Shown piece after piece: positions 1 through 64,000 of a stretch of 64,000 nt of DNA. The stretch is from positions 26,800 to 90,799 of the forward strand of contig JAFNXM010000013.1 in the NCBI GenBank assembly GCA_017383485.1, written 5' to 3'. Each line of letters starts with the position of its first letter. Position 1 is the first letter of the stretch. The notes beneath the pieces are model-generated. The model was not told where the DNA came from, did not search any database, and saw only the letters and a program-made list of their open reading frames with translations. The position numbers and the translations under genes are program-made. The DNA comes from Bacteroidaceae bacterium. GTDB lineage: Bacteria; Bacteroidota; Bacteroidia; Bacteroidales; Bacteroidaceae.

Positions 1-2379
1 GAGTGCTACATCGCGATTGGTCGCGTTGCTGTGCATAATCAAGTTCAAAGTCTCAAGGTTAGAACATCCCTTGAATGCCTTGTCAGGGATAAGGATTGTC
101 ATAGGGGCATACATCTCGCCTGTATTCACGTCCTTGAAGTTGATGGTCTTGAGGTTCGTCTTGTTGTGAAAAGCAGTATTTCCTATGGACACAGTTTTGT
201 AGTTGTAAGCAGAACCAATATCGTTGTACAGCGTCACGGTTTCTTGATCTGCCACCTCCTTCACATACATATGATAGATAGTGTGCTTACACTCTGTCAT
301 CAACCACTGTCCTTGCAATGCCCAGGTTGGATTGCGGTGTGTCTTCTTACCAACCGTATTGGCTACATAGGTCAAGCCACCCACACCTGCAGCCGAAGCA
401 GCAGATATACCCGCAGCCATCATGTAATAGGAGTAGTTTGTCACAGCAGCTGCCACCGCAACTTCTTTTGCTGCCAAGGCAGTAGATGCAATAGAAACAT
501 TATTCAGAGCTGTAGTCAATGCAGTACTGCTAATGCTACTGAGAGTCATACCTGGCTGCCAAGTGGCATTAATTATAGTCGTTAATTTTGCAGTTTCACT
601 CAATGCCGTTTGAACCGCTGCATTAAGCGTAGCTTGAGCTGTATTGATTGCAGTCTGTCTGGCTGCTTCTGCAGTGAGTTGCGCAGCTGCTTTGGCAGAA
701 GTTGTCGCTGCATTGGCTGATCCCCAAGTAGCAATCGCTATGGCCACTTCCACACCAATAATGGCTGCATTCCACCATGAAGATTGCAAACGCGTCAATT
801 CTGAAGTTGGTAAGCTGTTTAATGACTTAGATGCATAATCATAAGTCACACCTTCGTGGGTGATGGGATCGTAGATTGTGGGCATATAGTCTGATGCCAC
901 AATTTTGTCAGCATATTGACTCCAGTTGGGGTCAGAGATATACATGTCGTATAGTTGTGGAGCCACTACGATACGGAAGTCCTGGTGGCAACCATCGAAG
1001 ACATCGCTGCCTACCAATACATCCGTCGGATACAACATCTCATAGCGATTATCTCCATCTGTGGCAAGGTAATACATGTTGAACTCCTTCAGATTATTAC
1101 AATTTTGGAAGGCACCGTCATGTATCACCATCTTCAGTCGTGTATTGGCATTATCTAATCCAGATGCGCAGTCTTCGAACACTACTTTTTGGATATTCTC
1201 GTTGCCTTGAAGCGCTGTGCTGTTGATGGCTATGGTCTTATAATTGTAGGTGGTACCAATGTCATTGTAGATACGCATTTCACCATTAGCGGCAGCGATC
1301 TTGTTATTGTCCACGCCAACGATTTGCATGTACCAAGTCTCTTTGTTTGGTGCACCAACAAGCAGCTGGTCGAGATCGAGATTGCGGAACTCTGTCGTCC
1401 AGGGTTCAAGCAATGTCTTCATCTCGTCTATTTTGCTACTTGAGAGTTGGTGACCGAAGTAACCATATTTCACACCATCTTCCTCTTCGAAGTCGGTGGG
1501 GGTGTAGTTGGATGCTACGATATAGTCAGCATACTTGTTCCAGTTGGGGTCGGCAAGGAACATCTTGTACACCAATGGGTCCACTACAATACGGAAGTCC
1601 TCGTGGCAACCGTCAAATACGTTGCTGCCGATATAGACGTCTGTGGGCTTGAGCATCTGCTCGTGGTTGGTGCCGTCGGTGACGGTGTAATACATATAGA
1701 GCTCCCGTAGGTTGCTACAGTTTTGGAAGGCGCCATCGTGTATCACCATTTTGAGCATTGTGTTGGCATTGGCCGAACCAGAAGCACAGTCTTCGAACAC
1801 GATTCGTTGGATGTGGGTGTTGCCGCGCAGGGCTGTGCCGTCGATGGCAATGGTCTTGTAGTTGTAAGTACTACCGATGTCATTGTAGATGCGCATCGTG
1901 CCGTCCAAATCGTCGATGTCATCGTTGTCCACGCCTGTGATTTGCATATACCAAGTTTCCTCGCCTGGTGCTTGGGTCAGGATGCCCTCGACATCAAGGT
2001 CTGTAAACTTTTCTTTCCAGGGGTTGACAATCTCCTTCATAGCGTCCATATCGTCGCTTGAGAGCTGATCGCCGTAGTAACTGTACTGCACTCCATCTTC
2101 CCAATAGCCCCAAGATGCTCGGGGTTGTACACTCGTCGTTGTGTTTGAGCGCTTTTGCGAAGAAGTCTTCATGACGGGTTCGTGCACCACGAAACATTGT
2201 GCCACGGAGTCGTATGTCATCTCCGAGGCAGGAATGGCTTCGGTGGCAAGGGGGTAGGACTGTGTTTGCAAACAACTGTCCTCCGTCACCTCATTCGAAC
2301 CGTCTGCCCATGCCCTGAAGGGCAATGATAGCATCAGTATAGATGCCGTGGCAAGGGTAAATAAAGTTTTCCTTTTCAT
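1..2379 (-). CDS. BspA-like leucine-rich repeat surface protein (3' end outside window)
   Basis: This open frame runs from an ATG at 2379 through the window edge, so the C-terminus is missing. The N-terminus is a signal peptide ending in AWA before D. Two tandem blocks of about 207 residues follow (roughly 2118-1495 and 1494-870). Each contains ETWYMQI, MRIYNDIG and TYNYKTIAI and leucine-rich segments such as GAFQNC and VFDGCH, typical of BspA/LRR_5 proteins. A third block (YNDIGSAYNYKTVSI) is interrupted by about 150 alanine-rich, partly hydrophobic residues between about 800 and 350. The family is usually cell-surface and linked to adhesion; that role here is inferred. It is divergent from the TPR regulator at 2850. 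Confidence 0.85.
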   Translation of the reverse strand, partial: MKRKTLFTLATASILMLSLPFRAWADGSNEVTEDSCLQTQSYPLATEAIPASEMTYDSVAQCFVVHEPVMKTSSQKRSNTTTSVQPRASWGYWEDGVQYSYYGDQLSSDDMDAMKEIVNPWKEKFTDLDVEGILTQAPGEETWYMQITGVDNDDIDDLDGTMRIYNDIGSTYNYKTIAIDGTALRGNTHIQRIVFEDCASGSANANTMLKMVIHDGAFQNCSNLRELYMYYTVTDGTNHEQMLKPTDVYIGSNVFDGCHEDFRIVVDPLVYKMFLADPNWNKYADYIVASNYTPTDFEEEDGVKYGYFGHQLSSSKIDEMKTLLEPWTTEFRNLDLDQLLVGAPNKETWYMQIVGVDNNKIAAANGEMRIYNDIGTTYNYKTIAINSTALQGNENIQKVVFEDCASGLDNANTRLKMVIHDGAFQNCNNLKEFNMYYLATDGDNRYEMLYPTDVLVGSDVFDGCHQDFRIVVAPQLYDMYISDPNWSQYADKIVASDYMPTIYDPITHEGVTYDYASKSLNSLPTSELTRLQSSWWNAAIIGVEVAIAIATWGSANAATTSAKAAAQLTAEAARQTAINTAQATLNAAVQTALSETAKLTTIINATWQPGMTLSSISSTALTTALNNVSIASTALAAKEVAVAAAVTNYSYYMMAAGISAASAAGVGGLTYVANTVGKKTHRNPTWALQGQWLMTECKHTIYHMYVKEVADQETVTLYNDIGSAYNYKTVSIGNTAFHNKTNLKTINFKDVNTGEMYAPMTILIPDKAFKGCSNLETLNLIMHSNATNRDVAL

Positions 2380-2479
2380 TTGTTATTTATTAAGTTGTAT
2401 TTTGGTGTTAATGTCCAGTTTTTGATTTTAATATCCAGTCTTTTGAGGTGGGTGGCAACTCTTATTTTGTTATTAAATT

Positions 2480-2579
2480 ATTCGTGCAGATTCGTGCAGA
2501 TTCGTGGTTTCCCTAAATAATAGTACCGCAAATGTTTTTTTTACCACGAATGCGCTTCGCTTCACGAATTGACACGAAT
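2480..2579. repeat. Palindromic array of ATTCGTG units
   Basis: Three direct copies of ATTCGTG, spaced by CAG, start at 2480, 2490 and 2500. Three copies of the reverse complement CACGAAT lie at 2545-2551, 2563-2569 and 2573-2579. The two halves could fold into a long hairpin in the untranslated leader of the BspA-like gene. Function unknown. Confidence 0.7.
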
Positions 2580-2640
2580 ATTGACTGGCGCATTAGTCTG
2601 CTTCCGAATTGCCGTTGTTTTATACTTTGTATAAACTATG

Positions 2641-2648
2641 CAAAGTTA
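2641..2648 (-). promoter_or_regulatory. Promoter -7 box for the BspA-like gene
   Basis: The minus strand reads TAACTTTG, matching the Bacteroidetes consensus TAnnTTTG. It would give a leader of about 255 nt containing the ATTCGTG array. Confidence 0.45.
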
Positions 2649-2755
2649 CTTTGAACTGCCGAAATCTTAAAAAAATGAAATCCTACATTTCTTGCTACAA
2701 CCCCTGTATTTACGGGTGTATACATCAAATGTAAACCGAAATGTAAACACGAGAA

Positions 2756-2788
2756 TTTAGGTTACTACATAGAATTTACATACTTTTG
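2756..2788 (+). promoter_or_regulatory. Promoter for the TPR/HTH regulator
   Basis: TACTTTTG at 2781-2788 matches TAnnTTTG, with a TTTA -33-like box at 2756-2759, 21 nt upstream. The start codon follows at 2850. Confidence 0.55.
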
Positions 2789-2849
2789 CATTATGTTTAT
2801 ACGATAGACATAAAGGCAAGTCTTAGTGATATACAAAAGAAAAACAATT

Positions 2850-4778
2850 ATGAAATTACCTTTATGGAGTAGATGTCTGCTCCTACTTCAAATGTTGCTT
2901 TTGGTATGCGGCACGTGTTTTGCAAACGAAGAACTCTTTCGCGAAGCAAGAACTTTGCAGCGTGGCGGGAAGTACAAAGAGGCCATCGAAGCATTCAGGA
3001 ACTACCTGACACAACCTGTGGCAGGAGACAGTCTTTCCGACCAAGAGCAAACCTTGTATACTGAAGCTTTGATGCAACTGATGAATACTTTTCAAAGCAA
3101 AGGTGAGCCCGAGGCTTGCATTACTACCCTGGAAGAGGTTTTCAAGGGTTCGCCTGCCATACAAAGACAATGTCTGAGGGATTATTATTCCATACTGGGA
3201 TATGCTTTGTCTCGCACAGAAAGAATGAAAGAGGCAGAAGAAACGACGATGAAAGCACTCGCGCTGCCGCTTCATCAACCTACACCTGAAAATTATTTCC
3301 GCGATTATGCCTATGCAGCAGCGGTGTTTTATAGCAATCCCAACTATCAGAAGGAAGTGATAAACTGGTGCGAAGAGGCTATGAAGCAGGCTGATTTGTG
3401 CAAGAATACTTCGGGTAAACAGTGGGTGATGACGATGCTGGGGTCTCTCTACAAACGAAACGGGCACATCAATAAGGCGATGAAGCTATTCTTGCAAAGC
3501 AAGGAGGAAGCGCTGGACAAGAAGGATGATTTAGGCGTACTCAATAGCCTAAATACATTGACAGACCTTTTCCTTTATTGGAAACTGCCACAATATGCAA
3601 ATATCTACGCGTCAGAAGCCCTGCAAGTGGAAAAGGGGATGAAGGAAAAGAATCCGATGGTGTCGGCACAGACCTATATAAATAAAGGTTGGGCACTGTA
3701 TCATCTTGGCGTAGCGGATTCGGTATCTTATTACACACAACAAGCTCGTGCGCTCTGTCAGTCGCTACCTTATAATAGCGGTATGGTGGACGTGAACTTG
3801 CTGAATGGTACATTCATGGCAGAGGGAAAAGGAGATTCCCTCCAGAATGGCATAAAGGAACTACTGCAAGTAGCACAACAAGCTACGACCGTGAATCGTG
3901 CGAAAGCCTATCACCAATTGGCTCAAACCTACTTGAAACACGGGAACAACGGCATGGCAGAGACCATGCTCGATAGCCTATATGTATTGCTGAAGCAATG
4001 TGATTCGCCAGCCTACATCCACGTGGACTATGGGCCGATATTGGATCATTTTCTGAAAACCAAGAATCAGTCGAAAGTCGAGCAATTCCTCAGGATGATG
4101 CTCAAAGAACAGCAAACTTTAGAGGAGAAGAATGTAAATTTCAATCTGGTGGAGTCTATCGTTGAACTACAGATAGCACATAATAAACAAGAAGAGATGA
4201 TAATTCAGCTGGGAAATACCAACCAACGTCTTTGGGTATTGGTGGGGATCGTCTTATTCGTCGTCGTCATTGCTGCGGTTGTGATTTTCCTTTTATATCA
4301 AAGAAAGCAGCACAAACTGCAAATGAAGCAGGCCGATGCCGAACTTACTTCCGTAGTACAAAAGCTGGAACAATCAAATGCTGAAAAAGAAATGAGAGCG
4401 CAAGAGATCAAAGATTTCCTGAAAGAGAAAAACAATAGCCTGGAACTGGAAGCTTTGACACCATCAATACTTCTAACAGAAGGAGAATCCAAATTCCGTC
4501 AGTGCTTCGAACTGTTGTATCCGCTATTCCTACCTTGTCTTCGAGAGAGAGTGCCCACGATCACTCGCCGTGAAGAGTTGCTCTCAATGCTCATTGTCTT
4601 AAAGCAAGACAACAAGAGAATAGCCGAACTCTTGGCAGTTGCCCCAAGAAGTGTCTTGATGCTTCGTCACCGCTTCCGCCAAAAGATTGGCATGGAGACT
4701 GAATTCTCGTTGGAAAATTTTATAGAGGAGATATTGAGAATTACTAAAAGTTCTGGTGAAATGCCAGAGGCAGATTAA
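2850..4778 (+). CDS. TPR-repeat membrane protein with C-terminal helix-turn-helix
   Basis: The 642-residue product starts at ATG 2850 with a signal peptide (leucine-rich, ending near CGTCFA). A GTG eight codons upstream is less likely because the hydrophobic signal begins just after the ATG. Residues about 30-450 are helical and TPR-like. One membrane segment lies at about 461-484 (LWVLVGIVLFVVVIAAVVI), followed by a charged coiled coil and a C-terminal HTH-like region at about 570-617 (NKRIAELLAVAPRSVLMLRH). The architecture places TPRs outside the membrane and the HTH inside, like many Bacteroidetes one-component regulators. It is divergent from the BspA-like gene and may control it; that is inference. 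Confidence 0.8.
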   Translation: MKLPLWSRCLLLLQMLLLVCGTCFANEELFREARTLQRGGKYKEAIEAFRNYLTQPVAGDSLSDQEQTLYTEALMQLMNTFQSKGEPEACITTLEEVFKGSPAIQRQCLRDYYSILGYALSRTERMKEAEETTMKALALPLHQPTPENYFRDYAYAAAVFYSNPNYQKEVINWCEEAMKQADLCKNTSGKQWVMTMLGSLYKRNGHINKAMKLFLQSKEEALDKKDDLGVLNSLNTLTDLFLYWKLPQYANIYASEALQVEKGMKEKNPMVSAQTYINKGWALYHLGVADSVSYYTQQARALCQSLPYNSGMVDVNLLNGTFMAEGKGDSLQNGIKELLQVAQQATTVNRAKAYHQLAQTYLKHGNNGMAETMLDSLYVLLKQCDSPAYIHVDYGPILDHFLKTKNQSKVEQFLRMMLKEQQTLEEKNVNFNLVESIVELQIAHNKQEEMIIQLGNTNQRLWVLVGIVLFVVVIAAVVIFLLYQRKQHKLQMKQADAELTSVVQKLEQSNAEKEMRAQEIKDFLKEKNNSLELEALTPSILLTEGESKFRQCFELLYPLFLPCLRERVPTITRREELLSMLIVLKQDNKRIAELLAVAPRSVLMLRHRFRQKIGMETEFSLENFIEEILRITKSSGEMPEAD

Positions 4779-4798
4779 GTGGTGTTAGAAACTTTGGT

Positions 4799-4861
4799 GT
4801 GTGTAAAAGGGAATGACATTGTGTTGCAACAATATTTCCTTTTATACACAGCGATTTTTTT
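4799..4861 (+). terminator. Rho-independent terminator after the TPR regulator
   Basis: Arms GTGTAAAAGGGAA and TTTCCTTTTATACAC form a long hairpin, followed by a T-run at 4854-4861. Confidence 0.7.
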
Positions 4862-4870
4862 CATTCGCTA

Positions 4871-4923
4871 AAAAATATTGAAGTAAAGCTTGATATTATT
4901 TCGCTCGCTTAATCGTATATTTG
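4871..4923 (+). promoter_or_regulatory. Promoter region of the deaminase gene, shared with GH85
   Basis: The -7 box TATATTTG lies at 4916-4923. The preceding 45 nt contain AAAAATATTG, CTTGATAT and TTTCGCTCGCTTA, which recur in the same order and spacing before the GH85 gene (14431-14481). Confidence 0.6.
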
Positions 4924-4942
4924 CAGAAAAAGGAGGTTTACT

Positions 4943-5455
4943 ATGAATACTGCTGATAAATATTTGAGAGAGACTGCTGATTATTCTGCAGAGGATGCAA
5001 AGTTCATGGCGATGGCCATAGATCTGTCGATTAAGAATATTGACGAGGGCGGAGGCCCCTTTGGAGCAGTCATCGTACGCGACGGAGAGGTGATAGCCAC
5101 AGGCACCAATCGCGTCGTACCTAATACAGACCCTACGGCGCATGCCGAGATTATTGCTATTAGAAAAGCCTGTGCCAAATTGGGTACTTTCCAGTTGACG
5201 GGTTGTACGATATACAGTTCGTGCGAACCCTGCCCTATGTGCCTCAGCGCACTTTATTGGGCTGGCGTGGACCGTATTTGTTATGGCAATACCAAGGACG
5301 ATGCCAAGGCGATCAACTTCGACGATTCCTTCATCTACGATCAACTCGAACTGAACTATGCCGATCGCTCTATTCGCTGCGAACATTTCATGCGCACAGA
5401 GGCATTGGAAGCTTTTCGCAAATGGGCAGAGCGAGAAGACAAAGTCTGCTATTGA
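4943..5455 (+). CDS. guaD: Guanine deaminase-like nucleoside/nucleobase deaminase
   Basis: The 170-residue cytidine-deaminase-fold protein has zinc ligands His67 (TAHAE, with catalytic Glu69), Cys94 and Cys97 (SCEPCPMC). The later FDDSFIYDQ segment and the aromatic C-terminus (WAEREDKVCY) resemble Bacillus-type guanine deaminase more than tRNA adenosine deaminase TadA. It would convert guanine to xanthine and ammonia in purine salvage. It is monocistronic with its own promoter. A broader nucleobase or tRNA deaminase role cannot be excluded from sequence alone. Confidence 0.8.
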   Translation: MNTADKYLRETADYSAEDAKFMAMAIDLSIKNIDEGGGPFGAVIVRDGEVIATGTNRVVPNTDPTAHAEIIAIRKACAKLGTFQLTGCTIYSSCEPCPMCLSALYWAGVDRICYGNTKDDAKAINFDDSFIYDQLELNYADRSIRCEHFMRTEALEAFRKWAEREDKVCY

Positions 5456-5541
5456 CGGCAGATGATTTATTGACATTAGAACCTATATCAATGCCATCAG
5501 TCTTTACCCTTATGCTCATGGGGGCGGACTCGTGCCATTAG

Positions 5542-5571
5542 TTTGCCGATTTTACATTTTTTGTAATTTTG
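5542..5571 (+). promoter_or_regulatory. Promoter for the small exported protein
   Basis: A TTTG -33 box (5542-5545) is followed after 18 nt by TAATTTTG (5564-5571). The ATG is at 5618. Confidence 0.5.
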
Positions 5572-5617
5572 CCATTCATTATTTAATAGGTGGAAAATAT
5601 ATCAAATTTAATTTAGT

Positions 5618-6139
5618 ATGAAACATTATATTTTATTATTGCTTGTAGTCGTTTTTAGTCTGAATGTCGCGGCGCAGAGCATAGTGGCGGACTCGGTGGC
5701 TTACAATCCCATCGATATTCGTGGTAGCAGGGTGTTTATGAATGATCTGGAACTCGACAAGAATAGTGCTACCTCTTGTTTCTCGTCGGTGAATGGGCTG
5801 GACAGAAGCCAAGACTATTTGAAATACCGCGCGGGATATAAGACGGGGCTTGGACTCACAGTGGGTGGTGCATCATTAGCCGTTTTTGGTTTAGGGTCAA
5901 CCCTGTTCGGTTTCGTTTATGGTTTGTCAAATGCTTTTACTAATAGTAGTGACGCTTTGGCAGATGCTGCGATGTATTTGGGGATGGGTTCGATGGTTGT
6001 TGGTTCGCTCTGCTTTGTGGCTGGTATCCCCACGCTCTGTGTATACAAGACGCGCTTGAATCGTTTGGAAAAGGGGTACAATACCTCGCTCAGCATCGGA
6101 GCTTCGCCTACGGGCTTGTCATTGTCCATCAATTTTTAA
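5618..6139 (+). CDS. Small exported glycine-rich membrane protein, unknown function
   Basis: I do not recognise a family. The 173-residue product has a signal peptide (ending NVAAQ), a polar stretch to about residue 70, then a glycine-rich hydrophobic hairpin (GLGLTVGGASLAVFGLGST, then MYLGMGSMVVGSLCFVAG), and a polar C-terminus (SIGASPTGLSLSINF). Proteins of this shape are common single genes in Bacteroidales. It has its own promoter and a terminator at 6220. Confidence 0.65.
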   Translation: MKHYILLLLVVVFSLNVAAQSIVADSVAYNPIDIRGSRVFMNDLELDKNSATSCFSSVNGLDRSQDYLKYRAGYKTGLGLTVGGASLAVFGLGSTLFGFVYGLSNAFTNSSDALADAAMYLGMGSMVVGSLCFVAGIPTLCVYKTRLNRLEKGYNTSLSIGASPTGLSLSINF

Positions 6140-6219
6140 TACGAGTCGTACGGATCAGTGTTGATTTGTTCTGAGATTAAGAGGTCTTGAAGTTCTGAAC
6201 AACTGATGGACCAAACGAT

Positions 6220-6256
6220 AAAATACCTTGTCAAACAATGGCAGGGTATTTTTTGT
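6220..6256 (+). terminator. Terminator after the small exported protein
   Basis: AAAATACC pairs with GGGTATTTT around a loop and runs into TTTTTT. Confidence 0.6.
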
Positions 6257-6361
6257 CTATTAGGATATGCCGAGTTTTTTTAATATATTATTGTAATGGC
6301 TCCTTATTATATATAATGTATCACCCGGCAGTGCAACTCTGCCACCTATCAATTTTGCTAA

Positions 6362-6386
6362 TTTGTCAAAAAACTTCGCATTTTTT
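6362..6386 (+). repeat. 25-mer motif copy 1
   Basis: TTTGTCAAAAAACTTCGCAT followed by a T-run. This motif recurs near several inverted-repeat elements in the window. Confidence 0.5.
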
Positions 6387-6445
6387 GTTCGTCCGACTTT
6401 TATGCTTTTTTAATATTTGATTATCGGTAGCAAGGTGGGGATTTC

Positions 6446-6529
6446 AAAAAGTCAAGGCCTTGTGAAAATAAAGTCTTGGCTTTTTTCAACGATCCGTTGC
6501 GAAATTTTTACGAGGTCTTGACTTTTTTC
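6446..6529 (+). repeat. Intergenic inverted-repeat element, copy A
   Basis: Ends AAAAAGTCAAGGCCTTGTGA and its near reverse complement (ending at 6528) form terminal inverted repeats of about 25 bp. The family core is at 6488-6511 and is the most diverged copy (AACGATCCGTTGCGAAAT). It lies between two plus-strand genes. Confidence 0.75.
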
Positions 6530-6548
6530 ACCGGAAAAATCAATAAAA

Positions 6549-6587
6549 ATTAGGCGAAATAGCCCAGTTGTGTCTATTCCGCCTAAT
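6549..6587. repeat. Hairpin with 14-bp arms
   Basis: ATTAGGCGAAATAG and CTATTCCGCCTAAT pair at 13 of 14 positions around an 11-nt loop. No T-run follows. Possibly a structural part of the repeat region. Confidence 0.5.
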
Positions 6588-6651
6588 TTTCTACACAAAT
6601 TTACAACAATTTTTCGCGTGTTCCAAATCCCGATTTTTGCCATTTTGCCCC

Positions 6652-6678
6652 TTTTGTCAAAATTTTTCGCATTTTTTT
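6652..6678 (+). repeat. 25-mer motif copy 2
   Basis: TTGTCAAAATTTTTCGCA followed by a T-run, 120 bp downstream of element A. Confidence 0.55.
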
Positions 6679-6810
6679 GCAGGATTTGATGATTTTCAAA
6701 TAAATGCGTTACTGCTCTGAAAATAAATGATATATATGCTGTTTCGGCCTACTGTTGCATCTGCTGTAAAAGAAAAAGTGAATTTTTTTTCAAAAAAAGT
6801 GGCGAGAAAA

Positions 6811-6842
6811 TTTGGAGGATAAAAAACAAAGTCTTACTTTTG
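6811..6842 (+). promoter_or_regulatory. Promoter for the Fur-family regulator
   Basis: TTTG at 6811-6814, 20-nt spacer, TACTTTTG at 6835-6842. The ATG is at 6882. Confidence 0.6.
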
Positions 6843-6881
6843 CATTGAAATCAAAAATGAAATGATTACAAATTTGAAATT

Positions 6882-7304
6882 ATGCAGAAGGACGCCTACA
6901 CATATTTGACCGAGCACGGCATCAAGCCCTCTCCCCAGCGCATGGCGGTGATGGAATATCTGATAGCCAACCCCGTGCATCCTACAGTCGAGGCGATCCA
7001 TGCAGCTTTGGTGGGACGGATGCCGACCCTGTCGAAAACGACTGTCTACAACACCTTGAAACTCTTCGTGGAAAGTGGAGCAGCACAGGTCCTGACGATC
7101 AATGAAAAGATGACCAATTTTGACGCCGACGTCGAGCCTCACGCACACTTCCTCTGCGCTGAATGTGGCGAGATATACGATATCGCTGAAAACGAGGAGA
7201 TGGTGAAGCAGGCTACTGCACTACCCGAAAACTTTCAACTCGACACGACCTCGGTTTACCTGAGGGGGATCTGTCCAAAGTGTCTACAGAAAAAGAATAA
7301 ATAA
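6882..7304 (+). CDS. Fur-family metalloregulator, PerR-like
   Basis: The 140-residue protein has an N-terminal winged helix (SPQRMAVMEYL, then LSKTTVYNTLKLF) and a C-terminal dimer domain. Structural-zinc cysteines are 92/95 (CAEC) and 131/134 (CPKC). The regulatory-site region FDADVEPHAH supplies Asp81, His87 and His89, which fits peroxide sensing by histidine oxidation as in PerR. The next gene, 66 bp downstream, is a rubrerythrin, a usual PerR target, so a peroxide-stress role is likely. Fur or Zur function is less likely given the neighbour. Confidence 0.85.
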   Translation: MQKDAYTYLTEHGIKPSPQRMAVMEYLIANPVHPTVEAIHAALVGRMPTLSKTTVYNTLKLFVESGAAQVLTINEKMTNFDADVEPHAHFLCAECGEIYDIAENEEMVKQATALPENFQLDTTSVYLRGICPKCLQKKNK

Positions 7305-7370
7305 GTACACAAAAACTAACAATCGAGAATAATAATCAAAAAAACGTATAACATTTAATCTGAAACTATT

Positions 7371-7925
7371 ATGAACAAGAAATTTATCTGCACAGTATGT
7401 GGTTATGTACATGAAGGAACTGAAGCACCTGAAAAGTGCCCACTTTGTAAGGTACCCGCTTCTAAGTTTAAGGAAATGGACGAAACTGCAGGTTTGCAAT
7501 TTGTAGCTGAACATGAATTAGGCGTTGCAAAAGGTTGCGACGATGAAATGATAAAGGACCTGAACAATCACTTTATGGGCGAATGCACCGAAGTAGGTAT
7601 GTATCTCGCTATGAGCCGTCAGGCAGATCGTGAAGGTTATCCCGAAATCGCAGAAGCTTTCAAGCGCTATGCTTGGGAAGAAGCAGAACATGCTTCTAAG
7701 TTTGCTGAACTCCTGGGCGATGTGGTTTGGGATACAAAGACTAACCTCGAAAAGCGTATGAATGCTGAATCTGGCGCTTGCGAAGACAAGTTCCGCATCG
7801 CTAAGCGTGCTAAGGAACTCAACCTCGACGCTATCCACGATACAGTACACGAAATGGCTCGCGACGAAGCTCGTCACGGCAAGGGATTCGAAGGTCTCTT
7901 CCACAGATACTTTGGAAAAAAGTAA
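7371..7925 (+). CDS. Reverse rubrerythrin (N-terminal rubredoxin domain)
   Basis: The 184-residue protein has a rubredoxin-type Fe(SCys)4 site first (Cys7, Cys10, Cys23, Cys26) and then a ferritin-like diiron domain with EEAEH and DEARH motifs. Classical rubrerythrins have the opposite order. Such reverse rubrerythrins reduce hydrogen peroxide, and in some anaerobes oxygen, using NAD(P)H-derived electrons in the cytoplasm. It follows the PerR-like regulator on the same strand, and probable repression by it is inferred. It is followed by a terminator at 7963. Confidence 0.9.
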
Positions 7926-7962
7926 TTCCCGACTCAAAGAATTTAGGTTGATAATTGATGGA

Positions 7963-7993
7963 ATGCCTTCTGGGAGACCAGGGGGCATTTTTG
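7963..7993 (+). terminator. Terminator after rubrerythrin
   Basis: ATGCC-TT-CTGG pairs with CCAG-GG-GGCAT, including G-U pairs, followed by TTTTTG. Confidence 0.65.
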
Positions 7994-8131
7994 TCATATA
8001 TCGGTGGTTCTGATATCTAGGAAAGTGTATCTCAACGATGCCAAGTGTATTTAAACTCTGCAAAAAATGTATCTCAGTGTTGCCCGTTGAAGGAGATGCC
8101 CAGAACAGAAGAATTTGAATGTTGGATTATA

Positions 8132-8173
8132 TAGAATCGCCTTACAATAAAAACTGTGAGGCGATTTCTTTTG
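8132..8173 (+). terminator. Hairpin terminator upstream of purA
   Basis: GAATCGCCTTACA pairs with TGTGAGGCGATTTC and is followed by TTTTG. It lies upstream of the purA promoter, so it does not belong to the purA transcript. Confidence 0.55.
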
Positions 8174-8203
8174 TCGTATGGCCTTTCTTTCAATTCTTTG
8201 TTG

Positions 8204-8211
8204 TATCTTTG
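8204..8211 (+). promoter_or_regulatory. purA promoter -7 box
   Basis: TATCTTTG matches TAnnTTTG. The downstream sequence ACTCGCAGAA resembles the start region of several other promoters in the window. Confidence 0.55.
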
Positions 8212-8286
8212 TACTCGCAGAAAGAATGGACTCGGTAGCGCGAGACAATTTCACTGAAAAGAAAATATATAGATAATCAAAATACA

Positions 8287-9555
8287 ATGGCAACAGGAAA
8301 AGTAGACGCCTTGCTCGGTATCGTATTTGGCGATGAAGGCAAAGGAAAAGTTGTAGATTACTTTACACCACAATATGATGTGGTAGCACGTTTTGCAGGC
8401 GGACCCAATGCAGGTCACACTATTATCTTCGATGGTAAGAAGTTTGTGCTTCGCTCTATCCCCTCGGGTATCTTCGACGAAGGTAAACTCAATATCATCG
8501 GTAACGGCTGTGTGATTGCACCAGACCTCTTTATGCTGGAAGCAAAGGAAGTGGAAAGTGCAGGATACCAATTGACCGATCGCTTGCACATCAGTAGACG
8601 TGCGCATCTGATTCTGCCTACACACCGTGTGCTCGACCGCGCTTACGAAGCGGCTAAGGGTAAGGCTAAGGTCGGTACTACAGGCAAGGGTATTGGTCCT
8701 ACTTACAGCGATAAGGCTGCTCGCATCGGATTGCGCGTGGGTGATGTCTTGAACGACTTTGATGCAAAATATGCAGCACTCAAGGCTCGTCACGAACAAA
8801 TCCTGAAGGATCTTCACTTTACAGACTACGGTATTACTGAAGAAGAAAAGGTGTGGATGGAAGGTGTGGAATACATGAAGAAGTTCCACTTGGTGGACAC
8901 CGAACATGAAATCAACCGTTACCTGAAGGAAGGTAAAAAAGTCTTGGCTGAAGGCGCACAAGGTTCTTTGTTGGACATCGACCACGGTACATATCCTTTC
9001 GTATCTTCTTCGTCAACCACGAGCGGCGGCGTATGTACAGGTTTGGGCGTAGCGCCTAACACAATCGGTCGCATCTTTGGTATCTTCAAGGCCTACAGCA
9101 CACGTGTAGGTTCTGGTCCCTTCCCAGTAGAATTGTTCGACGAGACAGGCGCAGAAATCCGCCGTATTGGTAAGGAATTTGGTGCGGTGACAGGTCGCGA
9201 TCGCCGTTGCGGATGGATTGACTTGGTAGCCTTGAAGTACGCTATTATGATCAATGGCGTGACAGACTTGGTGATGATGAAGAGCGACGTGCTTGATGGC
9301 TTTGACACCATCAAAGTTTGCGTAGCTTACGAAAAAGATGGCGAGACTGTGACAGAAATGCCTTACGACACAGAAGGCTGGAACCCTGTATATGAAGAAT
9401 TGCCAGGCTGGAAGACGCCATTGAGCGACTTGCGTAATGAAAGTGAATTCCCCGCAGCGTTCAAGTCATACATAGATTATTTGGAAAAGGCTCTGGAAAC
9501 TCCAATTTCAATAGTCAGCGTAAGTCCTGATCGTGATGCGACTATCGTTCGCTAA
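8287..9555 (+). CDS. purA: Adenylosuccinate synthase
   Basis: The 422-residue enzyme joins IMP and aspartate with GTP to form adenylosuccinate, the first committed AMP step. It shows the GDEGKGKVVD phosphate loop, the GTTGKGIGPTYSDKA switch region and the EGAQGSLLDIDHGTYPFV substrate segment. The length is normal for the family. It is a single gene with its own promoter and terminator, and its codon use is strongly biased, as expected for a well-expressed housekeeping gene. Confidence 0.97.
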   Translation: MATGKVDALLGIVFGDEGKGKVVDYFTPQYDVVARFAGGPNAGHTIIFDGKKFVLRSIPSGIFDEGKLNIIGNGCVIAPDLFMLEAKEVESAGYQLTDRLHISRRAHLILPTHRVLDRAYEAAKGKAKVGTTGKGIGPTYSDKAARIGLRVGDVLNDFDAKYAALKARHEQILKDLHFTDYGITEEEKVWMEGVEYMKKFHLVDTEHEINRYLKEGKKVLAEGAQGSLLDIDHGTYPFVSSSSTTSGGVCTGLGVAPNTIGRIFGIFKAYSTRVGSGPFPVELFDETGAEIRRIGKEFGAVTGRDRRCGWIDLVALKYAIMINGVTDLVMMKSDVLDGFDTIKVCVAYEKDGETVTEMPYDTEGWNPVYEELPGWKTPLSDLRNESEFPAAFKSYIDYLEKALETPISIVSVSPDRDATIVR

Positions 9556-9576
9556 GATATATTATATATAAAGATA

Positions 9577-9617
9577 AAGAGAGATTATTGCCCGAGGGTG
9601 ATAATCTCTCTGTTTTT
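9577..9617 (+). terminator. purA terminator
   Basis: AGAGAGATTATTGCCC pairs with the following GGGTGATAATCTCTCT and runs into TTTTTT. Confidence 0.75.
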
Positions 9618-9841
9618 TATACAATATGAGGTGGGAACCTTAGTAGAATCCAAAAATAAAATAAAAAATATCAAACGCCTTATTCCTATTGTATTTAATG
9701 GAGGCTTGAGCGTTTTTTTGTTGTGCAAAAACTATATCCTTATCTACGCTAAAGATGAATTGCTGTACAGGCTGGTTGTATCTTTGCATTGCTAAAGTTT
9801 AGCAGTGCTCTTTGACTTTTTGTATATATTTATAATAAGGA

Positions 9842-10528
9842 CTACTCTGATTCAAAAAATCGCCAGATGCCCAGAGTTGGGTAGGGCGCGGTGACGCTGA
9901 TGAGCTGATGAGATACGGGGTGTTCGAACGAGATGTGGCGAGCGTGCAGGCAGATGCTGCCGTCGGGATTGCTGCGAGGAGCGCCATATTTCAAGTCGCC
10001 GTGGATGGGCGCAAAGGTGTGGGACAGCTGGCAGCGTATTTGATGGTGTCGGCCTGTGTGCAGATTGACTTCGACCAGGGTATAGCGCTCGGACGAGGCG
10101 ATGTGTCGGCAGTCGAGCAGGGCTTGCTTGGCCCCCTGTGTGCCTGCACTGCGGACGTACGATTTGTTCTGCTTTTCGTTGCGCCATATCCAATGTTCCA
10201 ACGCCGTCTTGTCCACAGGTACGGGCCTGCGCAGTGCTGCTGTCGGGAGCAGGGCATGGTAGGTCTTGTGCACGGTGCCTTTCTTGAACATTTCGCACAG
10301 ACGCGACAGCGCTTTGCTGGTTTTCGCAAAGACCACGATGCCGCTGACGGGGCGGTCCAGTCGGTGCGCTACGCCCAGGAATACATTACCCGGCTTAGCA
10401 TATTTTCCCTTCAGATAGGCTTTGATGATCTCGGGCAGTGGGGTGTCGCCCGTTTTGTCGCCTTGCACGATTTCGCCCGCGGCTTTGTTGACGATGATGA
10501 TGTGATTGTCTTCGTAGAGTACGGTCAT
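9842..10528 (-). CDS. RluA-family pseudouridine synthase
   Basis: The 228-residue protein contains the catalytic-Asp motif HRLDRPVSG, the ARG/QIR-type segment HTGRHHQIRCQLSH, and a C-terminal substrate-handling region. It isomerises uridine to pseudouridine in rRNA or tRNA. There is no S4 domain, so it is shorter than RluC or RluD and the target cannot be assigned. It lies downstream of fabG on the same strand, but a terminator at 10675 and a 216-bp gap separate them. Confidence 0.88.
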   Translation of the reverse strand: MTVLYEDNHIIIVNKAAGEIVQGDKTGDTPLPEIIKAYLKGKYAKPGNVFLGVAHRLDRPVSGIVVFAKTSKALSRLCEMFKKGTVHKTYHALLPTAALRRPVPVDKTALEHWIWRNEKQNKSYVRSAGTQGAKQALLDCRHIASSERYTLVEVNLHTGRHHQIRCQLSHTFAPIHGDLKYGAPRSNPDGSICLHARHISFEHPVSHQLISVTAPYPTLGIWRFFESE

Positions 10529-10674
10529 TGCGTATTATAGGTTATGGGGCGTTGGTTATGAGTTGTGGGGGCATGAGTTATGGGTTATGAGCTGGGTGCC
10601 AAGATCAGGCATCTTAACCTCTTTACTTCAGAACTTCAGTATATCTTAACTCCAGAACTTCGTAGTCTTAAAAA

Positions 10675-10716
10675 CAAAAAAGCGAGCAGGCCAGTCTCAT
10701 CGTCCAGCTGCTCGCC
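10675..10716 (-). terminator. fabG terminator
   Basis: On the minus strand GCGAGCAG pairs with CTGCTCGC and is followed by TTTTTTG. Confidence 0.7.
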
Positions 10717-10744
10717 TCTGTATTTGATTTTGTCTGAGAAAAAA

Positions 10745-11491
10745 TTACATATTCATACCGCCATCTACCTGGAGTACTTGGCCAGTGACATAAGATGCCA
10801 GGTCAGAAGCCAGGAAGGTAGCTACATTAGCGATATCTTCAGGTTGTCCACCGCGGCGAAGTGGAATCTTTTTCGCCCAGTCAGCACGTACATCGTCAGG
10901 CAAAGCTGCGGTCATAGCTGTCTCGATGAAGCCTGGAGCGATAGCATTGGCACGGATGCCGCGGCTACCCATTTCTTGAGCTACACTCTTGGCCAGAGCG
11001 ATCATACCAGCCTTAGACGCTGCATAGTTGCTCTGTCCCGCATTGCCGTGTACACCCACAACGCTGGCCATATTGATGATAGAGCCGCTGCGTTGGCGCA
11101 TCATGATAGGAGTACATGCGTGGATGAAATTGAAAGCAGATTTCAGATTGACATTGATCACAGCGTCCCATTGTGCTTCGGTCATACGCATCATCAGGCC
11201 ATCCTTAGTGATGCCAGCATTGTTTACCAAAATATCAATAGTGCCAAAATCTTTGTGAACTTGACCTACAACTTCTGCAGTTTGTGCAAAGTCTGCAGCA
11301 TTGCTTGCGTATGCCATGCATTTCACGCCTTTTGCTTCGATCTCAGCCTTTGTAGCTTCGCCGTTTTCGTCGATGACAAGGTCAGTAAAGGCGATGTTTG
11401 CGCCTTCTTCTGCAAATTTCAATGCGATAGCCTTTCCGATACCGCGTGCAGCACCTGTGACGAGTGCTGTCTTACCTGTTAAAAGTCCCAT
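10745..11491 (-). CDS. fabG: 3-oxoacyl-ACP reductase
   Basis: The 248-residue short-chain dehydrogenase has the NADPH glycine motif TGAARGIGKA, NNAGIT, and a catalytic Ser-Tyr-Lys set (MASVVG, then SNYAASKAG). It reduces 3-oxoacyl-ACP in fatty acid elongation. The TetR regulator lies 95 bp upstream on the same strand, a common Bacteroidales pair, so joint transcription and regulation by it are plausible. Confidence 0.93.
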   Translation of the reverse strand: MGLLTGKTALVTGAARGIGKAIALKFAEEGANIAFTDLVIDENGEATKAEIEAKGVKCMAYASNAADFAQTAEVVGQVHKDFGTIDILVNNAGITKDGLMMRMTEAQWDAVINVNLKSAFNFIHACTPIMMRQRSGSIINMASVVGVHGNAGQSNYAASKAGMIALAKSVAQEMGSRGIRANAIAPGFIETAMTAALPDDVRADWAKKIPLRRGGQPEDIANVATFLASDLASYVTGQVLQVDGGMNM

Positions 11492-11585
11492 AGTTGTGAT
11501 TTTTTGTTATGGTAATTAAATTTGTTTCTTTGTAAATGATAGGCAGCGCCAAATGTGGGTTTATTCAGCAAAAATCAACTTGGTT

Positions 11586-12170
11586 TTATGCCGCACCAAG
11601 CATTCTGCGTACAATTTCTTTTACGATAGGATAAGTCTCCTCCTCAGTCAGCCCTCCGCCCAATCTGTTGAAGATATAGGGTACTTCCAGTCCCTTGATA
11701 GTATAGTGGATGATTTCTGCCATTAGGCTGATGTGGTCAATATTTAATGCGCCCTTTTCTACGCCCTCTGTCAGAACTTGGTTGAGTAGGCGAATTTCTT
11801 CAGCATCAAATGCTTTTCTGACGCCCTCAACCTTCCAAATGTTGCGGAAGAACTCTGCACGCAGCGAGCCATTCCTAGACACCGTCTCGCGTATCATGTG
11901 CAGATGGGTAAAGACCAACTGGAACACCTTTTCCAAGGGATCTACCAGCATCGCGGCTACTTCGTCCATCTTTTCAGACATCAGTTTCAACTCGTGCTCG
12001 ATGACTGCATAGTAGACATCTTCTTTGCTGCGGAAGTAGGTGTATAGTGTGCGTCTGCCCTTGCCTGATGCCAGGGCGATGTCGTTCATCGTGGTTGCTT
12101 CGATACCATTTTTTGCAAAGAGTTCGCGAGCTACGTCGACGAGCAAAGCGCGGGTTTTAGGAGTAGACAT
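11586..12170 (-). CDS. TetR/AcrR-family transcriptional repressor
   Basis: The 194-residue protein has an N-terminal HTH (FAKNGIEATTMNDIALASGKGRR, then LYTYF) followed by an all-helical ligand domain. It sits upstream of fabG, suggesting control of fatty acid synthesis; the ligand is unknown. Its promoter overlaps a perfect 9-bp inverted repeat (12225-12257), a good candidate for its own operator. Confidence 0.88.
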   Translation of the reverse strand: MSTPKTRALLVDVARELFAKNGIEATTMNDIALASGKGRRTLYTYFRSKEDVYYAVIEHELKLMSEKMDEVAAMLVDPLEKVFQLVFTHLHMIRETVSRNGSLRAEFFRNIWKVEGVRKAFDAEEIRLLNQVLTEGVEKGALNIDHISLMAEIIHYTIKGLEVPYIFNRLGGGLTEEETYPIVKEIVRRMLGAA

Positions 12171-12224
12171 GTCTGTAGTCTATAATTAAAGTTGTGGTGT
12201 GTTTGATTTGATGTATAAAAAATA

Positions 12225-12257
12225 CACTTGCACAAATTTTGTATTTTCGTGCAAGTG
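12225..12257 (-). promoter_or_regulatory. Candidate TetR operator
   Basis: CACTTGCAC at 12225-12233 and GTGCAAGTG at 12249-12257 form a perfect inverted repeat with a 15-nt spacer, placed at the expected transcription start just downstream of the -7 box. Confidence 0.6.
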
Positions 12258-12288
12258 CAAAGGTATATCTTTTATTTATAAGTGCAAA
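12258..12288 (-). promoter_or_regulatory. Promoter of the tetR-fabG unit
   Basis: On the minus strand TTTG (12285-12288), a 19-nt spacer and TACCTTTG (12258-12265) form a near-ideal Bacteroidetes promoter. Confidence 0.65.
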
Positions 12289-12312
12289 GTGTTTTGTCGT
12301 GGAAATCTTCCA

Positions 12313-14010
12313 TTACTTTGCAAATTCTAATGTTTTTGCCAAAGCAGCGGCCCTTTCCAACGCCACATTGATATTGGGACAAATATTTTCTTTGCCCAGC
12401 ATTTCGCAGAAACCAGCATGCTCCAGTACTGCATAGACATTGGGCGTGACACCCGAAAGTACGATCTGCGTACCCTCGCGGCGGTTCATGTTGCACAGGT
12501 TTTGCAGATTGTGAATACCAGTCGAGTCGATGAAAGGCACACGGCGCATGCGGATGATACGAATCTTGGGGTGATTGTCCATCGCAGCCATGATTTCCTC
12601 GAACTTGTTGGCAATACCAAAGAAGTAGGGGCCATTGATTTCGTACACCTCCACGTGTTCGGGGATGATCAGGTGCTCCTCGTCGTGCAGTTGGATATCG
12701 CTCTCCTTGTTGGGGTCGATTTCGTCTGCGATTACCTTGATTTGTGTCGTCTCGGCCATACGCTTCATGAAGAGTAAGCAAGCGATGAGCAAACCTACCT
12801 CGATAGCCACCGTCAAGTCGAAGATGACGGTCAGCAGGAAGGTGATGATGAGCACAGCCACGTCGCTCTTGGGATTCTTCATCAACTCGCGGAACGTGCG
12901 CCAACCGCTCATATTATAGGATACAACGACTAGTACGCCAGCCAAGCATGCCATGGGGATATAGGCCGCCAGCGGCATCAACAACAGGAATACAGCAAGC
13001 AGCACTACAGCATGTATGATACCAGCCACAGGGGTGCGTCCGCCATTGTTGATATTAGTCATCGTACGAGCAATAGCACCTGTTGCGGGGATACCACCAA
13101 AGAGCGGTGTACAAAGGTTGGCTACACCCTGGCCTATCAATTCCTGGTTGGAGTCATGATGGTCGCCACAAGCACCGTCGGCTACTGTTGCCGAGAGTAA
13201 ACTTTCGATAGCACCCAATACAGCAATTACCATCGCTGTGGGGAAGAGCAGTTTCACTTGTTCCCATGTGATATTCGGCATAGTCAACTCGGGAATGCGC
13301 GCCTTGATTTCACCAAATTTGTCACCGATGGTTTTCACAGATTCTATACCAGCATATTCCTTCAGCAGGAAGACGATCACCGTCATCAATACGATGGCCA
13401 CCAGCGATCCGGGGATTTTCTTCGAGAATTTAGGCGTCAAGGCAATAATCACAATGCTCAAGATACCCACCAAGGTTGAGAGCCAATCCACCTGAGTGAT
13501 ATGCTGAGCGTAGACGCCCCATTTGGCAATGAAGTCTGCCGGTACACCTTCGATGTTCATGCCCAGCAGGTCGTTGATTTGTGTGGCGAAAATAGTCACA
13601 GCAATACCGCTGGTGAAACCTACTACGATGGGGTAGGGGATAAACTTGATGATTGTGCCTAGGCGGAAGACGCCCAGCATAATCAGAAATACACCTGCAA
13701 TCATTGTCGCAATCATCAGCCCTGATAGGCCAAATTGCTGGATCACACCGTAAATGATCACGATGAAAGCGCCCGTCGGTCCGCCGATTTGTACACGTGA
13801 CCCACCCAGTGCCGAGATGATGAAACCCGCTACGATAGCAGTGATGATACCCTGCTCAGGAGATACACCCGAAGCGATACCAAAGGCAATAGCCAGGGGC
13901 AATGCCACGATACCCACGATCAAGCCCGCCATAGCGTCGGCCGCAAACTTTTCCTTACTATATGAGCGTAAGTCTGTCAGCAAGCGTGGAGTGAAATGAA
14001 AGTTTTTCAT
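12313..14010 (-). CDS. SulP-family anion transporter with STAS domain
   Basis: The 565-residue inner-membrane protein has 10-14 hydrophobic segments beginning MAGLIVGIVALPLAIAFGIA, the SulP signature region, and a cytoplasmic STAS domain from about residue 440 (VYEINGPYFFGIANKF, then RMRRVPFIDSTGIHNL). Family members carry sulfate, bicarbonate or dicarboxylates. The substrate cannot be read from sequence, and no sulfur-assimilation genes lie nearby. It is a single gene with a promoter at 14038. Confidence 0.92.
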   Translation of the reverse strand: MKNFHFTPRLLTDLRSYSKEKFAADAMAGLIVGIVALPLAIAFGIASGVSPEQGIITAIVAGFIISALGGSRVQIGGPTGAFIVIIYGVIQQFGLSGLMIATMIAGVFLIMLGVFRLGTIIKFIPYPIVVGFTSGIAVTIFATQINDLLGMNIEGVPADFIAKWGVYAQHITQVDWLSTLVGILSIVIIALTPKFSKKIPGSLVAIVLMTVIVFLLKEYAGIESVKTIGDKFGEIKARIPELTMPNITWEQVKLLFPTAMVIAVLGAIESLLSATVADGACGDHHDSNQELIGQGVANLCTPLFGGIPATGAIARTMTNINNGGRTPVAGIIHAVVLLAVFLLLMPLAAYIPMACLAGVLVVVSYNMSGWRTFRELMKNPKSDVAVLIITFLLTVIFDLTVAIEVGLLIACLLFMKRMAETTQIKVIADEIDPNKESDIQLHDEEHLIIPEHVEVYEINGPYFFGIANKFEEIMAAMDNHPKIRIIRMRRVPFIDSTGIHNLQNLCNMNRREGTQIVLSGVTPNVYAVLEHAGFCEMLGKENICPNINVALERAAALAKTLEFAK

Positions 14011-14037
14011 ATCTGAATATTAATACTTATTTTGACG

Positions 14038-14045
14038 CAAATTTA
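14038..14045 (-). promoter_or_regulatory. SulP gene -7 box
   Basis: The minus strand reads TAAATTTG. No clear -33 box is seen. Confidence 0.45.
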
Positions 14046-14220
14046 GATATTTTTATGGAGAAATTGGACACACTTATCTCTACTTCGTAAAATTGTGTAG
14101 AAAAGCAGTCCAAATTTATAAATATTGTTTCCCGGAGTTGGCAAAATGCATCTTATTGCCCTTCTTGTAGTGATCAGGCGAAGGAATACTACACATATTT
14201 TATATCTTCAAAATATCAAG

Positions 14221-14306
14221 AAAAAAAGTCAAGACCTTGTAAAAATAAAGTCTAATGTTTTTTAAACGAGACGTCGCGAAATTTTTACAAGGTCTTGACT
14301 TTTTTT
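14221..14306 (+). repeat. Intergenic inverted-repeat element, copy B
   Basis: The left end AAAAGTCAAGACCTTGTAAA and the right end ending at 14306 are perfect inverted repeats of at least 25 bp. The core AACGAGACGTCGCGAAAT starts at 14265. This is the best-preserved copy, and it lies between divergent promoters, so it is not simply a terminator. Confidence 0.8.
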
Positions 14307-14430
14307 CGTTCAAAAACGATGCGCATGATGACGCTATGTTGCTATTAAGTTTTTTTATCTCATCAGGTGTTGCTTGTCTCCTTTTTTGTCGTATTTTTGC
14401 TCGAAGGTGAAAATTCTTTCGCTCGTGATG

Positions 14431-14481
14431 AAAAATATTCAAGAAACTTGATATGTTTTCGCTCGCTTATTCGTATCTTTG
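14431..14481 (+). promoter_or_regulatory. GH85 promoter, shared block with guaD
   Basis: The -7 box TATCTTTG lies at 14474-14481, preceded by AAAAATATTC, CTTGATAT and TTTCGCTCGCTTA as in the guaD promoter. Confidence 0.6.
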
Positions 14482-14593
14482 TCATGTCATCTTGGTGGAA
14501 TCTCTCTTGGTGACAAAATGGTTCAAAAATCAACCTAAAAAAATATTGATTTATTAAATCCTTAATTATTCATTTTAACAAATCCTAAATCCT

Positions 14594-17500
14594 ATGAAAA
14601 ACAGAAGATTTTTCTTGGCAGGTCTTTGTCTTGTAGCAGCGACAGCGTCTGCACAAGAATTTAAAGAAGGCTATGTGAAATGGGGTTATGGTAGTGACCA
14701 GTATGGTGCTACAATGAAAACTTGGGAGAAGGGTAAGGCCATCAATGAAGATGACAACTTCTTTATCTCTCGTGTGAAGCCCCGTGAGCGTTTCCGCAAC
14801 ACTAACACTCAGGTGCGTCCTGATTTGAATGAATCTAACGACAAGAAGCTCATGTTCTGGGTGCCTATCAATGGTACAAAGAACAATGCTTTGCCCGATG
14901 GCGTGTACGATTCTGAAGTCTTCAACATGTGGCCATACATCACACACTATGGCAACTGGACAGCAGGTATCGGTCGTGTGCCTGGCAACTTCCTCGACGT
15001 AGCGCACAAGAATGGTGTGCCCGTATCTGGTGTTGCTGGTATTCCTTGGGGTTCACTCTATCAGTTCCCCGCTTGGGAAAAGTGTTTGGAAGAAATGATA
15101 GAAGTTGGTGCACAAAAGATTGCAGATTTCCACTACTACTATGGTGTGGATGGTATCGGTTACAACTCTGAGTTCGGTGGCGGTTACGCTATCCAACAAG
15201 ATTTGATTCCCTTGCACCAAGAATTGAACAAGATTCAGAAGCCCAGAAATCCATTGTTCGAAAACGTATGGTATGATGGTACCAACGACAATGGTATGTG
15301 TACTTTCGACCAAGGCCTCGGCACTCACAACGATGATACTTTCGGTCCTGCTGGTGCTGAAGCTGCTAACTTGTTCTTGAACTACAACTGGAACAACTCT
15401 AACCTCCTCAGCAGATCTGTTACTCATGCCAACAGCATCGGCCGTAATCCGCTCGACCTCTATGCAGGTGTGAATATGCAAGGTGCTGAACCCGGTACTA
15501 ACAACTGGCCATTGCTCCAACAATATCCTATCTCAATCGGTCTGTGGGGTGCGCACAGCGAAAATATGTTCTGGGAAAGCCGTGGTGAAAAGGGTAGCGA
15601 ACCCGAAGTGAAGCAACGTACTTACCAATTGCGTACAGAACGTTGGTTTACTGGTGGTACTCGTAACCCAGCCAACACTCCTGCTGTAACCAACTCGATG
15701 AAATATCACGCAGACAACGTGACTTACCACGGTATGTCTACATTCATGACTGCTCGCAGTGCGATGAAGTGGGATTTGGGCGAAGAAGCGCTCGTGACTT
15801 ACTTCAACCTCGGTAACGGTAAGTACTTCAACTGGAAGGGCGTGCGTCAACACGACAAGGAATGGTATAACATCGGTGCACAGGACTACTTGCCCACATG
15901 GCGCTGGTGGTTCACCAAGAGCTTGCTCGGCACAGACGTCGTAGCTAATGGTCTCGATGCAGAATTTACTTGGGACGAAGCTTACGTAGGTGGTTCTACA
16001 GCACGCATCTTCGGTAACACAGCCGACGAATACCTCCACCTCTTCAAGACTGAGTATGCCCTCCAAGCTGGCGACGTGATCACCTTCACTTATAAGTTGA
16101 AGAAGGGTGTTGCTGAAAACGTAAACTTGGTATTCACTGCTAAGGGCAATGAAAAGGTTGCTTTGGCAGAAGATAAGTTCGTCGTTGTGAATGGCAAGAC
16201 CGAAGCTGACGAAGACGTTTGGTACGAAAAGCAATTCACAGTAGGCGAAGAATTGGCAGGCAAGACCCTCGCACTCGTAGCATTGCACTTCCAAAATGCT
16301 AAGGATATGGAGCTCTACTTGGGTGAATTCTCAATCGTACGTGGTACTGCTGCTACTCCTGCTACTCCCGTATTGGCTAACTCTGCTGTACTTTCAAACA
16401 GCAAGCACGGTGTAGATGCTAAGGTCATCTTCAACATGCCTAACAACAAGCCAGCAGGCGAACCTTGCTACAACATCGACGTAAAAACAGCATTCTTCAA
16501 GCTCTATGCACAACAAGAAGGTCAAGAACCCGTCTTCATGGGTATCACTTCTTCATGGGCTGGTTTGATGTACAACATTCCTATGAACTTGAAGGTGAAT
16601 AAGGACCGCGTTCGCGTAGGTGTGAGCGCTGTAGCTCTCGACCACAAGTCAGAATCTGCGATCGCTTGGAGCAACTATATGGATGCACCTGCATACGTAT
16701 ACGACGACAATATCCAATGCAGCAAGAACACAATCAAGCCAAACGAAAGCTTCGAAATGTCATACGTTGACCCACGTCACGAAAGCGCTACATGGAAGCT
16801 CGTCAACTTGGCTGGTGAAGAAGTGTTCAAGGGCGAAGGCCACACAGTGACTTGCGATGGCTTGGCTCAAACAGGTAGCTACGACTTGCACTTAACAGGT
16901 GTCGTACGCGATGCAGACGGCAATACTTCTACTACCACCCTCACATTTGGTAGCTTCGTACAAATCACAGGCGAAGGTATCGGTGCACTGCCCGAAATCT
17001 ACACACTCACTGCTAACGGCAAGGAAGCAGATATCGAAGTAGTAGCTGGCGACTTCGTTGACCTCGCTTACACAGGTCGTGCTGCCGACGGTGCTGGTTC
17101 ACAAGGTGTAGACCTCAAGGAAAAGCGCTTCGGTACTAAGGCTGGTGATCTTGGTTTGCAAGGCAAGAAGGACTTCTCAGTATCATTCTGGTTGAAGATT
17201 AATAAACTTGCTGCTGGCGAAACTCAATTGCTCGCCGTAGCTTACAAGCTCGATGCATGGCCCAAGACTGACTGGGGTTGGTTGTGGAGCAATATCGACG
17301 AAACTGGTGCTATGACTTCATTCACTTGGCGTGGTACTGACCGCACCAACAACAATGAGCTCCGCTATAAGTATGACAACACTAAGTTGCCAGTAGGTAA
17401 CTGGGTACACATCGCTTATACATTCGACTATGACGAAAGCGGTAAGTTCAAGGGCGAATACTACGTGAATGGTGTGAAGCAAGAAGTCACTCGCTGGAAC

Positions 17501-18352
17501 CGTCAAGCAAACGGCGACCGCTACTTCAATGGCGCTCCTGGCTACGAAGCAGACGTATATGAAATCACTGCAAACCAAGTGATCTCTGTCGGTGGTGCAG
17601 CTCACGGCCGCGCAGGTATCGACGGTGTAATCGACAACTTCACTATCTGGAACAAGGCTATCTCTGCCGACGAAGTTAAGGCTTCTATGGGCGACCTCAC
17701 AGACGACAACCTCCCTGCAGACGTACTCGCATTCTGGGGCCTCGAAACTAAGGCTGGTGCAGACTTCACATTCCCATCTGCTGGTGCTAAGACTGGCGTA
17801 CAAGCTGGTTGCCACGACTATGCTGCAACAGGTGCCGAAGGTCAAGGCGTATTCTCATGGGTAGAATCTGAATATACTTCAGGTTGTCCATTCATCTCAG
17901 GTACTGCATTCCCCGTGACTACCCTCCCAACTTGGAAGGCTAAGAAGGGTATCGTATCAGAAGTGACTGGTAACGGCGAAGCTGGTTCTGCTAAGTTGAC
18001 TTATGCTAAGGAAGGTGACTACGAAGTGACTTTGACTTTGGCTAACTCACTTGGTCAAGCGCAAAAGACATTCCGCGTGATCAAGGTTACTGCTCCTGTT
18101 GGCGTTGACAATGCTGCTGCTGACGAAGTGAAGGCTTACACTGTAAACGGTGCTGCATTCGTAGAAGTAGCAGAAGCTGGCGACTACCGCATCAACGTAT
18201 ACAACGCTGCAGGTCAACTCGTAGCTAACAAGGCTCAACAACTCGCAGCTGGTGCTAAGGTTCAATTGACTCTCGGTCAAGTGGGCAACTACGTACTCAG
18301 CGTCGAAAAGGACGGCCAAGTAGTTCGCACAGTGAAATTGCTCAACAAGTAA
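14594..18352 (+). CDS. Secreted GH85 endo-beta-N-acetylglucosaminidase
   Basis: The 1252-residue protein has a signal peptide (cut near TASA/QEF). The catalytic domain contains VDGIGYNSEFGG, where Asn191 and Glu193 match the GH85 Asn-x-Glu pair that cleaves the chitobiose core of N-glycans. Later regions include a beta-sandwich binding region (about 480-600) and a LamG-like domain (about 840-1040). The last 80 residues (YRINVYNAAGQLVANKAQ, then NYVLSV and VRTVKLLNK) resemble a type A type IX secretion sorting domain. Codon use is very strongly biased, suggesting high expression. Together with GH20 and GH2 it could strip host glycoproteins. Confidence 0.88.
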   Translation: MKNRRFFLAGLCLVAATASAQEFKEGYVKWGYGSDQYGATMKTWEKGKAINEDDNFFISRVKPRERFRNTNTQVRPDLNESNDKKLMFWVPINGTKNNALPDGVYDSEVFNMWPYITHYGNWTAGIGRVPGNFLDVAHKNGVPVSGVAGIPWGSLYQFPAWEKCLEEMIEVGAQKIADFHYYYGVDGIGYNSEFGGGYAIQQDLIPLHQELNKIQKPRNPLFENVWYDGTNDNGMCTFDQGLGTHNDDTFGPAGAEAANLFLNYNWNNSNLLSRSVTHANSIGRNPLDLYAGVNMQGAEPGTNNWPLLQQYPISIGLWGAHSENMFWESRGEKGSEPEVKQRTYQLRTERWFTGGTRNPANTPAVTNSMKYHADNVTYHGMSTFMTARSAMKWDLGEEALVTYFNLGNGKYFNWKGVRQHDKEWYNIGAQDYLPTWRWWFTKSLLGTDVVANGLDAEFTWDEAYVGGSTARIFGNTADEYLHLFKTEYALQAGDVITFTYKLKKGVAENVNLVFTAKGNEKVALAEDKFVVVNGKTEADEDVWYEKQFTVGEELAGKTLALVALHFQNAKDMELYLGEFSIVRGTAATPATPVLANSAVLSNSKHGVDAKVIFNMPNNKPAGEPCYNIDVKTAFFKLYAQQEGQEPVFMGITSSWAGLMYNIPMNLKVNKDRVRVGVSAVALDHKSESAIAWSNYMDAPAYVYDDNIQCSKNTIKPNESFEMSYVDPRHESATWKLVNLAGEEVFKGEGHTVTCDGLAQTGSYDLHLTGVVRDADGNTSTTTLTFGSFVQITGEGIGALPEIYTLTANGKEADIEVVAGDFVDLAYTGRAADGAGSQGVDLKEKRFGTKAGDLGLQGKKDFSVSFWLKINKLAAGETQLLAVAYKLDAWPKTDWGWLWSNIDETGAMTSFTWRGTDRTNNNELRYKYDNTKLPVGNWVHIAYTFDYDESGKFKGEYYVNGVKQEVTRWNRQANGDRYFNGAPGYEADVYEITANQVISVGGAAHGRAGIDGVIDNFTIWNKAISADEVKASMGDLTDDNLPADVLAFWGLETKAGADFTFPSAGAKTGVQAGCHDYAATGAEGQGVFSWVESEYTSGCPFISGTAFPVTTLPTWKAKKGIVSEVTGNGEAGSAKLTYAKEGDYEVTLTLANSLGQAQKTFRVIKVTAPVGVDNAAADEVKAYTVNGAAFVEVAEAGDYRINVYNAAGQLVANKAQQLAAGAKVQLTLGQVGNYVLSVEKDGQVVRTVKLLNK

Positions 18353-18417
18353 TTCCACGTTTGAATAATACAAACATCCTCAGTTCACCCCTTGTGGTGA
18401 CTGAAACATAAAACAAT

Positions 18418-18457
18418 CTCCGCCAATGTCCCCATGGATGTTGGCGGAGTTTTTTTG
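18418..18457 (+). terminator. GH85 terminator
   Basis: CTCCGCCAA pairs with TTGGCGGAG and is followed by TTTTTTT. Confidence 0.8.
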
Positions 18458-18540
18458 TGCCCTTTTCCCCTTGCCTCTGTTTGTACTTCCTCTCCTAACA
18501 GCCTCCAGATATGACTCCCCTTTATTCATTCCTTTTATTT

Positions 18541-18645
18541 GTTCAAAAAAAAATCAAGGCCTCGTGAAAATTTCGCGACGCCTCGTTGAAAAAAGGTTAA
18601 GGCTTTTTTGAAAAAGGTTAGGGCTTGTTTGAAAAGGTCAAAGAG
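18541..18645 (-). repeat. Intergenic repeat element, copy C, with tandem sub-repeats
   Basis: The family core (reverse of GACGCCTCGTT, with TTTCGCG before it) lies at 18564-18587 on the minus strand. The other terminal repeat is degenerate. From 18588 a unit of about 21 bp (GAAAAAAGGTTAAGGCTTTT, then GAAAAAGGTTAGGGCTTGTT, then GAAAAGGTC) is repeated. Confidence 0.65.
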
Positions 18646-18818
18646 CTGTCGAAAATTGGTTCCTCTTTCTGTCCAAAAAGGTTTTAAGTAGGTCTTCGAC
18701 TCAATAAATGTTTGGGTTGTTTGATAAGTCCCACGGCGTGAAATATTCACCCTTTGCGAGAAACGCGATGGGGTGGACAATGTGCAGAAGGCCTTGTCGC
18801 TGATAGACCCTTGTTGAC

Positions 18819-18850
18819 AAAAAAATAGGCATCACACGTGTGACGCCTAT
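18819..18850 (-). terminator. Terminator of the menA-phosphoesterase operon
   Basis: ATAGGCaTCACAC and GTGTGAcGCCTAT form a nearly perfect hairpin, followed on the minus strand by TTTTTTT. Confidence 0.75.
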
Positions 18851-18890
18851 ACATAATATAATATTGTGACCTATGTGATAGAGGCGAGAC

Positions 18891-19382
18891 CTATTCGCCC
18901 AATTCGATGACCTCCAGATCTCGGAACTCCCTGCCGTCTACGACGAAACGAACGAGGGTGCGCTTTTGATGCCAACCTTGCTTGCCAGCTGCGCCGGGGT
19001 TGATGTGCAGACAATTCAGGGTTTGGTCGTAGATCACCTTCAAGATGTGCGAGTGACCAGAAATGAATAGCTGGGGCGGACGTACGAACAAGGTGCCAGC
19101 GATGCTGCGGTCGTATTTCCCAGGATAACCGCCGATGTGCTTCATCAAGATGTCGGCTTCCTCGCATTTGAAACGCAGAGTAGTGGGGTAGAGGCGGCGC
19201 AATTCGCCTCCGTCGATATTGCCACACACTGCACGCAGCGGACGTATGGCGTTCAGCCGCTCGGCCAATTCTATGGAGCCAATGTCTCCGGCATGCCATA
19301 TCTCGTCGCAAGGGGAAAAGTATTTTTCGTAGCGGGCGTCCCAATAGCCGTGTGTGTCGGACAGTAGACCGATGCGTTTCAT
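18891..19382 (-). CDS. YfcE/MJ0936-type metallophosphoesterase
   Basis: The 163-residue protein has the calcineurin-like metal motifs SDTHG, HAGDIG, GNID and GHSH with HINPGA, typical of the small YfcE/MJ0936 phosphodiesterases. The physiological substrate is unknown. It is the last gene of the menA-MATE-kinase-like run, beginning 56 bp after the kinase-like gene. The ATG is directly preceded by the AT-rich motif TATTATATATAATAT. Confidence 0.88.
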   Translation of the reverse strand: MKRIGLLSDTHGYWDARYEKYFSPCDEIWHAGDIGSIELAERLNAIRPLRAVCGNIDGGELRRLYPTTLRFKCEEADILMKHIGGYPGKYDRSIAGTLFVRPPQLFISGHSHILKVIYDQTLNCLHINPGAAGKQGWHQKRTLVRFVVDGREFRDLEVIELGE

Positions 19383-19437
19383 ATATTATATATAATAAGG
19401 TGTAGTGTCGTATGGTGTAGATAGGGTGAGGGAGGCA

Positions 19438-20082
19438 TTATCCCAACTTGCGCCTTGCAAAATCCTTGATGATTTCCACCGCTCCCTCGATGCCGCACAC
19501 CGAGGAGTTGATGCAGAGGTGGTAGCCAGCGGCTGCTCCCCAGTGTCCAGCGGTGTAGAAGTTGTAGTAGGCCGCACGGTCGGCGTCGCCCTGATGCATC
19601 AGTTTCTCGGCTTCGGCTGGGCTCACCTGCATGCTGTCGCAGATGCGGCGAATACGGTCGGCTGGATCGGCGGTGATGAAGACGTTGAGCGCACGGGGAT
19701 GATCGCGCAACACATAGTCGGCACATCTGCCCACAAAGACACAGTCGCACTCGCTCGCCACGTGGCGGATGGCTTCGGCCTGCAATTGAAAAAGTTTGTC
19801 GTCGCTCACGGCGCTGCTATAGAAGTCGCCGCCACTGATATTGAGCACGGGAGATATCGTACCCAGCAGGGAGTGAAAGAAGCCCTTGCGCTCGTCGTGG
19901 CGCTCGAAGAATTCGGGACTAAAACCGCTCTCCTGTGCTGCCAGATGCAAGATCTCTTTGTCGTAATATCGAGCTCCCATCGCTTCTGCCAACGCACGGC
20001 CGATAGCACTGCCGCCGCTGCCCAATTGGCGTCCGATGTTGATGACAAAGGGGGAAGGCTGGGGTGAAGAAGGTGTATTCAT
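19438..20082 (-). CDS. Cytidylate kinase-like P-loop protein
   Basis: The protein starts best at ATG 20082 (215 residues); an upstream ATG at 20115 adds 11 residues. It has the P-loop GRQLGSGGSAIGR and kinase-like motifs (YYDKEIL, FVGRCADYVL, RIRRI) of the cytidylate kinase-like family found widely in anaerobes. It differs from the canonical Cmk P-loop, so CMP kinase activity is uncertain. It lies in an operon between a MATE exporter and a phosphoesterase. Confidence 0.8.
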   Translation of the reverse strand: MNTPSSPQPSPFVINIGRQLGSGGSAIGRALAEAMGARYYDKEILHLAAQESGFSPEFFERHDERKGFFHSLLGTISPVLNISGGDFYSSAVSDDKLFQLQAEAIRHVASECDCVFVGRCADYVLRDHPRALNVFITADPADRIRRICDSMQVSPAEAEKLMHQGDADRAAYYNFYTAGHWGAAAGYHLCINSSVCGIEGAVEIIKDFARRKLG

Positions 20083-20164
20083 AGAGGGGGAATATTTGGT
20101 TCGGTAGAAAATCAATTTGTCGTGAAATGTCGCACTCGGCGTTAGGATGGGGCAGGACTTTGGC

Positions 20165-21538
20165 TTATTCTGCCAGCTTGGTTTGCCTGTCTCTCAACTT
20201 ACGGAATTGCTGCACCAACAATACGGCAGATAGTATCGAAGCCATAGCGTCTGACACCGGTCCCGACCACCACACACCATCTGTGGGGCGCTCGAAGAAG
20301 TGGGGGAGTATGAACAAAGCCGGCAGCAGGAATAGCATTTGCCGAGTGAGCGATAGGAAAATACTCTTGCCTGCCATTCCGATACTTTGGAAGAAGGCGG
20401 TCGACACAATTTGCATGCCGACGAAGGGGAAGAACAGCACGGCGATGCTGAAGCCATGTGCGGCTTCGGCCACCAGCTCGGGCGCATCTTTGGCAAAGAC
20501 CGCTACGCAGGGTTCGGGGAAGAATACACCCACGGCAAACCCTGTAGTGGTGATGAGGGTGGCAAAGAGGATGGTCAGTTTGACGACGCTGATCAGGCGG
20601 TCCATGTGGCCCGCACCATAGTTGTAGCCAGCGATCGGTTGCATACCTTGATTCAAACCAACGACCACGAAGACGATAAACATGATCAGGCGGTTGGAGA
20701 TACCAAAGGCGCCCACGGCAACATCACCACCATACGTCGACATAGAGCGGGTGATGACCACAGCCACCAAGCAGGCGCAAGCATTGACCAGGAACTGTGG
20801 CAAACCGATCAGTAGGGATTCGCGCATGATGCGAGGTTCGGGACGCAGCGTGCTTCGTTCCAAATGAATAAAATCTGCTTTGTTGGAAAAAAGTCGTAGT
20901 TGCCATATCAGCATACAAAGTTGCGCCACCACCGTAGCCCATGCTGCACCACTGATGCCCCATTTGAATACAAATATAAATATAGGCGCCAACACCAGGT
21001 TGATTCCCACTGTGCCAAATGTAGAGTACATCGCCAGCTTCGGACGATTGGTCGAACGTAGCATAGCATTCAGACCAAAATAAAGGTGTGTCACCACATT
21101 GCCGGCAAGGATCACCGTCATAAATTCATGGGCATAGGGCAACGTGTCAGCGCTGGCGCCAAAGAAGGTGAGGATCGGTGTGAGAAAGACTTGCAAAATG
21201 ATCCCCAGCATTAGGCCCATAGCTACATTCATTAACACGACGTTGCCCAGGATTTTGCGCGCGGTGCCATAGTCTTTTTGCCCCAAACGGATAGACATCA
21301 GTGTGGCCGCGCCCACACCCACCATTGCGCCAAAGGCTGCGGTCAGCGACATCAGCGGAGAGGTCAGCGCCAATCCCATGATGGCATGTTCGCCCACACC
21401 TTGCCCGATGAAGATGCCGTCTACGATATTGTAGATCGACGAGGCTGTCATGGCCACGATGGCAGGCAGGGCATAGGAAGCCAATAGGCGTCCTACTGGT
21501 TTCTCGGCTAATTCGTTGAACTTATTTTGATTTTTCAT
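20165..21538 (-). CDS. MATE-family multidrug/cation exporter
   Basis: The 457-residue protein has twelve predicted membrane helices in two related halves and the N-terminal ALPAIVAMTASSIYNIVDGI and GVGEHAIMGLALTSPLM segments typical of the family. It exchanges Na+ or H+ for drugs or metabolites. The substrate is unknown. It follows menA by 82 bp. The start is abutted by CATTATATATAATATG. Confidence 0.92.
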   Translation of the reverse strand: MKNQNKFNELAEKPVGRLLASYALPAIVAMTASSIYNIVDGIFIGQGVGEHAIMGLALTSPLMSLTAAFGAMVGVGAATLMSIRLGQKDYGTARKILGNVVLMNVAMGLMLGIILQVFLTPILTFFGASADTLPYAHEFMTVILAGNVVTHLYFGLNAMLRSTNRPKLAMYSTFGTVGINLVLAPIFIFVFKWGISGAAWATVVAQLCMLIWQLRLFSNKADFIHLERSTLRPEPRIMRESLLIGLPQFLVNACACLVAVVITRSMSTYGGDVAVGAFGISNRLIMFIVFVVVGLNQGMQPIAGYNYGAGHMDRLISVVKLTILFATLITTTGFAVGVFFPEPCVAVFAKDAPELVAEAAHGFSIAVLFFPFVGMQIVSTAFFQSIGMAGKSIFLSLTRQMLFLLPALFILPHFFERPTDGVWWSGPVSDAMASILSAVLLVQQFRKLRDRQTKLAE

Positions 21539-21620
21539 ATTATATATAATGTATAGCAGACGGAGGAATACATACGGGGGCTATGACATTTTCTCCCTGT
21601 TCCTCCTTCCTTTTCCCCTT

Positions 21621-22523
21621 TTACAATCCCAGTCCACCCAGGATAAACGCGATGGCGACAAGTACGCCCATCATCAACATATTGCGCGAGGTGAAACCCA
21701 GGATGCGATTCAGCGCTTTGCCTCGGTTGATCTGTATCATCTTGCGCCAAGTCAAGTAGTGGGGCAGGAGGTAGAACATCGGCAGGATGGTCAACCACAC
21801 GCTGTTGTCGAGCGCCATCAGTGCCACGCAGGCATAGGCCAACAGACCTTGTAGCAGGTAGAAGTAACTGCCAAACGTTTCGCCCAGGACAACGATGATC
21901 GTGCGCTTGCCCACTGCACGGTCGGTGTCGCGGTCGCGATAATTGTTGACGACCAATAGCGTGTCGATCAGCAGGCCGCAAGCCGCCGAGAGCCACCACA
22001 CGTCGGGGGTCACGGTGCCTGTCTGCACAAAGTAGGTGCCTGCTACGGGCACGGGACCAAAGAATATCCACACAAGCAGGTCGCCCATCGCACAGTAGCT
22101 GAGCAACAACGTATAGAGGAAAGCGAATACCACACAAGCGGCACCAATGCCCAGCAGTAACCATGGTGCTGACGAGGTGAGGAGCAGTCCCACCCCGAAT
22201 ACACCAGCCAGCAACAACATCACGGCTATTCCGCCGCGCATTGCACGGGGCGAAATCCATCCTTGGGCACAGGCTCGGCGCGGACCGAGTCGCTCCTCGC
22301 CATCCGTACCTCGCAGGTAGTCATAAAGGTCGTTGATCATATTTGCCGCAATCTGCATACAGGCTGCAAAGGCTACGCACAGCAAGGCTTTGCACCAATC
22401 GAAGGCGCCGTCGCTGAATGCCAATGCCGAGGCGGTGATTACTGGGATAAGGGCGGCAGAGAGCGTCTTGGGTCGAGCCGCTAGCCACCATGCTTTGAGT
22501 GAATGTTGCTTTACTTGTTCCAT
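21621..22523 (-). CDS. menA: 1,4-dihydroxy-2-naphthoate polyprenyltransferase
   Basis: The 300-residue membrane prenyltransferase of the UbiA family joins DHNA to a polyprenyl chain in menaquinone synthesis. The two Mg-diphosphate motifs are NMINDLYDYLRGTD and NNYRDRDTDRAVGKRT, the second characteristic of MenA. About eight membrane segments are seen. It is the first gene of a four-gene minus-strand run. Other men genes are not in the window. Confidence 0.93.
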   Translation of the reverse strand: MEQVKQHSLKAWWLAARPKTLSAALIPVITASALAFSDGAFDWCKALLCVAFAACMQIAANMINDLYDYLRGTDGEERLGPRRACAQGWISPRAMRGGIAVMLLLAGVFGVGLLLTSSAPWLLLGIGAACVVFAFLYTLLLSYCAMGDLLVWIFFGPVPVAGTYFVQTGTVTPDVWWLSAACGLLIDTLLVVNNYRDRDTDRAVGKRTIIVVLGETFGSYFYLLQGLLAYACVALMALDNSVWLTILPMFYLLPHYLTWRKMIQINRGKALNRILGFTSRNMLMMGVLVAIAFILGGLGL

Positions 22524-22531
22524 AACAAAGA

Positions 22532-22539
22532 CAAAATTA
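22532..22539 (-). promoter_or_regulatory. menA -7 box
   Basis: The minus strand reads TAATTTTG close to the start codon. It is back-to-back with the GH20 promoter. Confidence 0.45.
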
Positions 22540-22573
22540 AGTTTTTTTTCGAAACCAATAAAGAAAATATGCG

Positions 22574-22581
22574 TACATTTG
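22574..22581 (+). promoter_or_regulatory. GH20 -7 box
   Basis: TACATTTG followed by CAGAAG, 57 nt before the ATG. Confidence 0.55.
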
Positions 22582-22637
22582 CAGAAGTGATTTTATATTG
22601 CGAGAAAAGTATAAATTAATTAACCTAAAATATCATT

Positions 22638-25600
22638 ATGAAATTCAATTTTCTTTTTGCCGCATTGTTGGCTCTTCTGAGCTTTAATAGTGCGTCGGCG
22701 CAAGACTTTATCAATCTTACGCCCAAGCCCCAAACGATGACCACGTCTCAGGGCAGTTTGACTCTGCCAAAGGGTTTTGGTGTGTCGCAAACGAACTTGA
22801 CCGATGCCATGAAGGCTGAGGTGGAAAAGTTCTTGACAAGCTACAACGAAGTGACCGATTCTGAAGCCAAGGTCGTATCTAGTACCGACAAAGCTTTGAT
22901 CCGTGTCGAAAAGGCTTCGACTGATTTGGGCAAGGAGGGTTACAAACTATCGGTCAAGGCGGATGGTGTCACTATTCAAGCTTCCGAAGCTGCAGGGCTC
23001 TACTTTGCTTTTCAAACAATCAAAAAGGTGTTGCCGCCACATGTGATGGCAGGTGTCAAGGATGCTAATGTGAAGACTCACGCCCTGCCTTTTGTCGAAA
23101 TCTCAGACTCACCTCGTTTCGCTTATCGTGGTTTCATGCTCGACGTGTCTCGTCACTTTTTCGACGTAGCCGAGATCAAGCGCGTGCTCGACGTGATGTC
23201 CTACTACAAGATGAACCATTTCCACTGGCACCTCACCGACGACCATGGCTGGCGTGTGGAAATCAAGAAATATCCCAAGTTGATCGAGGTCGGAAGTATT
23301 GCCCCCAACAACTTTATCGTGGATATGCATCACGGCCCCTACTGGCAAAACAAACCCTACGGTCCCTATTACTACACACAAGAGCAATTGCGTGAAGTTG
23401 TCGCTTATGCTAAGGAACGCCACATCGAGATTATTCCCGAAATCGATATGCCCGGTCACTTCTGTGCGGCTATGGCATCATATCCCGAGTTCAGCTGTTG
23501 GCCCAATGGTAGCCACGGCGTGCAATCCAACATCGGCGGTGTATATGCCGACGTCTTGAATGTAGCCAACCCTAAAGCCGTGCAATTTGCCAAGGATGTC
23601 ATGGCAGAAATCATTGATATCTTCCCCTACGAATACGTACATATTGGTGGCGACGAATGTCCTACCAGCGCTTGGGAAGGCAATGCGGAATGTATCGCCA
23701 AGAAGGAAGAAATGGGGTTGAACAATTTCCGCGAACTGCAAAGCGAATTTATCCGCGAGATGGGCGAATTCGTACAGCAGAAAGGTCGCAAACTTGCCGT
23801 ATGGAATGAAGCCATCACAGCAGGCGGTGCTGACACAAAAAAGATACAGGAAGTCGATGCCACAGTCTATTGTTGGGTGGGCGCTGATGGTGCTGCCAGC
23901 AAATCTGTACAATTAGGATTGCAGCACATCTATACACCACAAGTGCCCTGGTACATCAACCGCAAGCAAAGCACCGATCCCACCGAACCCGTCGGCGCAG
24001 GTCCTGGTAACGACAATCTCGAAGTGGTCTACAACAAGAGTATTCCTATGCCCACGGCTGGCAAGACAGATCTGTTGTGGGGTGTACAGGGTACATTCTG
24101 GGCTGAATATGTAGGTTTTAACGATTATTTGGAATACTTGATGCTTCCTCGTCTCGTGGCGATTGCCGAAGCAGGTTGGAGTCCCCAGTCAGCTCGTCAA
24201 TTCGAGGACTTCCGGCGTCGCGTCACTGCTGATAGTGTGTTGTACAACTATAATAATTACACCTATGGTAAGCACTATATGACGCCTACTGCCACTTCTG
24301 GCGAAAAGGTGATGCCACAGACATCCACTGCTACCAAGAAGAATTGGTATCGCATCTTTACTCGTGCCACAGGTGAACGTGCCAACAAGTGCATCGAACT
24401 CTTGCGTGCCGAGTCGCCACTGATCACAGAGTGGGCGGGCAAGAGTGCACAGGCAGACCGACTTTGGACAGCCGCTCAAGTAGGTGAAGGCGACGCTGCT
24501 TATGACTATCAATTCTGGGCTTTGGAAGAAGATCCAGCCAACCCTGGCAAATATGCTTTGGTCTGCAAGGCTAAGCCTGAAGGTTCGGTTTCGCCCAATG
24601 CTACAGCAACAACTACTGCTGGCCGTTGGGATTATGACAACGACACCAAACACTACAACTTCATCCTGGCAGACAATGGTTATGGCGTACAGGGCGACTA
24701 CTATTACTACTCTATTCGTTCCGACAAGCATGCGGGCGTGTGGATGAATGCTTCGCTCGGTGGCCAGGGCTATGCGGTCAATCTCTACGGCAACCCCTCT
24801 GATGGCAACGGCGGTCTGTGGTATTTCACACCTCTGCGCGACAATGCTTCTGTGCAAGAAGTACAAGCTAAAATAGAGGAAGCTCGCCAATTGCTGAATA
24901 CGGCAAAGACATATCCTGCTAAGGGAAAGAAAAAAATAGGTTTTTTCGGAGAAGATGAGACAAATGCCTTGCGTGATCTCATCAAAGACGTCGACCCTTC
25001 GGGCATGACAAGTGCCGAAGAGGCAGAATTTGTTGCTCAATTTGATGCGGCATATGCGGCATTTCGCAATTCGTTCGGCTACCTGGAGCAAGGTAAAAAA
25101 TATAGTGTAGTTAATACTGTCGAAGGCTATGGTGATGTGAAGTTTTATGACAACGGTACCAGTGCACAGTTGCTTCACACTACAGATATGTGGGCAGCTG
25201 ATGCATGGACAGTCACAGCTGAGAGCGTAGGACAAGATTATGCGCAAACGGTGAAGTTGCAAAATGCCAGTACAGCCCGATATATTGGTGCGGCAGCATC
25301 TTCGCTCACAGGCCGAATGGGCTACCTCGTACCAATGGCTTCAAACGGCGCAGATCTTCGCCTAGAGTATACCCCAGCTTATACAGACTTTGTCGTGAGC
25401 CAATCAGGCAAGAATCTTCACCCCATTCCCGCAGATTCGCCTTCATATCCAGGTGTGGTGAGCAGTGGTAACTCGTTTGACAATGCCAATGCCCATCGTG
25501 GTATGGGAGCAGCGTGGACTTTTGTCGAAGTAGAAGTTTATACCTTCCAATGTGTAGATGAATCAGGTGCAGATCTGGGCACCTTCACTACATCTCACCC

Positions 25601-26672
25601 CGTCGATGCAGAGAGTGCCACTCCTGCGCCACCCACTATCAAGAATCACGAATTTCTCGAGGTGAAAGATGGTAAACACGTCTACAAGCGTAGTGCTTAT
25701 ACCATCTGTGTGGAAAGTCGCGACTCGTATGGCGCCATCATCGCTCGCACAGAGCATCAAGTGAAGGTGGGCGAGACATTGACCCTTGCCGCACCAGCAC
25801 ACAAATACTATACCCTCGTGTCGGGTGACTATGCCGATGGTCACGTGCTGACACCTTCGGCAGACGCTACTGTTACTTATAAATACACCACCGACGCTTT
25901 GGCGGGTGTCAAGGCTTTGGCAGAACCCGTCACTACAATAGAAGCAGATAAGTCCTATGTCCTCTACGATACATCACCTGTCGACGTAGATCGTCAAGGT
26001 TATCGCAATGTCAACAATGCTCTGCAAGTGTGGAATACGCAAAAGATCGAAGGTGCTGACCCCTTGCACGTATGGACGCTCAAAATGAGTGGTGCTGGCT
26101 TCAAAGTGAAAAACGAATTCCACAACCTCTATGTACCTCGCCTCACTACAGCAGCAACCCCTGTGGCCCTTTCGGCTAATGGTGAGACCTATAAGTTTAA
26201 GCTCAACGCTGATGGCGAGACTTTTACTATTCAAGGCACGAATAATGTATGCTGGGACGGCCTGGCATCAGGCGCTTTGGTGGGTTGGAATGCCCCCGGA
26301 CATCCCTACCGCGTATACGAGTATTTCGTCGAACCCTATTTCACTGTCCTGGTAGACGAAGTTGACACCGAGGGTCGTGTATTGGCATCAACCAAATATC
26401 CGGTCAAGGCTGGTAGCGCATTTGCATTGCAAGCGAGCGACCGTGCAGGATATGTCATAGACAAGATCGAAGGTGCAGAAAGCCTGGCCTGCGTCGAAAG
26501 CCATCTGAAAGTCACAGTCACCTATATGGACGAAAAGCTCGTAGGTATCAATACCGTTGTAGACGATGCTCGTGCCAAGGGCGGCATCTACGACCCCAGT
26601 GGTCGCCGTATTCACCACATCGCCCATCCCGGTGTTTATATCATCTCGGGTCAAAAGGTGTTTGTGAAGTAA
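22638..26672 (+). CDS. Secreted GH20 beta-N-acetylhexosaminidase
   Basis: The 1344-residue protein has a signal peptide (NSASA/QDF), a GH20b N-terminal domain, and the GH20 barrel with HFHWHLTDDHGWR and HIGGDECP. The Asp-Glu pair (about 339-340) drives substrate-assisted removal of terminal GlcNAc or GalNAc. A long C-terminal half contains several beta-rich modules, including MucBP-like segments (YKYTTDAL region), and a tail with GIYDPSGRRI and HPGVYIISGQKVFVK, a common Prevotella-type surface or secretion tail. It is much longer than typical enzymes of about 550-800 residues. It could work after the GH85 enzyme on N-glycans. Confidence 0.92.
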   Translation: MKFNFLFAALLALLSFNSASAQDFINLTPKPQTMTTSQGSLTLPKGFGVSQTNLTDAMKAEVEKFLTSYNEVTDSEAKVVSSTDKALIRVEKASTDLGKEGYKLSVKADGVTIQASEAAGLYFAFQTIKKVLPPHVMAGVKDANVKTHALPFVEISDSPRFAYRGFMLDVSRHFFDVAEIKRVLDVMSYYKMNHFHWHLTDDHGWRVEIKKYPKLIEVGSIAPNNFIVDMHHGPYWQNKPYGPYYYTQEQLREVVAYAKERHIEIIPEIDMPGHFCAAMASYPEFSCWPNGSHGVQSNIGGVYADVLNVANPKAVQFAKDVMAEIIDIFPYEYVHIGGDECPTSAWEGNAECIAKKEEMGLNNFRELQSEFIREMGEFVQQKGRKLAVWNEAITAGGADTKKIQEVDATVYCWVGADGAASKSVQLGLQHIYTPQVPWYINRKQSTDPTEPVGAGPGNDNLEVVYNKSIPMPTAGKTDLLWGVQGTFWAEYVGFNDYLEYLMLPRLVAIAEAGWSPQSARQFEDFRRRVTADSVLYNYNNYTYGKHYMTPTATSGEKVMPQTSTATKKNWYRIFTRATGERANKCIELLRAESPLITEWAGKSAQADRLWTAAQVGEGDAAYDYQFWALEEDPANPGKYALVCKAKPEGSVSPNATATTTAGRWDYDNDTKHYNFILADNGYGVQGDYYYYSIRSDKHAGVWMNASLGGQGYAVNLYGNPSDGNGGLWYFTPLRDNASVQEVQAKIEEARQLLNTAKTYPAKGKKKIGFFGEDETNALRDLIKDVDPSGMTSAEEAEFVAQFDAAYAAFRNSFGYLEQGKKYSVVNTVEGYGDVKFYDNGTSAQLLHTTDMWAADAWTVTAESVGQDYAQTVKLQNASTARYIGAAASSLTGRMGYLVPMASNGADLRLEYTPAYTDFVVSQSGKNLHPIPADSPSYPGVVSSGNSFDNANAHRGMGAAWTFVEVEVYTFQCVDESGADLGTFTTSHPVDAESATPAPPTIKNHEFLEVKDGKHVYKRSAYTICVESRDSYGAIIARTEHQVKVGETLTLAAPAHKYYTLVSGDYADGHVLTPSADATVTYKYTTDALAGVKALAEPVTTIEADKSYVLYDTSPVDVDRQGYRNVNNALQVWNTQKIEGADPLHVWTLKMSGAGFKVKNEFHNLYVPRLTTAATPVALSANGETYKFKLNADGETFTIQGTNNVCWDGLASGALVGWNAPGHPYRVYEYFVEPYFTVLVDEVDTEGRVLASTKYPVKAGSAFALQASDRAGYVIDKIEGAESLACVESHLKVTVTYMDEKLVGINTVVDDARAKGGIYDPSGRRIHHIAHPGVYIISGQKVFVK

Positions 26673-26700
26673 TTCACTCCTTATATAATATCACCGAAGT

Positions 26701-26734
26701 GCCAATCTCCCATCCACGGGAGGTTGGCATTTTT
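26701..26734 (+). terminator. GH20 terminator
   Basis: GCCAATCTCCC pairs with GGGAGGTTGGC and is followed by ATTTTTG. Confidence 0.8.
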
Positions 26735-26800
26735 GTTGTCTTTTAGTTAAACCTATTTGAATCATTTGTGTACCCCCAAAAACGTATGTCGAATAGTATA

Positions 26801-26825
26801 AAAAATGCGAAAAATTTTGACAAAC
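26801..26825 (-). repeat. 25-mer motif copy 3
   Basis: Reverse orientation: TGCGAAAAATTTTGACAAA preceded by an A-run. Confidence 0.55.
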
Positions 26826-26876
26826 GGGGTTGATGAAATAGAGAGAAGCATTGGTTTGTATTAGGCCTTTTGAAAA

Positions 26877-26960
26877 GAAAGTAAGACTTTGTTGAAAAAA
26901 AGTCTTGGAAAATTTTAACGAGACGGCGCAAAGTTTTTACAAACCCTTGACTTTTTTTTG
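26877..26960 (+). repeat. Intergenic inverted-repeat element, copy D
   Basis: The core AACGAGACGGCGCAAAGT starts at 26917. The left end (AAAGTAAGACTTTGTTGAAA) and right end (ACCCTTGACTTTTTTT) are diverged inverted repeats. Confidence 0.7.
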
Positions 26961-27131
26961 AAGAACTCTCCTTCGGTTTTTATGAAAATCTGTTACTTTC
27001 CCACTAAAAAACCTTGAGTAGACCTCATTTTGGTAGAAAACAGCATCAAAAAAACTATTTTCTGTTGCTCTGAGAATCGCGTATTTCCAACCAAAGGTAG
27101 AGGTGGAGGATTTTAAGCGAAAATTGGTCTC

Positions 27132-27158
27132 GAAAAATGCGAATTTTTTTGACAAAAA
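27132..27158 (-). repeat. 25-mer motif copy 4
   Basis: Reverse orientation: TGCGAATTTTTTTGACAAAA preceded by an A-run. Confidence 0.55.
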
Positions 27159-27304
27159 GTGTGGGCTTTGAGATAGAATGGGGTGATGAGTGTTCTAAGC
27201 ATTTTGACTGTTCTGGCTAGTGCTCCAGCCTGCTCAGAGGAGTGTGTGAAACTCTGAATACTCTGAGGACTCTGAGAATTTCTAGTGCTCCAACCTTCAC
27301 CACA

Positions 27305-27342
27305 CAAAAAAAGAGGCGCCACCTGTTGGGGTGACGTCTCTT
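27305..27342 (-). terminator. alaS terminator
   Basis: On the minus strand AGAGACGTCACC pairs with GGTGGCGCCTCT and is followed by TTTTTTTG. Confidence 0.75.
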
Positions 27343-27381
27343 TGGTAATATATTGGGTATTTGTCCCTTCGTGGCGGGGGA

Positions 27382-30009
27382 TTATAATCCTGCCAATTCG
27401 ATGACTTTGTCTACGGCTGCTTCGAGTCCGTCGGCATCCTTACCACCTGCTGTCGCAAAGTGTGGTGCACCACCGCCGCCGCCCTTGATTAGACGAGCTG
27501 CTTCGCGTACCATCGCGCCGGCGTTGTAGCCGCGTGATTCGATCAGATTCTTGCTCAACATCACTGTCAAGAGTGGCTTGCCCTCGTGTGTGCTACCGAT
27601 GACGCAGAGGAGGTTTTCGGGCAACATGCCTGCCAATTGGAAAGCAAGGTCTTTCACAGCATCAGGAGTGGTGCTGGTGGGGATCACTGTCTTCACTACT
27701 TTCACACCGTCGATGTCCTTAGCGCTTTCGATGAGTTTACCGCGCATTGCTTGGATACGTTCTTTGACGAAATCTTCCACTTGACGCTTCAGACCGTCGT
27801 TTTCTTCGATAGTCTTCTTGATCGCTACGGTCAAATCCTTGGCGTTGTTGAAGAGTGCCTTCATGCCTTCGACCATGTCCTCCATAGCGTAGATGCTTTC
27901 TTCGGCAGCCTGGCCAGTGATAGCTTCGATACGGCGTACACCAGCTGCTACGCTGCTTTCGCTCAGGATGCGGATCATGCCGATCTGGCCTGTGCTTGAG
28001 GCATGGCAACCACCACAGAATTCGACGCTAGTACCAAATTGTACGACGCGTACACGATCGCCATATTTTTCGCCGAAGAGGGCAATAGCACCGAGCTTCT
28101 TAGCTTCGTCCATAGGGAGATCGCGGTGATCCTGGAGGGCAATGTTTTCGCGGATGCGGCTGTTGACAAGGCGTTCCACTTGGCGCAATTCCTCGCGTGT
28201 CACCTTTTGGAAGTGGCTGAAGTCGAAGCGGAGGTAGTCGGGAGTGACGAGCGAACCCTTTTGTTCGACGTGGGTGCCGAGCACTTCGCGCAAGGCTTGG
28301 TCGAGCAAGTGAGTAGCGGTGTGGTTGGCTTCGCTGCGGCGGCGTGCCTTGACGTCTACTTGTGCGTGGAATGTAGCGCTAGGGTCTGCGGGCAATTGGC
28401 GTGTGAGGTGGATAGGCAGATTGTTTTCGCGCTTAGTGTCGAAGATTTCTACCTTTTCACCCGCATTGGTCAATACACCGGTGTCGCCCACCTGTCCACC
28501 CATTTCGGCGTAGAAGGGTGTGGTGTCGAGCACCAGTTCGTAGTGTGTCTGTTTCTTTTGTTGTACGCGGCGATAGCGCAGGATGCGGCATTCGTGTTCG
28601 GTCTCGTCCCAGCCCACGAATTGTGTTTCGCCTTCGCCCAATACTACCCAATCGTCGGTCTCGACGGCTGCAGCATTGCGGGCACGTTCCTTTTGCTTCT
28701 GCATGTCAGCGTTGAATTGTTCCTCGTTGACAGTCATACCGTGCTCAGCGCAGATGAGCTGGGTCAAGTCGAAGGGGAAGCCATAGGTGTCGAACAGAGT
28801 GAAGGCTTTGCTGCCGTCCACTTCGGTCTGGCCTGCAGCCTTGGTTTCGCTGATGACGCCGTCGAGCAAGTTGATACCTGTGGCGAGGGTGCGGAGGAAG
28901 GATTCTTCTTCTTCCTTCATCACACGTGAGATGAGCACCTCTTGTGCTGGGAGTTCGGGATAAGCATGTCCCATTTCGGCTACGAGGGTAGGCACGAGTT
29001 GGTATATGAAGGCGCTGCGGCGGTCGAGGAATGTGTAGGCGTAGCGTACGGCACGGCGCAGGATGCGGCGAATCACATAACCAGCCTTAGCATTAGAAGG
29101 CAATTGACCATCTGCGATTGAGAAGGCGATAGCACGCAGGTGGTCGGCAATGACGCGCATAGCGATGTCTACCTTTTCGTCCTTGCCATACTCAAAACCG
29201 CTCAATTCGCCGATCTTGCGAATGATGGGTTGGAAAACGTCAGTGTCGTAGTTGGAGTTTTTGCCCTGCATCACACGCACCAAGCGTTCGAAACCCATAC
29301 CGGTATCAATAACCTTGGCGGGCAGAGGTTCGAGCGAACCATCAGCCTTGCGGTTGTATTGCATGAACACGAGGTTCCATATTTCGATCACTTCAGGGTT
29401 GTCCTTGTTCACCAATTCGGCACCGGGTACTTTAGCCTTCTCTTCCTCAGAGCGGCCGTCGATATGGATTTCTGAGCAGGGACCGCAGGGGCCTGTGTCG
29501 CCCATTTCCCAGAAGTTGTCCTTCTTGTTACCATTGATGATATGGTCGGCGGGGAAGAATGCTTCCCAGTACTTAGCAGCTTCGTCGTCGCGTTCGAGAC
29601 CTTCTTCCTTGGAACCTTCGAATACGGTGACGTAGAGATTCTTGGGGTCGATCTTGAGCACATCTACCAAGTAGCGATATGCCCATTCGATAGACTCCTT
29701 TTTGAAGTAGTCGCCGAAACTCCAGTTGCCCAACATCTCGAACATTGTGTGGTGGTAGGTGTCGTGACCCACTTCTTCCAGGTCGTTGTGCTTGCCCGAT
29801 ACGCGCAGACACTTTTGCGAGTCGCACAGGCGGCGGCTCTTGGGTTCGGTGTTGCCGAGGATGATGTCCTTGAATTGGTTCATACCAGCATTGGTAAACA
29901 TCAATGTGGGGTCATCCTTTACGACCATCGGAGCAGAGGGCACAACGAGGTGACCTTGCTCTTCGAAGAACTTCTTGAATGATTCTCTGATTTCGTTAGC
30001 TGTCATCAT
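27382..30009 (-). CDS. alaS: Alanyl-tRNA synthetase
   Basis: The 875-residue enzyme charges tRNA-Ala. It has the class II catalytic core from the N-terminus ([45 protein letters not shown]), an editing domain with zinc-binding HTATH and CGGCH, and a C-terminal DHHA1 region with [14 protein letters not shown]. The length is normal. Two consecutive ATGs (30009 and 30006) could start it. It lies downstream of the helicase gene but has its own promoter. Confidence 0.97.
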
Positions 30010-30047
30010 ATTTTATGGTGTTTTTTGGCTTATTTAATTTTCGCGCA

Positions 30048-30055
30048 CAAAATTA
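30048..30055 (-). promoter_or_regulatory. alaS -7 box
   Basis: The minus strand reads TAATTTTG, 39 nt before the first ATG. Confidence 0.45.
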
Positions 30056-30095
30056 ATAAAAAGAATTGAGGTACACAGAGTTTGTGGCATAAAGT

Positions 30096-31568
30096 TTAAC
30101 AATCCTCGTCTTCTTCCTCGATTACGATTTGCTCACTTTTGGGCCAGTTGACCAAATACACGCGATCTGTCGTGCGAGTCAGTGCTGTGTAGAGCCACCG
30201 CAGATAGGAGATGAGGCTGGTGTCCTCGGCTACGACGCCCTTGTCGATAAACACGCGCTCCCACTGTCCGCCCTGGGCCTTATGGCAAGTCAAGGCATAG
30301 GCAAATTTGATTTGCAGCGCATTATAGTAGGAATCGCGTCGCACAGCCTGCATGCGTTCGCGCTGAGAGGGAATGTCCATGTAGTCTTGCAATACGCAGT
30401 CGTACAGGCGCTGGCTCTCTTCGCTGGTAAGTGACGGAGATTCTGATGTTAGGGTGGAGAGGATGACGCGGCATTCCATTTCGAAATCACCGTAGTCGAC
30501 AAAGCGCAACGTAGCATCGGCAAAGCGGAACCCGTGCTGCTCGTGAATGTTGCGCAGACGTACGACCTCGGCCATATCACCATTGGCGATAAAATCAAAG
30601 GGTAGTGACTCTCCTTCTGCCAATCCGGCGCGCAGGGTCTCGGTCCAATAATAATTGTTCTTGACAGCCATCACGCGATCGCCGCGCGACAGTTCCTCCT
30701 CGCGGTCAAATATGCGAGCACGGATACCTTGGTTGTAGATATTGGCACGTCGGTTGGAGCGCGTCACGACGACGACTTCGTCTGCACCACAGTGACTATA
30801 ATTTGTGACGAGCGCTTCAATCAATTCGTCGGCTGGCAGAAATCTCACCTCGCCTCGTTCACCGCCATAGATTGCTGGCATCTGTGCAGCGTCACCTGCT
30901 GCGATGAGTTGGCGTAGTTGGGTAGCGTTGGTCAATACCCCCGAGGCAGAGGCTTGGCGTACCACTTCGGTCAGTTCGGCTTCGATGGCTTCGAGACCAT
31001 AGCGGCGAAATGTGGCGCCGATCAGTGCAGGACTCTCCTCTTCGCCGACTGGCGGCAACTGGGCTGTATCGCCCACCATCAGGAGTCGGCAACCCGAACC
31101 CTCATAGACGAATCGCACCAAGTCGTCCATCAGGCAGCCCGAACCAAACATGGCATTGCCACCGCCGCCAAAACCCATCATCGAGGCTTCGTCTACGACA
31201 AACAGTGTACCTCGATTCTTATTATATCCCATCTGAAAGCGTGTGTCTTCGCCCTTGAAGGTCTCCTGCCTATAAATCATCTTGTGGATGGTATATGCCG
31301 GCATTCCTGCATAACTGCTCAATACCTTTGCTGCACGCCCGGTGGGGGCCAGCAATACCACCTTGCGCCCGATGTCTTTCAACGTACGCACCAGGGCTGC
31401 CACCAGAGATGTCTTGCCCGTACCCGCATAACCGCGCAGGCAGAAAATACTGTCGTCCGAGGCGGCAAACAGAAATTGCTCCAACGCATCAACCGCCGCC
31501 ACCTGATCTGTGGTCGGTGTATGCTGGAAATGGTGGAGCAGCATGGGGCGAAACTGGGGATGAAGCAT
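30096..31568 (-). CDS. RecD-like ATP-dependent DNA helicase
   Basis: The protein has Walker A RGYAGTGKTS, Walker B VVDEASMM, and C-terminal UvrD_C_2 motifs (YALTCHKAQGGQW, YTALTRTTDRVYLV), so it is a superfamily 1B helicase. The frame opens at a TTG at 31649, but a promoter box lies at 31647-31654, so ATG 31568 (490 residues) is preferred. It lacks the RecD2 N-terminal extension and is likely a repair or recombination helicase. The C-terminus is acidic (EEEDEDC). Confidence 0.87.
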   Translation of the reverse strand: MLHPQFRPMLLHHFQHTPTTDQVAAVDALEQFLFAASDDSIFCLRGYAGTGKTSLVAALVRTLKDIGRKVVLLAPTGRAAKVLSSYAGMPAYTIHKMIYRQETFKGEDTRFQMGYNKNRGTLFVVDEASMMGFGGGGNAMFGSGCLMDDLVRFVYEGSGCRLLMVGDTAQLPPVGEEESPALIGATFRRYGLEAIEAELTEVVRQASASGVLTNATQLRQLIAAGDAAQMPAIYGGERGEVRFLPADELIEALVTNYSHCGADEVVVVTRSNRRANIYNQGIRARIFDREEELSRGDRVMAVKNNYYWTETLRAGLAEGESLPFDFIANGDMAEVVRLRNIHEQHGFRFADATLRFVDYGDFEMECRVILSTLTSESPSLTSEESQRLYDCVLQDYMDIPSQRERMQAVRRDSYYNALQIKFAYALTCHKAQGGQWERVFIDKGVVAEDTSLISYLRWLYTALTRTTDRVYLVNWPKSEQIVIEEEDEDC

Positions 31569-31646
31569 AATAAGGCAGAGAGATGATGAGATGACAAAGT
31601 GATTGGCCAAGGAGGGAAAAAGTGTAGCCTCAGGCGACTTTCTGTG

Positions 31647-31654
31647 CAAATTTA
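31647..31654 (-). promoter_or_regulatory. Helicase gene -7 box
   Basis: The minus strand reads TAAATTTG. Its position excludes a start codon upstream of it. Confidence 0.5.
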
Positions 31655-31686
31655 CACAATTCGTCTCAATTCTTCATTTTTTTTAT

Positions 31687-31694
31687 TAACTTCG
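31687..31694 (+). promoter_or_regulatory. DUF554 gene -7 box
   Basis: TAACTTCG is a common variant of TAnnTTTG and is followed by CTCGCAGAA, as in other starts in the window. Confidence 0.45.
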
Positions 31695-31793
31695 CTCGCA
31701 GAATATTTTTGATTTGTGAAAAAATAGAATAAAGTCTTCACACTTCTCAAAAATCAGTAGCCTTAAACCTCTAACCCCTCAACTTAATATCCT

Positions 31794-32486
31794 ATGTTAG
31801 CCATCTTCATCAACTTCCTTGCTGTGATTTTAGGCAGCGCTATTGGCGCTTTGGCTCGTCGTGGTATTCGTGAAAAATACATCACTGTGCTCAACACTGC
31901 CATGGGACTCACAGCCATTGTGCTCGGTATCAATGTGGCTATGCAGAGCATGCAGACCAGCGAATATCCCGTCCTCTTCATCTTCTGTCTGTCCTTCGGT
32001 GGGCTGTTTGGCACCTTGTTGCGCCTGGATAGTAGATTGGAGCGCGCCACAAGTCGCATGTCAAATGGTAGCGAACTGTCTAAGGGTATCACCACCTCTA
32101 TCCTGCTCTGCTGCGTAGGTACATTGGCCATCATGGGGCCTGTGAATAGCGCTTTGAGCGGAGACAATACTTTTTTGATGACGCTGGCTACGATGAACCT
32201 CGTTACTATGGTCGTGATGGCGTCGACCTATGGCTTTGGCGTAGCGATCACTTCTGTCGTGGTCTTCCTGTGGCTGTCGGGTATTTATGGTATAGCCACC
32301 CTTTCCGCCGAATTTATTTCGCCCCAATTGACCTGCGAAATTTCTATCGTCGGTGGTATCCTGATTGCCGCTTCGGGACTCGGTGTACTCAATATCAAGG
32401 ATTGCAAGACGATCAACCTCTTGCCTGCGTTGCTTATGCCGATGCTCTTCTTCCTGGGCAAACGGGTGATAGAAATGATTTTCTAA
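31794..32486 (+). CDS. DUF554 family membrane protein
   Basis: The 230-residue protein has seven or so hydrophobic segments and the DUF554 (YdfK/YqgA) pattern: NFLAVILGSAIGAL, a GLFGTLLRL segment, and ending LLPALLMPMLF. The family is an uncharacterised inner-membrane protein, possibly a transporter. It is a single gene between the helicase (divergent) and the exported-protein cassette (convergent). Confidence 0.88.
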   Translation: MLAIFINFLAVILGSAIGALARRGIREKYITVLNTAMGLTAIVLGINVAMQSMQTSEYPVLFIFCLSFGGLFGTLLRLDSRLERATSRMSNGSELSKGITTSILLCCVGTLAIMGPVNSALSGDNTFLMTLATMNLVTMVVMASTYGFGVAITSVVVFLWLSGIYGIATLSAEFISPQLTCEISIVGGILIAASGLGVLNIKDCKTINLLPALLMPMLFFLGKRVIEMIF

Positions 32487-32510
32487 AGGATATCCCTGAG
32501 ATTAGAATAG

Positions 32511-32547
32511 AACTGGTGTGTCTTAGCAGGTACGCCAGTTTTTTTGT
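32511..32547 (+). terminator. DUF554 terminator
   Basis: AACTGG pairs with CCAGTT across an 18-nt loop and runs into TTTTTTT. Confidence 0.6.
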
Positions 32548-32604
32548 TTGAATATAGGTCGAAATATTGGTATTAAGCAGTGATGAATTAGAAATCAATA
32601 CAAC

Positions 32605-32636
32605 AATAAGAGAGGGAGTGTGACCCCTCTCTTATT
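32605..32636. terminator. Hairpin between convergent units
   Basis: AATAAGAGAGGG pairs with CCCTCTCTTATT. There is no long T-run, so it may act weakly in either direction. Confidence 0.5.
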
Positions 32637-32738
32637 ACATTGAAATTGCAAAAAGATTGTTCGCAAATAATTATTTGACTTGTTTTGATAAACTATTAAA
32701 TGTGAAAATGTAAATTTCTTTATAGAGGCTACATGGTG

Positions 32739-33674
32739 TTACCTTATAAACCAATTCTCTCTTATGGTTTGTGCTTTCTGGTTTTGTCCAAATGCAACTC
32801 CAATTGCTCGAATTGCTTCAATTTTAGACTTCTCTAAAATAACTGAATCACGCATCAGCTCTTTAGAAAATTCCCAATCGTCACCGATACGCATGCGGAT
32901 GGATTCAGCTAAGGTCAAAGCGTCTTCCCAACAAGATGAAGTGGGATCTATAGATGCAAGATATGCACCAGCTATAGCAGCACTCTTAGAGTCTTGGCCT
33001 GCGTTCCAAATGCTTCTAGCTTTATTTACTTTTGTCGCGCAATCGTAATCAATGTATTGCTGATATATATCAAACATGCACTTTTCAATATCCGTATAAT
33101 TGTTACTACATGTGGGCACAGCACTTAGCAAGCAAAGTGCTTCTTCGTAATCACGTTGGAGGGCAAATTTGCGAGCTTGAGTGATTATAGCTGGCGTTTG
33201 AGAGTCGTAATACTGGTAAATTTTTAGCTTGGCTTCTTTCAGGAAATTTTGAATTTGATGATTCCCTATTGAAATATGACTAAAAGCAGCTCCATACGCT
33301 TTTGACTCATTATGACCAGCTCCAGTTAAAGTGATAACTGTGGATGCGAACTTCTCACCTGTATAGTTATTCCCTATAAATAGCTCTAGATCAGTAGCAA
33401 TTGTGACTAATGGACGTAGCCCGCTTGTTACTTCCTTTGAATTTTCTATTAAGTTTGCAACTATACAGAAATTGGAGAATAATGTGCTACCCTCCATGCC
33501 ATTTAAAGTGATGATTTGTCTTATTTTTGATTCAAGTTTGGCTTGCGCCATTGGAGCTAGTGCATCGACCTGCTGAGGAACAAGTACCATCATGGGAATG
33601 ATGCAGTCACTCTGTGCTTTTGAGCCTAATATAGTCATTCCAAACATTACAATGGCTAATATAGATTTCTTCAT
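32739..33674 (-). CDS. Exported protein of unknown function, cassette gene 5
   Basis: I do not recognise a named family. The 311-residue product has a signal peptide (ILGSKA/QSD). Residues 25-130 look alpha/beta (MMVLVPQQVDALAPM, then a strand-rich stretch with VITLTGAG). The second half is helical with repeat-like segments (ARKFALQRDYEEALCLLSA, then ARSIWNAGQDSKSAA), resembling TPR or assembly-type helices. It is the last gene of the AT-rich five-gene run, 13 bp after the previous one. An envelope-assembly role similar to CsgG-family partners is only a guess. Confidence 0.7.
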   Translation of the reverse strand: MKKSILAIVMFGMTILGSKAQSDCIIPMMVLVPQQVDALAPMAQAKLESKIRQIITLNGMEGSTLFSNFCIVANLIENSKEVTSGLRPLVTIATDLELFIGNNYTGEKFASTVITLTGAGHNESKAYGAAFSHISIGNHQIQNFLKEAKLKIYQYYDSQTPAIITQARKFALQRDYEEALCLLSAVPTCSNNYTDIEKCMFDIYQQYIDYDCATKVNKARSIWNAGQDSKSAAIAGAYLASIDPTSSCWEDALTLAESIRMRIGDDWEFSKELMRDSVILEKSKIEAIRAIGVAFGQNQKAQTIRENWFIR

Positions 33675-33687
33675 AACAATTGTTTTC

Positions 33688-34635
33688 TTATTTAATGAAC
33701 ATATTGACTTTTCCTAATCCACGTATTTTGTATTCGGCATTAACTCCGTAGGATTCTAGATGATTTACAAGCTTTTGGGCAATATCCTTTGCTCCTTGTT
33801 TGCGCTGTCTGCCGCGTATTGTAGCAGTTAGTGGAATGTAAACACCTTGATAACGTATGAATGTGTTACCGCTTTGCACTCTTTCTAATCCATTGCCATC
33901 GACAGAATTATCATAGAGGAAATCTTCTATTTGCTCACGTAAGGTGTATTCCCCTATTTTACTATTCATATTTATGCTAGTAGAAGATGTCGTTTTGATC
34001 TCAAATGCAACCATACGTCCCTTAGTCAGCATGCTTTGATAATAAGACATCATTTTTGAGAGAAAAGCATCCATGTTTTCGCTAGCTGCTTCTCGAAGCA
34101 AAACCGTAGGATCGGAAGATGTAGATGGTTTACCCATGCCTGAAATAGGAGCAAAGTTCCTATTTGTATATGCATCTGTCCCATTAAGCACATAGGAGAT
34201 ACGATATTCTGGACCATTTTTGACCAGATTAAATTGTAATTTAACTAGTATATCTGCTTCAGAATTTCTTATAATGGCCTCATCAATGCTTTCTGATTCA
34301 TCGCCAGTATTGGATACGGCGATAGCTGCATCTGCTTTTGCATTGTTTATAGCTTCAATGAGGTCTACTATCACAATATCCCCATTCCGATCTGTCATAA
34401 GCTGAGCAATCTGTGTTAAAACAGCGTGAAGAATAGGGTCCTCAGATAGAGCTCTTTCATAATCTGGAATAGTCTCTAGAATGCCATTATTGTTAAATTG
34501 CTGAGTATAGCCATGGCTTTTGCAATAAATCAAGTCTGGTACTATCATTACATGAGGCGGTGTCATCGCCTTTTGAGCGATGCTGTTACCAACAGCTATA
34601 AGCGTGGCAATACAAAATATCAATACTCGTTTCAT
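33688..34635 (-). CDS. Exported protein of unknown function, cassette gene 4
   Basis: The 315-residue product has a signal peptide (VGNSIA/QKA). The body shows alternating strands and helices: VMIVPDLIYCK, DIVIVDLIEAINNAKADAA, ADILVKLQFNLVKNGPEYRISYVLNGTDAYT (in two parts), and a C-terminal region VKAEYK-like ending NAEYKIRGLGKVNMFIK. The pattern of a TolB/CsgG-like N-terminal fold is suggestive; I cannot assign a family with confidence. It follows the small lipoprotein by 20 bp and precedes gene 5 by 13 bp. Confidence 0.7.
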   Translation of the reverse strand: MKRVLIFCIATLIAVGNSIAQKAMTPPHVMIVPDLIYCKSHGYTQQFNNNGILETIPDYERALSEDPILHAVLTQIAQLMTDRNGDIVIVDLIEAINNAKADAAIAVSNTGDESESIDEAIIRNSEADILVKLQFNLVKNGPEYRISYVLNGTDAYTNRNFAPISGMGKPSTSSDPTVLLREAASENMDAFLSKMMSYYQSMLTKGRMVAFEIKTTSSTSINMNSKIGEYTLREQIEDFLYDNSVDGNGLERVQSGNTFIRYQGVYIPLTATIRGRQRKQGAKDIAQKLVNHLESYGVNAEYKIRGLGKVNMFIK

Positions 34636-34655
34636 TTTATTGTTGTGAATTTTTG

Positions 34656-35138
34656 TTATTTTACAATGATATTGTCTTTTACAAAATGTTGGCGTAATGC
34701 AGACCGGTTAACAGTGACGATAACTCCAGCTGTCTTAGTACCATTCCCTTGGTATATTTGAATGGTAGATTTTCTTCTATTTATTCTCGAAACATATCTT
34801 GTATAGTCTCCGTTATCCGAGAAGAATTGGTCAAAATAGTCCTCATATTTTTGGCGGGCATTTGCCTCGTCTACTATTGGGTAGGCATTGCACGTTCCAT
34901 TTCCAGCTTGAATTCCAGTGAATACCACATCGTAAACAGCCTTTTTCTTTGCTTGCTTTATAGCGTTTGTTCTATTTTTCCCCGAAGCCCATGCGCGCAG
35001 CGTCTGGTTACCATCCATATTTACTCCTAAACACTCTGTTGAATAACTTTGAAGAGCAGGAGTTACAACCTTTTGGGTTTGACAACTGGTAAGTAATAAA
35101 ATTGTTACAATGGCTTGTAGGCATATAAATTTATTCAT
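34656..35138 (-). CDS. Small lipoprotein, LPP20-like, cassette gene 3
   Basis: The 160-residue product has a lipobox (ILLLTSC) with Cys about residue 19, so it is probably an outer-membrane lipoprotein. The middle ASGKNRTNAIKQAKKKAVYD resembles the alanine/lysine helix of LPP20-type lipoproteins that often accompany CsgG-like proteins. Two further cysteines (about 37 and 83) lie downstream. Part of the five-gene exported cassette. Confidence 0.72.
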   Translation of the reverse strand: MNKFICLQAIVTILLLTSCQTQKVVTPALQSYSTECLGVNMDGNQTLRAWASGKNRTNAIKQAKKKAVYDVVFTGIQAGNGTCNAYPIVDEANARQKYEDYFDQFFSDNGDYTRYVSRINRRKSTIQIYQGNGTKTAGVIVTVNRSALRQHFVKDNIIVK

Positions 35139-35286
35139 AATATAACTATTTGGAATGATATATTAATAGTACATCTTTGTATTTACTTTCTACTATTTAA
35201 AAGGATCTTCAAACGAGTATGGTTTGGGTAGAAAAGTAATTTTATATACAATTAACTTATGATAAAGCGTGCTAACTCTGCGATAA

Positions 35287-35766
35287 TTACCATAGGTTTG
35301 AAAATCCTTGAATAATGCCTTTGTTTTCGAGCCACTTTATAAGAGATTCTTTGTCGATAGTGAGCCGAGCACTCGTTTCGTACATTTTTGTCTGTTTGTT
35401 TTTTATCACTGAAAGTGACATTGGCTCTAGTGTTGCATAGTTTAAGTATAATTTTTCACGCCAAAATGCCTGGAGCTCCATGTCCTTAACATGTTCAATA
35501 GTGGGATCGCTAATCAGAGGTTTTTGACCAGGATGCCCTTTGTGTGGCGCTACTCCACGGAACATGACACCACGAACAGCATACTCCTTTGTAAGATTTT
35601 CAGCATCTTTGGTTGGGTTCCTCTTTGTGCTAACAACGATAGTTATTTGATATTCTCCATTGTGCCCTTGTCCAGCACTCATTATGGAGAAATCTTGACC
35701 TTTAGCGATGGCGATACTCATGCATAGTATCGTTAATAAAAAAAATCTTTTTATCATAATTATCAT
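35287..35766 (-). CDS. Small exported protein, cassette gene 2
   Basis: The 159-residue product has a signal peptide (SIAIAKG/QDF). The start may be ATG 35766 or ATG 35757, three codons later. The body begins with a strand-rich stretch (EYQITIVVSTKRNPTKDAEN) and contains RGVMFRGVAPHKGHPGQKPL. No family is recognised. It begins 7 bp after the first cassette gene and is followed by a 148-bp gap. Confidence 0.68.
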   Translation of the reverse strand: MIIMIKRFFLLTILCMSIAIAKGQDFSIMSAGQGHNGEYQITIVVSTKRNPTKDAENLTKEYAVRGVMFRGVAPHKGHPGQKPLISDPTIEHVKDMELQAFWREKLYLNYATLEPMSLSVIKNKQTKMYETSARLTIDKESLIKWLENKGIIQGFSNLW

Positions 35767-35773
35767 GTTTTAG

Positions 35774-37645
35774 TTAAAATTCTCTTATCTGTAATCCTGG
35801 CGTATGTAAGTCTACAGAGGCTTTTCTACAATAAAATACAGTGCCTTTTTCTCCATTGTCAAAATATTGGTCAAACCTTATTTTTTTATTTCTCCATGGT
35901 GAACCTGCAGTGGCGGTTCCCACACGTTTGTAACATATTTGTCCATGTTTGTCTTTGAAAGGTTGTACAATTTCATATTTTTTCCCGTATGATACATCCT
36001 CTTTGGTTCCTATGTGAGAGTAAATAGTGCTGCCTTCAAAGTAAAATGGACTACGGGGCTTAAATATAGGAAACTTTTGGGCAAGTTCTTTTATCCCCTT
36101 GTCGACACATCGTTTGCAAACATCAAGAATTACTTGGTCCTCATTGTTCCAACTTCTTAGAATAGTTTTAGAACTTGTAGTTCGGTATTTGCCGATGTAA
36201 TCTAATGTGAAAGCATATGATGAATTATCGAACTTTGTTTTCTTTTCTTTCGCTTCTAAATATGTAGTTTGATTGTCACACCAATAGTCACGATACATAG
36301 TCTGTGTCATGCTGTCGTCCCAACGAAGTTTGTATAGATAAGCATTCATCTTGACTCTGAAACCGCCAATGTCCGCAACAACGGCAGTAGCAACTTGACC
36401 AAGTGCGCTACCTGCATTCCAAGCATTGGCTGCACTTTGCTTGCGTCGTGCCTCCCAATAGTCTCCTTGACTGGCTGCAATGTATGCTTGCTGTTGGTTC
36501 ATTGCGCCCATCACAGCAGAACCAATACTTAGTAATGCCGTACCGAAAGCAGCCCACCCAGCTCCTTTCTTTTTGTCGATATAATCCATATCGCATACAA
36601 GGACAAATGTACTCTGCAGTAATTCTATTCCCTCATCACGCAACATGCCCGTTCCGCGAATATTGCTTAGTGATCGTTGATAATCTGCATATGAAGCGCC
36701 ATAGCCTCCGCGTTCATGTATTAAATCCAGATTCATACGTCCAGAATATTTATTTCTATTAAACCATCTGCCAACGATTTTTTGAGCAACATATTTGCTA
36801 CGTAAAAGCTCATCAATATCGCTCTTTGACTGCTTCCCGCTAACGCTAATTACGCGAAGGTCGCTTATATTATGCTCATTATAACGGGCAGGAAGGGGGA
36901 AACTTTTGAACACTCTTTCCATCTCCGCAGCATATTTTTTGTCGCGGTGAGTCAATAGAATAAGGCAAAGTGAACTACGGCGATATTGGTCTTTGTCTGT
37001 GGTGCCAGACAAACCCAATGTGGCAGAAGATCTTTGGGGTGTTTGTACTTGCTCGTTGCCGCGTAGTGAAAATGTAGGTGTCTCTTCAGAAGTGGGTGAA
37101 ACTATTTGCTGTGCGGAGATAGAATTTTTCTTTGAATAGTCTACACCTGAAAATTGTCCGTTGTCGAGTTTAGATATGCCTAAATACACATACTCTTCCC
37201 CTTTTTTAGTCGTAAATCCATTCTTGCTGGAGTAAAAAAGCGTTGAGTATTGGGGCTCAATAATTTCAAATCCATCATCATCACATGCCCCCCATAAACC
37301 ATTTCTTCGTACACCATAATGTGTATCATGTTTTACGATAAGATCATACCCACTTGAAAATGGGATGAGTAGTTTCCCATCGGTTGAATATGCTGCATCT
37401 TTTCCATCTTTGGATAAAGAGAAAAAGCCTCCGTTCATCTGGTGGTAAACTATCATATATTTTCCCATGGGAATAATTAATTTTCCATCGGGTGTCTCCG
37501 CACCTCTTTCACCGTTGCCTTTGTCTTTAACCAATACCCATTTAAACGTGTCTCCTTTTTCTTCTTTTATAATTTGTGCAAAGCAAACATGTATGTGTAA
37601 AATATTTGCGAACAGAATGAGTAGGAAGATTTTTTTTGTAACCAT
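35774..37645 (-). CDS. Exported WG-repeat-like protein, cassette gene 1
   Basis: The 623-residue product has a signal peptide (VCFA/QII). Residues about 30-180 look like WG-type beta repeats (GAETPDGKLIIPMGKY, AYSTDGKLLIPFSSGYD, YGVRRNGLWGACDDDGFEII). A conserved-looking middle follows (HERGGYGASYADYQRSLSN, then TFVLVCDMDYIDKKKGAGW), with a glycine/alanine-rich helical segment and FRVKMNAYLYKLRWDDSMT. Similar unnamed proteins occur in Bacteroides from memory. It is the first gene of the five-gene minus-strand run. No clear promoter box was found. Confidence 0.72.
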   Translation of the reverse strand: MVTKKIFLLILFANILHIHVCFAQIIKEEKGDTFKWVLVKDKGNGERGAETPDGKLIIPMGKYMIVYHQMNGGFFSLSKDGKDAAYSTDGKLLIPFSSGYDLIVKHDTHYGVRRNGLWGACDDDGFEIIEPQYSTLFYSSKNGFTTKKGEEYVYLGISKLDNGQFSGVDYSKKNSISAQQIVSPTSEETPTFSLRGNEQVQTPQRSSATLGLSGTTDKDQYRRSSLCLILLTHRDKKYAAEMERVFKSFPLPARYNEHNISDLRVISVSGKQSKSDIDELLRSKYVAQKIVGRWFNRNKYSGRMNLDLIHERGGYGASYADYQRSLSNIRGTGMLRDEGIELLQSTFVLVCDMDYIDKKKGAGWAAFGTALLSIGSAVMGAMNQQQAYIAASQGDYWEARRKQSAANAWNAGSALGQVATAVVADIGGFRVKMNAYLYKLRWDDSMTQTMYRDYWCDNQTTYLEAKEKKTKFDNSSYAFTLDYIGKYRTTSSKTILRSWNNEDQVILDVCKRCVDKGIKELAQKFPIFKPRSPFYFEGSTIYSHIGTKEDVSYGKKYEIVQPFKDKHGQICYKRVGTATAGSPWRNKKIRFDQYFDNGEKGTVFYCRKASVDLHTPGLQIREF

Positions 37646-37716
37646 ACCTGGACCCTTAATTTGCTTTTGTAAGTTCCCCCCTACTTAACGATTAATAATT
37701 GATAGTAAATATAGGA

Positions 37717-37757
37717 AATAAAAAGACGTGGGAGAAACTTTCGTCGCTTATCCCACT
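37717..37757 (-). terminator. Terminator of the candidate RNA
   Basis: On the minus strand GTGGGA pairs with TCCCAC, with further pairing of AAGCGACGAAAG in the loop, then GTCTTTTTATTT. Confidence 0.7.
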
Positions 37758-38104
37758 ATATCAGGCCTTCGCATTGCCTATGCACAGAGATAAGCAACTC
37801 AGCCAGCCCACGCCGTTGGGTATTATAATGATAGCATGCAACAATGGTGAACCTTGCGGTTCCCATTGTCGGCATACGGGTATAATACACCCAGCATGGA
37901 CGCTTCGTTGCGGAATCTTCTTGTGCATTGTCAAAGTTGCGAAGTTTGATGTAGTAGAAGATTACGTTCTGAAAACGTCCTTTCAATATTCTGAGTCCTT
38001 CTTTGTATATAAAGAGCTTTACAACTATTTATATATAGCAGTGAACCGAATATTATCCATCGATGTATAGATTCCTTCTCCCAAGCACCCAAGGGAGACT
38101 ATGT
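37719..38104 (-). ncRNA. Candidate structured non-coding RNA, about 385 nt
   Basis: A strong minus-strand promoter (38111-38141) and a terminator (37717-37757) frame a region rich in hairpins: a long stem at 37841-37869 (ACAATGG with CATTGT and GAACC with GGTTC around TTGC), 37878-37892 (GGGTATAATACACCC), 37964-37978 (ACGTTCTGAAAACGT), and GGGAGA/TCTCCC pairing near 38077-38098. The short frames over it look spurious. It lacks the tRNA-like ends of tmRNA and RNase P core motifs that I know. A 6S-type or Bacteroidales-specific RNA is possible but not shown. Confidence 0.55.
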
Positions 38105-38110
38105 TGCGAG

Positions 38111-38141
38111 CAAAGTTAAAGATTTTAATAAAAAGAACAAA
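38111..38141 (-). promoter_or_regulatory. Promoter of the candidate RNA
   Basis: On the minus strand TTTG (38138-38141), 19-nt spacer, TAACTTTG (38111-38118), followed by CTCGCA. Confidence 0.65.
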
Positions 38142-38198
38142 AAAAAACAAAAAAAAGTTTTTTTTGAAAATAAGTATTATTAGATACACTAAACTATA

Positions 38199-38221
38199 GC
38201 CAAAATATTTCGCATTTTTCG
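38199..38221 (+). repeat. 25-mer motif copy 5 (partial)
   Basis: GCCAAAATATTTCGCATTTT; the first bases differ from the other copies. Confidence 0.45.
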
Positions 38222-38393
38222 AGGCCAAATTTCGCTTAAAATCAATCGTGCACACTTTGGGCCGGAAATACGGCCTCTACGCGAGGTTAAATATCAGCTT
38301 TTTTGACGTGTTTTTTGAAAAAGCCTAAGGGAAATTGTGCTTTGGGCTCAAAAAACAAGGTAGGGATAGCCGTAACCGCAAGTTTGAAAATAG

Positions 38394-38478
38394 AAAAAAA
38401 GTAAGACTTTGTGAAAATTTCGCGACGCCTAGTTAAAATTATCCTAGACCTTTTTTCAACAAAGCCTTACCTTTTTTT
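38394..38478 (-). repeat. Intergenic inverted-repeat element, copy E
   Basis: The core lies at 38411-38434 on the minus strand (GTGAAAATTTCGCGACGCCT on the plus strand). The ends AAAAAAGTAAGACTTTGT and CAAAGCCTTACCTTTTTTT are inverted repeats. It sits just downstream of the M20 gene. Confidence 0.75.
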
Positions 38479-38527
38479 CAGGATGTCTGATTTTGTACTT
38501 ATACTGCGTTCTATTTCGACAAAGTGG

Positions 38528-38552
38528 TTTGTCAAAATATTTCGCATTTTTT
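38528..38552 (+). repeat. 25-mer motif copy 6
   Basis: TTTGTCAAAATATTTCGCAT followed by a T-run, next to the 3' end of the M20 gene. Confidence 0.55.
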
Positions 38553-38561
38553 ATGCCTCAT

Positions 38562-39929
38562 TTATTTCACCATTTCGTCGTAGTGCAAGTGGAAGCCGAC
38601 GACAGCCTCGATGCCACGTCGGAACATGTCGAGAGGGAAGTTTTCGTTGGGCGAGTGGATGGCGTTGCTCTCCAGGCCGAAGCCCATCAGGACGGTCTTG
38701 ATGCCGAGCACACGTTCGAAGTCGCTGATGATGGGGATAGAACCTCCGCGGCGCACTGCCAATGGACGCTTGCCAAAGGCTTCGGCAAATCCTGCTTCGG
38801 CTGCCCGGTAGGCGGGCAAGTCGATAGGACATACATAACCTTCGCCGCCATGCATGGGGCGCACTTCTACACGTACGCTCTTTGGAGCAATGGCTTTGAT
38901 ATAGTCGATAAAGAGTTGAGAGATTTTCTCATGCTGTTGGTGGGGGACAAGGCGTGTAGAGACTTTGGCATAAGCCTTGGAGGGCAATACGGTTTTGGAA
39001 CCTTGCGCTGTGTAACCGCCCCAAATGCCGCAAACGTCAAAGGATGGACGGCAACTGTTGCGCTCGATCGTAGAATAACCCTCCTCGCCACTGACTTCGT
39101 CGATGTCGATAGCACGTTTGTATTTGTCGAGGTCGAATGGTATTTCGGCGATCATGGCACGTTCTTCGGCCGAGAGTTCCTCTACGTCATCATAAAAATG
39201 AGGTATAGTGATGCGGCCCTTGTCGTCGACTACTTTTGCCAACATCTGGCAAAGCACGTTGATAGGGTTGGCTACGGCGCCACCGAAGTGTCCCGAGTGG
39301 AGGTCGCGGTTAGGCCCTGTGACTTCGATCTCCCAGTAAGCCAGACCGCGCAGTCCAGTAGTTAGACTGGGCAGTTCGGCGCTGAGCATGCTGGTATCGC
39401 TGACCAGGATAATGTCTGCCTTGAGCAATTGGGCATGTTCGCTCAGGAATCCGCCAAGTGATGGACTGCCGATTTCCTCCTCGCCCTCGAAGATAAACTT
39501 GACATTATGTTTCAACAGATCGTGCTTCACGAGGTATTCGAATGCCTTGGCCTGAATCATGGCCTGGCCCTTGTCGTCGTCGGCGCCACGTGCCCAGATG
39601 CGGCCGTCGCGCACTTCGGGTTCGAAGGGGTTGCTGTGCCACAATTCCAGTGGCTCGGCTGGCATCACGTCGTAGTGTGAATAGATCAGCACGGTCTTGG
39701 CATCGTCGGCTACGTGCTTTTCTGCATACACCAGGGGGTTGCCTGCTGATGGCATGACTTCGGCACGATCTACGCCTGCCTGGCGGAGCAGTTCGGCCCA
39801 ACGTTCGGCGCAGCGTAGCATCTCGTCCTTTTTGTCGGGATGTGCGCTGATACTGGGTATGCGAATGAGCGAGAAGAGCTCGTCGAGGAAGCGCGCCTCG
39901 TTCTCTTGAATGTAATTTTTGATATCCAT
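38562..39929 (-). CDS. M20-family dipeptidase/aminoacylase-like peptidase
   Basis: The 455-residue zinc peptidase shows SHYDVMP (first metal His and Asp), GADDDKGQ (bridging Asp), EGEEEIGSPSL (catalytic Glu and metal Glu), and a GHFGGAVANP dimerisation region. It fits the CNDP/PepV-like dipeptidase branch, cytoplasmic, finishing off imported peptides. The gene ends the cls-C10-M20 operon (44 bp after C10), which fits protein breakdown by a secreted protease followed by intracellular dipeptide cleavage. Confidence 0.92.
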   Translation of the reverse strand: MDIKNYIQENEARFLDELFSLIRIPSISAHPDKKDEMLRCAERWAELLRQAGVDRAEVMPSAGNPLVYAEKHVADDAKTVLIYSHYDVMPAEPLELWHSNPFEPEVRDGRIWARGADDDKGQAMIQAKAFEYLVKHDLLKHNVKFIFEGEEEIGSPSLGGFLSEHAQLLKADIILVSDTSMLSAELPSLTTGLRGLAYWEIEVTGPNRDLHSGHFGGAVANPINVLCQMLAKVVDDKGRITIPHFYDDVEELSAEERAMIAEIPFDLDKYKRAIDIDEVSGEEGYSTIERNSCRPSFDVCGIWGGYTAQGSKTVLPSKAYAKVSTRLVPHQQHEKISQLFIDYIKAIAPKSVRVEVRPMHGGEGYVCPIDLPAYRAAEAGFAEAFGKRPLAVRRGGSIPIISDFERVLGIKTVLMGFGLESNAIHSPNENFPLDMFRRGIEAVVGFHLHYDEMVK

Positions 39930-39973
39930 ATTATATAATGTTTTGAGTTCGTATTTTCACACTTGGGCCCACT

Positions 39974-41911
39974 TCAGCGAAACAGCCTCTTCTTTCCCTT
40001 GCTCACTGCTATGCCTCGCTTGGGGCGCTGGGGCAATCGTTTGCCATCGGGGGAATACCACACTGTGTTTGAATCATTGGGCACAAGGGTCGGGGCAGAG
40101 ATGGCTGCATCCACACCTTGTATGAACTTGATGGAATGTTGTATCTTCCAGGGACTACGCAGGAGCAACGTGTAGGTTTGTCCTGTCTTCAAACCGTTGA
40201 ATAGAAACGCCTGCGTCTCTTTCGCACCGGGCTGGGTGTATATCTTTTGCGTGTGGCGCGTTCCCTCCTGTGTACCATCATAGATGCCTTCGACGACTTC
40301 GGCTATCAAGCGCTGTCCGGCGCGTGCATCTGTGGATAGGTTGCGGTAAGTAATGTCTACGCGGGTAGTTCCCGTTGCAGGGAAGTCTATCAGCGGACGA
40401 TCAAACTCTATCTGTGCCGCAACGCCGTCTCGGATCGTGAGTGGTTGTTCCCATAGTATTTCTACGTCGTCAGGTGAAATGCAAAACAGCCGTTCGCCCG
40501 CCTCGCTGAAAGTAGCATGGATAATGCACGTATCCACTGCTTGTGGCAACAATGTCGCACCACTGAGCGCCACAAAGTCGGCTCCTTCAAATCGCACCGT
40601 ATCTGTGACGGCGTGGGTGAAGTATTCGAAAGGCGTAGTCAAAGGATAGTCGCTCGTATTTTTGATGATGCACTGGATAGGTGTCATCTTTTTTGTCTCG
40701 GGTGGGAGTAGGGGAGTGACTTCCAAGACCTGGATCTCGCGCCCCGTTCTTGCCAACGTATCAGGCAAGGCATTGTCTACTACATCAGGACAGATAAATA
40801 ACGCTTCCTGATTGCAAAAGAAACCTTCGTCTATTCCAGATTGACCGAGGTCGTATTGTGGTTCAGCAAAGTTGAGCAAATCCAATCGAAAGTAGCCGTC
40901 ATAGTTGCCACCGTATCCCCAGTTGACGTGAAAAAGTCCTGCTTCGTCGATACCATCCAGGACAAAGGCGTGACCAGACATGCTGCCCGTATAACCAGCA
41001 TAGAGTACAGGCCTGTCAGCATAGATCTCTGCGCAAATCATCGCCTTCCAATCTTCAGGAGAATACTTGTAACTGTCCGCATAGTGCACATAAGGCAGGG
41101 CAAAAGTACGCCTGAGCGGTTCGACCAAACGGCTCACGCGAGCGCCGCTTTCATTAGGCCCCCAGTTCATCCTGGCTGCTATGCCGCACATTAGGGATAA
41201 TTTTGCCACAGCGTCGATTTCTTCTGCCGTAGCCTCTCCTGTGTCATAATTGTCAAGGATGAGTCGGCTGTCCATCCTCTCGCCAGGCAGTATAGATGGA
41301 ATGGCGTAGTGCGCGGTGCTCCAGCCGTGCAAAGTATCTGCCAGTACGTATTCGCGACGATAATAGGTGAGTACCTCCTCCAGCGCCGTGGCTACACAAC
41401 CTACCACGCAGCGTTCGCTACTCGTTGTGCCATCGTCATAAGTATAGTGAGGGCAATAATTATTATACGGCGCCTTTTGATGGCGTGTTGTCGTGAGCAA
41501 AGGCTTTACTGGGGTGTGGGTATTTGCCGTTGTCTTTTTGTCTTGAGGTCTGATGTATTTCAGCGTCTGTCTGAATGTTTTTAGCGCAGCCGGTATTTCC
41601 TCGTTACGACAATAACCATAGCCCAGTATCTCGGGCAGTGCGTCGTTTGCTGCCGTTAGAATGAAGGCGCCTTCAGTATGCTTGAAGAGATAGGATGAAC
41701 CATCGTGTGCTGCCAGTCTGAGCCCCTCGTCACGACTATTACTGCGCTGCATGCGACCTCCCGCCTGCTGCATCTTTTCCCACTGTGCCTGTGCCCGACG
41801 TCTGGCCGTGATGGAATCTATCGGCATGGCGAGCAGATGAAGCGAGACGAAAATCAACGCCCACGTGGTGGCGTAGCGTCTGACCCTTGATAAGTGTGAA
41901 AACAGATACAT
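39974..41911 (-). CDS. Secreted C10 (streptopain-type) cysteine protease
   Basis: The 645-residue protein has an N-terminal hydrophobic signal, a Spi_C10-like propeptide (residues about 35-130), and the C10 catalytic domain with Cys172 (RCVVGCVATA) and His314 (MSGHAFVLDG), plus HVNWGYGGNYDGYF. A beta-rich C-terminal region ends in VWYSPDGKRL and GIAVSKGKKRLFR, a divergent form of the GRR-type tail seen in GH20. Such proteases are secreted zymogens degrading host proteins or processing surface proteins. No separate C10 inhibitor gene is adjacent. Confidence 0.9.
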   Translation of the reverse strand: MYLFSHLSRVRRYATTWALIFVSLHLLAMPIDSITARRRAQAQWEKMQQAGGRMQRSNSRDEGLRLAAHDGSSYLFKHTEGAFILTAANDALPEILGYGYCRNEEIPAALKTFRQTLKYIRPQDKKTTANTHTPVKPLLTTTRHQKAPYNNYCPHYTYDDGTTSSERCVVGCVATALEEVLTYYRREYVLADTLHGWSTAHYAIPSILPGERMDSRLILDNYDTGEATAEEIDAVAKLSLMCGIAARMNWGPNESGARVSRLVEPLRRTFALPYVHYADSYKYSPEDWKAMICAEIYADRPVLYAGYTGSMSGHAFVLDGIDEAGLFHVNWGYGGNYDGYFRLDLLNFAEPQYDLGQSGIDEGFFCNQEALFICPDVVDNALPDTLARTGREIQVLEVTPLLPPETKKMTPIQCIIKNTSDYPLTTPFEYFTHAVTDTVRFEGADFVALSGATLLPQAVDTCIIHATFSEAGERLFCISPDDVEILWEQPLTIRDGVAAQIEFDRPLIDFPATGTTRVDITYRNLSTDARAGQRLIAEVVEGIYDGTQEGTRHTQKIYTQPGAKETQAFLFNGLKTGQTYTLLLRSPWKIQHSIKFIQGVDAAISAPTLVPNDSNTVWYSPDGKRLPQRPKRGIAVSKGKKRLFR

Positions 41912-41954
41912 ATATATTATATATAGTAGGGGGAGATAGGATTGATAATAGATA

Positions 41955-43394
41955 TTATAAAATTGGCGAAATGATTCGTGTGGCGGATTCCAGGCATTTT
42001 TTGTAAAGGGGACGTTCGCGCCATTCTTCTATGTTTAGTTCTCTGCAATGTTCAGCATCTACGAAGAATTGTGTCTTGATTTCTTTCGCCACCACGTCGT
42101 CGTAGATGAAAGCATTCACTTCAAAATTGTTGTCGAAACTACGTTGATCCATATTCGAACTGCCTACGGTGCACCAATCGTCGTCTGCTACGGCACACTT
42201 GCTATGCAAGAATCCATTTTTGTACATATAAATGCGAATGCCTGCTCTGAGCGCATCTTCGATATAACTGTCGTTGCCCCAGCGCAGTATTTTAGAGTCT
42301 GGTTTCTCGGGGATCATGATGCGGATGTCTACTCCCGATAGTGCAGCAGTACGCAACGCCTGCATCACCACTTCCGAAGGCATGAAATAGGGCGTCTGCA
42401 GGTACAGGTAGCGTTTGGTATTTTGTATCACCCAAGTCAGCGCATACATGATGTGTGGGTAGCGTGCCACGGGATTTGCCAATACCACCTGCATCTGTAC
42501 GCCTTGTGTGTCGGGAGCTTGGGTTGAAAAATGCGCGGGGAAGTATTGTGCGTCGTAGGGTAATTCCTGTGTTGTGAAATACCAGTCTGAAACAAAGATG
42601 CGTTGCAGTTCGGTCACGGTGCCGCCCTCTATGCGCAAATGGGCGTCGCGCCATTCGCCGCCCTTCTTGCTCAGGTATCTCTCTGCCAGGTTCATGCCGC
42701 CCATATAGCCTACTTTGCCGTCGATGACTACGATTTTGCGGTGATTGCGGTAGTTGGCGCGGTGTGTCAGTCGGCGAAAGTGTACCGGCATGAACGCCTG
42801 CGTCTCGCCACCCGCCCTACGCAGTGGTTCCAGGAACTCCTTGCGCATACGCCAACAGCCTACGTCGTCATAGAGCAAGCGTACCGTTACACCCTCTTTG
42901 ACCTTCTGGGTAAGTGCCTTGACCACGGCACTACCCACTTCGTCCTCCTCGATGATATAGGTCTGCAGGTGTATGTGATGCTTTGCCGCTTCGATATCTT
43001 TCAGGAGCGCCGCGAGCATCGCTCTGCCATTCCACATCAGGGCCACCTGATTGTCGCTCGTCAGTTGGGCACGCGCTCTGCTGCGGTTGAAGTTGATCAG
43101 TCGCCCATACTTCTGTTCGCCCTTGTCACAACTCTCGTATGCCTTTGCCCTGGGTACTTTTTGCGTCAATAGGTCATAGGCGCGTTTCTCGATATACCTT
43201 TCCTTTCGGATGTTTTGCCCCAAAAAATAAAAGAGAATCCATCCCACCACGGGCACACCCACCAGGAGCAACACCCAAGCCACCGTCTTTGCAGGCTGAC
43301 GATTTTCCAGCACCACGACAATGATCGTGGTGGCAATCAGTAGGAAATAACCTACGGACAGTATGCCGATGAATATGTCCTGCCAGGATGTCAT
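41955..43394 (-). CDS. cls: Cardiolipin synthase
   Basis: The 479-residue phospholipase-D-superfamily enzyme has two N-terminal membrane helices and two HKD motifs (HRKIVVIDGKVGYMGG; HSKCAVADDDWCTVGSSNMD), each with His, Lys and Asp. It condenses two phosphatidylglycerols to cardiolipin at the inner membrane. The length matches the ClsA type. It is the first gene of a run with C10 and M20 (gaps of 43 and 44 bp); a variant promoter box TATCTTCG lies on the minus strand at 43473-43480. Confidence 0.93.
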   Translation of the reverse strand: MTSWQDIFIGILSVGYFLLIATTIIVVVLENRQPAKTVAWVLLLVGVPVVGWILFYFLGQNIRKERYIEKRAYDLLTQKVPRAKAYESCDKGEQKYGRLINFNRSRARAQLTSDNQVALMWNGRAMLAALLKDIEAAKHHIHLQTYIIEEDEVGSAVVKALTQKVKEGVTVRLLYDDVGCWRMRKEFLEPLRRAGGETQAFMPVHFRRLTHRANYRNHRKIVVIDGKVGYMGGMNLAERYLSKKGGEWRDAHLRIEGGTVTELQRIFVSDWYFTTQELPYDAQYFPAHFSTQAPDTQGVQMQVVLANPVARYPHIMYALTWVIQNTKRYLYLQTPYFMPSEVVMQALRTAALSGVDIRIMIPEKPDSKILRWGNDSYIEDALRAGIRIYMYKNGFLHSKCAVADDDWCTVGSSNMDQRSFDNNFEVNAFIYDDVVAKEIKTQFFVDAEHCRELNIEEWRERPLYKKCLESATRIISPIL

Positions 43395-43554
43395 GTAGGG
43401 AGTAGACGAGTTGACAAGTAGTCAAGTAGACGAGTAATAAATCAATAGGTAAAAACTTTCTGTGTTTGGGCGAAGATAGTCATTTCACGGGAAAATACAA
43501 AGGATATTTGCTTTTTTTAATATAATAGGCTTTCGTTGGTCGCCAGAAAAAGCG

Positions 43555-43562
43555 TAATTTTG
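43555..43562 (+). promoter_or_regulatory. Promoter -7 box of the barrel-like protein gene
   Basis: TAATTTTG followed by TCGCAGG; a TTTCG box lies 19 nt upstream. Confidence 0.5.
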
Positions 43563-43642
43563 TCGCAGGTCTTTTGGATAACCCACTCGGTGGGAAAATA
43601 TCTGCACCATATTAACTATTAATTGTATCACTGACTACGACC

Positions 43643-44374
43643 ATGAAAATAGCTCCTTTCATACGTCTGCTCCTCCTGTCATTTGCCTTTGTCAGCCTCC
43701 CCGTGTTGGCACAAAGCCAGGGTGAAAGGGTGGATACCCTGGTATCAGCATCGGCAGAAGTGGCGCCCGATACCGAGGCCGAGATATTGATGGACTTGCC
43801 TGTATCTCCTGCACCATACGACCTCTGCTACTCCCCTGTGTCCTTTTATCCCTCGCCCTTTGCCTTTCATCCTTCGCCTTGCGGTTTTAGTCCCTTCTCA
43901 TGGCCTCTGCATCAGGGTTTCAATGCCCAGTTGTCCATGAATGTGACTTCTGCTTTTGGCAAGGGTGCGCCAAGCGGTGTGGGCTTTGGACAAAGCATTG
44001 CGTTGGCATATGCAGCTCCTGTGAGCAAGAAAGTCAACGTTGCAGTCGGCGTCCATGCGCAGAATATGGATTGGGGGGCATATCATCACAACAATGTGGG
44101 CGTGAGTGCTGCGGTCACCTATCGTCCCAACGACAATGTTTATGTCACAGGTTATGTAGTCAAGAACTTTGGCCCTCGTAGAGTACGACCAACATACACC
44201 CCCTGTGCTTCGCTCTATCCCCTGCGCCCTGCAAGTCTCGCATTCGGGCCCCAGAGATTTTTACCCCATCCCTATCTTTATGATGATTTCTCCACGCGCA
44301 TCGGTGCGTCGGCAGATTTCAAGATTGGCGAACATTCCTATATTCATGTCAGTTTCGAGCATTGCCAGTGGTAG
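43643..44374 (+). CDS. Exported outer-membrane barrel-like protein, unknown function
   Basis: The 243-residue product has a signal peptide (LPVLA/QSQ), a proline/phenylalanine-rich stretch (YSPVSFYPSPFAFHPSP), then alternating beta strands (NAQLSMNVTSAFG, SIALAYAAPVSKKVNVAVGVH, VSAAVTYRPNDNVYVTGYVV, TRIGASADFKIG) ending HVSFEHCQW with an aromatic C-terminal residue, as in outer-membrane barrels. No family is recognised. It stands alone before element F. Confidence 0.65.
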   Translation: MKIAPFIRLLLLSFAFVSLPVLAQSQGERVDTLVSASAEVAPDTEAEILMDLPVSPAPYDLCYSPVSFYPSPFAFHPSPCGFSPFSWPLHQGFNAQLSMNVTSAFGKGAPSGVGFGQSIALAYAAPVSKKVNVAVGVHAQNMDWGAYHHNNVGVSAAVTYRPNDNVYVTGYVVKNFGPRRVRPTYTPCASLYPLRPASLAFGPQRFLPHPYLYDDFSTRIGASADFKIGEHSYIHVSFEHCQW

Positions 44375-44464
44375 TATAGTGCTCTCTCCTACATAAAAAA
44401 AACTTTACAGAAGCAGCCTCCTTGGAGTTCAAGAGGGGCTCTTTTTTTATATCCCAAAATGCTT

Positions 44465-44556
44465 CCAAAAAAAGGTCTAACCTTTTTGAAATTTCGCGAC
44501 GCCTCGTTAAAATTATCCTAGGCTTTTTTTTGACGAGGCGTCGCAAAGTTTTTTCG
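44465..44556 (-). repeat. Intergenic inverted-repeat element, copy F (double core)
   Basis: The core lies at 44484-44508 on the minus strand (AAATTTCGCGACGCCTCGTT on plus) and a second, inverted copy at 44532-44554 (GACGAGGCGTCGCAAAGT). This copy therefore folds on its cores rather than only on its ends. Confidence 0.7.
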
Positions 44557-44637
44557 ACACCAATTCGCTCCTTTCCGGTTTCAGCGAATGAGGGAAAAAG
44601 TTTGTGTGTAAATGGTGATAATGTTGTGGAAAAATTG

Positions 44638-44645
44638 TAACTTTG
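44638..44645 (+). promoter_or_regulatory. GH2 gene -7 box
   Basis: TAACTTTG followed by CAAGG. The ATG is 112 nt downstream. Confidence 0.5.
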
Positions 44646-44750
44646 CAAGGGTGGAGTGGATTGCAGATTTCCGAGGGTTTTCTGAGACCTCGAACAAGCC
44701 ATCCACCATCGCTTTTAGGGATAAAGAAATAATATTAACCTAAACCATAA

Positions 44751-48773
<4,023 letters not shown>

Positions 48774-48798
48774 TATCGCACACATGTATATAATAAAA

Positions 48799-48846
48799 AG
48801 AGAGGATGCGTATCTGCATAGAGCACGTGTCCTCTCCTTTTTTTGC
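48799..48846 (+). terminator. GH2 terminator
   Basis: AGAGAGGATGCG pairs imperfectly with CGTGTCCTCTCC and runs into TTTTTTT. Confidence 0.7.
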
Positions 48847-48889
48847 TTTTATAGTCAATTGCTGTTGTTGGCGGTCTATGTTTTTTTGA

Positions 48890-51022
48890 TTACAACCTAT
48901 TCAAATGTTCAGCGGCAGCACCTTTGCCTTTGTAATTACTGCGTACTGCATTGAATCTGTATCTTACGCTCAAGTGCACGCAACGTGTGTCGCCCATACC
49001 GCTTTGTTCGAACACTGCCTGAGGTAGAAACAGGCGCGGCGCGTTCTTGCCGATGTTGTGCAATAAGTCTTCACCCGAGAGTGTGAAGGACAGTGCACCT
49101 TTGAGCATGGTCTTTTGCAGCGACACGTTCAGATAGAAGACATCAGCCCTGGTCAAGCGTGCATTTTGAGTATCGCCCGGCGAAGTATATTGTAAGTTCG
49201 TGTTAATTGTAAAGTCTTTTGGCAAGGTAAAGGTATTGATCCATTTGCCGACAAATATAGGTTTGTTGAAGCGCATCTGCTGTCCCTGCACATCCATCTC
49301 GAGCCATTGTTTTTGCACGGCGGCAGTGAATTGCGGTCTCCACCATTTTACCTTTGGCGCGGCGGTAATCATTGCCGTCATGCTGGGGATGGAGTGGTTG
49401 GTCTGATAGATATGAATTGCCGAAGGATTGTTTTTTAACGCCTCGCCCCATGTGATAATTTGGTCCTTGGCATAGTTGAAAGAGACGACACCTTGTAGAA
49501 ATTTCCACACACCCATCAGCGTCACGTCGTGCGTAATGACAGGTTTGAGCAGAGGATTTCCACTTTGCATCAAATAGCGGTTGCCATAGGTCAAGTTGCT
49601 GGACAATTCGCCGTAGGTTGGTCTGCGCGTCTTGGTATTATAGGAAAGCATCCACTGAGTTTGTTTCCATTTCGTAGAGAGGGATACGTTGGGGAAGATT
49701 CGGTGGTAAATGCGGCTCTGCTCTGGGCGATAAATACCAGCAGAGAAATAATCGAAATCTACGTATTCATAGCGTAAGCCGGCAGAAAGTTGTCCCCACT
49801 TGAAGGGTCGTGCATATTCTGCAAAGGCGGCTGCATTTTGCTCCTTGAGTTGTGAGTAAGAGGTCACGACGCCATATTGCTCGGTGGGAACTATATTATC
49901 GTCATGGCGGTCTGTGAAAGTATATTGAGCACCTACGCAGAATCTCCCCTGCCATAGTGGGAAAGCATATTGACCCTTGGCTGCGAAGAGTTGATTGCTC
50001 ACGGGATTCACAGATTCCACGATGCGGTCATCGTTGTTCTCGCTTTCCTCTACGGTGATTTGTTGCTTTTCATGCTTATTGGTATAAAAGTCGGCGTCGA
50101 AGGAAAGTTCGCCCTTGCCTATTTGTCCGACGTAGTAGGCGTTGAGTTGGTGCAACGGGTCGTGCTTTCCTTTTATGTCAAGGCGGCTTTCCAAATGGTC
50201 CACATATTGTCCGTTTGCCCAAACGTCTGCGCTCAATGTGCCGCAGCCTCTGTCGTCGAAGTCGTTGCTGAGGTCATAGCGCACGCCGATGCTGTGGCGC
50301 GGAGTAATGTCGTAATTGAATCCCAACTTGCCCCCGAGGTGCCATTTCTCACCTGTGCTCGTTTGCTCAATACGCTGTGTCCACAGGGTGTCGGCATTGA
50401 CTTCCTGGAAGAGTTCTGTATCACCATACCCCTTGCCTTGATAATAATTGATGCCGGCGAAGATGTCCAGAGCGTTGCGTCGGTAGTTCAAGTCCAGCGA
50501 AGTGTTGCCATAGGTGTGTCGTCCTTGCTTCAATTGCCCCAATGCGTCGAGACTGATCCCCTCACCTTGTCGTTTGATCGTGCGGATGCGCACCACGGCA
50601 TTGGTCGTTGCATCATATCGTGCACCGGGATTGCGCACCACCTCGACGGCTCGGATTTCGCTGGGGCGGAGCAGTGAAAGTTCGGCGGCGTCTCGCACGC
50701 GTCGACCATTGATATAGTACACAGGTGCCCCCTTGCCGATCACTTCGATACCATCCTTTGTGCGTCCCAGGCCTGGGATTTGCTCCAGCATCTCTTCGGC
50801 CGTATTCATTTTCTCCAGGTATGTGCCGCTCACCGTAGTTACCAGTGCATCGCCCTCGATACGTGCTATGGCGCGCTGGGCGGAAACGACAGCTTCGCCC
50901 AGGTTTTGCGTCATCGTATCTACGCGCAGACTATCTCCTGTGTCGGTGGCTGTGGGTATAGCGGCGGCTGTGCCGCAGGTCATCATTGCCCCGGCAATTG
51001 CCAAAAGTAAATAAGATTTCAT
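48890..51022 (-). CDS. TonB-dependent receptor-like outer-membrane barrel protein
   Basis: The 710-residue product has a signal peptide, a plug domain (EEMLEQIPGLGRTKDGIEVIG region, YINGRRVRD, RPSEIRAVEVVRNPGARYDA) and a long C-terminal barrel ending in VHLSVRYRFN. It belongs to the outer-membrane beta-barrel family (OMP_b-brl_3 type) and lacks the usual N-terminal carboxypeptidase-like domain. It is the last gene of the ABC-GntR operon, 6 bp after gntR, so it is probably controlled by that regulator. The substrate is unknown; a lipid, peptide or antibiotic-linked role is possible. Confidence 0.87.
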   Translation of the reverse strand: MKSYLLLAIAGAMMTCGTAAAIPTATDTGDSLRVDTMTQNLGEAVVSAQRAIARIEGDALVTTVSGTYLEKMNTAEEMLEQIPGLGRTKDGIEVIGKGAPVYYINGRRVRDAAELSLLRPSEIRAVEVVRNPGARYDATTNAVVRIRTIKRQGEGISLDALGQLKQGRHTYGNTSLDLNYRRNALDIFAGINYYQGKGYGDTELFQEVNADTLWTQRIEQTSTGEKWHLGGKLGFNYDITPRHSIGVRYDLSNDFDDRGCGTLSADVWANGQYVDHLESRLDIKGKHDPLHQLNAYYVGQIGKGELSFDADFYTNKHEKQQITVEESENNDDRIVESVNPVSNQLFAAKGQYAFPLWQGRFCVGAQYTFTDRHDDNIVPTEQYGVVTSYSQLKEQNAAAFAEYARPFKWGQLSAGLRYEYVDFDYFSAGIYRPEQSRIYHRIFPNVSLSTKWKQTQWMLSYNTKTRRPTYGELSSNLTYGNRYLMQSGNPLLKPVITHDVTLMGVWKFLQGVVSFNYAKDQIITWGEALKNNPSAIHIYQTNHSIPSMTAMITAAPKVKWWRPQFTAAVQKQWLEMDVQGQQMRFNKPIFVGKWINTFTLPKDFTINTNLQYTSPGDTQNARLTRADVFYLNVSLQKTMLKGALSFTLSGEDLLHNIGKNAPRLFLPQAVFEQSGMGDTRCVHLSVRYRFNAVRSNYKGKGAAAEHLNRL

Positions 51023-51028
51023 GGTGAA

Positions 51029-51406
51029 TTATTTTACGGAATCTGCGTCCTTTTCTTTTTGATAAGCCTCTTCGAGCATCTCCAGAGTTACACCCAGTTG
51101 CTTCATGCGTTTGAACAAGTCGGGCAGAAATTCGTGCATGAACTCCTGGCGCCTTTGCTGCTTGATAATATCGCAAGCATCGGGTGAAACAAAGTAGCCC
51201 AGACCGCGACGATTGTAGATGACGCCTTGCAGTGCCAAGGTTTCGTAGGCTTTGACCGCCGTATTGACATTCACCCCCAGCAGGGCGGCATATTCGCGCA
51301 CGCCGGGCACTTTGCCGTCGGTGGGATATACGCCTTGCAGGATATCGTCTGCCAAACGCTCGGCCATCTGTATGTAGATGGGGTGTGAAGTCTTAAATTC
51401 TGTCAT
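51029..51406 (-). CDS. GntR-family regulator, YtrA type
   Basis: The 125-residue protein has an N-terminal winged HTH (IYIQMAERLADDILQG, KVPGVREYAALLGVNVNTAVKAYETL) and only a short helical C-terminal dimerisation segment, as in the YtrA subfamily that controls ABC transporter operons. It overlaps the permease gene by 14 bp. Three GGTGTA/TACACC half-sites at the operon promoter (53158-53193) match the half-site style known for YtrA-type regulators. Confidence 0.9.
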   Translation of the reverse strand: MTEFKTSHPIYIQMAERLADDILQGVYPTDGKVPGVREYAALLGVNVNTAVKAYETLALQGVIYNRRGLGYFVSPDACDIIKQQRRQEFMHEFLPDLFKRMKQLGVTLEMLEEAYQKEKDADSVK

Positions 51407-52196
51407 ACCATGTTTGTTTAGAGATGACCTGGATACGGTTGTAAAGACGGCGGGTCAGGCAGAACTGGACCACACTTAATACGAGCAGTATGCAGGCTGC
51501 GACGATACGCATCACATCAAAAACATTGTCATCAACGGCACTCTTGCCAGGAATATCAAAATTTTCCAGGAAAAGTACCAATAGGATAAAACCACCCATC
51601 AGACACAGCTTAGTTTTCAACAAAGCACGGCGACGGAATAGCGCACTGCCCATGGCATAGAACGTCGCAATCCAAGTCATAAACGAGCAGAATAAGAAAT
51701 GGTCCAAGGTTTCGCCTTCCCAATAAAAGGTCGTTTTGAGCAGCATGTCTGGTATCAGCTTGTGGCAGATTAGTGGTAGCGTGTTTTCAAAAAGCAATGG
51801 AGAAAGTATCCAGCGTGCCACGTCTGCCAAAACTATAGCAATCACAAATACGATAGGGAAACCTACACAGCAGAGCAGGAAACGGGCTGCAAACTTCTCG
51901 CCTTTTGTGGCAGGCAGCATGAGTTGGTGCACACGCTTCTGCTTGGTGGAGAAATTGGCAAAGAGTTCGGATATGAATACCAGGGTCGCGCATACTATAA
52001 ATACTGGCATTGAATTATATACGGCTACGTAAAATCTTTCGCTGCCATCATGTAATAGATATTTGGGGTGGACTAAGTATATCAACATCAGCGTACCCAG
52101 AAAAAGTCCGACAAAGAGGCTGATGTATCTCTTGCGATTCATGCTCAAATCCTGCAGTAGCAAGTATTTGATGCGGGTCAGTGAATTTGAGTTCAT
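51393..52196 (-). CDS. ABC transporter permease-like membrane protein
   Basis: The 267-residue product has about six hydrophobic segments (YISLFVGLFLGTLMLIYLV; VFIVCATLVFISELFANF; VGFPIVFVIAIVLADVA; others) and no periplasmic binding domain. It lies between the ABC ATPase and the GntR regulator and is probably the membrane half of an export-type ABC transporter. The transported substrate is unknown. The start is preceded by CCCTATATATG. Confidence 0.82.
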   Translation of the reverse strand: MNSNSLTRIKYLLLQDLSMNRKRYISLFVGLFLGTLMLIYLVHPKYLLHDGSERFYVAVYNSMPVFIVCATLVFISELFANFSTKQKRVHQLMLPATKGEKFAARFLLCCVGFPIVFVIAIVLADVARWILSPLLFENTLPLICHKLIPDMLLKTTFYWEGETLDHFLFCSFMTWIATFYAMGSALFRRRALLKTKLCLMGGFILLVLFLENFDIPGKSAVDDNVFDVMRIVAACILLVLSVVQFCLTRRLYNRIQVISKQTWYDRI

Positions 52197-52273
52197 ATAT
52201 AGGGATATTAATTCTGTTAATCTGTTGTTTGTTTTTCTCTATTCAATATAAATATATAGGAGTGATTTTCTTC

Positions 52274-53113
52274 CTATGCCTTTAAATAGCGTTCCACCAA
52301 ATCGGGTTGTACGGACAAGGCATTGAAGAAGAGTTCTAGATTGAGCACGGTTTCCTCGCCGCCAGGGTTGGGATAGACTACAGACGTACCTGCCAGGTTG
52401 GGCTCTTGGTAAATCACCGTGCTCGGCACATCACTTGTCGGCACCACGGCGAAGCTCAGACGCTCGGTGATGTCCGCAGTGGCCCCCTCGTAGTGCAGTT
52501 GGCTGTTCTTGAGCAGAATGACGCGATCCAGCAGATACTCCACATCGCGCACTTGGTGAGTGGAAATGATGATGATGCGCTCGTCGTTCATGCACGAGGT
52601 GACGACACGGCGAAATACGGCCTTGGATGGAATGTCTAGCCCGTTGGTGGGTTCGTCGAGCAGGAGCAATCGTGTACCCGTAGCCAGGGCAAAGCAGAGC
52701 ATCGCCTTTTTCTTTTGTCCCATCGACAGACTCTTCAGGTCGACGTCCATGGGCAATTCAAATTCCGCCATACAGCGACCCAACTGCTCGTGATCAAATC
52801 GCGGATAGAGCGGAGCATGCAGGCGCACGTATTTTTCAAAAGAAATCTTTGGCGCATCAAACTCCTCGGGCAGGATATAGATGTCCTGCAGGGTGCCCAG
52901 TTGGCGCTTAGTCACATTGATGTCGTTCATCATCACCTTGCCCCCATCGGGGAAGAGTAAGCCCGAGAGTAAATAGAACAGGGTCGACTTGCCCGTACCA
53001 TTCTTGCCCAGAAGTCCGTAGATAGCGCCTGGATGTAGCGTGAGCGACAAATCCTCGATCACGTTGGGCTTCTTTTTGCCATAAGCAAATGTCAGGTTTT
53101 CAATCTTTATCAT
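52274..53113 (-). CDS. ABC transporter ATP-binding protein
   Basis: The 279-residue ATPase has Walker A (GKNGTGKST), a signature region reading LSMGQKKKA rather than LSGGQ, Walker B (LLLLDEPTNGLD), and switch His (STHQVRD). It couples ATP hydrolysis to the permease encoded next. The C-terminal 70 residues are variable. It is the first gene of the four-gene operon and its promoter carries the candidate GntR operator. Confidence 0.92.
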   Translation of the reverse strand: MIKIENLTFAYGKKKPNVIEDLSLTLHPGAIYGLLGKNGTGKSTLFYLLSGLLFPDGGKVMMNDINVTKRQLGTLQDIYILPEEFDAPKISFEKYVRLHAPLYPRFDHEQLGRCMAEFELPMDVDLKSLSMGQKKKAMLCFALATGTRLLLLDEPTNGLDIPSKAVFRRVVTSCMNDERIIIISTHQVRDVEYLLDRVILLKNSQLHYEGATADITERLSFAVVPTSDVPSTVIYQEPNLAGTSVVYPNPGGEETVLNLELFFNALSVQPDLVERYLKA

Positions 53114-53157
53114 AATATATCTGTTAATTGGTTTGATACGTTATTATACTCGTTTTC

Positions 53158-53193
53158 TACACCCAAATAGGTGTAATAGTGAAATAGTACACC
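53158..53193 (-). promoter_or_regulatory. Candidate GntR/YtrA operator with three half-sites
   Basis: TACACC (53158-53163), GGTGTA (53170-53175) and TACACC (53188-53193). The last two form an inverted repeat with a 12-nt spacer immediately downstream of the -7 box. Confidence 0.65.
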
Positions 53194-53194
53194 G

Positions 53195-53202
53195 CAAAAG
53201 TA
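53195..53202 (-). promoter_or_regulatory. ABC-GntR-receptor operon -7 box
   Basis: The minus strand reads TACTTTTG, followed directly by the operator. Confidence 0.55.
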
Positions 53203-53336
53203 TGACAATATTAAATATTCTCCAAATTTTTCAAGCATTTTTTTCATCTTTTTCTGAAAAAACATTTCTTTGCTCAGTTTTTTGCCCAGAGTTGAGTGAC
53301 AAAAACGACACCAAGGTAAGGGCACTTTTCGCCACC

Positions 53337-53360
53337 CCAAAAGTGCGAAAAATTTTGACA
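53337..53360 (-). repeat. 25-mer motif copy 7
   Basis: Reverse orientation: GTGCGAAAAATTTTGACA, upstream of element G. Confidence 0.5.
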
Positions 53361-53412
53361 TTTCAAATTTTCAAACTAGAACGGCGGGATGCGTTTGAAC
53401 CTTATGGAAAAT

Positions 53413-53496
53413 GAAAAAGTCAAGGGTTTTTTGAAAAAAAGTCTAAGGAAATTTCAACGAGCCGTCGCGAAATTTTCACAAACCCTTGACTTTTTT
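53413..53496 (+). repeat. Intergenic inverted-repeat element, copy G
   Basis: The core AACGAGCCGTCGCGAAAT starts at 53456. The ends AAAAAGTCAAGGGTTTTTTG and CAAACCCTTGACTTTTTT are inverted repeats of about 20 bp. Confidence 0.78.
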
Positions 53497-53735
53497 CTGC
53501 GCTCTGACACCTTATTTTTGCCCCAAAAATCGGGAAAATGTGAAAAATTCGCCGAAAAGTCCCCTGATTGTGTGAAATTTCACCAAACAACTTTCGATTT
53601 TGACAACTTCATACTGCGATATTTGCAAGCGATGATAAAGCTCGAAAAATCTGAGCGATTCTCGCACAAATAATGACGCCTATTTTTTAGGATATTTTAC
53701 AGTCAAGACAGGGCGAGATTTCCAACTTTTTTACT

Positions 53736-53743
53736 ATCTTCGC
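53736..53743 (+). promoter_or_regulatory. Variant promoter box of the 96-residue protein gene
   Basis: TATCTTCG, a variant of TAnnTTTG, 38 nt before the ATG. Confidence 0.35.
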
Positions 53744-53780
53744 CGTACAAACAGAATGTAAGACTAAAACCTATCATAAT

Positions 53781-54071
53781 ATGAGTAATTTCCCAAAATG
53801 GTTGTTGGCTTTGGCTGGTACCAACCTTATCCCCATCCTGCTCTGCCCCTTTTTCCTGTTCGGCGGACTCCATCCCTTCGGCACCAGCGAGTACACGATA
53901 GTTGCTTTCTTGCTCTACGTCCTGACCCAATTGCTGTGGCTCATTCCCATCGGTGCTTTCTTTCTGGGGCTGGATCTCTACAATCGCTACTTCTCCTGGC
54001 CCGGCATTGCCGTTTGTGTGATTGGCGCAATGTTTACCGTGGCGGATATAGTCCTGCTGTTGGTGGCGTAG
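53781..54071 (+). CDS. Small integral membrane protein, unknown function
   Basis: The 96-residue product is almost wholly hydrophobic with three membrane segments (LLALAGTNLIPILLCPFFLF; IVAFLLYVLTQLLWLIPIGAF; IAVCVIGAMFTVADIVLLLV) and a charged N-terminus (MSNFPKW). No family is recognised. It is divergent from the ABC operon across element G. Confidence 0.6.
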   Translation: MSNFPKWLLALAGTNLIPILLCPFFLFGGLHPFGTSEYTIVAFLLYVLTQLLWLIPIGAFFLGLDLYNRYFSWPGIAVCVIGAMFTVADIVLLLVA

Positions 54072-54146
54072 TAGAGGCGATGCGTGTCACTTAGACACGT
54101 ATTGCTTGCGTCTGGCGAAATCTTGGGTCAAAGCTCTTTCTTATTA

Positions 54147-54158
54147 GAACGCCCGACC
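54147..54158 (+). repeat. 12-bp copy of tRNA-Pro T-arm sequence
   Basis: GAACGCCCGACC here is identical to 55447-55458 within the tRNA-Pro gene, in the same orientation. It could be an attachment-site remnant. Confidence 0.35.
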
Positions 54159-54213
54159 TGAATCTACTTGGGTGGAAATGCTGGTCATTTATCAACCTCT
54201 TATATAGAGAACT

Positions 54214-54483
54214 ATGCTACACCTAATTTTGAAAATCATCATAGGTATCATTTTATTCTTCGCCATCTTATACCTTGTCCTTAACCTCTTATTCTTGATT
54301 TCGAGCAAGGAATACCGTAAGTGGTTCTGGGAGGAATCGGTGAGGAAGGCGAAGGAGGATGAGCGGAAAAGGAGGGAGAAGAAACCCTACTGGACGGATA
54401 GACAATACAAAAGGTATCTCCGAACAGGGAGTCGTAATCACTTAGTATATGACTACGAAGATGAAGAAGATGATGATGAGTAG
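54214..54483 (+). CDS. Small membrane-anchored protein with acidic tail
   Basis: The 89-residue product has one long hydrophobic N-terminal segment (IIGIILFFAILYLVLNLLFL), a basic middle rich in Arg and Lys (RKAKEDERKRREKK), and an acidic C-terminus (DYEDEEDDDE). No family is recognised. The charge pattern suggests a single-pass inner-membrane anchor with a cytoplasmic tail. Confidence 0.5.
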   Translation: MLHLILKIIIGIILFFAILYLVLNLLFLISSKEYRKWFWEESVRKAKEDERKRREKKPYWTDRQYKRYLRTGSRNHLVYDYEDEEDDDE

Positions 54484-54530
54484 GTTTTGGCCTTTTTATA
54501 ATAGTAACACGTTTATATTTCCCTAATACA

Positions 54531-54579
54531 AAAAAACGACGCGACAAGTAATCAATTTAACTTAATCGCGTCGTTTTTT
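54531..54579. terminator. Bidirectional terminator
   Basis: AAAAAACGACGCGA and TCGCGTCGTTTTTT are perfect inverted repeats, with an A-run upstream and a T-run downstream. It serves the convergent genes at 54214 and 54684. Confidence 0.8.
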
Positions 54580-54683
54580 GTCGCCTTCCATTACAAATTA
54601 TCGAACAAATTTATAGAGGATTTAAGCGTATAATTGAGTTTCTAGAGCACAATAGCACAAACTAGTTATTGTAATAATATTTA

Positions 54684-55226
54684 TTATCTCAACAAACTTT
54701 CAATTTTGTCCCATTTGTTTTTCGAGGTTTCTCTTAATGGATTCTTGTACTCCCCGTGCTGTTTTTTTGCTAGAGGTACGCTGGCTTTTTCACCTTCACC
54801 TTCAAGCCATGAAACGTTAACACCAATAATTGGTTTGCTTTTTAATTTTCGGTTCCATCCACAAACATACCAATTATTGCTTGATATTATCAAATCCAAA
54901 ATTTCCTCCCGTGTTAAAATATAAAATTCGAACTTAGAAACATCTTTGTCTGTTTTTACAAAAACCCATGGTCCAATGATGTTTTCCCTGATATAAGGAA
55001 TTGTACCGTCCAACTCCGAAACAAACCCCGTCAGAATATTATTTGTTGTGCCAGTCTTTACCTGAATCATTATGCTTTTCCCATTTTCTGCGTTAATGCA
55101 TATCAAGTCAGCCTTGGGATAATTACTGTAAGAGATATTTATATTAATGACATCAAATCCTCTTTTCTGGAGTTCCAACATTACTGCAGTCTCTCCTATT
55201 TGACCTAATTGCTTGTTGTTAATCAT
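54684..55226 (-). CDS. PD-(D/E)XK nuclease-like protein
   Basis: The 180-residue, AT-rich gene product has an N-terminal motif set of restriction-endonuclease-like folds: GQIGETAVMLELQKRG with a helix Glu, then YPKADLICI (Asp) and IMIQVKTG (Gln-x-Lys). The rest (WYVCGWNRKL and a basic C-terminus) is not recognised. No methylase or specificity partner is adjacent. It lies next to tRNA-Pro, and its base composition is unlike that of the neighbouring housekeeping genes, so it may be an acquired gene. Catalytic activity is unproven. Confidence 0.6.
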   Translation of the reverse strand: MINNKQLGQIGETAVMLELQKRGFDVININISYSNYPKADLICINAENGKSIMIQVKTGTTNNILTGFVSELDGTIPYIRENIIGPWVFVKTDKDVSKFEFYILTREEILDLIISSNNWYVCGWNRKLKSKPIIGVNVSWLEGEGEKASVPLAKKQHGEYKNPLRETSKNKWDKIESLLR

Positions 55227-55390
55227 AATTTCTATCTAAAATTGCTGTTTAATATGACAAAGATAATGAAATTTATATTGTATAGAATCAATTACGCTGT
55301 TTTTATTTGATTTAATAATTGTCGAACAGAAAATGAGAACGAAGTGCTTAAGATTATGCGCTTATTTTAAGCAATTACAAGAATAAAAAG

Positions 55391-55422
55391 AAAAAGCGAC
55401 AAACGAAAATGCTCGTTTGTCG
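55391..55422 (-). terminator. tRNA-Pro terminator
   Basis: GCGACAAACGA pairs perfectly with TCGTTTGTCGC; the minus strand continues TTTTTCTTTTT. Confidence 0.75.
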
Positions 55423-55429
55423 CCTTTTG

Positions 55430-55502
55430 TCGGAAAGAGGCGACTCGAACGCCCGACCCCTACGTCCCGAACGTAGTGCGCTACCAACTGCGCTACTTTC
55501 CG
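55430..55502 (-). tRNA. tRNA-Pro (anticodon CGG)
   Basis: On the minus strand the 73-nt cloverleaf has acceptor arms CGGAAAG and CTTTCCG with discriminator A, a D-arm GCGC-AGTTGGTA-GCGC, an anticodon stem CTACG/CGTAG with loop TTCGGGA (anticodon CGG, codon CCG), and a T-arm with GTTCGAGTC. CCA is not encoded. It has its own promoter and terminator. Confidence 0.93.
55447..55458 (+). repeat. tRNA-internal copy of the 12-bp repeat
   Basis: GAACGCCCGACC within the T-arm region of tRNA-Pro, matching 54147-54158. Confidence 0.35.
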
Positions 55503-55534
55503 CCATCGTTTGCCCAAGCGTTGCTTAAGCGGGG

Positions 55535-55542
55535 CAAAGTTA
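55535..55542 (-). promoter_or_regulatory. tRNA-Pro promoter -7 box
   Basis: The minus strand reads TAACTTTG, 33 nt before the mature tRNA 5' end. Confidence 0.55.
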
Positions 55543-55574
55543 TGGATATTTTTTCTTTGAGAGAAATTTTAATT

Positions 55575-56651
55575 TTACTTTTTTACCAACACATCTATTA
55601 CGATCTTGGGCTGCACGGGGTCGTTGGTGAGCAACAATACGCTGCGGCGTCCTTTCAGTGGTTTGCCCTTGTCGTTAAATACGGTGATTTTGATATTTTT
55701 GCCCTTGCCTGGTTCGATGGTTCGTGTGCCAATCTTCACACGCATACCGGGATTGTACACCTGCAGTGCTTGGATTTCCAATGGCGCATTACCCCTGTTT
55801 TCCAACTTTACATTACCCTTCAAACAATTCATACCCGCCATACGGCCGAGGTCCAGCAGCGTGGTCGAAACGTGAACCACAGGAATTCGTCCTGCTTGGC
55901 TTGCTGGCACTGTGACTTTGGGCAGAACGAGGGCAGAGACGAGGATTTCATTTTCCTCGCTAATCTTATCCCCGGGGAAACGGCTCAGGTATATATTCGT
56001 TTGGGTCAAACCCATTCGACGAGCCTTGTCGGCATTGAACCATACGTTGATTTTTCCCACATCGCCGGGGTGAATCACCTGAGGTGAATAGGTGGCGGTG
56101 AGATATTTGGGCAAGTGCATCAGCGTCGGCGTATAGGGCTCCTTGGACGCATTGTAGATGCGCAGGGTCTGCATACTTTCCTCGCCCACGGGTACATCGT
56201 CGAACTCCAAATTGTCGGTGTGTAGGAAATAGTCGCCGATGTGATAGGGATAGTCTCCCGGATCGTGTGCACGAGTCATTGACACCTTGCCACTGATAGT
56301 AAGCAGGTGAGGCTCGCCCCCCTCGTTGGTGAATACCTCTATATATCTGTGGAAACGACCCAAGAGTTCGGCATCGTAAATCACAGACACAAATCCGCTG
56401 GCGCCAGGGGCAATCGCCTCGGTAGTCCACGATACATTGGTGCATCCACACCCTGGATCTACGTTGAGAATGTTTAAGGGTGATTTGCCCTTGTTGGTCA
56501 CCTCGAATGTCGTATATCCGGGTGTTTGCCAAAGCAATGTGCCCATCTCGTGATTGGGGTTGAGAAAGACAGCCTTGGGTTGTGCCCACGCCGCCTGACC
56601 AACGAGCAAGAAGGTCAATAGTATATGTAAAAAGAATATATGTCGTTTCAT
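55575..56651 (-). CDS. Exported DUF1573 protein
   Basis: The product starts best at ATG 56651 (358 residues) because a signal peptide (AAWA/QPK) follows; the frame extends 10 codons upstream only to a TTG. It has a DUF1573 domain near the N-terminus (FEVTNKGKSPLNILNVDPGCGCTN with a CGC motif) and two further Ig-like (ASH/MSP-type) domains. Such proteins are common in the Bacteroidales periplasm or outer surface, with unknown function. It has its own promoter (56704-56711). Confidence 0.85.
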   Translation of the reverse strand: MKRHIFFLHILLTFLLVGQAAWAQPKAVFLNPNHEMGTLLWQTPGYTTFEVTNKGKSPLNILNVDPGCGCTNVSWTTEAIAPGASGFVSVIYDAELLGRFHRYIEVFTNEGGEPHLLTISGKVSMTRAHDPGDYPYHIGDYFLHTDNLEFDDVPVGEESMQTLRIYNASKEPYTPTLMHLPKYLTATYSPQVIHPGDVGKINVWFNADKARRMGLTQTNIYLSRFPGDKISEENEILVSALVLPKVTVPASQAGRIPVVHVSTTLLDLGRMAGMNCLKGNVKLENRGNAPLEIQALQVYNPGMRVKIGTRTIEPGKGKNIKITVFNDKGKPLKGRRSVLLLTNDPVQPKIVIDVLVKK

Positions 56652-56703
56652 TATTGTCTGATTAAACATTTGCAGAGGCAAACTGCAATAATTATTTGCA
56701 CGG

Positions 56704-56711
56704 CAAAGTTA
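56704..56711 (-). promoter_or_regulatory. DUF1573 gene -7 box
   Basis: The minus strand reads TAACTTTG, 53 nt before ATG 56651. Confidence 0.5.
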
Positions 56712-56834
56712 GCAAAAAAATAGACGCGAATAGGATTTTGTAAAACAAAAGCACTTGCAAATGGCATTTGTTTCTGCAATAAGCAACGTGCGTAGTAAGA
56801 AAAAAGAAATGGGCGAAAAAAATATCCCGTTTCA

Positions 56835-56866
56835 TTTTGTATTCCCCTTGGCATTAACTAAATTTG
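56835..56866 (+). promoter_or_regulatory. Promoter of the xth operon
   Basis: TTTTG (56835-56839), 19-nt spacer, TAAATTTG (56859-56866). Confidence 0.6.
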
Positions 56867-56922
56867 CATAGAATAGTGGCATTGATGTCCCTATAGTATA
56901 TTCAAGAACAAAGAAACTCAGT

Positions 56923-57678
56923 ATGAAATTTATATCATGGAATGTCAACGGTCTGCGCGCTTGTGTGCAAAAAGGCTTTGGCGATTTCTTTAGGCAAGTA
57001 GATGCTGACATCGTTGCCCTGCAAGAAACAAAAATGCAAGCTGGACAATTGGATCTGCAATTCGAAGGCTACGAAAGTTTCTGGAACTACGCTGACAAAA
57101 AGGGTTATTCCGGTACGGCTATCTATACTCGCCTACGCCCAGTAGCAGTGACTTATGGTATCGGAATAGACGTGCACGACCACGAAGGACGTGTCGTAAC
57201 GGCAGAGTTTGAGAAATTCTACTTTGTCTGTGTCTACGTGCCTAATGCGCAAGACGAATTGCGCCGTCTGGAGTATCGCATGCAGTGGGAAGATGATTTT
57301 CGTAATTATCTGAAACGTCTGGAAGAAAGTAAACCAGTCGTAGTGTGTGGCGATCTAAACGTAGCGCACAAAGAAATAGACTTGAAAAATCCGAAAACGA
57401 ACCGTCGCAATCCTGGATTTACCGACGAAGAACGTGGCAAATTTCAAATGCTCTTAGAAGCAGGTTTTGTAGATACTTTCCGTCACTTCTATCCCGAACT
57501 GGAAGGCGCTTATTCCTGGTGGTCCTATCGATTTAAGGCGAGAGAAAAGAATATCGGTTGGCGTATCGACTATTTTTTGACGTCTGAAAGCCTCAAAGAC
57601 AATTTGGTCTCAGCACGTATTCACAACGAAGTATTCGGCAGCGATCACTGTCCCGTGGAAGTAGAAATAAACCTTTAA
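56923..57678 (+). CDS. xth: Exodeoxyribonuclease III (AP endonuclease)
   Basis: The 251-residue enzyme of the ExoA/Xth family cleaves DNA at abasic sites and trims 3' ends. It has SWNVNGLRA, LQETKM (metal Glu), Tyr in VYVPNA, GDLNVAH (Asp, Asn), WSYR and the final GSDHCPV (catalytic Asp-His). The length is normal. The first gene of the plus-strand xth-sppA-lpxK-punA run, 39 bp before sppA. Confidence 0.95.
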   Translation: MKFISWNVNGLRACVQKGFGDFFRQVDADIVALQETKMQAGQLDLQFEGYESFWNYADKKGYSGTAIYTRLRPVAVTYGIGIDVHDHEGRVVTAEFEKFYFVCVYVPNAQDELRRLEYRMQWEDDFRNYLKRLEESKPVVVCGDLNVAHKEIDLKNPKTNRRNPGFTDEERGKFQMLLEAGFVDTFRHFYPELEGAYSWWSYRFKAREKNIGWRIDYFLTSESLKDNLVSARIHNEVFGSDHCPVEVEINL

Positions 57679-57717
57679 TAATTCAATAAAAACTTAATCA
57701 AAAACATACATACTGTC

Positions 57718-59472
57718 ATGAGAGATTTTCTAAAACAAGTATTGGCTGTCATCGTAGGTACATTGGTGGTATCAGCCTTTTCGAGCGTGATGATGATGAT
57801 GATGTTCATCTCGATGATATTAGCATCTGATCAAACAACTCCTGTCGCAGACGGCAGTGTACTTCACCTTAAACTCTCAGGAACTATATCTGAGCGTGTG
57901 CAACAAGATGAACTGAGCACATGGATGAATATGGCGACAGAAGAGGAACAAGGATTGGACGATATCCTTACTGCTATTCGCGTGGCCGAAACGGATGATC
58001 GCGTAGATGGTATTTATATCGAGGGTGGTTTGCTTAATGCCGAAGTCGCTACCTTGAAAGAAATTCGTGACGCTTTGCTTAAATTCAAAGAAAGCAAGAA
58101 GTTTGTCATTGCCTACGGCGATAATTATACGCAAGGTGCCTACTATGTAGCCAGTGCCGCAGACAAGGTTTACGTAAATCCTTCGGGCATGATCGACTGG
58201 CATGGTGTTGCTTCACAACCCATGTTCTTCAAAGAACTTTTGGAAAAGGTCGGTGTAAAAATGCAAGTATTCCGCGTTGGTACCTATAAGAGCGCTGTGG
58301 AACCATTCACTGCTACCGAAATGAGCGAAGCCAATCGTGAGCAAGTGAGTTCATATATTACAGATATCTGGCAAGGCATTTGCCAGGAGGTTTCAGCCAG
58401 CAGAAAGATTGCTGTTGACACGCTCAATCAATATGCCAACGACTATGCTACACTTTGGGAACACAATAAATATATCGAGACCCATCTTGCAGATAGCCTC
58501 TTCTATATAGATCAATTGCGTGGCGAATTGCGCAGAATGACAGGTCGTGACAATTTTACATTAGTCACTCCAGCCGAATTGGCTACTAATGAGAAGCCCC
58601 TCAATTCAAAGAATGAAATCGCTGTGTATTATGCTTACGGCGACATCGTTGATCAAAGCAGCGGTGTAGGCACACAGGGCGAAATCGTCGGTAACAAAGT
58701 GGTCAATGATTTGGACCAATTGGCAGAAGATGAAGATATCAAGGCCGTAGTTCTTCGTATCAATTCAGGCGGTGGTAGTGCATATGCGTCAGAACAAATG
58801 TGGCGTGCTATCCAGGAGTTGAAGAAGAAAAAGACTGTAGTCGTATCTATGGGAGATTACGCTGCGTCGGGAGGTTACTATATGGCATGTGGTGCAGACC
58901 GTATCTTTGCTCAGCCTTCTACACTGACTGGTAGCATTGGCATCTTTGGTTTGGTGCCAGATGCTTCAGGTTTGCTTACCGATAATTTAGGTTTGCACTT
59001 TGATGTAGTGAAAACTAACGAAGCGGCAGACTTTGGCGCAATGGGACGTTCGTTCAACGCTGCAGAATCTGCGGCTATGCAACAACATGTGGAACGTGGT
59101 TACAAACTTTTCCTTGATCGTGTCGGACAGGGTCGAAATATGAATTTTGCGCAAGTAGACTCTATCGCACAGGGCCGTGTGTGGACAGGTAACCAAGCCT
59201 TGAAGATTGGTTTGGTGGACGAACTTGGTTCTTTGCAAGACGCTATTGCTTATGCTGCTAAGAAGGCAAACGTTGCAGACTACGAAGTGTCAAATTATCC
59301 AGCCCCACTTGGCTTCTTCGAAACCCTCACTACGAGCCATCAGGAAGATTATCTCGAGGGCAAGATGCGTAGTGCATTGGGCGACTACTATCAACCTCTG
59401 CGATTTGTGTCAACCCTTGGTAATCGTCCTTCTTTGCAAGCGAGAATGCCCTATGCGCCCTGCTTGAGATAG
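57718..59472 (+). CDS. sppA: Signal peptide peptidase SppA, 67K type
   Basis: The 584-residue membrane protease has an N-terminal anchor (VLAVIVGTLVVSAFSSVMMM) and tandem SppA domains. The catalytic Lys lies in the first half (YYVASAADKVYVNPSG) and the catalytic Ser in the second (GDYAASGGYYMACGADRI). It degrades cleaved signal peptides in the periplasm-facing membrane. It follows xth closely and precedes lpxK by 28 bp. Confidence 0.94.
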   Translation: MRDFLKQVLAVIVGTLVVSAFSSVMMMMMFISMILASDQTTPVADGSVLHLKLSGTISERVQQDELSTWMNMATEEEQGLDDILTAIRVAETDDRVDGIYIEGGLLNAEVATLKEIRDALLKFKESKKFVIAYGDNYTQGAYYVASAADKVYVNPSGMIDWHGVASQPMFFKELLEKVGVKMQVFRVGTYKSAVEPFTATEMSEANREQVSSYITDIWQGICQEVSASRKIAVDTLNQYANDYATLWEHNKYIETHLADSLFYIDQLRGELRRMTGRDNFTLVTPAELATNEKPLNSKNEIAVYYAYGDIVDQSSGVGTQGEIVGNKVVNDLDQLAEDEDIKAVVLRINSGGGSAYASEQMWRAIQELKKKKTVVVSMGDYAASGGYYMACGADRIFAQPSTLTGSIGIFGLVPDASGLLTDNLGLHFDVVKTNEAADFGAMGRSFNAAESAAMQQHVERGYKLFLDRVGQGRNMNFAQVDSIAQGRVWTGNQALKIGLVDELGSLQDAIAYAAKKANVADYEVSNYPAPLGFFETLTTSHQEDYLEGKMRSALGDYYQPLRFVSTLGNRPSLQARMPYAPCLR

Positions 59473-59500
59473 TATAATATAATATGTACAGCATTCCACC

Positions 59501-60580
59501 GTGAAGTTCCTACTCTTCCCCTTCTCACTGATCTATGCCGCAGTGATGGCCGTGCGCAACTGGATGTTCGACCGAGGTTTACTTTCCTCGTCATCTGCAC
59601 CCATTCCCACCATCTGTGTCGGCAATCTGTCGGTCGGAGGTACGGGCAAGACGCCACACACCGAATATCTGTTGCGCCTGCTTCAGAGAAAGGGATGGCA
59701 CTGTGGGATGTTGTCGCGTGGTTATGGCAGATGCAGCAAAGGCTACGTCGCAGGGAAAGGTAGAAATGCTTTGGAGATTGGCGACGAACCCTGGCAAATC
59801 ATGCACTCGTGCGCTCCTGTCAAAGTCAGCGTGTGCGAAAAGCGCCCGGAGGGTTTGAAGCGGATGCTAGAGGAGTTGGATGCACCCAAAGTAGTCGTAT
59901 TGGACGATGCCTACCAGCATAGATACATCACGGCGGGGCTATATATTTTGCTCACCGACTACGCCCGTCCGTATTTCCGTGACTATGTCTTGCCTGCAGG
60001 GCGACTGCGCGAGGCACGAAGTGGTGCAAGGCGTGCAGATATTATCGTGGTGACAAAATGTCCTGGCGACTTGTCCGAAACAGAGCAGCAGCGCATCCGC
60101 AAGTGCCTTCGTTTGCTCCCACATCAGTCGCTATTTTTTAGCAAGATGGAGTATGGGATACTATGGAATCCATTTAGCGAAGCCGACCCCTTGACACATG
60201 GCACCAATGTCTCTGCCCCGATATGCAATATGAGGACCCTGGATGCACTGCTCGTTTGTGGCATTGCACACCCTGAGGGGTTTGTAAAAAATTTCCAGGC
60301 GCAATGTGCATCAGTCAATGTCCTGTCATTCCCAGACCACCATCGCTTCACGGCAGCCGACATCTCGGCAATAGCAGATCGAGCACAAGATGCAGACATT
60401 ATCATCACCACGCAAAAGGATTGGGCACGCTTGTCAGACTACGACTTGCCTGATGTCATAAAGCAAAAACTCTGCGTTCAACCTATTGAAGTAAAATTCT
60501 TACATCAAACAGAAAATACATTTAACCAAATCATCTTAGACTATGTTACAAAAGATTCAACAAACAGCAGAATGGATTAA
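59501..60580 (+). CDS. lpxK: Tetraacyldisaccharide 4'-kinase
   Basis: The 359-residue kinase phosphorylates the lipid A precursor at the 4' position at the inner membrane. It has an N-terminal hydrophobic helix, the P-loop GNLSVGGTGKTP, SRGYGR and LDDAYQHR. A GTG start at 59501 is chosen because the protein begins MKFLLFPFSLIYAAVM with no in-frame ATG closer. It overlaps punA by 38 bp, indicating translational coupling. Confidence 0.93.
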   Translation: MKFLLFPFSLIYAAVMAVRNWMFDRGLLSSSSAPIPTICVGNLSVGGTGKTPHTEYLLRLLQRKGWHCGMLSRGYGRCSKGYVAGKGRNALEIGDEPWQIMHSCAPVKVSVCEKRPEGLKRMLEELDAPKVVVLDDAYQHRYITAGLYILLTDYARPYFRDYVLPAGRLREARSGARRADIIVVTKCPGDLSETEQQRIRKCLRLLPHQSLFFSKMEYGILWNPFSEADPLTHGTNVSAPICNMRTLDALLVCGIAHPEGFVKNFQAQCASVNVLSFPDHHRFTAADISAIADRAQDADIIITTQKDWARLSDYDLPDVIKQKLCVQPIEVKFLHQTENTFNQIILDYVTKDSTNSRMD

Positions 60581-61358
60581 GCAGCACACTTCTTCTCGTC
60601 CACACACAGCCATCATCTTGGGCACAGGCCTGGGCCGTTTGGCAGCAGAAATCGAAGTAGTCGATGCATTCCCCTATAGCGAAATTCCCAACTTCCCCGT
60701 TTCGACAGTGGAAGGTCATAGCGGCCGCCTCGTATTCGGTCGTTTGGGTGGCAAGGAAGTCATGGCGCTCGAAGGCCGCTTCCACTACTACGAAGGCTAT
60801 AACATGAAGGAGGTTACCTTCCCCGTACGCGTGATGTACGAACTGGGCATCAAGCAACTCTTCGTGAGCAATGCTGCCGGAGGTATGAATCCTGACTTCG
60901 AAATCGGCGATTTGATGCTCATCACCGACCACATCAATTTCATGCCCGAACATCCCTTGCATGGTCCCAACTTCCCCACTGGCCCACGTTTCCCAGATAT
61001 GAGCGAAGCTTATGACAAGGAATTTCTGCAAATGGCTCGCGAGATAGCACAGGAAAAAGGTATCAAAGTGCAAGAGGGTGTCTACCTCGCAACTCAAGGA
61101 CCAACATTCGAGACACCTGCTGAATACAAAATGTATCACATCCTTGGTGGCGACGCCGTTGGTATGAGCACCGTACCCGAAGTGATCGTAGCCCACCACT
61201 GCGGCATCCGCACATTTGGTATCAGCATTATCACCGACCTGGGCGTAGAGGGCAAAATCGTCGAAGTGAGCCACGAAGAAGTACAAAAGGCAGCCAATGC
61301 CGTACAACCTTTGATGGCAGAAATCTTCCGTTCGTTGATTGCACGCCTTCCAGAATAG
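60543..61358 (+). CDS. punA: Purine nucleoside phosphorylase
   Basis: The 271-residue trimeric-type (PNP I) enzyme splits inosine and guanosine with phosphate. It contains ILGTGLGRLA, the phosphate-binding VEGHSGRLVFG, GRFHYYEGY, AAGGMNP, the base-binding Glu in GPTFETPAE, and GMSTVPEVIVA. With guanine deaminase and purA it adds to purine salvage. It starts inside lpxK, an arrangement also seen in other Bacteroidales. Confidence 0.94.
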   Translation: MLQKIQQTAEWIKQHTSSRPHTAIILGTGLGRLAAEIEVVDAFPYSEIPNFPVSTVEGHSGRLVFGRLGGKEVMALEGRFHYYEGYNMKEVTFPVRVMYELGIKQLFVSNAAGGMNPDFEIGDLMLITDHINFMPEHPLHGPNFPTGPRFPDMSEAYDKEFLQMAREIAQEKGIKVQEGVYLATQGPTFETPAEYKMYHILGGDAVGMSTVPEVIVAHHCGIRTFGISIITDLGVEGKIVEVSHEEVQKAANAVQPLMAEIFRSLIARLPE

Positions 61359-61372
61359 TAATTTGAGGGCGG

Positions 61373-61455
61373 GGAGGAGGTTTTAGGATTTGAGAAAGTC
61401 TGAGTATTCAGTATTTTCGGAATATTCAGAGCACTCAACCCCTAAAACCTCCTCC
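61373..61455. repeat. Nested long hairpin between punA and queA
   Basis: GGAGGAGGTTTTAGG (61373-61387) and CCTAAAACCTCCTCC (61441-61455) are perfect inverted repeats. Inside them CTGAGTATTC (61400-61409) pairs with GAATATTCAG (61420-61429). There is no terminal T-run. It ends 39 nt before the queA start. Confidence 0.7.
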
Positions 61456-61494
61456 ACTTGCCCACCTACCAACCTAAGAATTTCTACCCTATCT

Positions 61495-63216
61495 ATGACC
61501 CGTACCGAACATATCCAAATCGAAGACTACAAATATCACTTGCCCGACGAACACATTGCTAAGTATCCGCTCGAGCAAAGGGACCAGTCGAAACTATTGC
61601 ATTATCACGGTGGTGAAATCCAGGAATACGGGTTTCGCTCACTGCCCAAATTGCTCCCCAAGGGCGCACTGATGATCTTCAACAATACGAAGGTGATTTA
61701 TGCCCGCCTACATTTTCAAAAGAGTACTGGCGCCAATATCGAAATCTTCTGTTTGGAACCACATCGACCGACTGATTATGCACAATCCTTTGCACAGACC
61801 CGTTCGTGCAGTTGGATCTGTATGGTAGGTAATCTGAAGAAGTGGAAAGAAGGTGCCTTGGTAAAAGAAATCGAGGTAGCGGGTCGTGTGATACAATTGA
61901 GCGCCACACGTGGCGAAACCCACGACACAGGGCACGTCATCACCTTCGAATGGGGACACGACGATATTTCATTTTCCGAGATATTGGATGCCATAGGCGA
62001 ATTGCCCATTCCACCCTATCTCAATCGCGACACCGAAGCCAGCGACCTCAGCACCTATCAGACCGTCTATTCTAAAATCAAGGGGTCAGTAGCTGCTCCC
62101 ACTGCCGGTTTGCACTTTACTCCCGAAGTCTTACAAGCCATAGACCAAGGCGGTATCACCCGTGGCGAAATCACCCTGCATGTCGGTGCTGGCACCTTCA
62201 AACCCGTCAAGAGCGAAGCCATCGGCGACCATACGATGCATGCAGAATGGATAGCTGTAGGGCGAAACATCATAGAGCAATTGCTCGCTCATCACTGTCA
62301 GTGCGTGGCTGTGGGCACGACTTCTGTGCGCACGCTCGAGAGTTTGTATTATATCGGTGTCATGGCGCATCATAATCCCGACGCTTCGCCCGAAGAACTC
62401 GCCGTACCACAATGGATGCCCTACGAATATGCACGTGCTGAGGGGGAAAAGTTGACACCCCACGAAGCCTTGTGCGCCATCCTTGACTATCTGGATCGCC
62501 ATGGGCTGAACACGCTATGCACCTCCACTCGCATCATCATCGCACCGGGTTATCATTTCCACTATGTGCGCCACATCGTCACCAATTTCCACCAACCAGG
62601 CAGCACGTTGCTACTGCTCGTGTCCGCCTTTGTACGTGGCGATTGGCACCGCATCTATGACTATGCCTTGGCCCACGACTTCCGTTTCCTCAGTTACGGA
62701 GATAGTTCGTTGCTTGATACGCCCGACGAGATTTTACCTTTGGTCAATAGAAATGGCGAAACTCTCTCGTGCGCCACACGTCAGGAATGCCATGCTCACA
62801 CCCACTGGTTGCATCCTGTAGTTCACCTGCACGTCTTCGCGCCCGACGGATCGTTGTATCTGCAGAAGCGCCCCGATTGGAAGGATATACAGCCCAGCAA
62901 ATGGGACACCGCGGTGGGCGGACACATTGCCATGGGCGAGACAGTGGCCGAAGCTCTGCTGCGCGAGAGTGCCGAGGAGATCGGCATCGATGCCACAGGC
63001 GCTACCCTGGTGCGCACCTACATTCACCAGAGTGAGGTAGAGCGCGAACTGGTCTACATCTACCGTATCGAGACCGACGCCACACCCACACTGTCCGAAG
63101 AAGTGGCCGACGGCCGCTACTTCACCGCCGACGAGATTCGCCAGCGCATAGGTACAGGCTACTTCACCCCCAATTTTGAGCAAGAATGGCTCGACACTTT
63201 TGGAGGAGGAAAGTAA
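61495..63216 (+). CDS. queA: QueA tRNA ribosyltransferase-isomerase fused to a NUDIX hydrolase
   Basis: Starting at ATG 61495, the 573-residue product has a QueA domain (about 1-405: HIAKYPLEQRDQSKLL, FNNTKVIYARL, GSVAAPTAGLHFT, HVGAGTFKPV, TTSVRTLESLY, NFHQPGSTLLLLVSAF) that makes epoxyqueuosine in tRNA from S-adenosylmethionine. A C-terminal NUDIX domain (about 408-573) carries the full box in order (GGHIAMGE, REsAEEIGI), with an isopentenyl-isomerase-like approach (LHVFAPDGSLYLQKRPDW). An upstream start at 61390 would include a low-complexity 35-residue extension. The fusion is unbroken in frame. The NUDIX substrate is unknown. Confidence 0.9.
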   Translation: MTRTEHIQIEDYKYHLPDEHIAKYPLEQRDQSKLLHYHGGEIQEYGFRSLPKLLPKGALMIFNNTKVIYARLHFQKSTGANIEIFCLEPHRPTDYAQSFAQTRSCSWICMVGNLKKWKEGALVKEIEVAGRVIQLSATRGETHDTGHVITFEWGHDDISFSEILDAIGELPIPPYLNRDTEASDLSTYQTVYSKIKGSVAAPTAGLHFTPEVLQAIDQGGITRGEITLHVGAGTFKPVKSEAIGDHTMHAEWIAVGRNIIEQLLAHHCQCVAVGTTSVRTLESLYYIGVMAHHNPDASPEELAVPQWMPYEYARAEGEKLTPHEALCAILDYLDRHGLNTLCTSTRIIIAPGYHFHYVRHIVTNFHQPGSTLLLLVSAFVRGDWHRIYDYALAHDFRFLSYGDSSLLDTPDEILPLVNRNGETLSCATRQECHAHTHWLHPVVHLHVFAPDGSLYLQKRPDWKDIQPSKWDTAVGGHIAMGETVAEALLRESAEEIGIDATGATLVRTYIHQSEVERELVYIYRIETDATPTLSEEVADGRYFTADEIRQRIGTGYFTPNFEQEWLDTFGGGK

Positions 63217-63244
63217 AGGACTAAAATACTTAGAAACCAGACAA

Positions 63245-63287
63245 GGGACTAGATCTATTCAATGATAGATCTGGTTCCTTCTTCTTT
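63245..63287 (+). terminator. queA terminator
   Basis: GGACTAGATCTAT pairs with ATAGATCTGGTTCC and is followed by a pyrimidine-rich stretch ending TTTT. Confidence 0.65.
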
Positions 63288-63369
63288 TATAAGGGAGAAA
63301 TCGCAATTTGCTTTTTATAGGGGGGCATATATTTTTCTTCATAAGGATTGTCCCTTTTATATTTTTCAT

Positions 63370-63377
63370 TAACTTTG
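63370..63377 (+). promoter_or_regulatory. Promoter of the terminal lipoprotein unit
   Basis: TAACTTTG matches TAnnTTTG, followed by CAACAATTCC. The lipoprotein ATG is about 300 nt downstream. Confidence 0.45.
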
Positions 63378-63508
63378 CAACAATTCCAGGTATCACAGTG
63401 GTGATTTTGGAAGGAATTTGTTAAAAAGGTGTTATTGAAATTATCTTCATCTGACGAATTCTCGCAAAATTTGAAATGGAACGAAGATGGTAGCAGTAGC
63501 ACCACATC

Positions 63509-63694
63509 ATGGTATGTATAGCCACATTGGCTCCTTACATAACCTTGGTGTGGGCTATTGTTTTATCCGTTCCAAAGGCAATGCGAGAAGCCCGTCAGAT
63601 GGATAAGGCAGATATAGTTCCCACACCATATTTTTTGTCTGCTTTCTTCTGGGGATTGGGAGAGCTGAAATATATAATGTATGAAAATTCTTAA
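63509..63694 (+). CDS. Possible small hydrophobic protein, 61 residues
   Basis: ATG 63509 opens a 61-residue frame with two hydrophobic segments (LAPYITLVWAIVLSVP; PYFLSAFFWGLGEL) that overlaps the next gene start by 14 bp, which could mean translational coupling. Another frame here (ATG 63487) has a similar length but looks less protein-like. Whether either is real is uncertain. Confidence 0.3.
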   Translation: MVCIATLAPYITLVWAIVLSVPKAMREARQMDKADIVPTPYFLSAFFWGLGELKYIMYENS

Positions 63695-64000
63695 ATATTT
63701 AAGACTATTTAGTATTCAGATACTAATCTTCTCTGTTTTATTTTCTTGTGATGAAATTGAGAAAATAGAAAATATTTCTAAAATTGAAATTATAGAAGGA
63801 GATTCTATAATAGTATCCAAGGGATTCTCTGGTCAACTTAATATAAGATGGTATCCAGAATATTTAGAATCCCCTAAATGTATTTGGAACTCTGATAATA
63901 ACTATGTAATTCGGATTGACGAATTATCCGGAGCATATTTAGCTAGATCCATTGGTCAAAGTATTATTTCTGTAAAGTGCGCTGATCTGCCTTTAACAGC
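63681..64000 (+). CDS. Lipoprotein with Ig-like domain (3' end outside window)
   Basis: The frame from ATG 63681 is open to the window edge (about 106 residues). It has a signal peptide with lipobox (FSVLFSC then DE), so an outer-membrane lipoprotein is likely. The following residues (IEIIEGDSIIVSKGFSGQLN, then WNSDNNYVIRID, LSGAYLARSIGQSIISVKCA) resemble a bacterial Ig-like (Big_2) repeat. The gene is AT-rich. Confidence 0.7.
   Translation, partial: MKILKYLRLFSIQILIFSVLFSCDEIEKIENISKIEIIEGDSIIVSKGFSGQLNIRWYPEYLESPKCIWNSDNNYVIRIDELSGAYLARSIGQSIISVKCADLPLT

What the first reader, a model, noticed from the sequence alone, without database searches (positions are those of the whole stretch)
6446..53496. 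Family of about 85-bp inverted-repeat elements in seven intergenic regions
Copies at 6446, 14221, 18541, 26877, 38394, 44465 and 53413 share a core near AACGAGRCGTCGCGAAAT and terminal inverted repeats of the AAAAAGTCAAG type. They occur in both orientations, always between genes. They lie in convergent, divergent and co-directional gaps, so they are not simply terminators. Copy B has perfect 25-bp ends. Copy F has the core itself duplicated as an inverted repeat. Seven copies in 64 kb suggest hundreds per genome. They could be a MITE-like mobile repeat, a REP-like element with an unseen partner, or a structured RNA or nucleoid-binding site.
Basis: seen in the sequence. Interest (0 to 1): 0.78.

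Follow-up and report, generated by a model that had tools for sequence, protein, structure and literature searches.

The report
Evenly spaced 21-bp module arrays
Two closely related Bacteroidales bacteria carry, about every 7,000 bases between their genes, a short array built from interchangeable 21-base units; the arrays are spaced far more evenly than chance and stay at the same sites while their sequence changes, which suggests a chromosome-wide DNA-level function or an unusual mobile repeat that keeps its distance from its own copies.

Summary
The seven elements are real: 8 core matches against 0.07 expected. They are not a fixed 85-bp unit but arrays, commonly of four modules, in a 21-bp register (identity peaks at lags 21, 42, 63), built from a small set of A-tract/GC-centre/T-tract words. 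I found 144 in 1.15 Mb of the host genome and 82 in 0.68 Mb of a sister genome ('Prevotellaceae bacterium cow7.9' MAG), 2 in one further same-genus genome, and none by BLAST in the other 34. Two properties were not foreseen. (1) Even spacing: medians 6.4-7.1 kb, CV 0.41 against 0.86-0.90 for random intergenic placement (minimum 0.63). (2) Presence is conserved at orthologous gaps (25 both, 116 neither, 1 discordant) although words and spacer change. Terminator, one-strand RNA, REP/RAYT and curved-DNA readings are not supported; target-site duplications were not detected. Best reading: regularly spaced DNA-level anchor or insulator arrays. Main rival: a miniature transposon limited by target immunity, since a 4-4.5 kb exclusion zone alone reproduces the spacing. 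The binding protein or mobiliser is unknown.

The parts
6445..6531 (+). Element A, four 21-bp modules, core AACGATCCGTTGCGAAATTTT; lies between two M motifs 291 bp apart
14220..14308 (+). Element B, four modules, 27-nt perfect arms; divergent gap
18545..18631 (-). Element C, four modules; convergent gap
26872..26959 (+). Element D, four modules, inside a 332-bp M-M frame; convergent gap
38392..38479 (-). Element E, four modules, inside a 332-bp M-M frame; tandem gap
44467..44557 (-). Element F, core module present twice in opposite orientation; tandem gap
53413..53499 (+). Element G, four modules, one imperfect M motif on one side; divergent gap
6362..6385 (+). M motif (3 mismatches to TTTGTCAAAATTTTTCGCATTTTT)
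6653..6676 (+). M motif (exact)
26801..26824 (-). M motif (exact)
27133..27156 (-). M motif (3 mismatches)
38196..38219 (+). M motif (4 mismatches)
   Evidence: C12:64995
38528..38551 (+). M motif (1 mismatch)
53339..53362 (-). M motif (3 mismatches)

Best explanation
The elements are a lineage-specific set of DNA-level sites: arrays, commonly of four modules, in which 21-bp words (two helical turns; A-tract, variable GC-containing centre of about 9 bp, T-tract) stand in register, one array per occupied intergenic gap about every 7 kb. SHOWN: modularity, 21-bp register, copy number, even spacing in two genomes, conservation of presence at orthologous gaps while the words and the spacer change, mutual complementarity of outer modules without a one-strand RNA signature, enrichment of rearrangement endpoints in array-bearing gaps. 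INFERRED: a sequence-tolerant DNA-binding protein occupies successive modules on one face of the helix, and the bound arrays act as regularly spaced anchors or topological insulators dividing the chromosome into segments of about five genes. Selection would keep an array at each segment boundary, not a particular sequence, and whole modules would be gained, lost and exchanged.
For: Autocorrelation at lags 21/42/63 of 0.54/0.50/0.46 against about 0.27 shuffled; arrays without the core keep lag 21 at 0.52 (43 of 226 elements). Spacing CV 0.41 (96 spacings) against null means 0.86-0.90, minimum 0.63 over four variants of 1000 draws; 1 spacing under 2.5 kb against 21-24 expected. Repeated on 14 contigs (130 spacings, CV 0.41) and in the sister genome (61 spacings, CV 0.43, none under 2.5 kb). 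Presence at syntenic gaps 25 both / 116 neither / 1 discordant. Different words, same kind of array at the same gap (ten sites printed). No orientation preference relative to genes in tandem gaps (24 same, 29 opposite, 6 undecided); 59 of 215 tandem, 22 of 52 divergent and 18 of 48 convergent gaps of >=100 bp occupied. Rearrangement endpoints next to arrays in 29 of 50 cases against 24.6% of gap edges. Mean of 4.9 genes between arrays.
Against: No binding protein identified. Exclusion of 4-4.5 kb with near-saturation reproduces the spacing without any function. Element sequence is no better conserved than the rest of its gap (74% against 73%; element higher in 14 of 25, p 0.46). The G000 core 20-mer is kept within one mismatch on the same strand at 0 of 14 diverged sites, and both genomes have a core within one mismatch of the consensus at only 2 of those 14 (13 of all 25). 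A test of whether orthologous arrays keep profile score better than random mutation is mixed: 5 of 14 clearly better, 4 clearly worse. Several G001 arrays at shared sites score only 20-23 bits, near the 19-bit threshold, and one (g1C98:25424) looks degenerate. Predicted curvature is not raised. 34 of 36 same-genus genomes, many of them incomplete, show no BLAST match, so any function is lineage-specific.
Confidence: 0.45

Rival explanations
1. A miniature, non-autonomous mobile element whose ends are arrays of about 21-bp transposase-binding sites (as in the ends of Tn7 or Mu; recalled, not tested) and which obeys target immunity: it does not insert within about 4 kb of another copy and has nearly saturated the genome. 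The even spacing is then a fossil of insertion, not a function.
For: Random placement with a 4-4.5 kb exclusion reproduces the CV (0.45 and 0.40 against 0.405) and nearly the quantiles. High copy number in only two of 37 same-genus genomes, host included, looks like a burst. Some copies are recent duplicates (L003/L005/L006 about 94% over 360 bp). One gap holds a longer composite in one species only (C27:83513, gap 676 against 381 bp).
Against: No target-site duplication beyond shuffles in 56 full-length elements. No clear empty site: 1 weak discordance in 142 syntenic gaps. Inert copies should decay in gaps whose spacer has been replaced, yet arrays with other words stand there. Transposase searches gave no candidate: the IstB-profile hits look to me like cellular AAA+ proteins (inferred from partial matches in ORFs of about 450 aa, not tested), and the Mu_transpos_C search found nothing but its control was silent too, so it is uninformative.
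Confidence: 0.3
2. Bidirectional transcription terminators or insulators acting as RNA: A-tract, complementary arms, T-tract on both strands.
For: Folding z -2.95 and -3.42 on the two strands (129 elements) against -0.8 for other intergenic DNA (100 controls). Arms covary, 11 of 20 pairs changed on both sides, 44 cells against 24.5 shuffled. In tandem gaps the array lies nearer the upstream stop (median 93 bp) than the next start (220 bp).
Against: Divergent gaps, where nothing needs terminating, are occupied at least as often (22 of 52) as convergent ones (18 of 48). G-T and A-C mismatches are equal (39, 38). Loops between the outer arms are about 40 nt. A terminator role does not explain spacing of about 7 kb, exclusion, or the 21-bp register.
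Confidence: 0.15
3. REP/BIME-type repeats dispersed by a RAYT (Y1 tyrosine transposase).
For: Intergenic, palindromic, mosaic, high copy number.
Against: One Y1 transposase in the host, none found in the sister genome (74% complete), and one to three in three genomes without any element.
Confidence: 0.03

Closest known systems
BrickBuilt MITE of Porphyromonas gingivalis (PMC4596501; abstract, section list and passages seen)
   Same: Bacteroidales, always intergenic, tandem short units without spacers (23 nt there), inverted-repeat ends, narrow host range.
   Different: 19 copies in strain ATCC 33277; 23-nt direct repeats flanked by leader and tail; target-site duplications in three of the four copies with both ends, and one filled/empty pair between strains; terminal repeats similar to those of other elements of that species. 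Here 144 copies in 1.15 Mb, 21-bp words of several kinds, even spacing, no duplications or clear empty sites detected.
REP/BIME elements (PMC2817692, PMC3733652: search listing and start of abstract only)
   Same: Many short palindromic mosaic repeats between genes.
   Different: Units of 20-40 bp, many linked to RAYTs; no RAYT link here and a 21-bp register.
Iteron arrays of plasmid origins (recalled, no call)
   Same: In-register repeats of about two helical turns bound by a protein.
   Different: Iterons are a cluster per replicon; these are well over a hundred dispersed arrays.
Ends of Tn7/Mu with 22-bp transposase sites and target immunity (recalled, no call)
   Same: Array of about four ~22-bp sites in ~90 bp; immunity would space copies.
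   Different: No transposase, duplications or insertion polymorphism found here.

Membership tests
MITE | Terminal inverted repeats | tested here: inconclusive
   Outer modules complementary and covarying in 36 chosen copies, but the ends are interchangeable modules, not a fixed TIR
MITE | Target-site duplication | tested here: not met
   56 full-length elements; best score lies within the range of 20 shuffles. Old copies could have lost it
MITE | Empty sites or insertion polymorphism | tested here: not met
   142 syntenic gaps: 25 both, 116 neither, 1 weak discordance; one larger composite differs between the species
MITE | Autonomous relative with the same ends | tested here: inconclusive
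   IstB-profile and Mu_C searches gave no candidate; the Mu_C control was silent; host genome 64% complete; other transposase families not searched
REP/BIME | Associated RAYT (Y1_Tnp) | tested here: not met
   1 in G000, 0 in G001 and G003, 1-3 in the element-free G004, G009, G015
Structured RNA of a known family | Rfam match | tested here: not met
   Only a tRNA at gathering score in the window
Intrinsic terminator | Located downstream of genes only | tested here: not met
   22 of 52 divergent gaps occupied
Intrinsically curved DNA | Predicted bend above composition | tested here: not met
   67.5 deg against 71.3 for own shuffles and 64.7 for other intergenic DNA; wedge parameters recalled
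BrickBuilt | 23-nt tandem unit with leader and tail | tested here: not met
   Unit is 21 bp; no search with the BrickBuilt sequence was made
Chromosome-organising protein-binding array | Protein bound in vivo | not testable with these tools
   Needs ChIP or pull-down

The most novel reading that the evidence does not exclude
A bacterial chromosome is divided into segments of about 7 kb by maintained, regularly spaced boundary arrays whose presence and 21-bp grammar, but not sequence, are under selection: a chromosome-scale spacing system not described before, with sites about five genes apart acting as anchors for an unknown protein.
Probability: 0.33. Interest if true: 0.92.

Novelty: new variant of a known kind. 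Interest (0 to 1): 0.74.

Why it matters
As far as I recall, interspersed repeats in bacteria are described as scattered among intergenic gaps without regular spacing. A family that keeps even spacing in two genomes, and keeps its sites while exchanging its words, makes either of two questions testable: whether bacteria mark chromosome segments at fixed intervals, or whether target immunity can pack a miniature transposon to saturation. Either answer would, to my knowledge, be new for the Bacteroidales.

Tried and rejected
Terminators: disfavoured because divergent gaps are occupied as often as convergent ones. One-strand RNA: disfavoured on equal G-T and A-C mismatches; the model R1 built from 36 copies kept only 3 base pairs, so it is in effect a sequence profile. 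REP/RAYT: disfavoured. Curved DNA: no excess. Target-site duplications: none beyond shuffles.

I suspected that assemblies break at elements through population rearrangement. Rejected: 0 of 24 G000 contig ends and 4 of 21 G001 contig starts lie within 400 bp of an element. I suspected that rearrangements cross over inside elements: endpoints are enriched in array-bearing gaps (29 of 50 endpoints of the 25 breakpoints of <=900 bp, out of 31; both ends at 10, one end at 9, neither at 6), but three junctions inspected are not simple recombinants of the two parental elements, so the mechanism is open. The two endpoints of one breakpoint are not independent, and the null rate came from 790 gap edges on six contigs while breakpoints came from 14, so the binomial p of 5e-7 is too small.

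Whole-module length changes between orthologous gaps: 9 of 11 differences of 5-59 bp lie within 3 of 21 or 42 (differences listed; my count), but 13 of 31 do so in gaps without elements, partly from start-codon miscalls and other tandem repeats (nine such gaps printed); gap lengths alone are therefore weak evidence. Two pairs at about 1% substitution differ by exactly one 21-bp module (C36:167596, C4:84263).

Does a complete same-genus genome (G004) have its own analogue? In 280 kb there are no elements, and its intergenic repeats are neither 21-bp modular nor regularly placed by eye. No viral contig holds the exact core pattern. Six paper searches listed nothing that I recognised as regularly spaced module arrays; I saw listings and starts of abstracts only, and that library holds open-licence papers only.
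Full report
WHAT IS THERE. The window is G000:C12:26800-90799 of a 1.68-Mb, 39-contig, 64%-complete genome. The nearest named record is the MAG 'Prevotellaceae bacterium isolate cow7.9' (31 stretches with the exact core pattern). I did not establish the species or genus name of the host.

ANATOMY. I chose 36 four-module copies by eye from the 90 windows listed (three genomes); as fixed-length windows anchored on the core they align without gaps over 94 columns, partly by construction. The independent test is autocorrelation within 150 detected elements (those spanning over 70 bp): identity peaks at lags 21, 42 and 63 (0.54, 0.50, 0.46 against about 0.27 in shuffles; lag 22 is also raised, 0.42). 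Elements are therefore arrays of 21-bp modules, commonly four (spans of 87-88 bp most frequent), up to 172 bp, including a run of four near-identical core modules (C27:53006). Words share the plan A-tract, variable centre, T-tract; examples are AACGAGGCGTCGCGAAATTTT, AAAAACATTAGACCTTTTTTT, AAAAAGGTTAGACCTTTTTTT and CACAAGGTCTTGACTTTTTTT. The core is one frequent word, not an obligatory one: in the two genomes 43 of 226 elements lack it (>=5 mismatches), and these keep the 21-bp period (0.52).

COMPLEMENTARITY. In the 36 copies the outer modules pair and covary: 81.4% standard pairs (77.8% in shuffles), 11 of 20 pairs changed on both sides, 44 such cells against 24.5 in shuffles, and far fewer (5-16) when the partner is slid. 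Mismatches of the G-T kind (39) and A-C kind (38) are equally common, and both strands fold better than shuffles (z -2.95 and -3.42; other intergenic DNA -0.8; 129 elements, 100 controls). This is symmetry of DNA, or of both strands, not the mark of one RNA. Palindrome perfection by template switching could also produce it (established knowledge, not tested).

COPY NUMBER AND RANGE. 144 elements in 1,150,664 bp of the host and 82 in 682,893 bp of G001 (threshold 19 bits). BLAST with copy B against 36 same-genus and 24 same-order genomes matched G001, G003 (one place) and, by 23 bp only, one same-order genome. No viral contig holds the core pattern.

EVEN SPACING. On six contigs (783,252 bp) 102 elements have 96 spacings: mean 7.13 kb, median 6.35 kb, CV 0.41. 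Placing the same number at random among intergenic gaps gives CV means of 0.86-0.90 in four variants and never below 0.63 in 1000 draws each; spacings under 2.5 kb number 1 against 21-24 expected; spacings over 12 kb number 7 against about 17. With the three intragenic weak hits removed (99 elements, 93 spacings) CV is 0.405 and the minimum 2.7 kb. On 14 contigs CV is 0.41 (130 spacings, median 6.86 kb, one under 2.5 kb). In G001 CV is 0.43 (61 spacings, median 7.14 kb, minimum 3.7 kb). A model that only forbids neighbours within 4-4.5 kb reproduces this (mean CV 0.45 and 0.40, 400 runs each). The data therefore show an exclusion zone and near-saturation; they do not say whether selection or insertion made it.

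SITES KEPT, WORDS EXCHANGED. Of 142 intergenic gaps (>=50 bp) with the same neighbour genes in both genomes, 25 carry an element in both, 116 in neither, and 1 is discordant (a 22.5-bit hit in G001). An earlier, looser flank-based count on fewer contigs found an element between the two flanks at 23 of 24 and 20 of 20 two-sided sites, but 4 and 2 of these span more than 2 kb in the other genome, so it is inflated. Element sequence is 74% identical, the rest of the gap 73%, element-free gaps 76%, neighbouring genes 93%. At 13 of 25 shared sites both genomes have a core within one mismatch of the consensus. At the 14 sites whose spacer has largely changed this holds for 2, and the host's own core 20-mer is kept within one mismatch at none (same strand). 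Yet at the ten such or similar sites that I printed both genomes show a 21-bp array, often with different words; one G001 copy (g1C98:25424) looks degenerate and several score only 20-23 bits. Of 43 spacer segments at 14 sites, 35 match nothing else in the held contigs, so copying from another locus is not evident for most. A profile-score test against random mutation is mixed: 5 of 14 pairs clearly better, 4 clearly worse, combined p 0.002. Presence is thus better conserved than sequence; selection on presence is the simplest reading, but it is inferred.

CONTEXT. Arrays occupy 59 of 215 tandem, 22 of 52 divergent and 18 of 48 convergent gaps of >=100 bp, with no orientation preference in tandem gaps (24 same, 29 opposite, 6 undecided). 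My gene calls come from a simple hexamer caller; start sites are approximate. Rearrangement endpoints between G000 and G001 fall next to arrays in 29 of 50 cases against 24.6% of gap edges.

FRAMED SUBCLASS. Some arrays sit between two same-orientation copies of a 24-bp motif M (TTTGTCAAAATTTTTCGCATTTTT). Over the held contigs of both genomes 71 M sites (<=4 mismatches) form 30 such pairs, with 11 unpaired sites; 27 pairs contain an element; 20 of 30 are 331 or 332 bp apart and five are 353, 374 or 375; in most the array lies about 172 bp from one M and 48 bp from the other. Frames may differ by 25-30% in sequence and yet keep length. Three frames are about 94% alike and so recent copies. Of 61 genomes searched at <=1 mismatch M has 45 sites each in G000 and G001, 2 in G003 and 1 each in G025 and G046. 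In the window D and E are framed, A lies in a 291-bp variant, G has one imperfect M.

MECHANISM. Best reading: protein-binding arrays spaced as anchors or insulators along the chromosome (0.45). The step from array to protein is inferred from the 21-bp register and the tolerance to word change; no protein was found. Main rival: a miniature transposon with target immunity (0.30), which explains spacing by exclusion but predicts insertion polymorphism, duplications and decay that were not seen. Terminator (0.15) and REP/RAYT (0.03) readings fit less.

NOVELTY. Closest in print among what I saw is BrickBuilt of P. gingivalis (PMC4596501; abstract and passages). It shares tandem short units, intergenic position and the order Bacteroidales, but not unit length, copy number or polymorphism. 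I saw no report of even spacing in the listings. I class it as a new variant of interspersed repeats; if the spacing is functional it would be a new kind.

Noticed in passing
window 6362-6385, 6653-6676, 26801-26824, 27133-27156, 38196-38219, 38528-38551, 53339-53362: A second 24-bp motif (TTTGTCAAAATTTTTCGCATTTTT) frames some elements as same-orientation pairs at quantised distances (331/332, 353, 374/375; also 291), 30 pairs in the held contigs of two genomes.
   Followed up: partly
window 37721-37985: An intergenic stretch of about 265 bp recurs in several copies in G001 and G003 and in part in G004 and G002, i.e. across the genus, unlike the arrays; no Pfam family for the ORF over it and no Rfam match over it.
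   Followed up: partly
window 869-2101: A tandem duplication of about 600 bp at 69% identity.
   Followed up: no
G000 C27:31.4k, 39.4k, 46.1k, 83.8k: Four array-bearing gaps on one contig share a second, longer spacer family; at 83.5k the sister genome has a simple array and a gap 295 bp shorter, a possible insertion or replacement polymorphism of a larger composite.
   Followed up: partly
G001 C27:62.7k against G000 C4:44.8k-59.9k: A 15-kb difference: G000 has two arrays inside it, G001 has a 387-bp junction carrying one array.
   Followed up: no
G004 C1:1034286, 1049172, 1156093, 1190493: A different intergenic repeat with GTTAACTTCG/CGAAGTTAAC words in both orientations in the element-free same-genus genome.
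   Followed up: no
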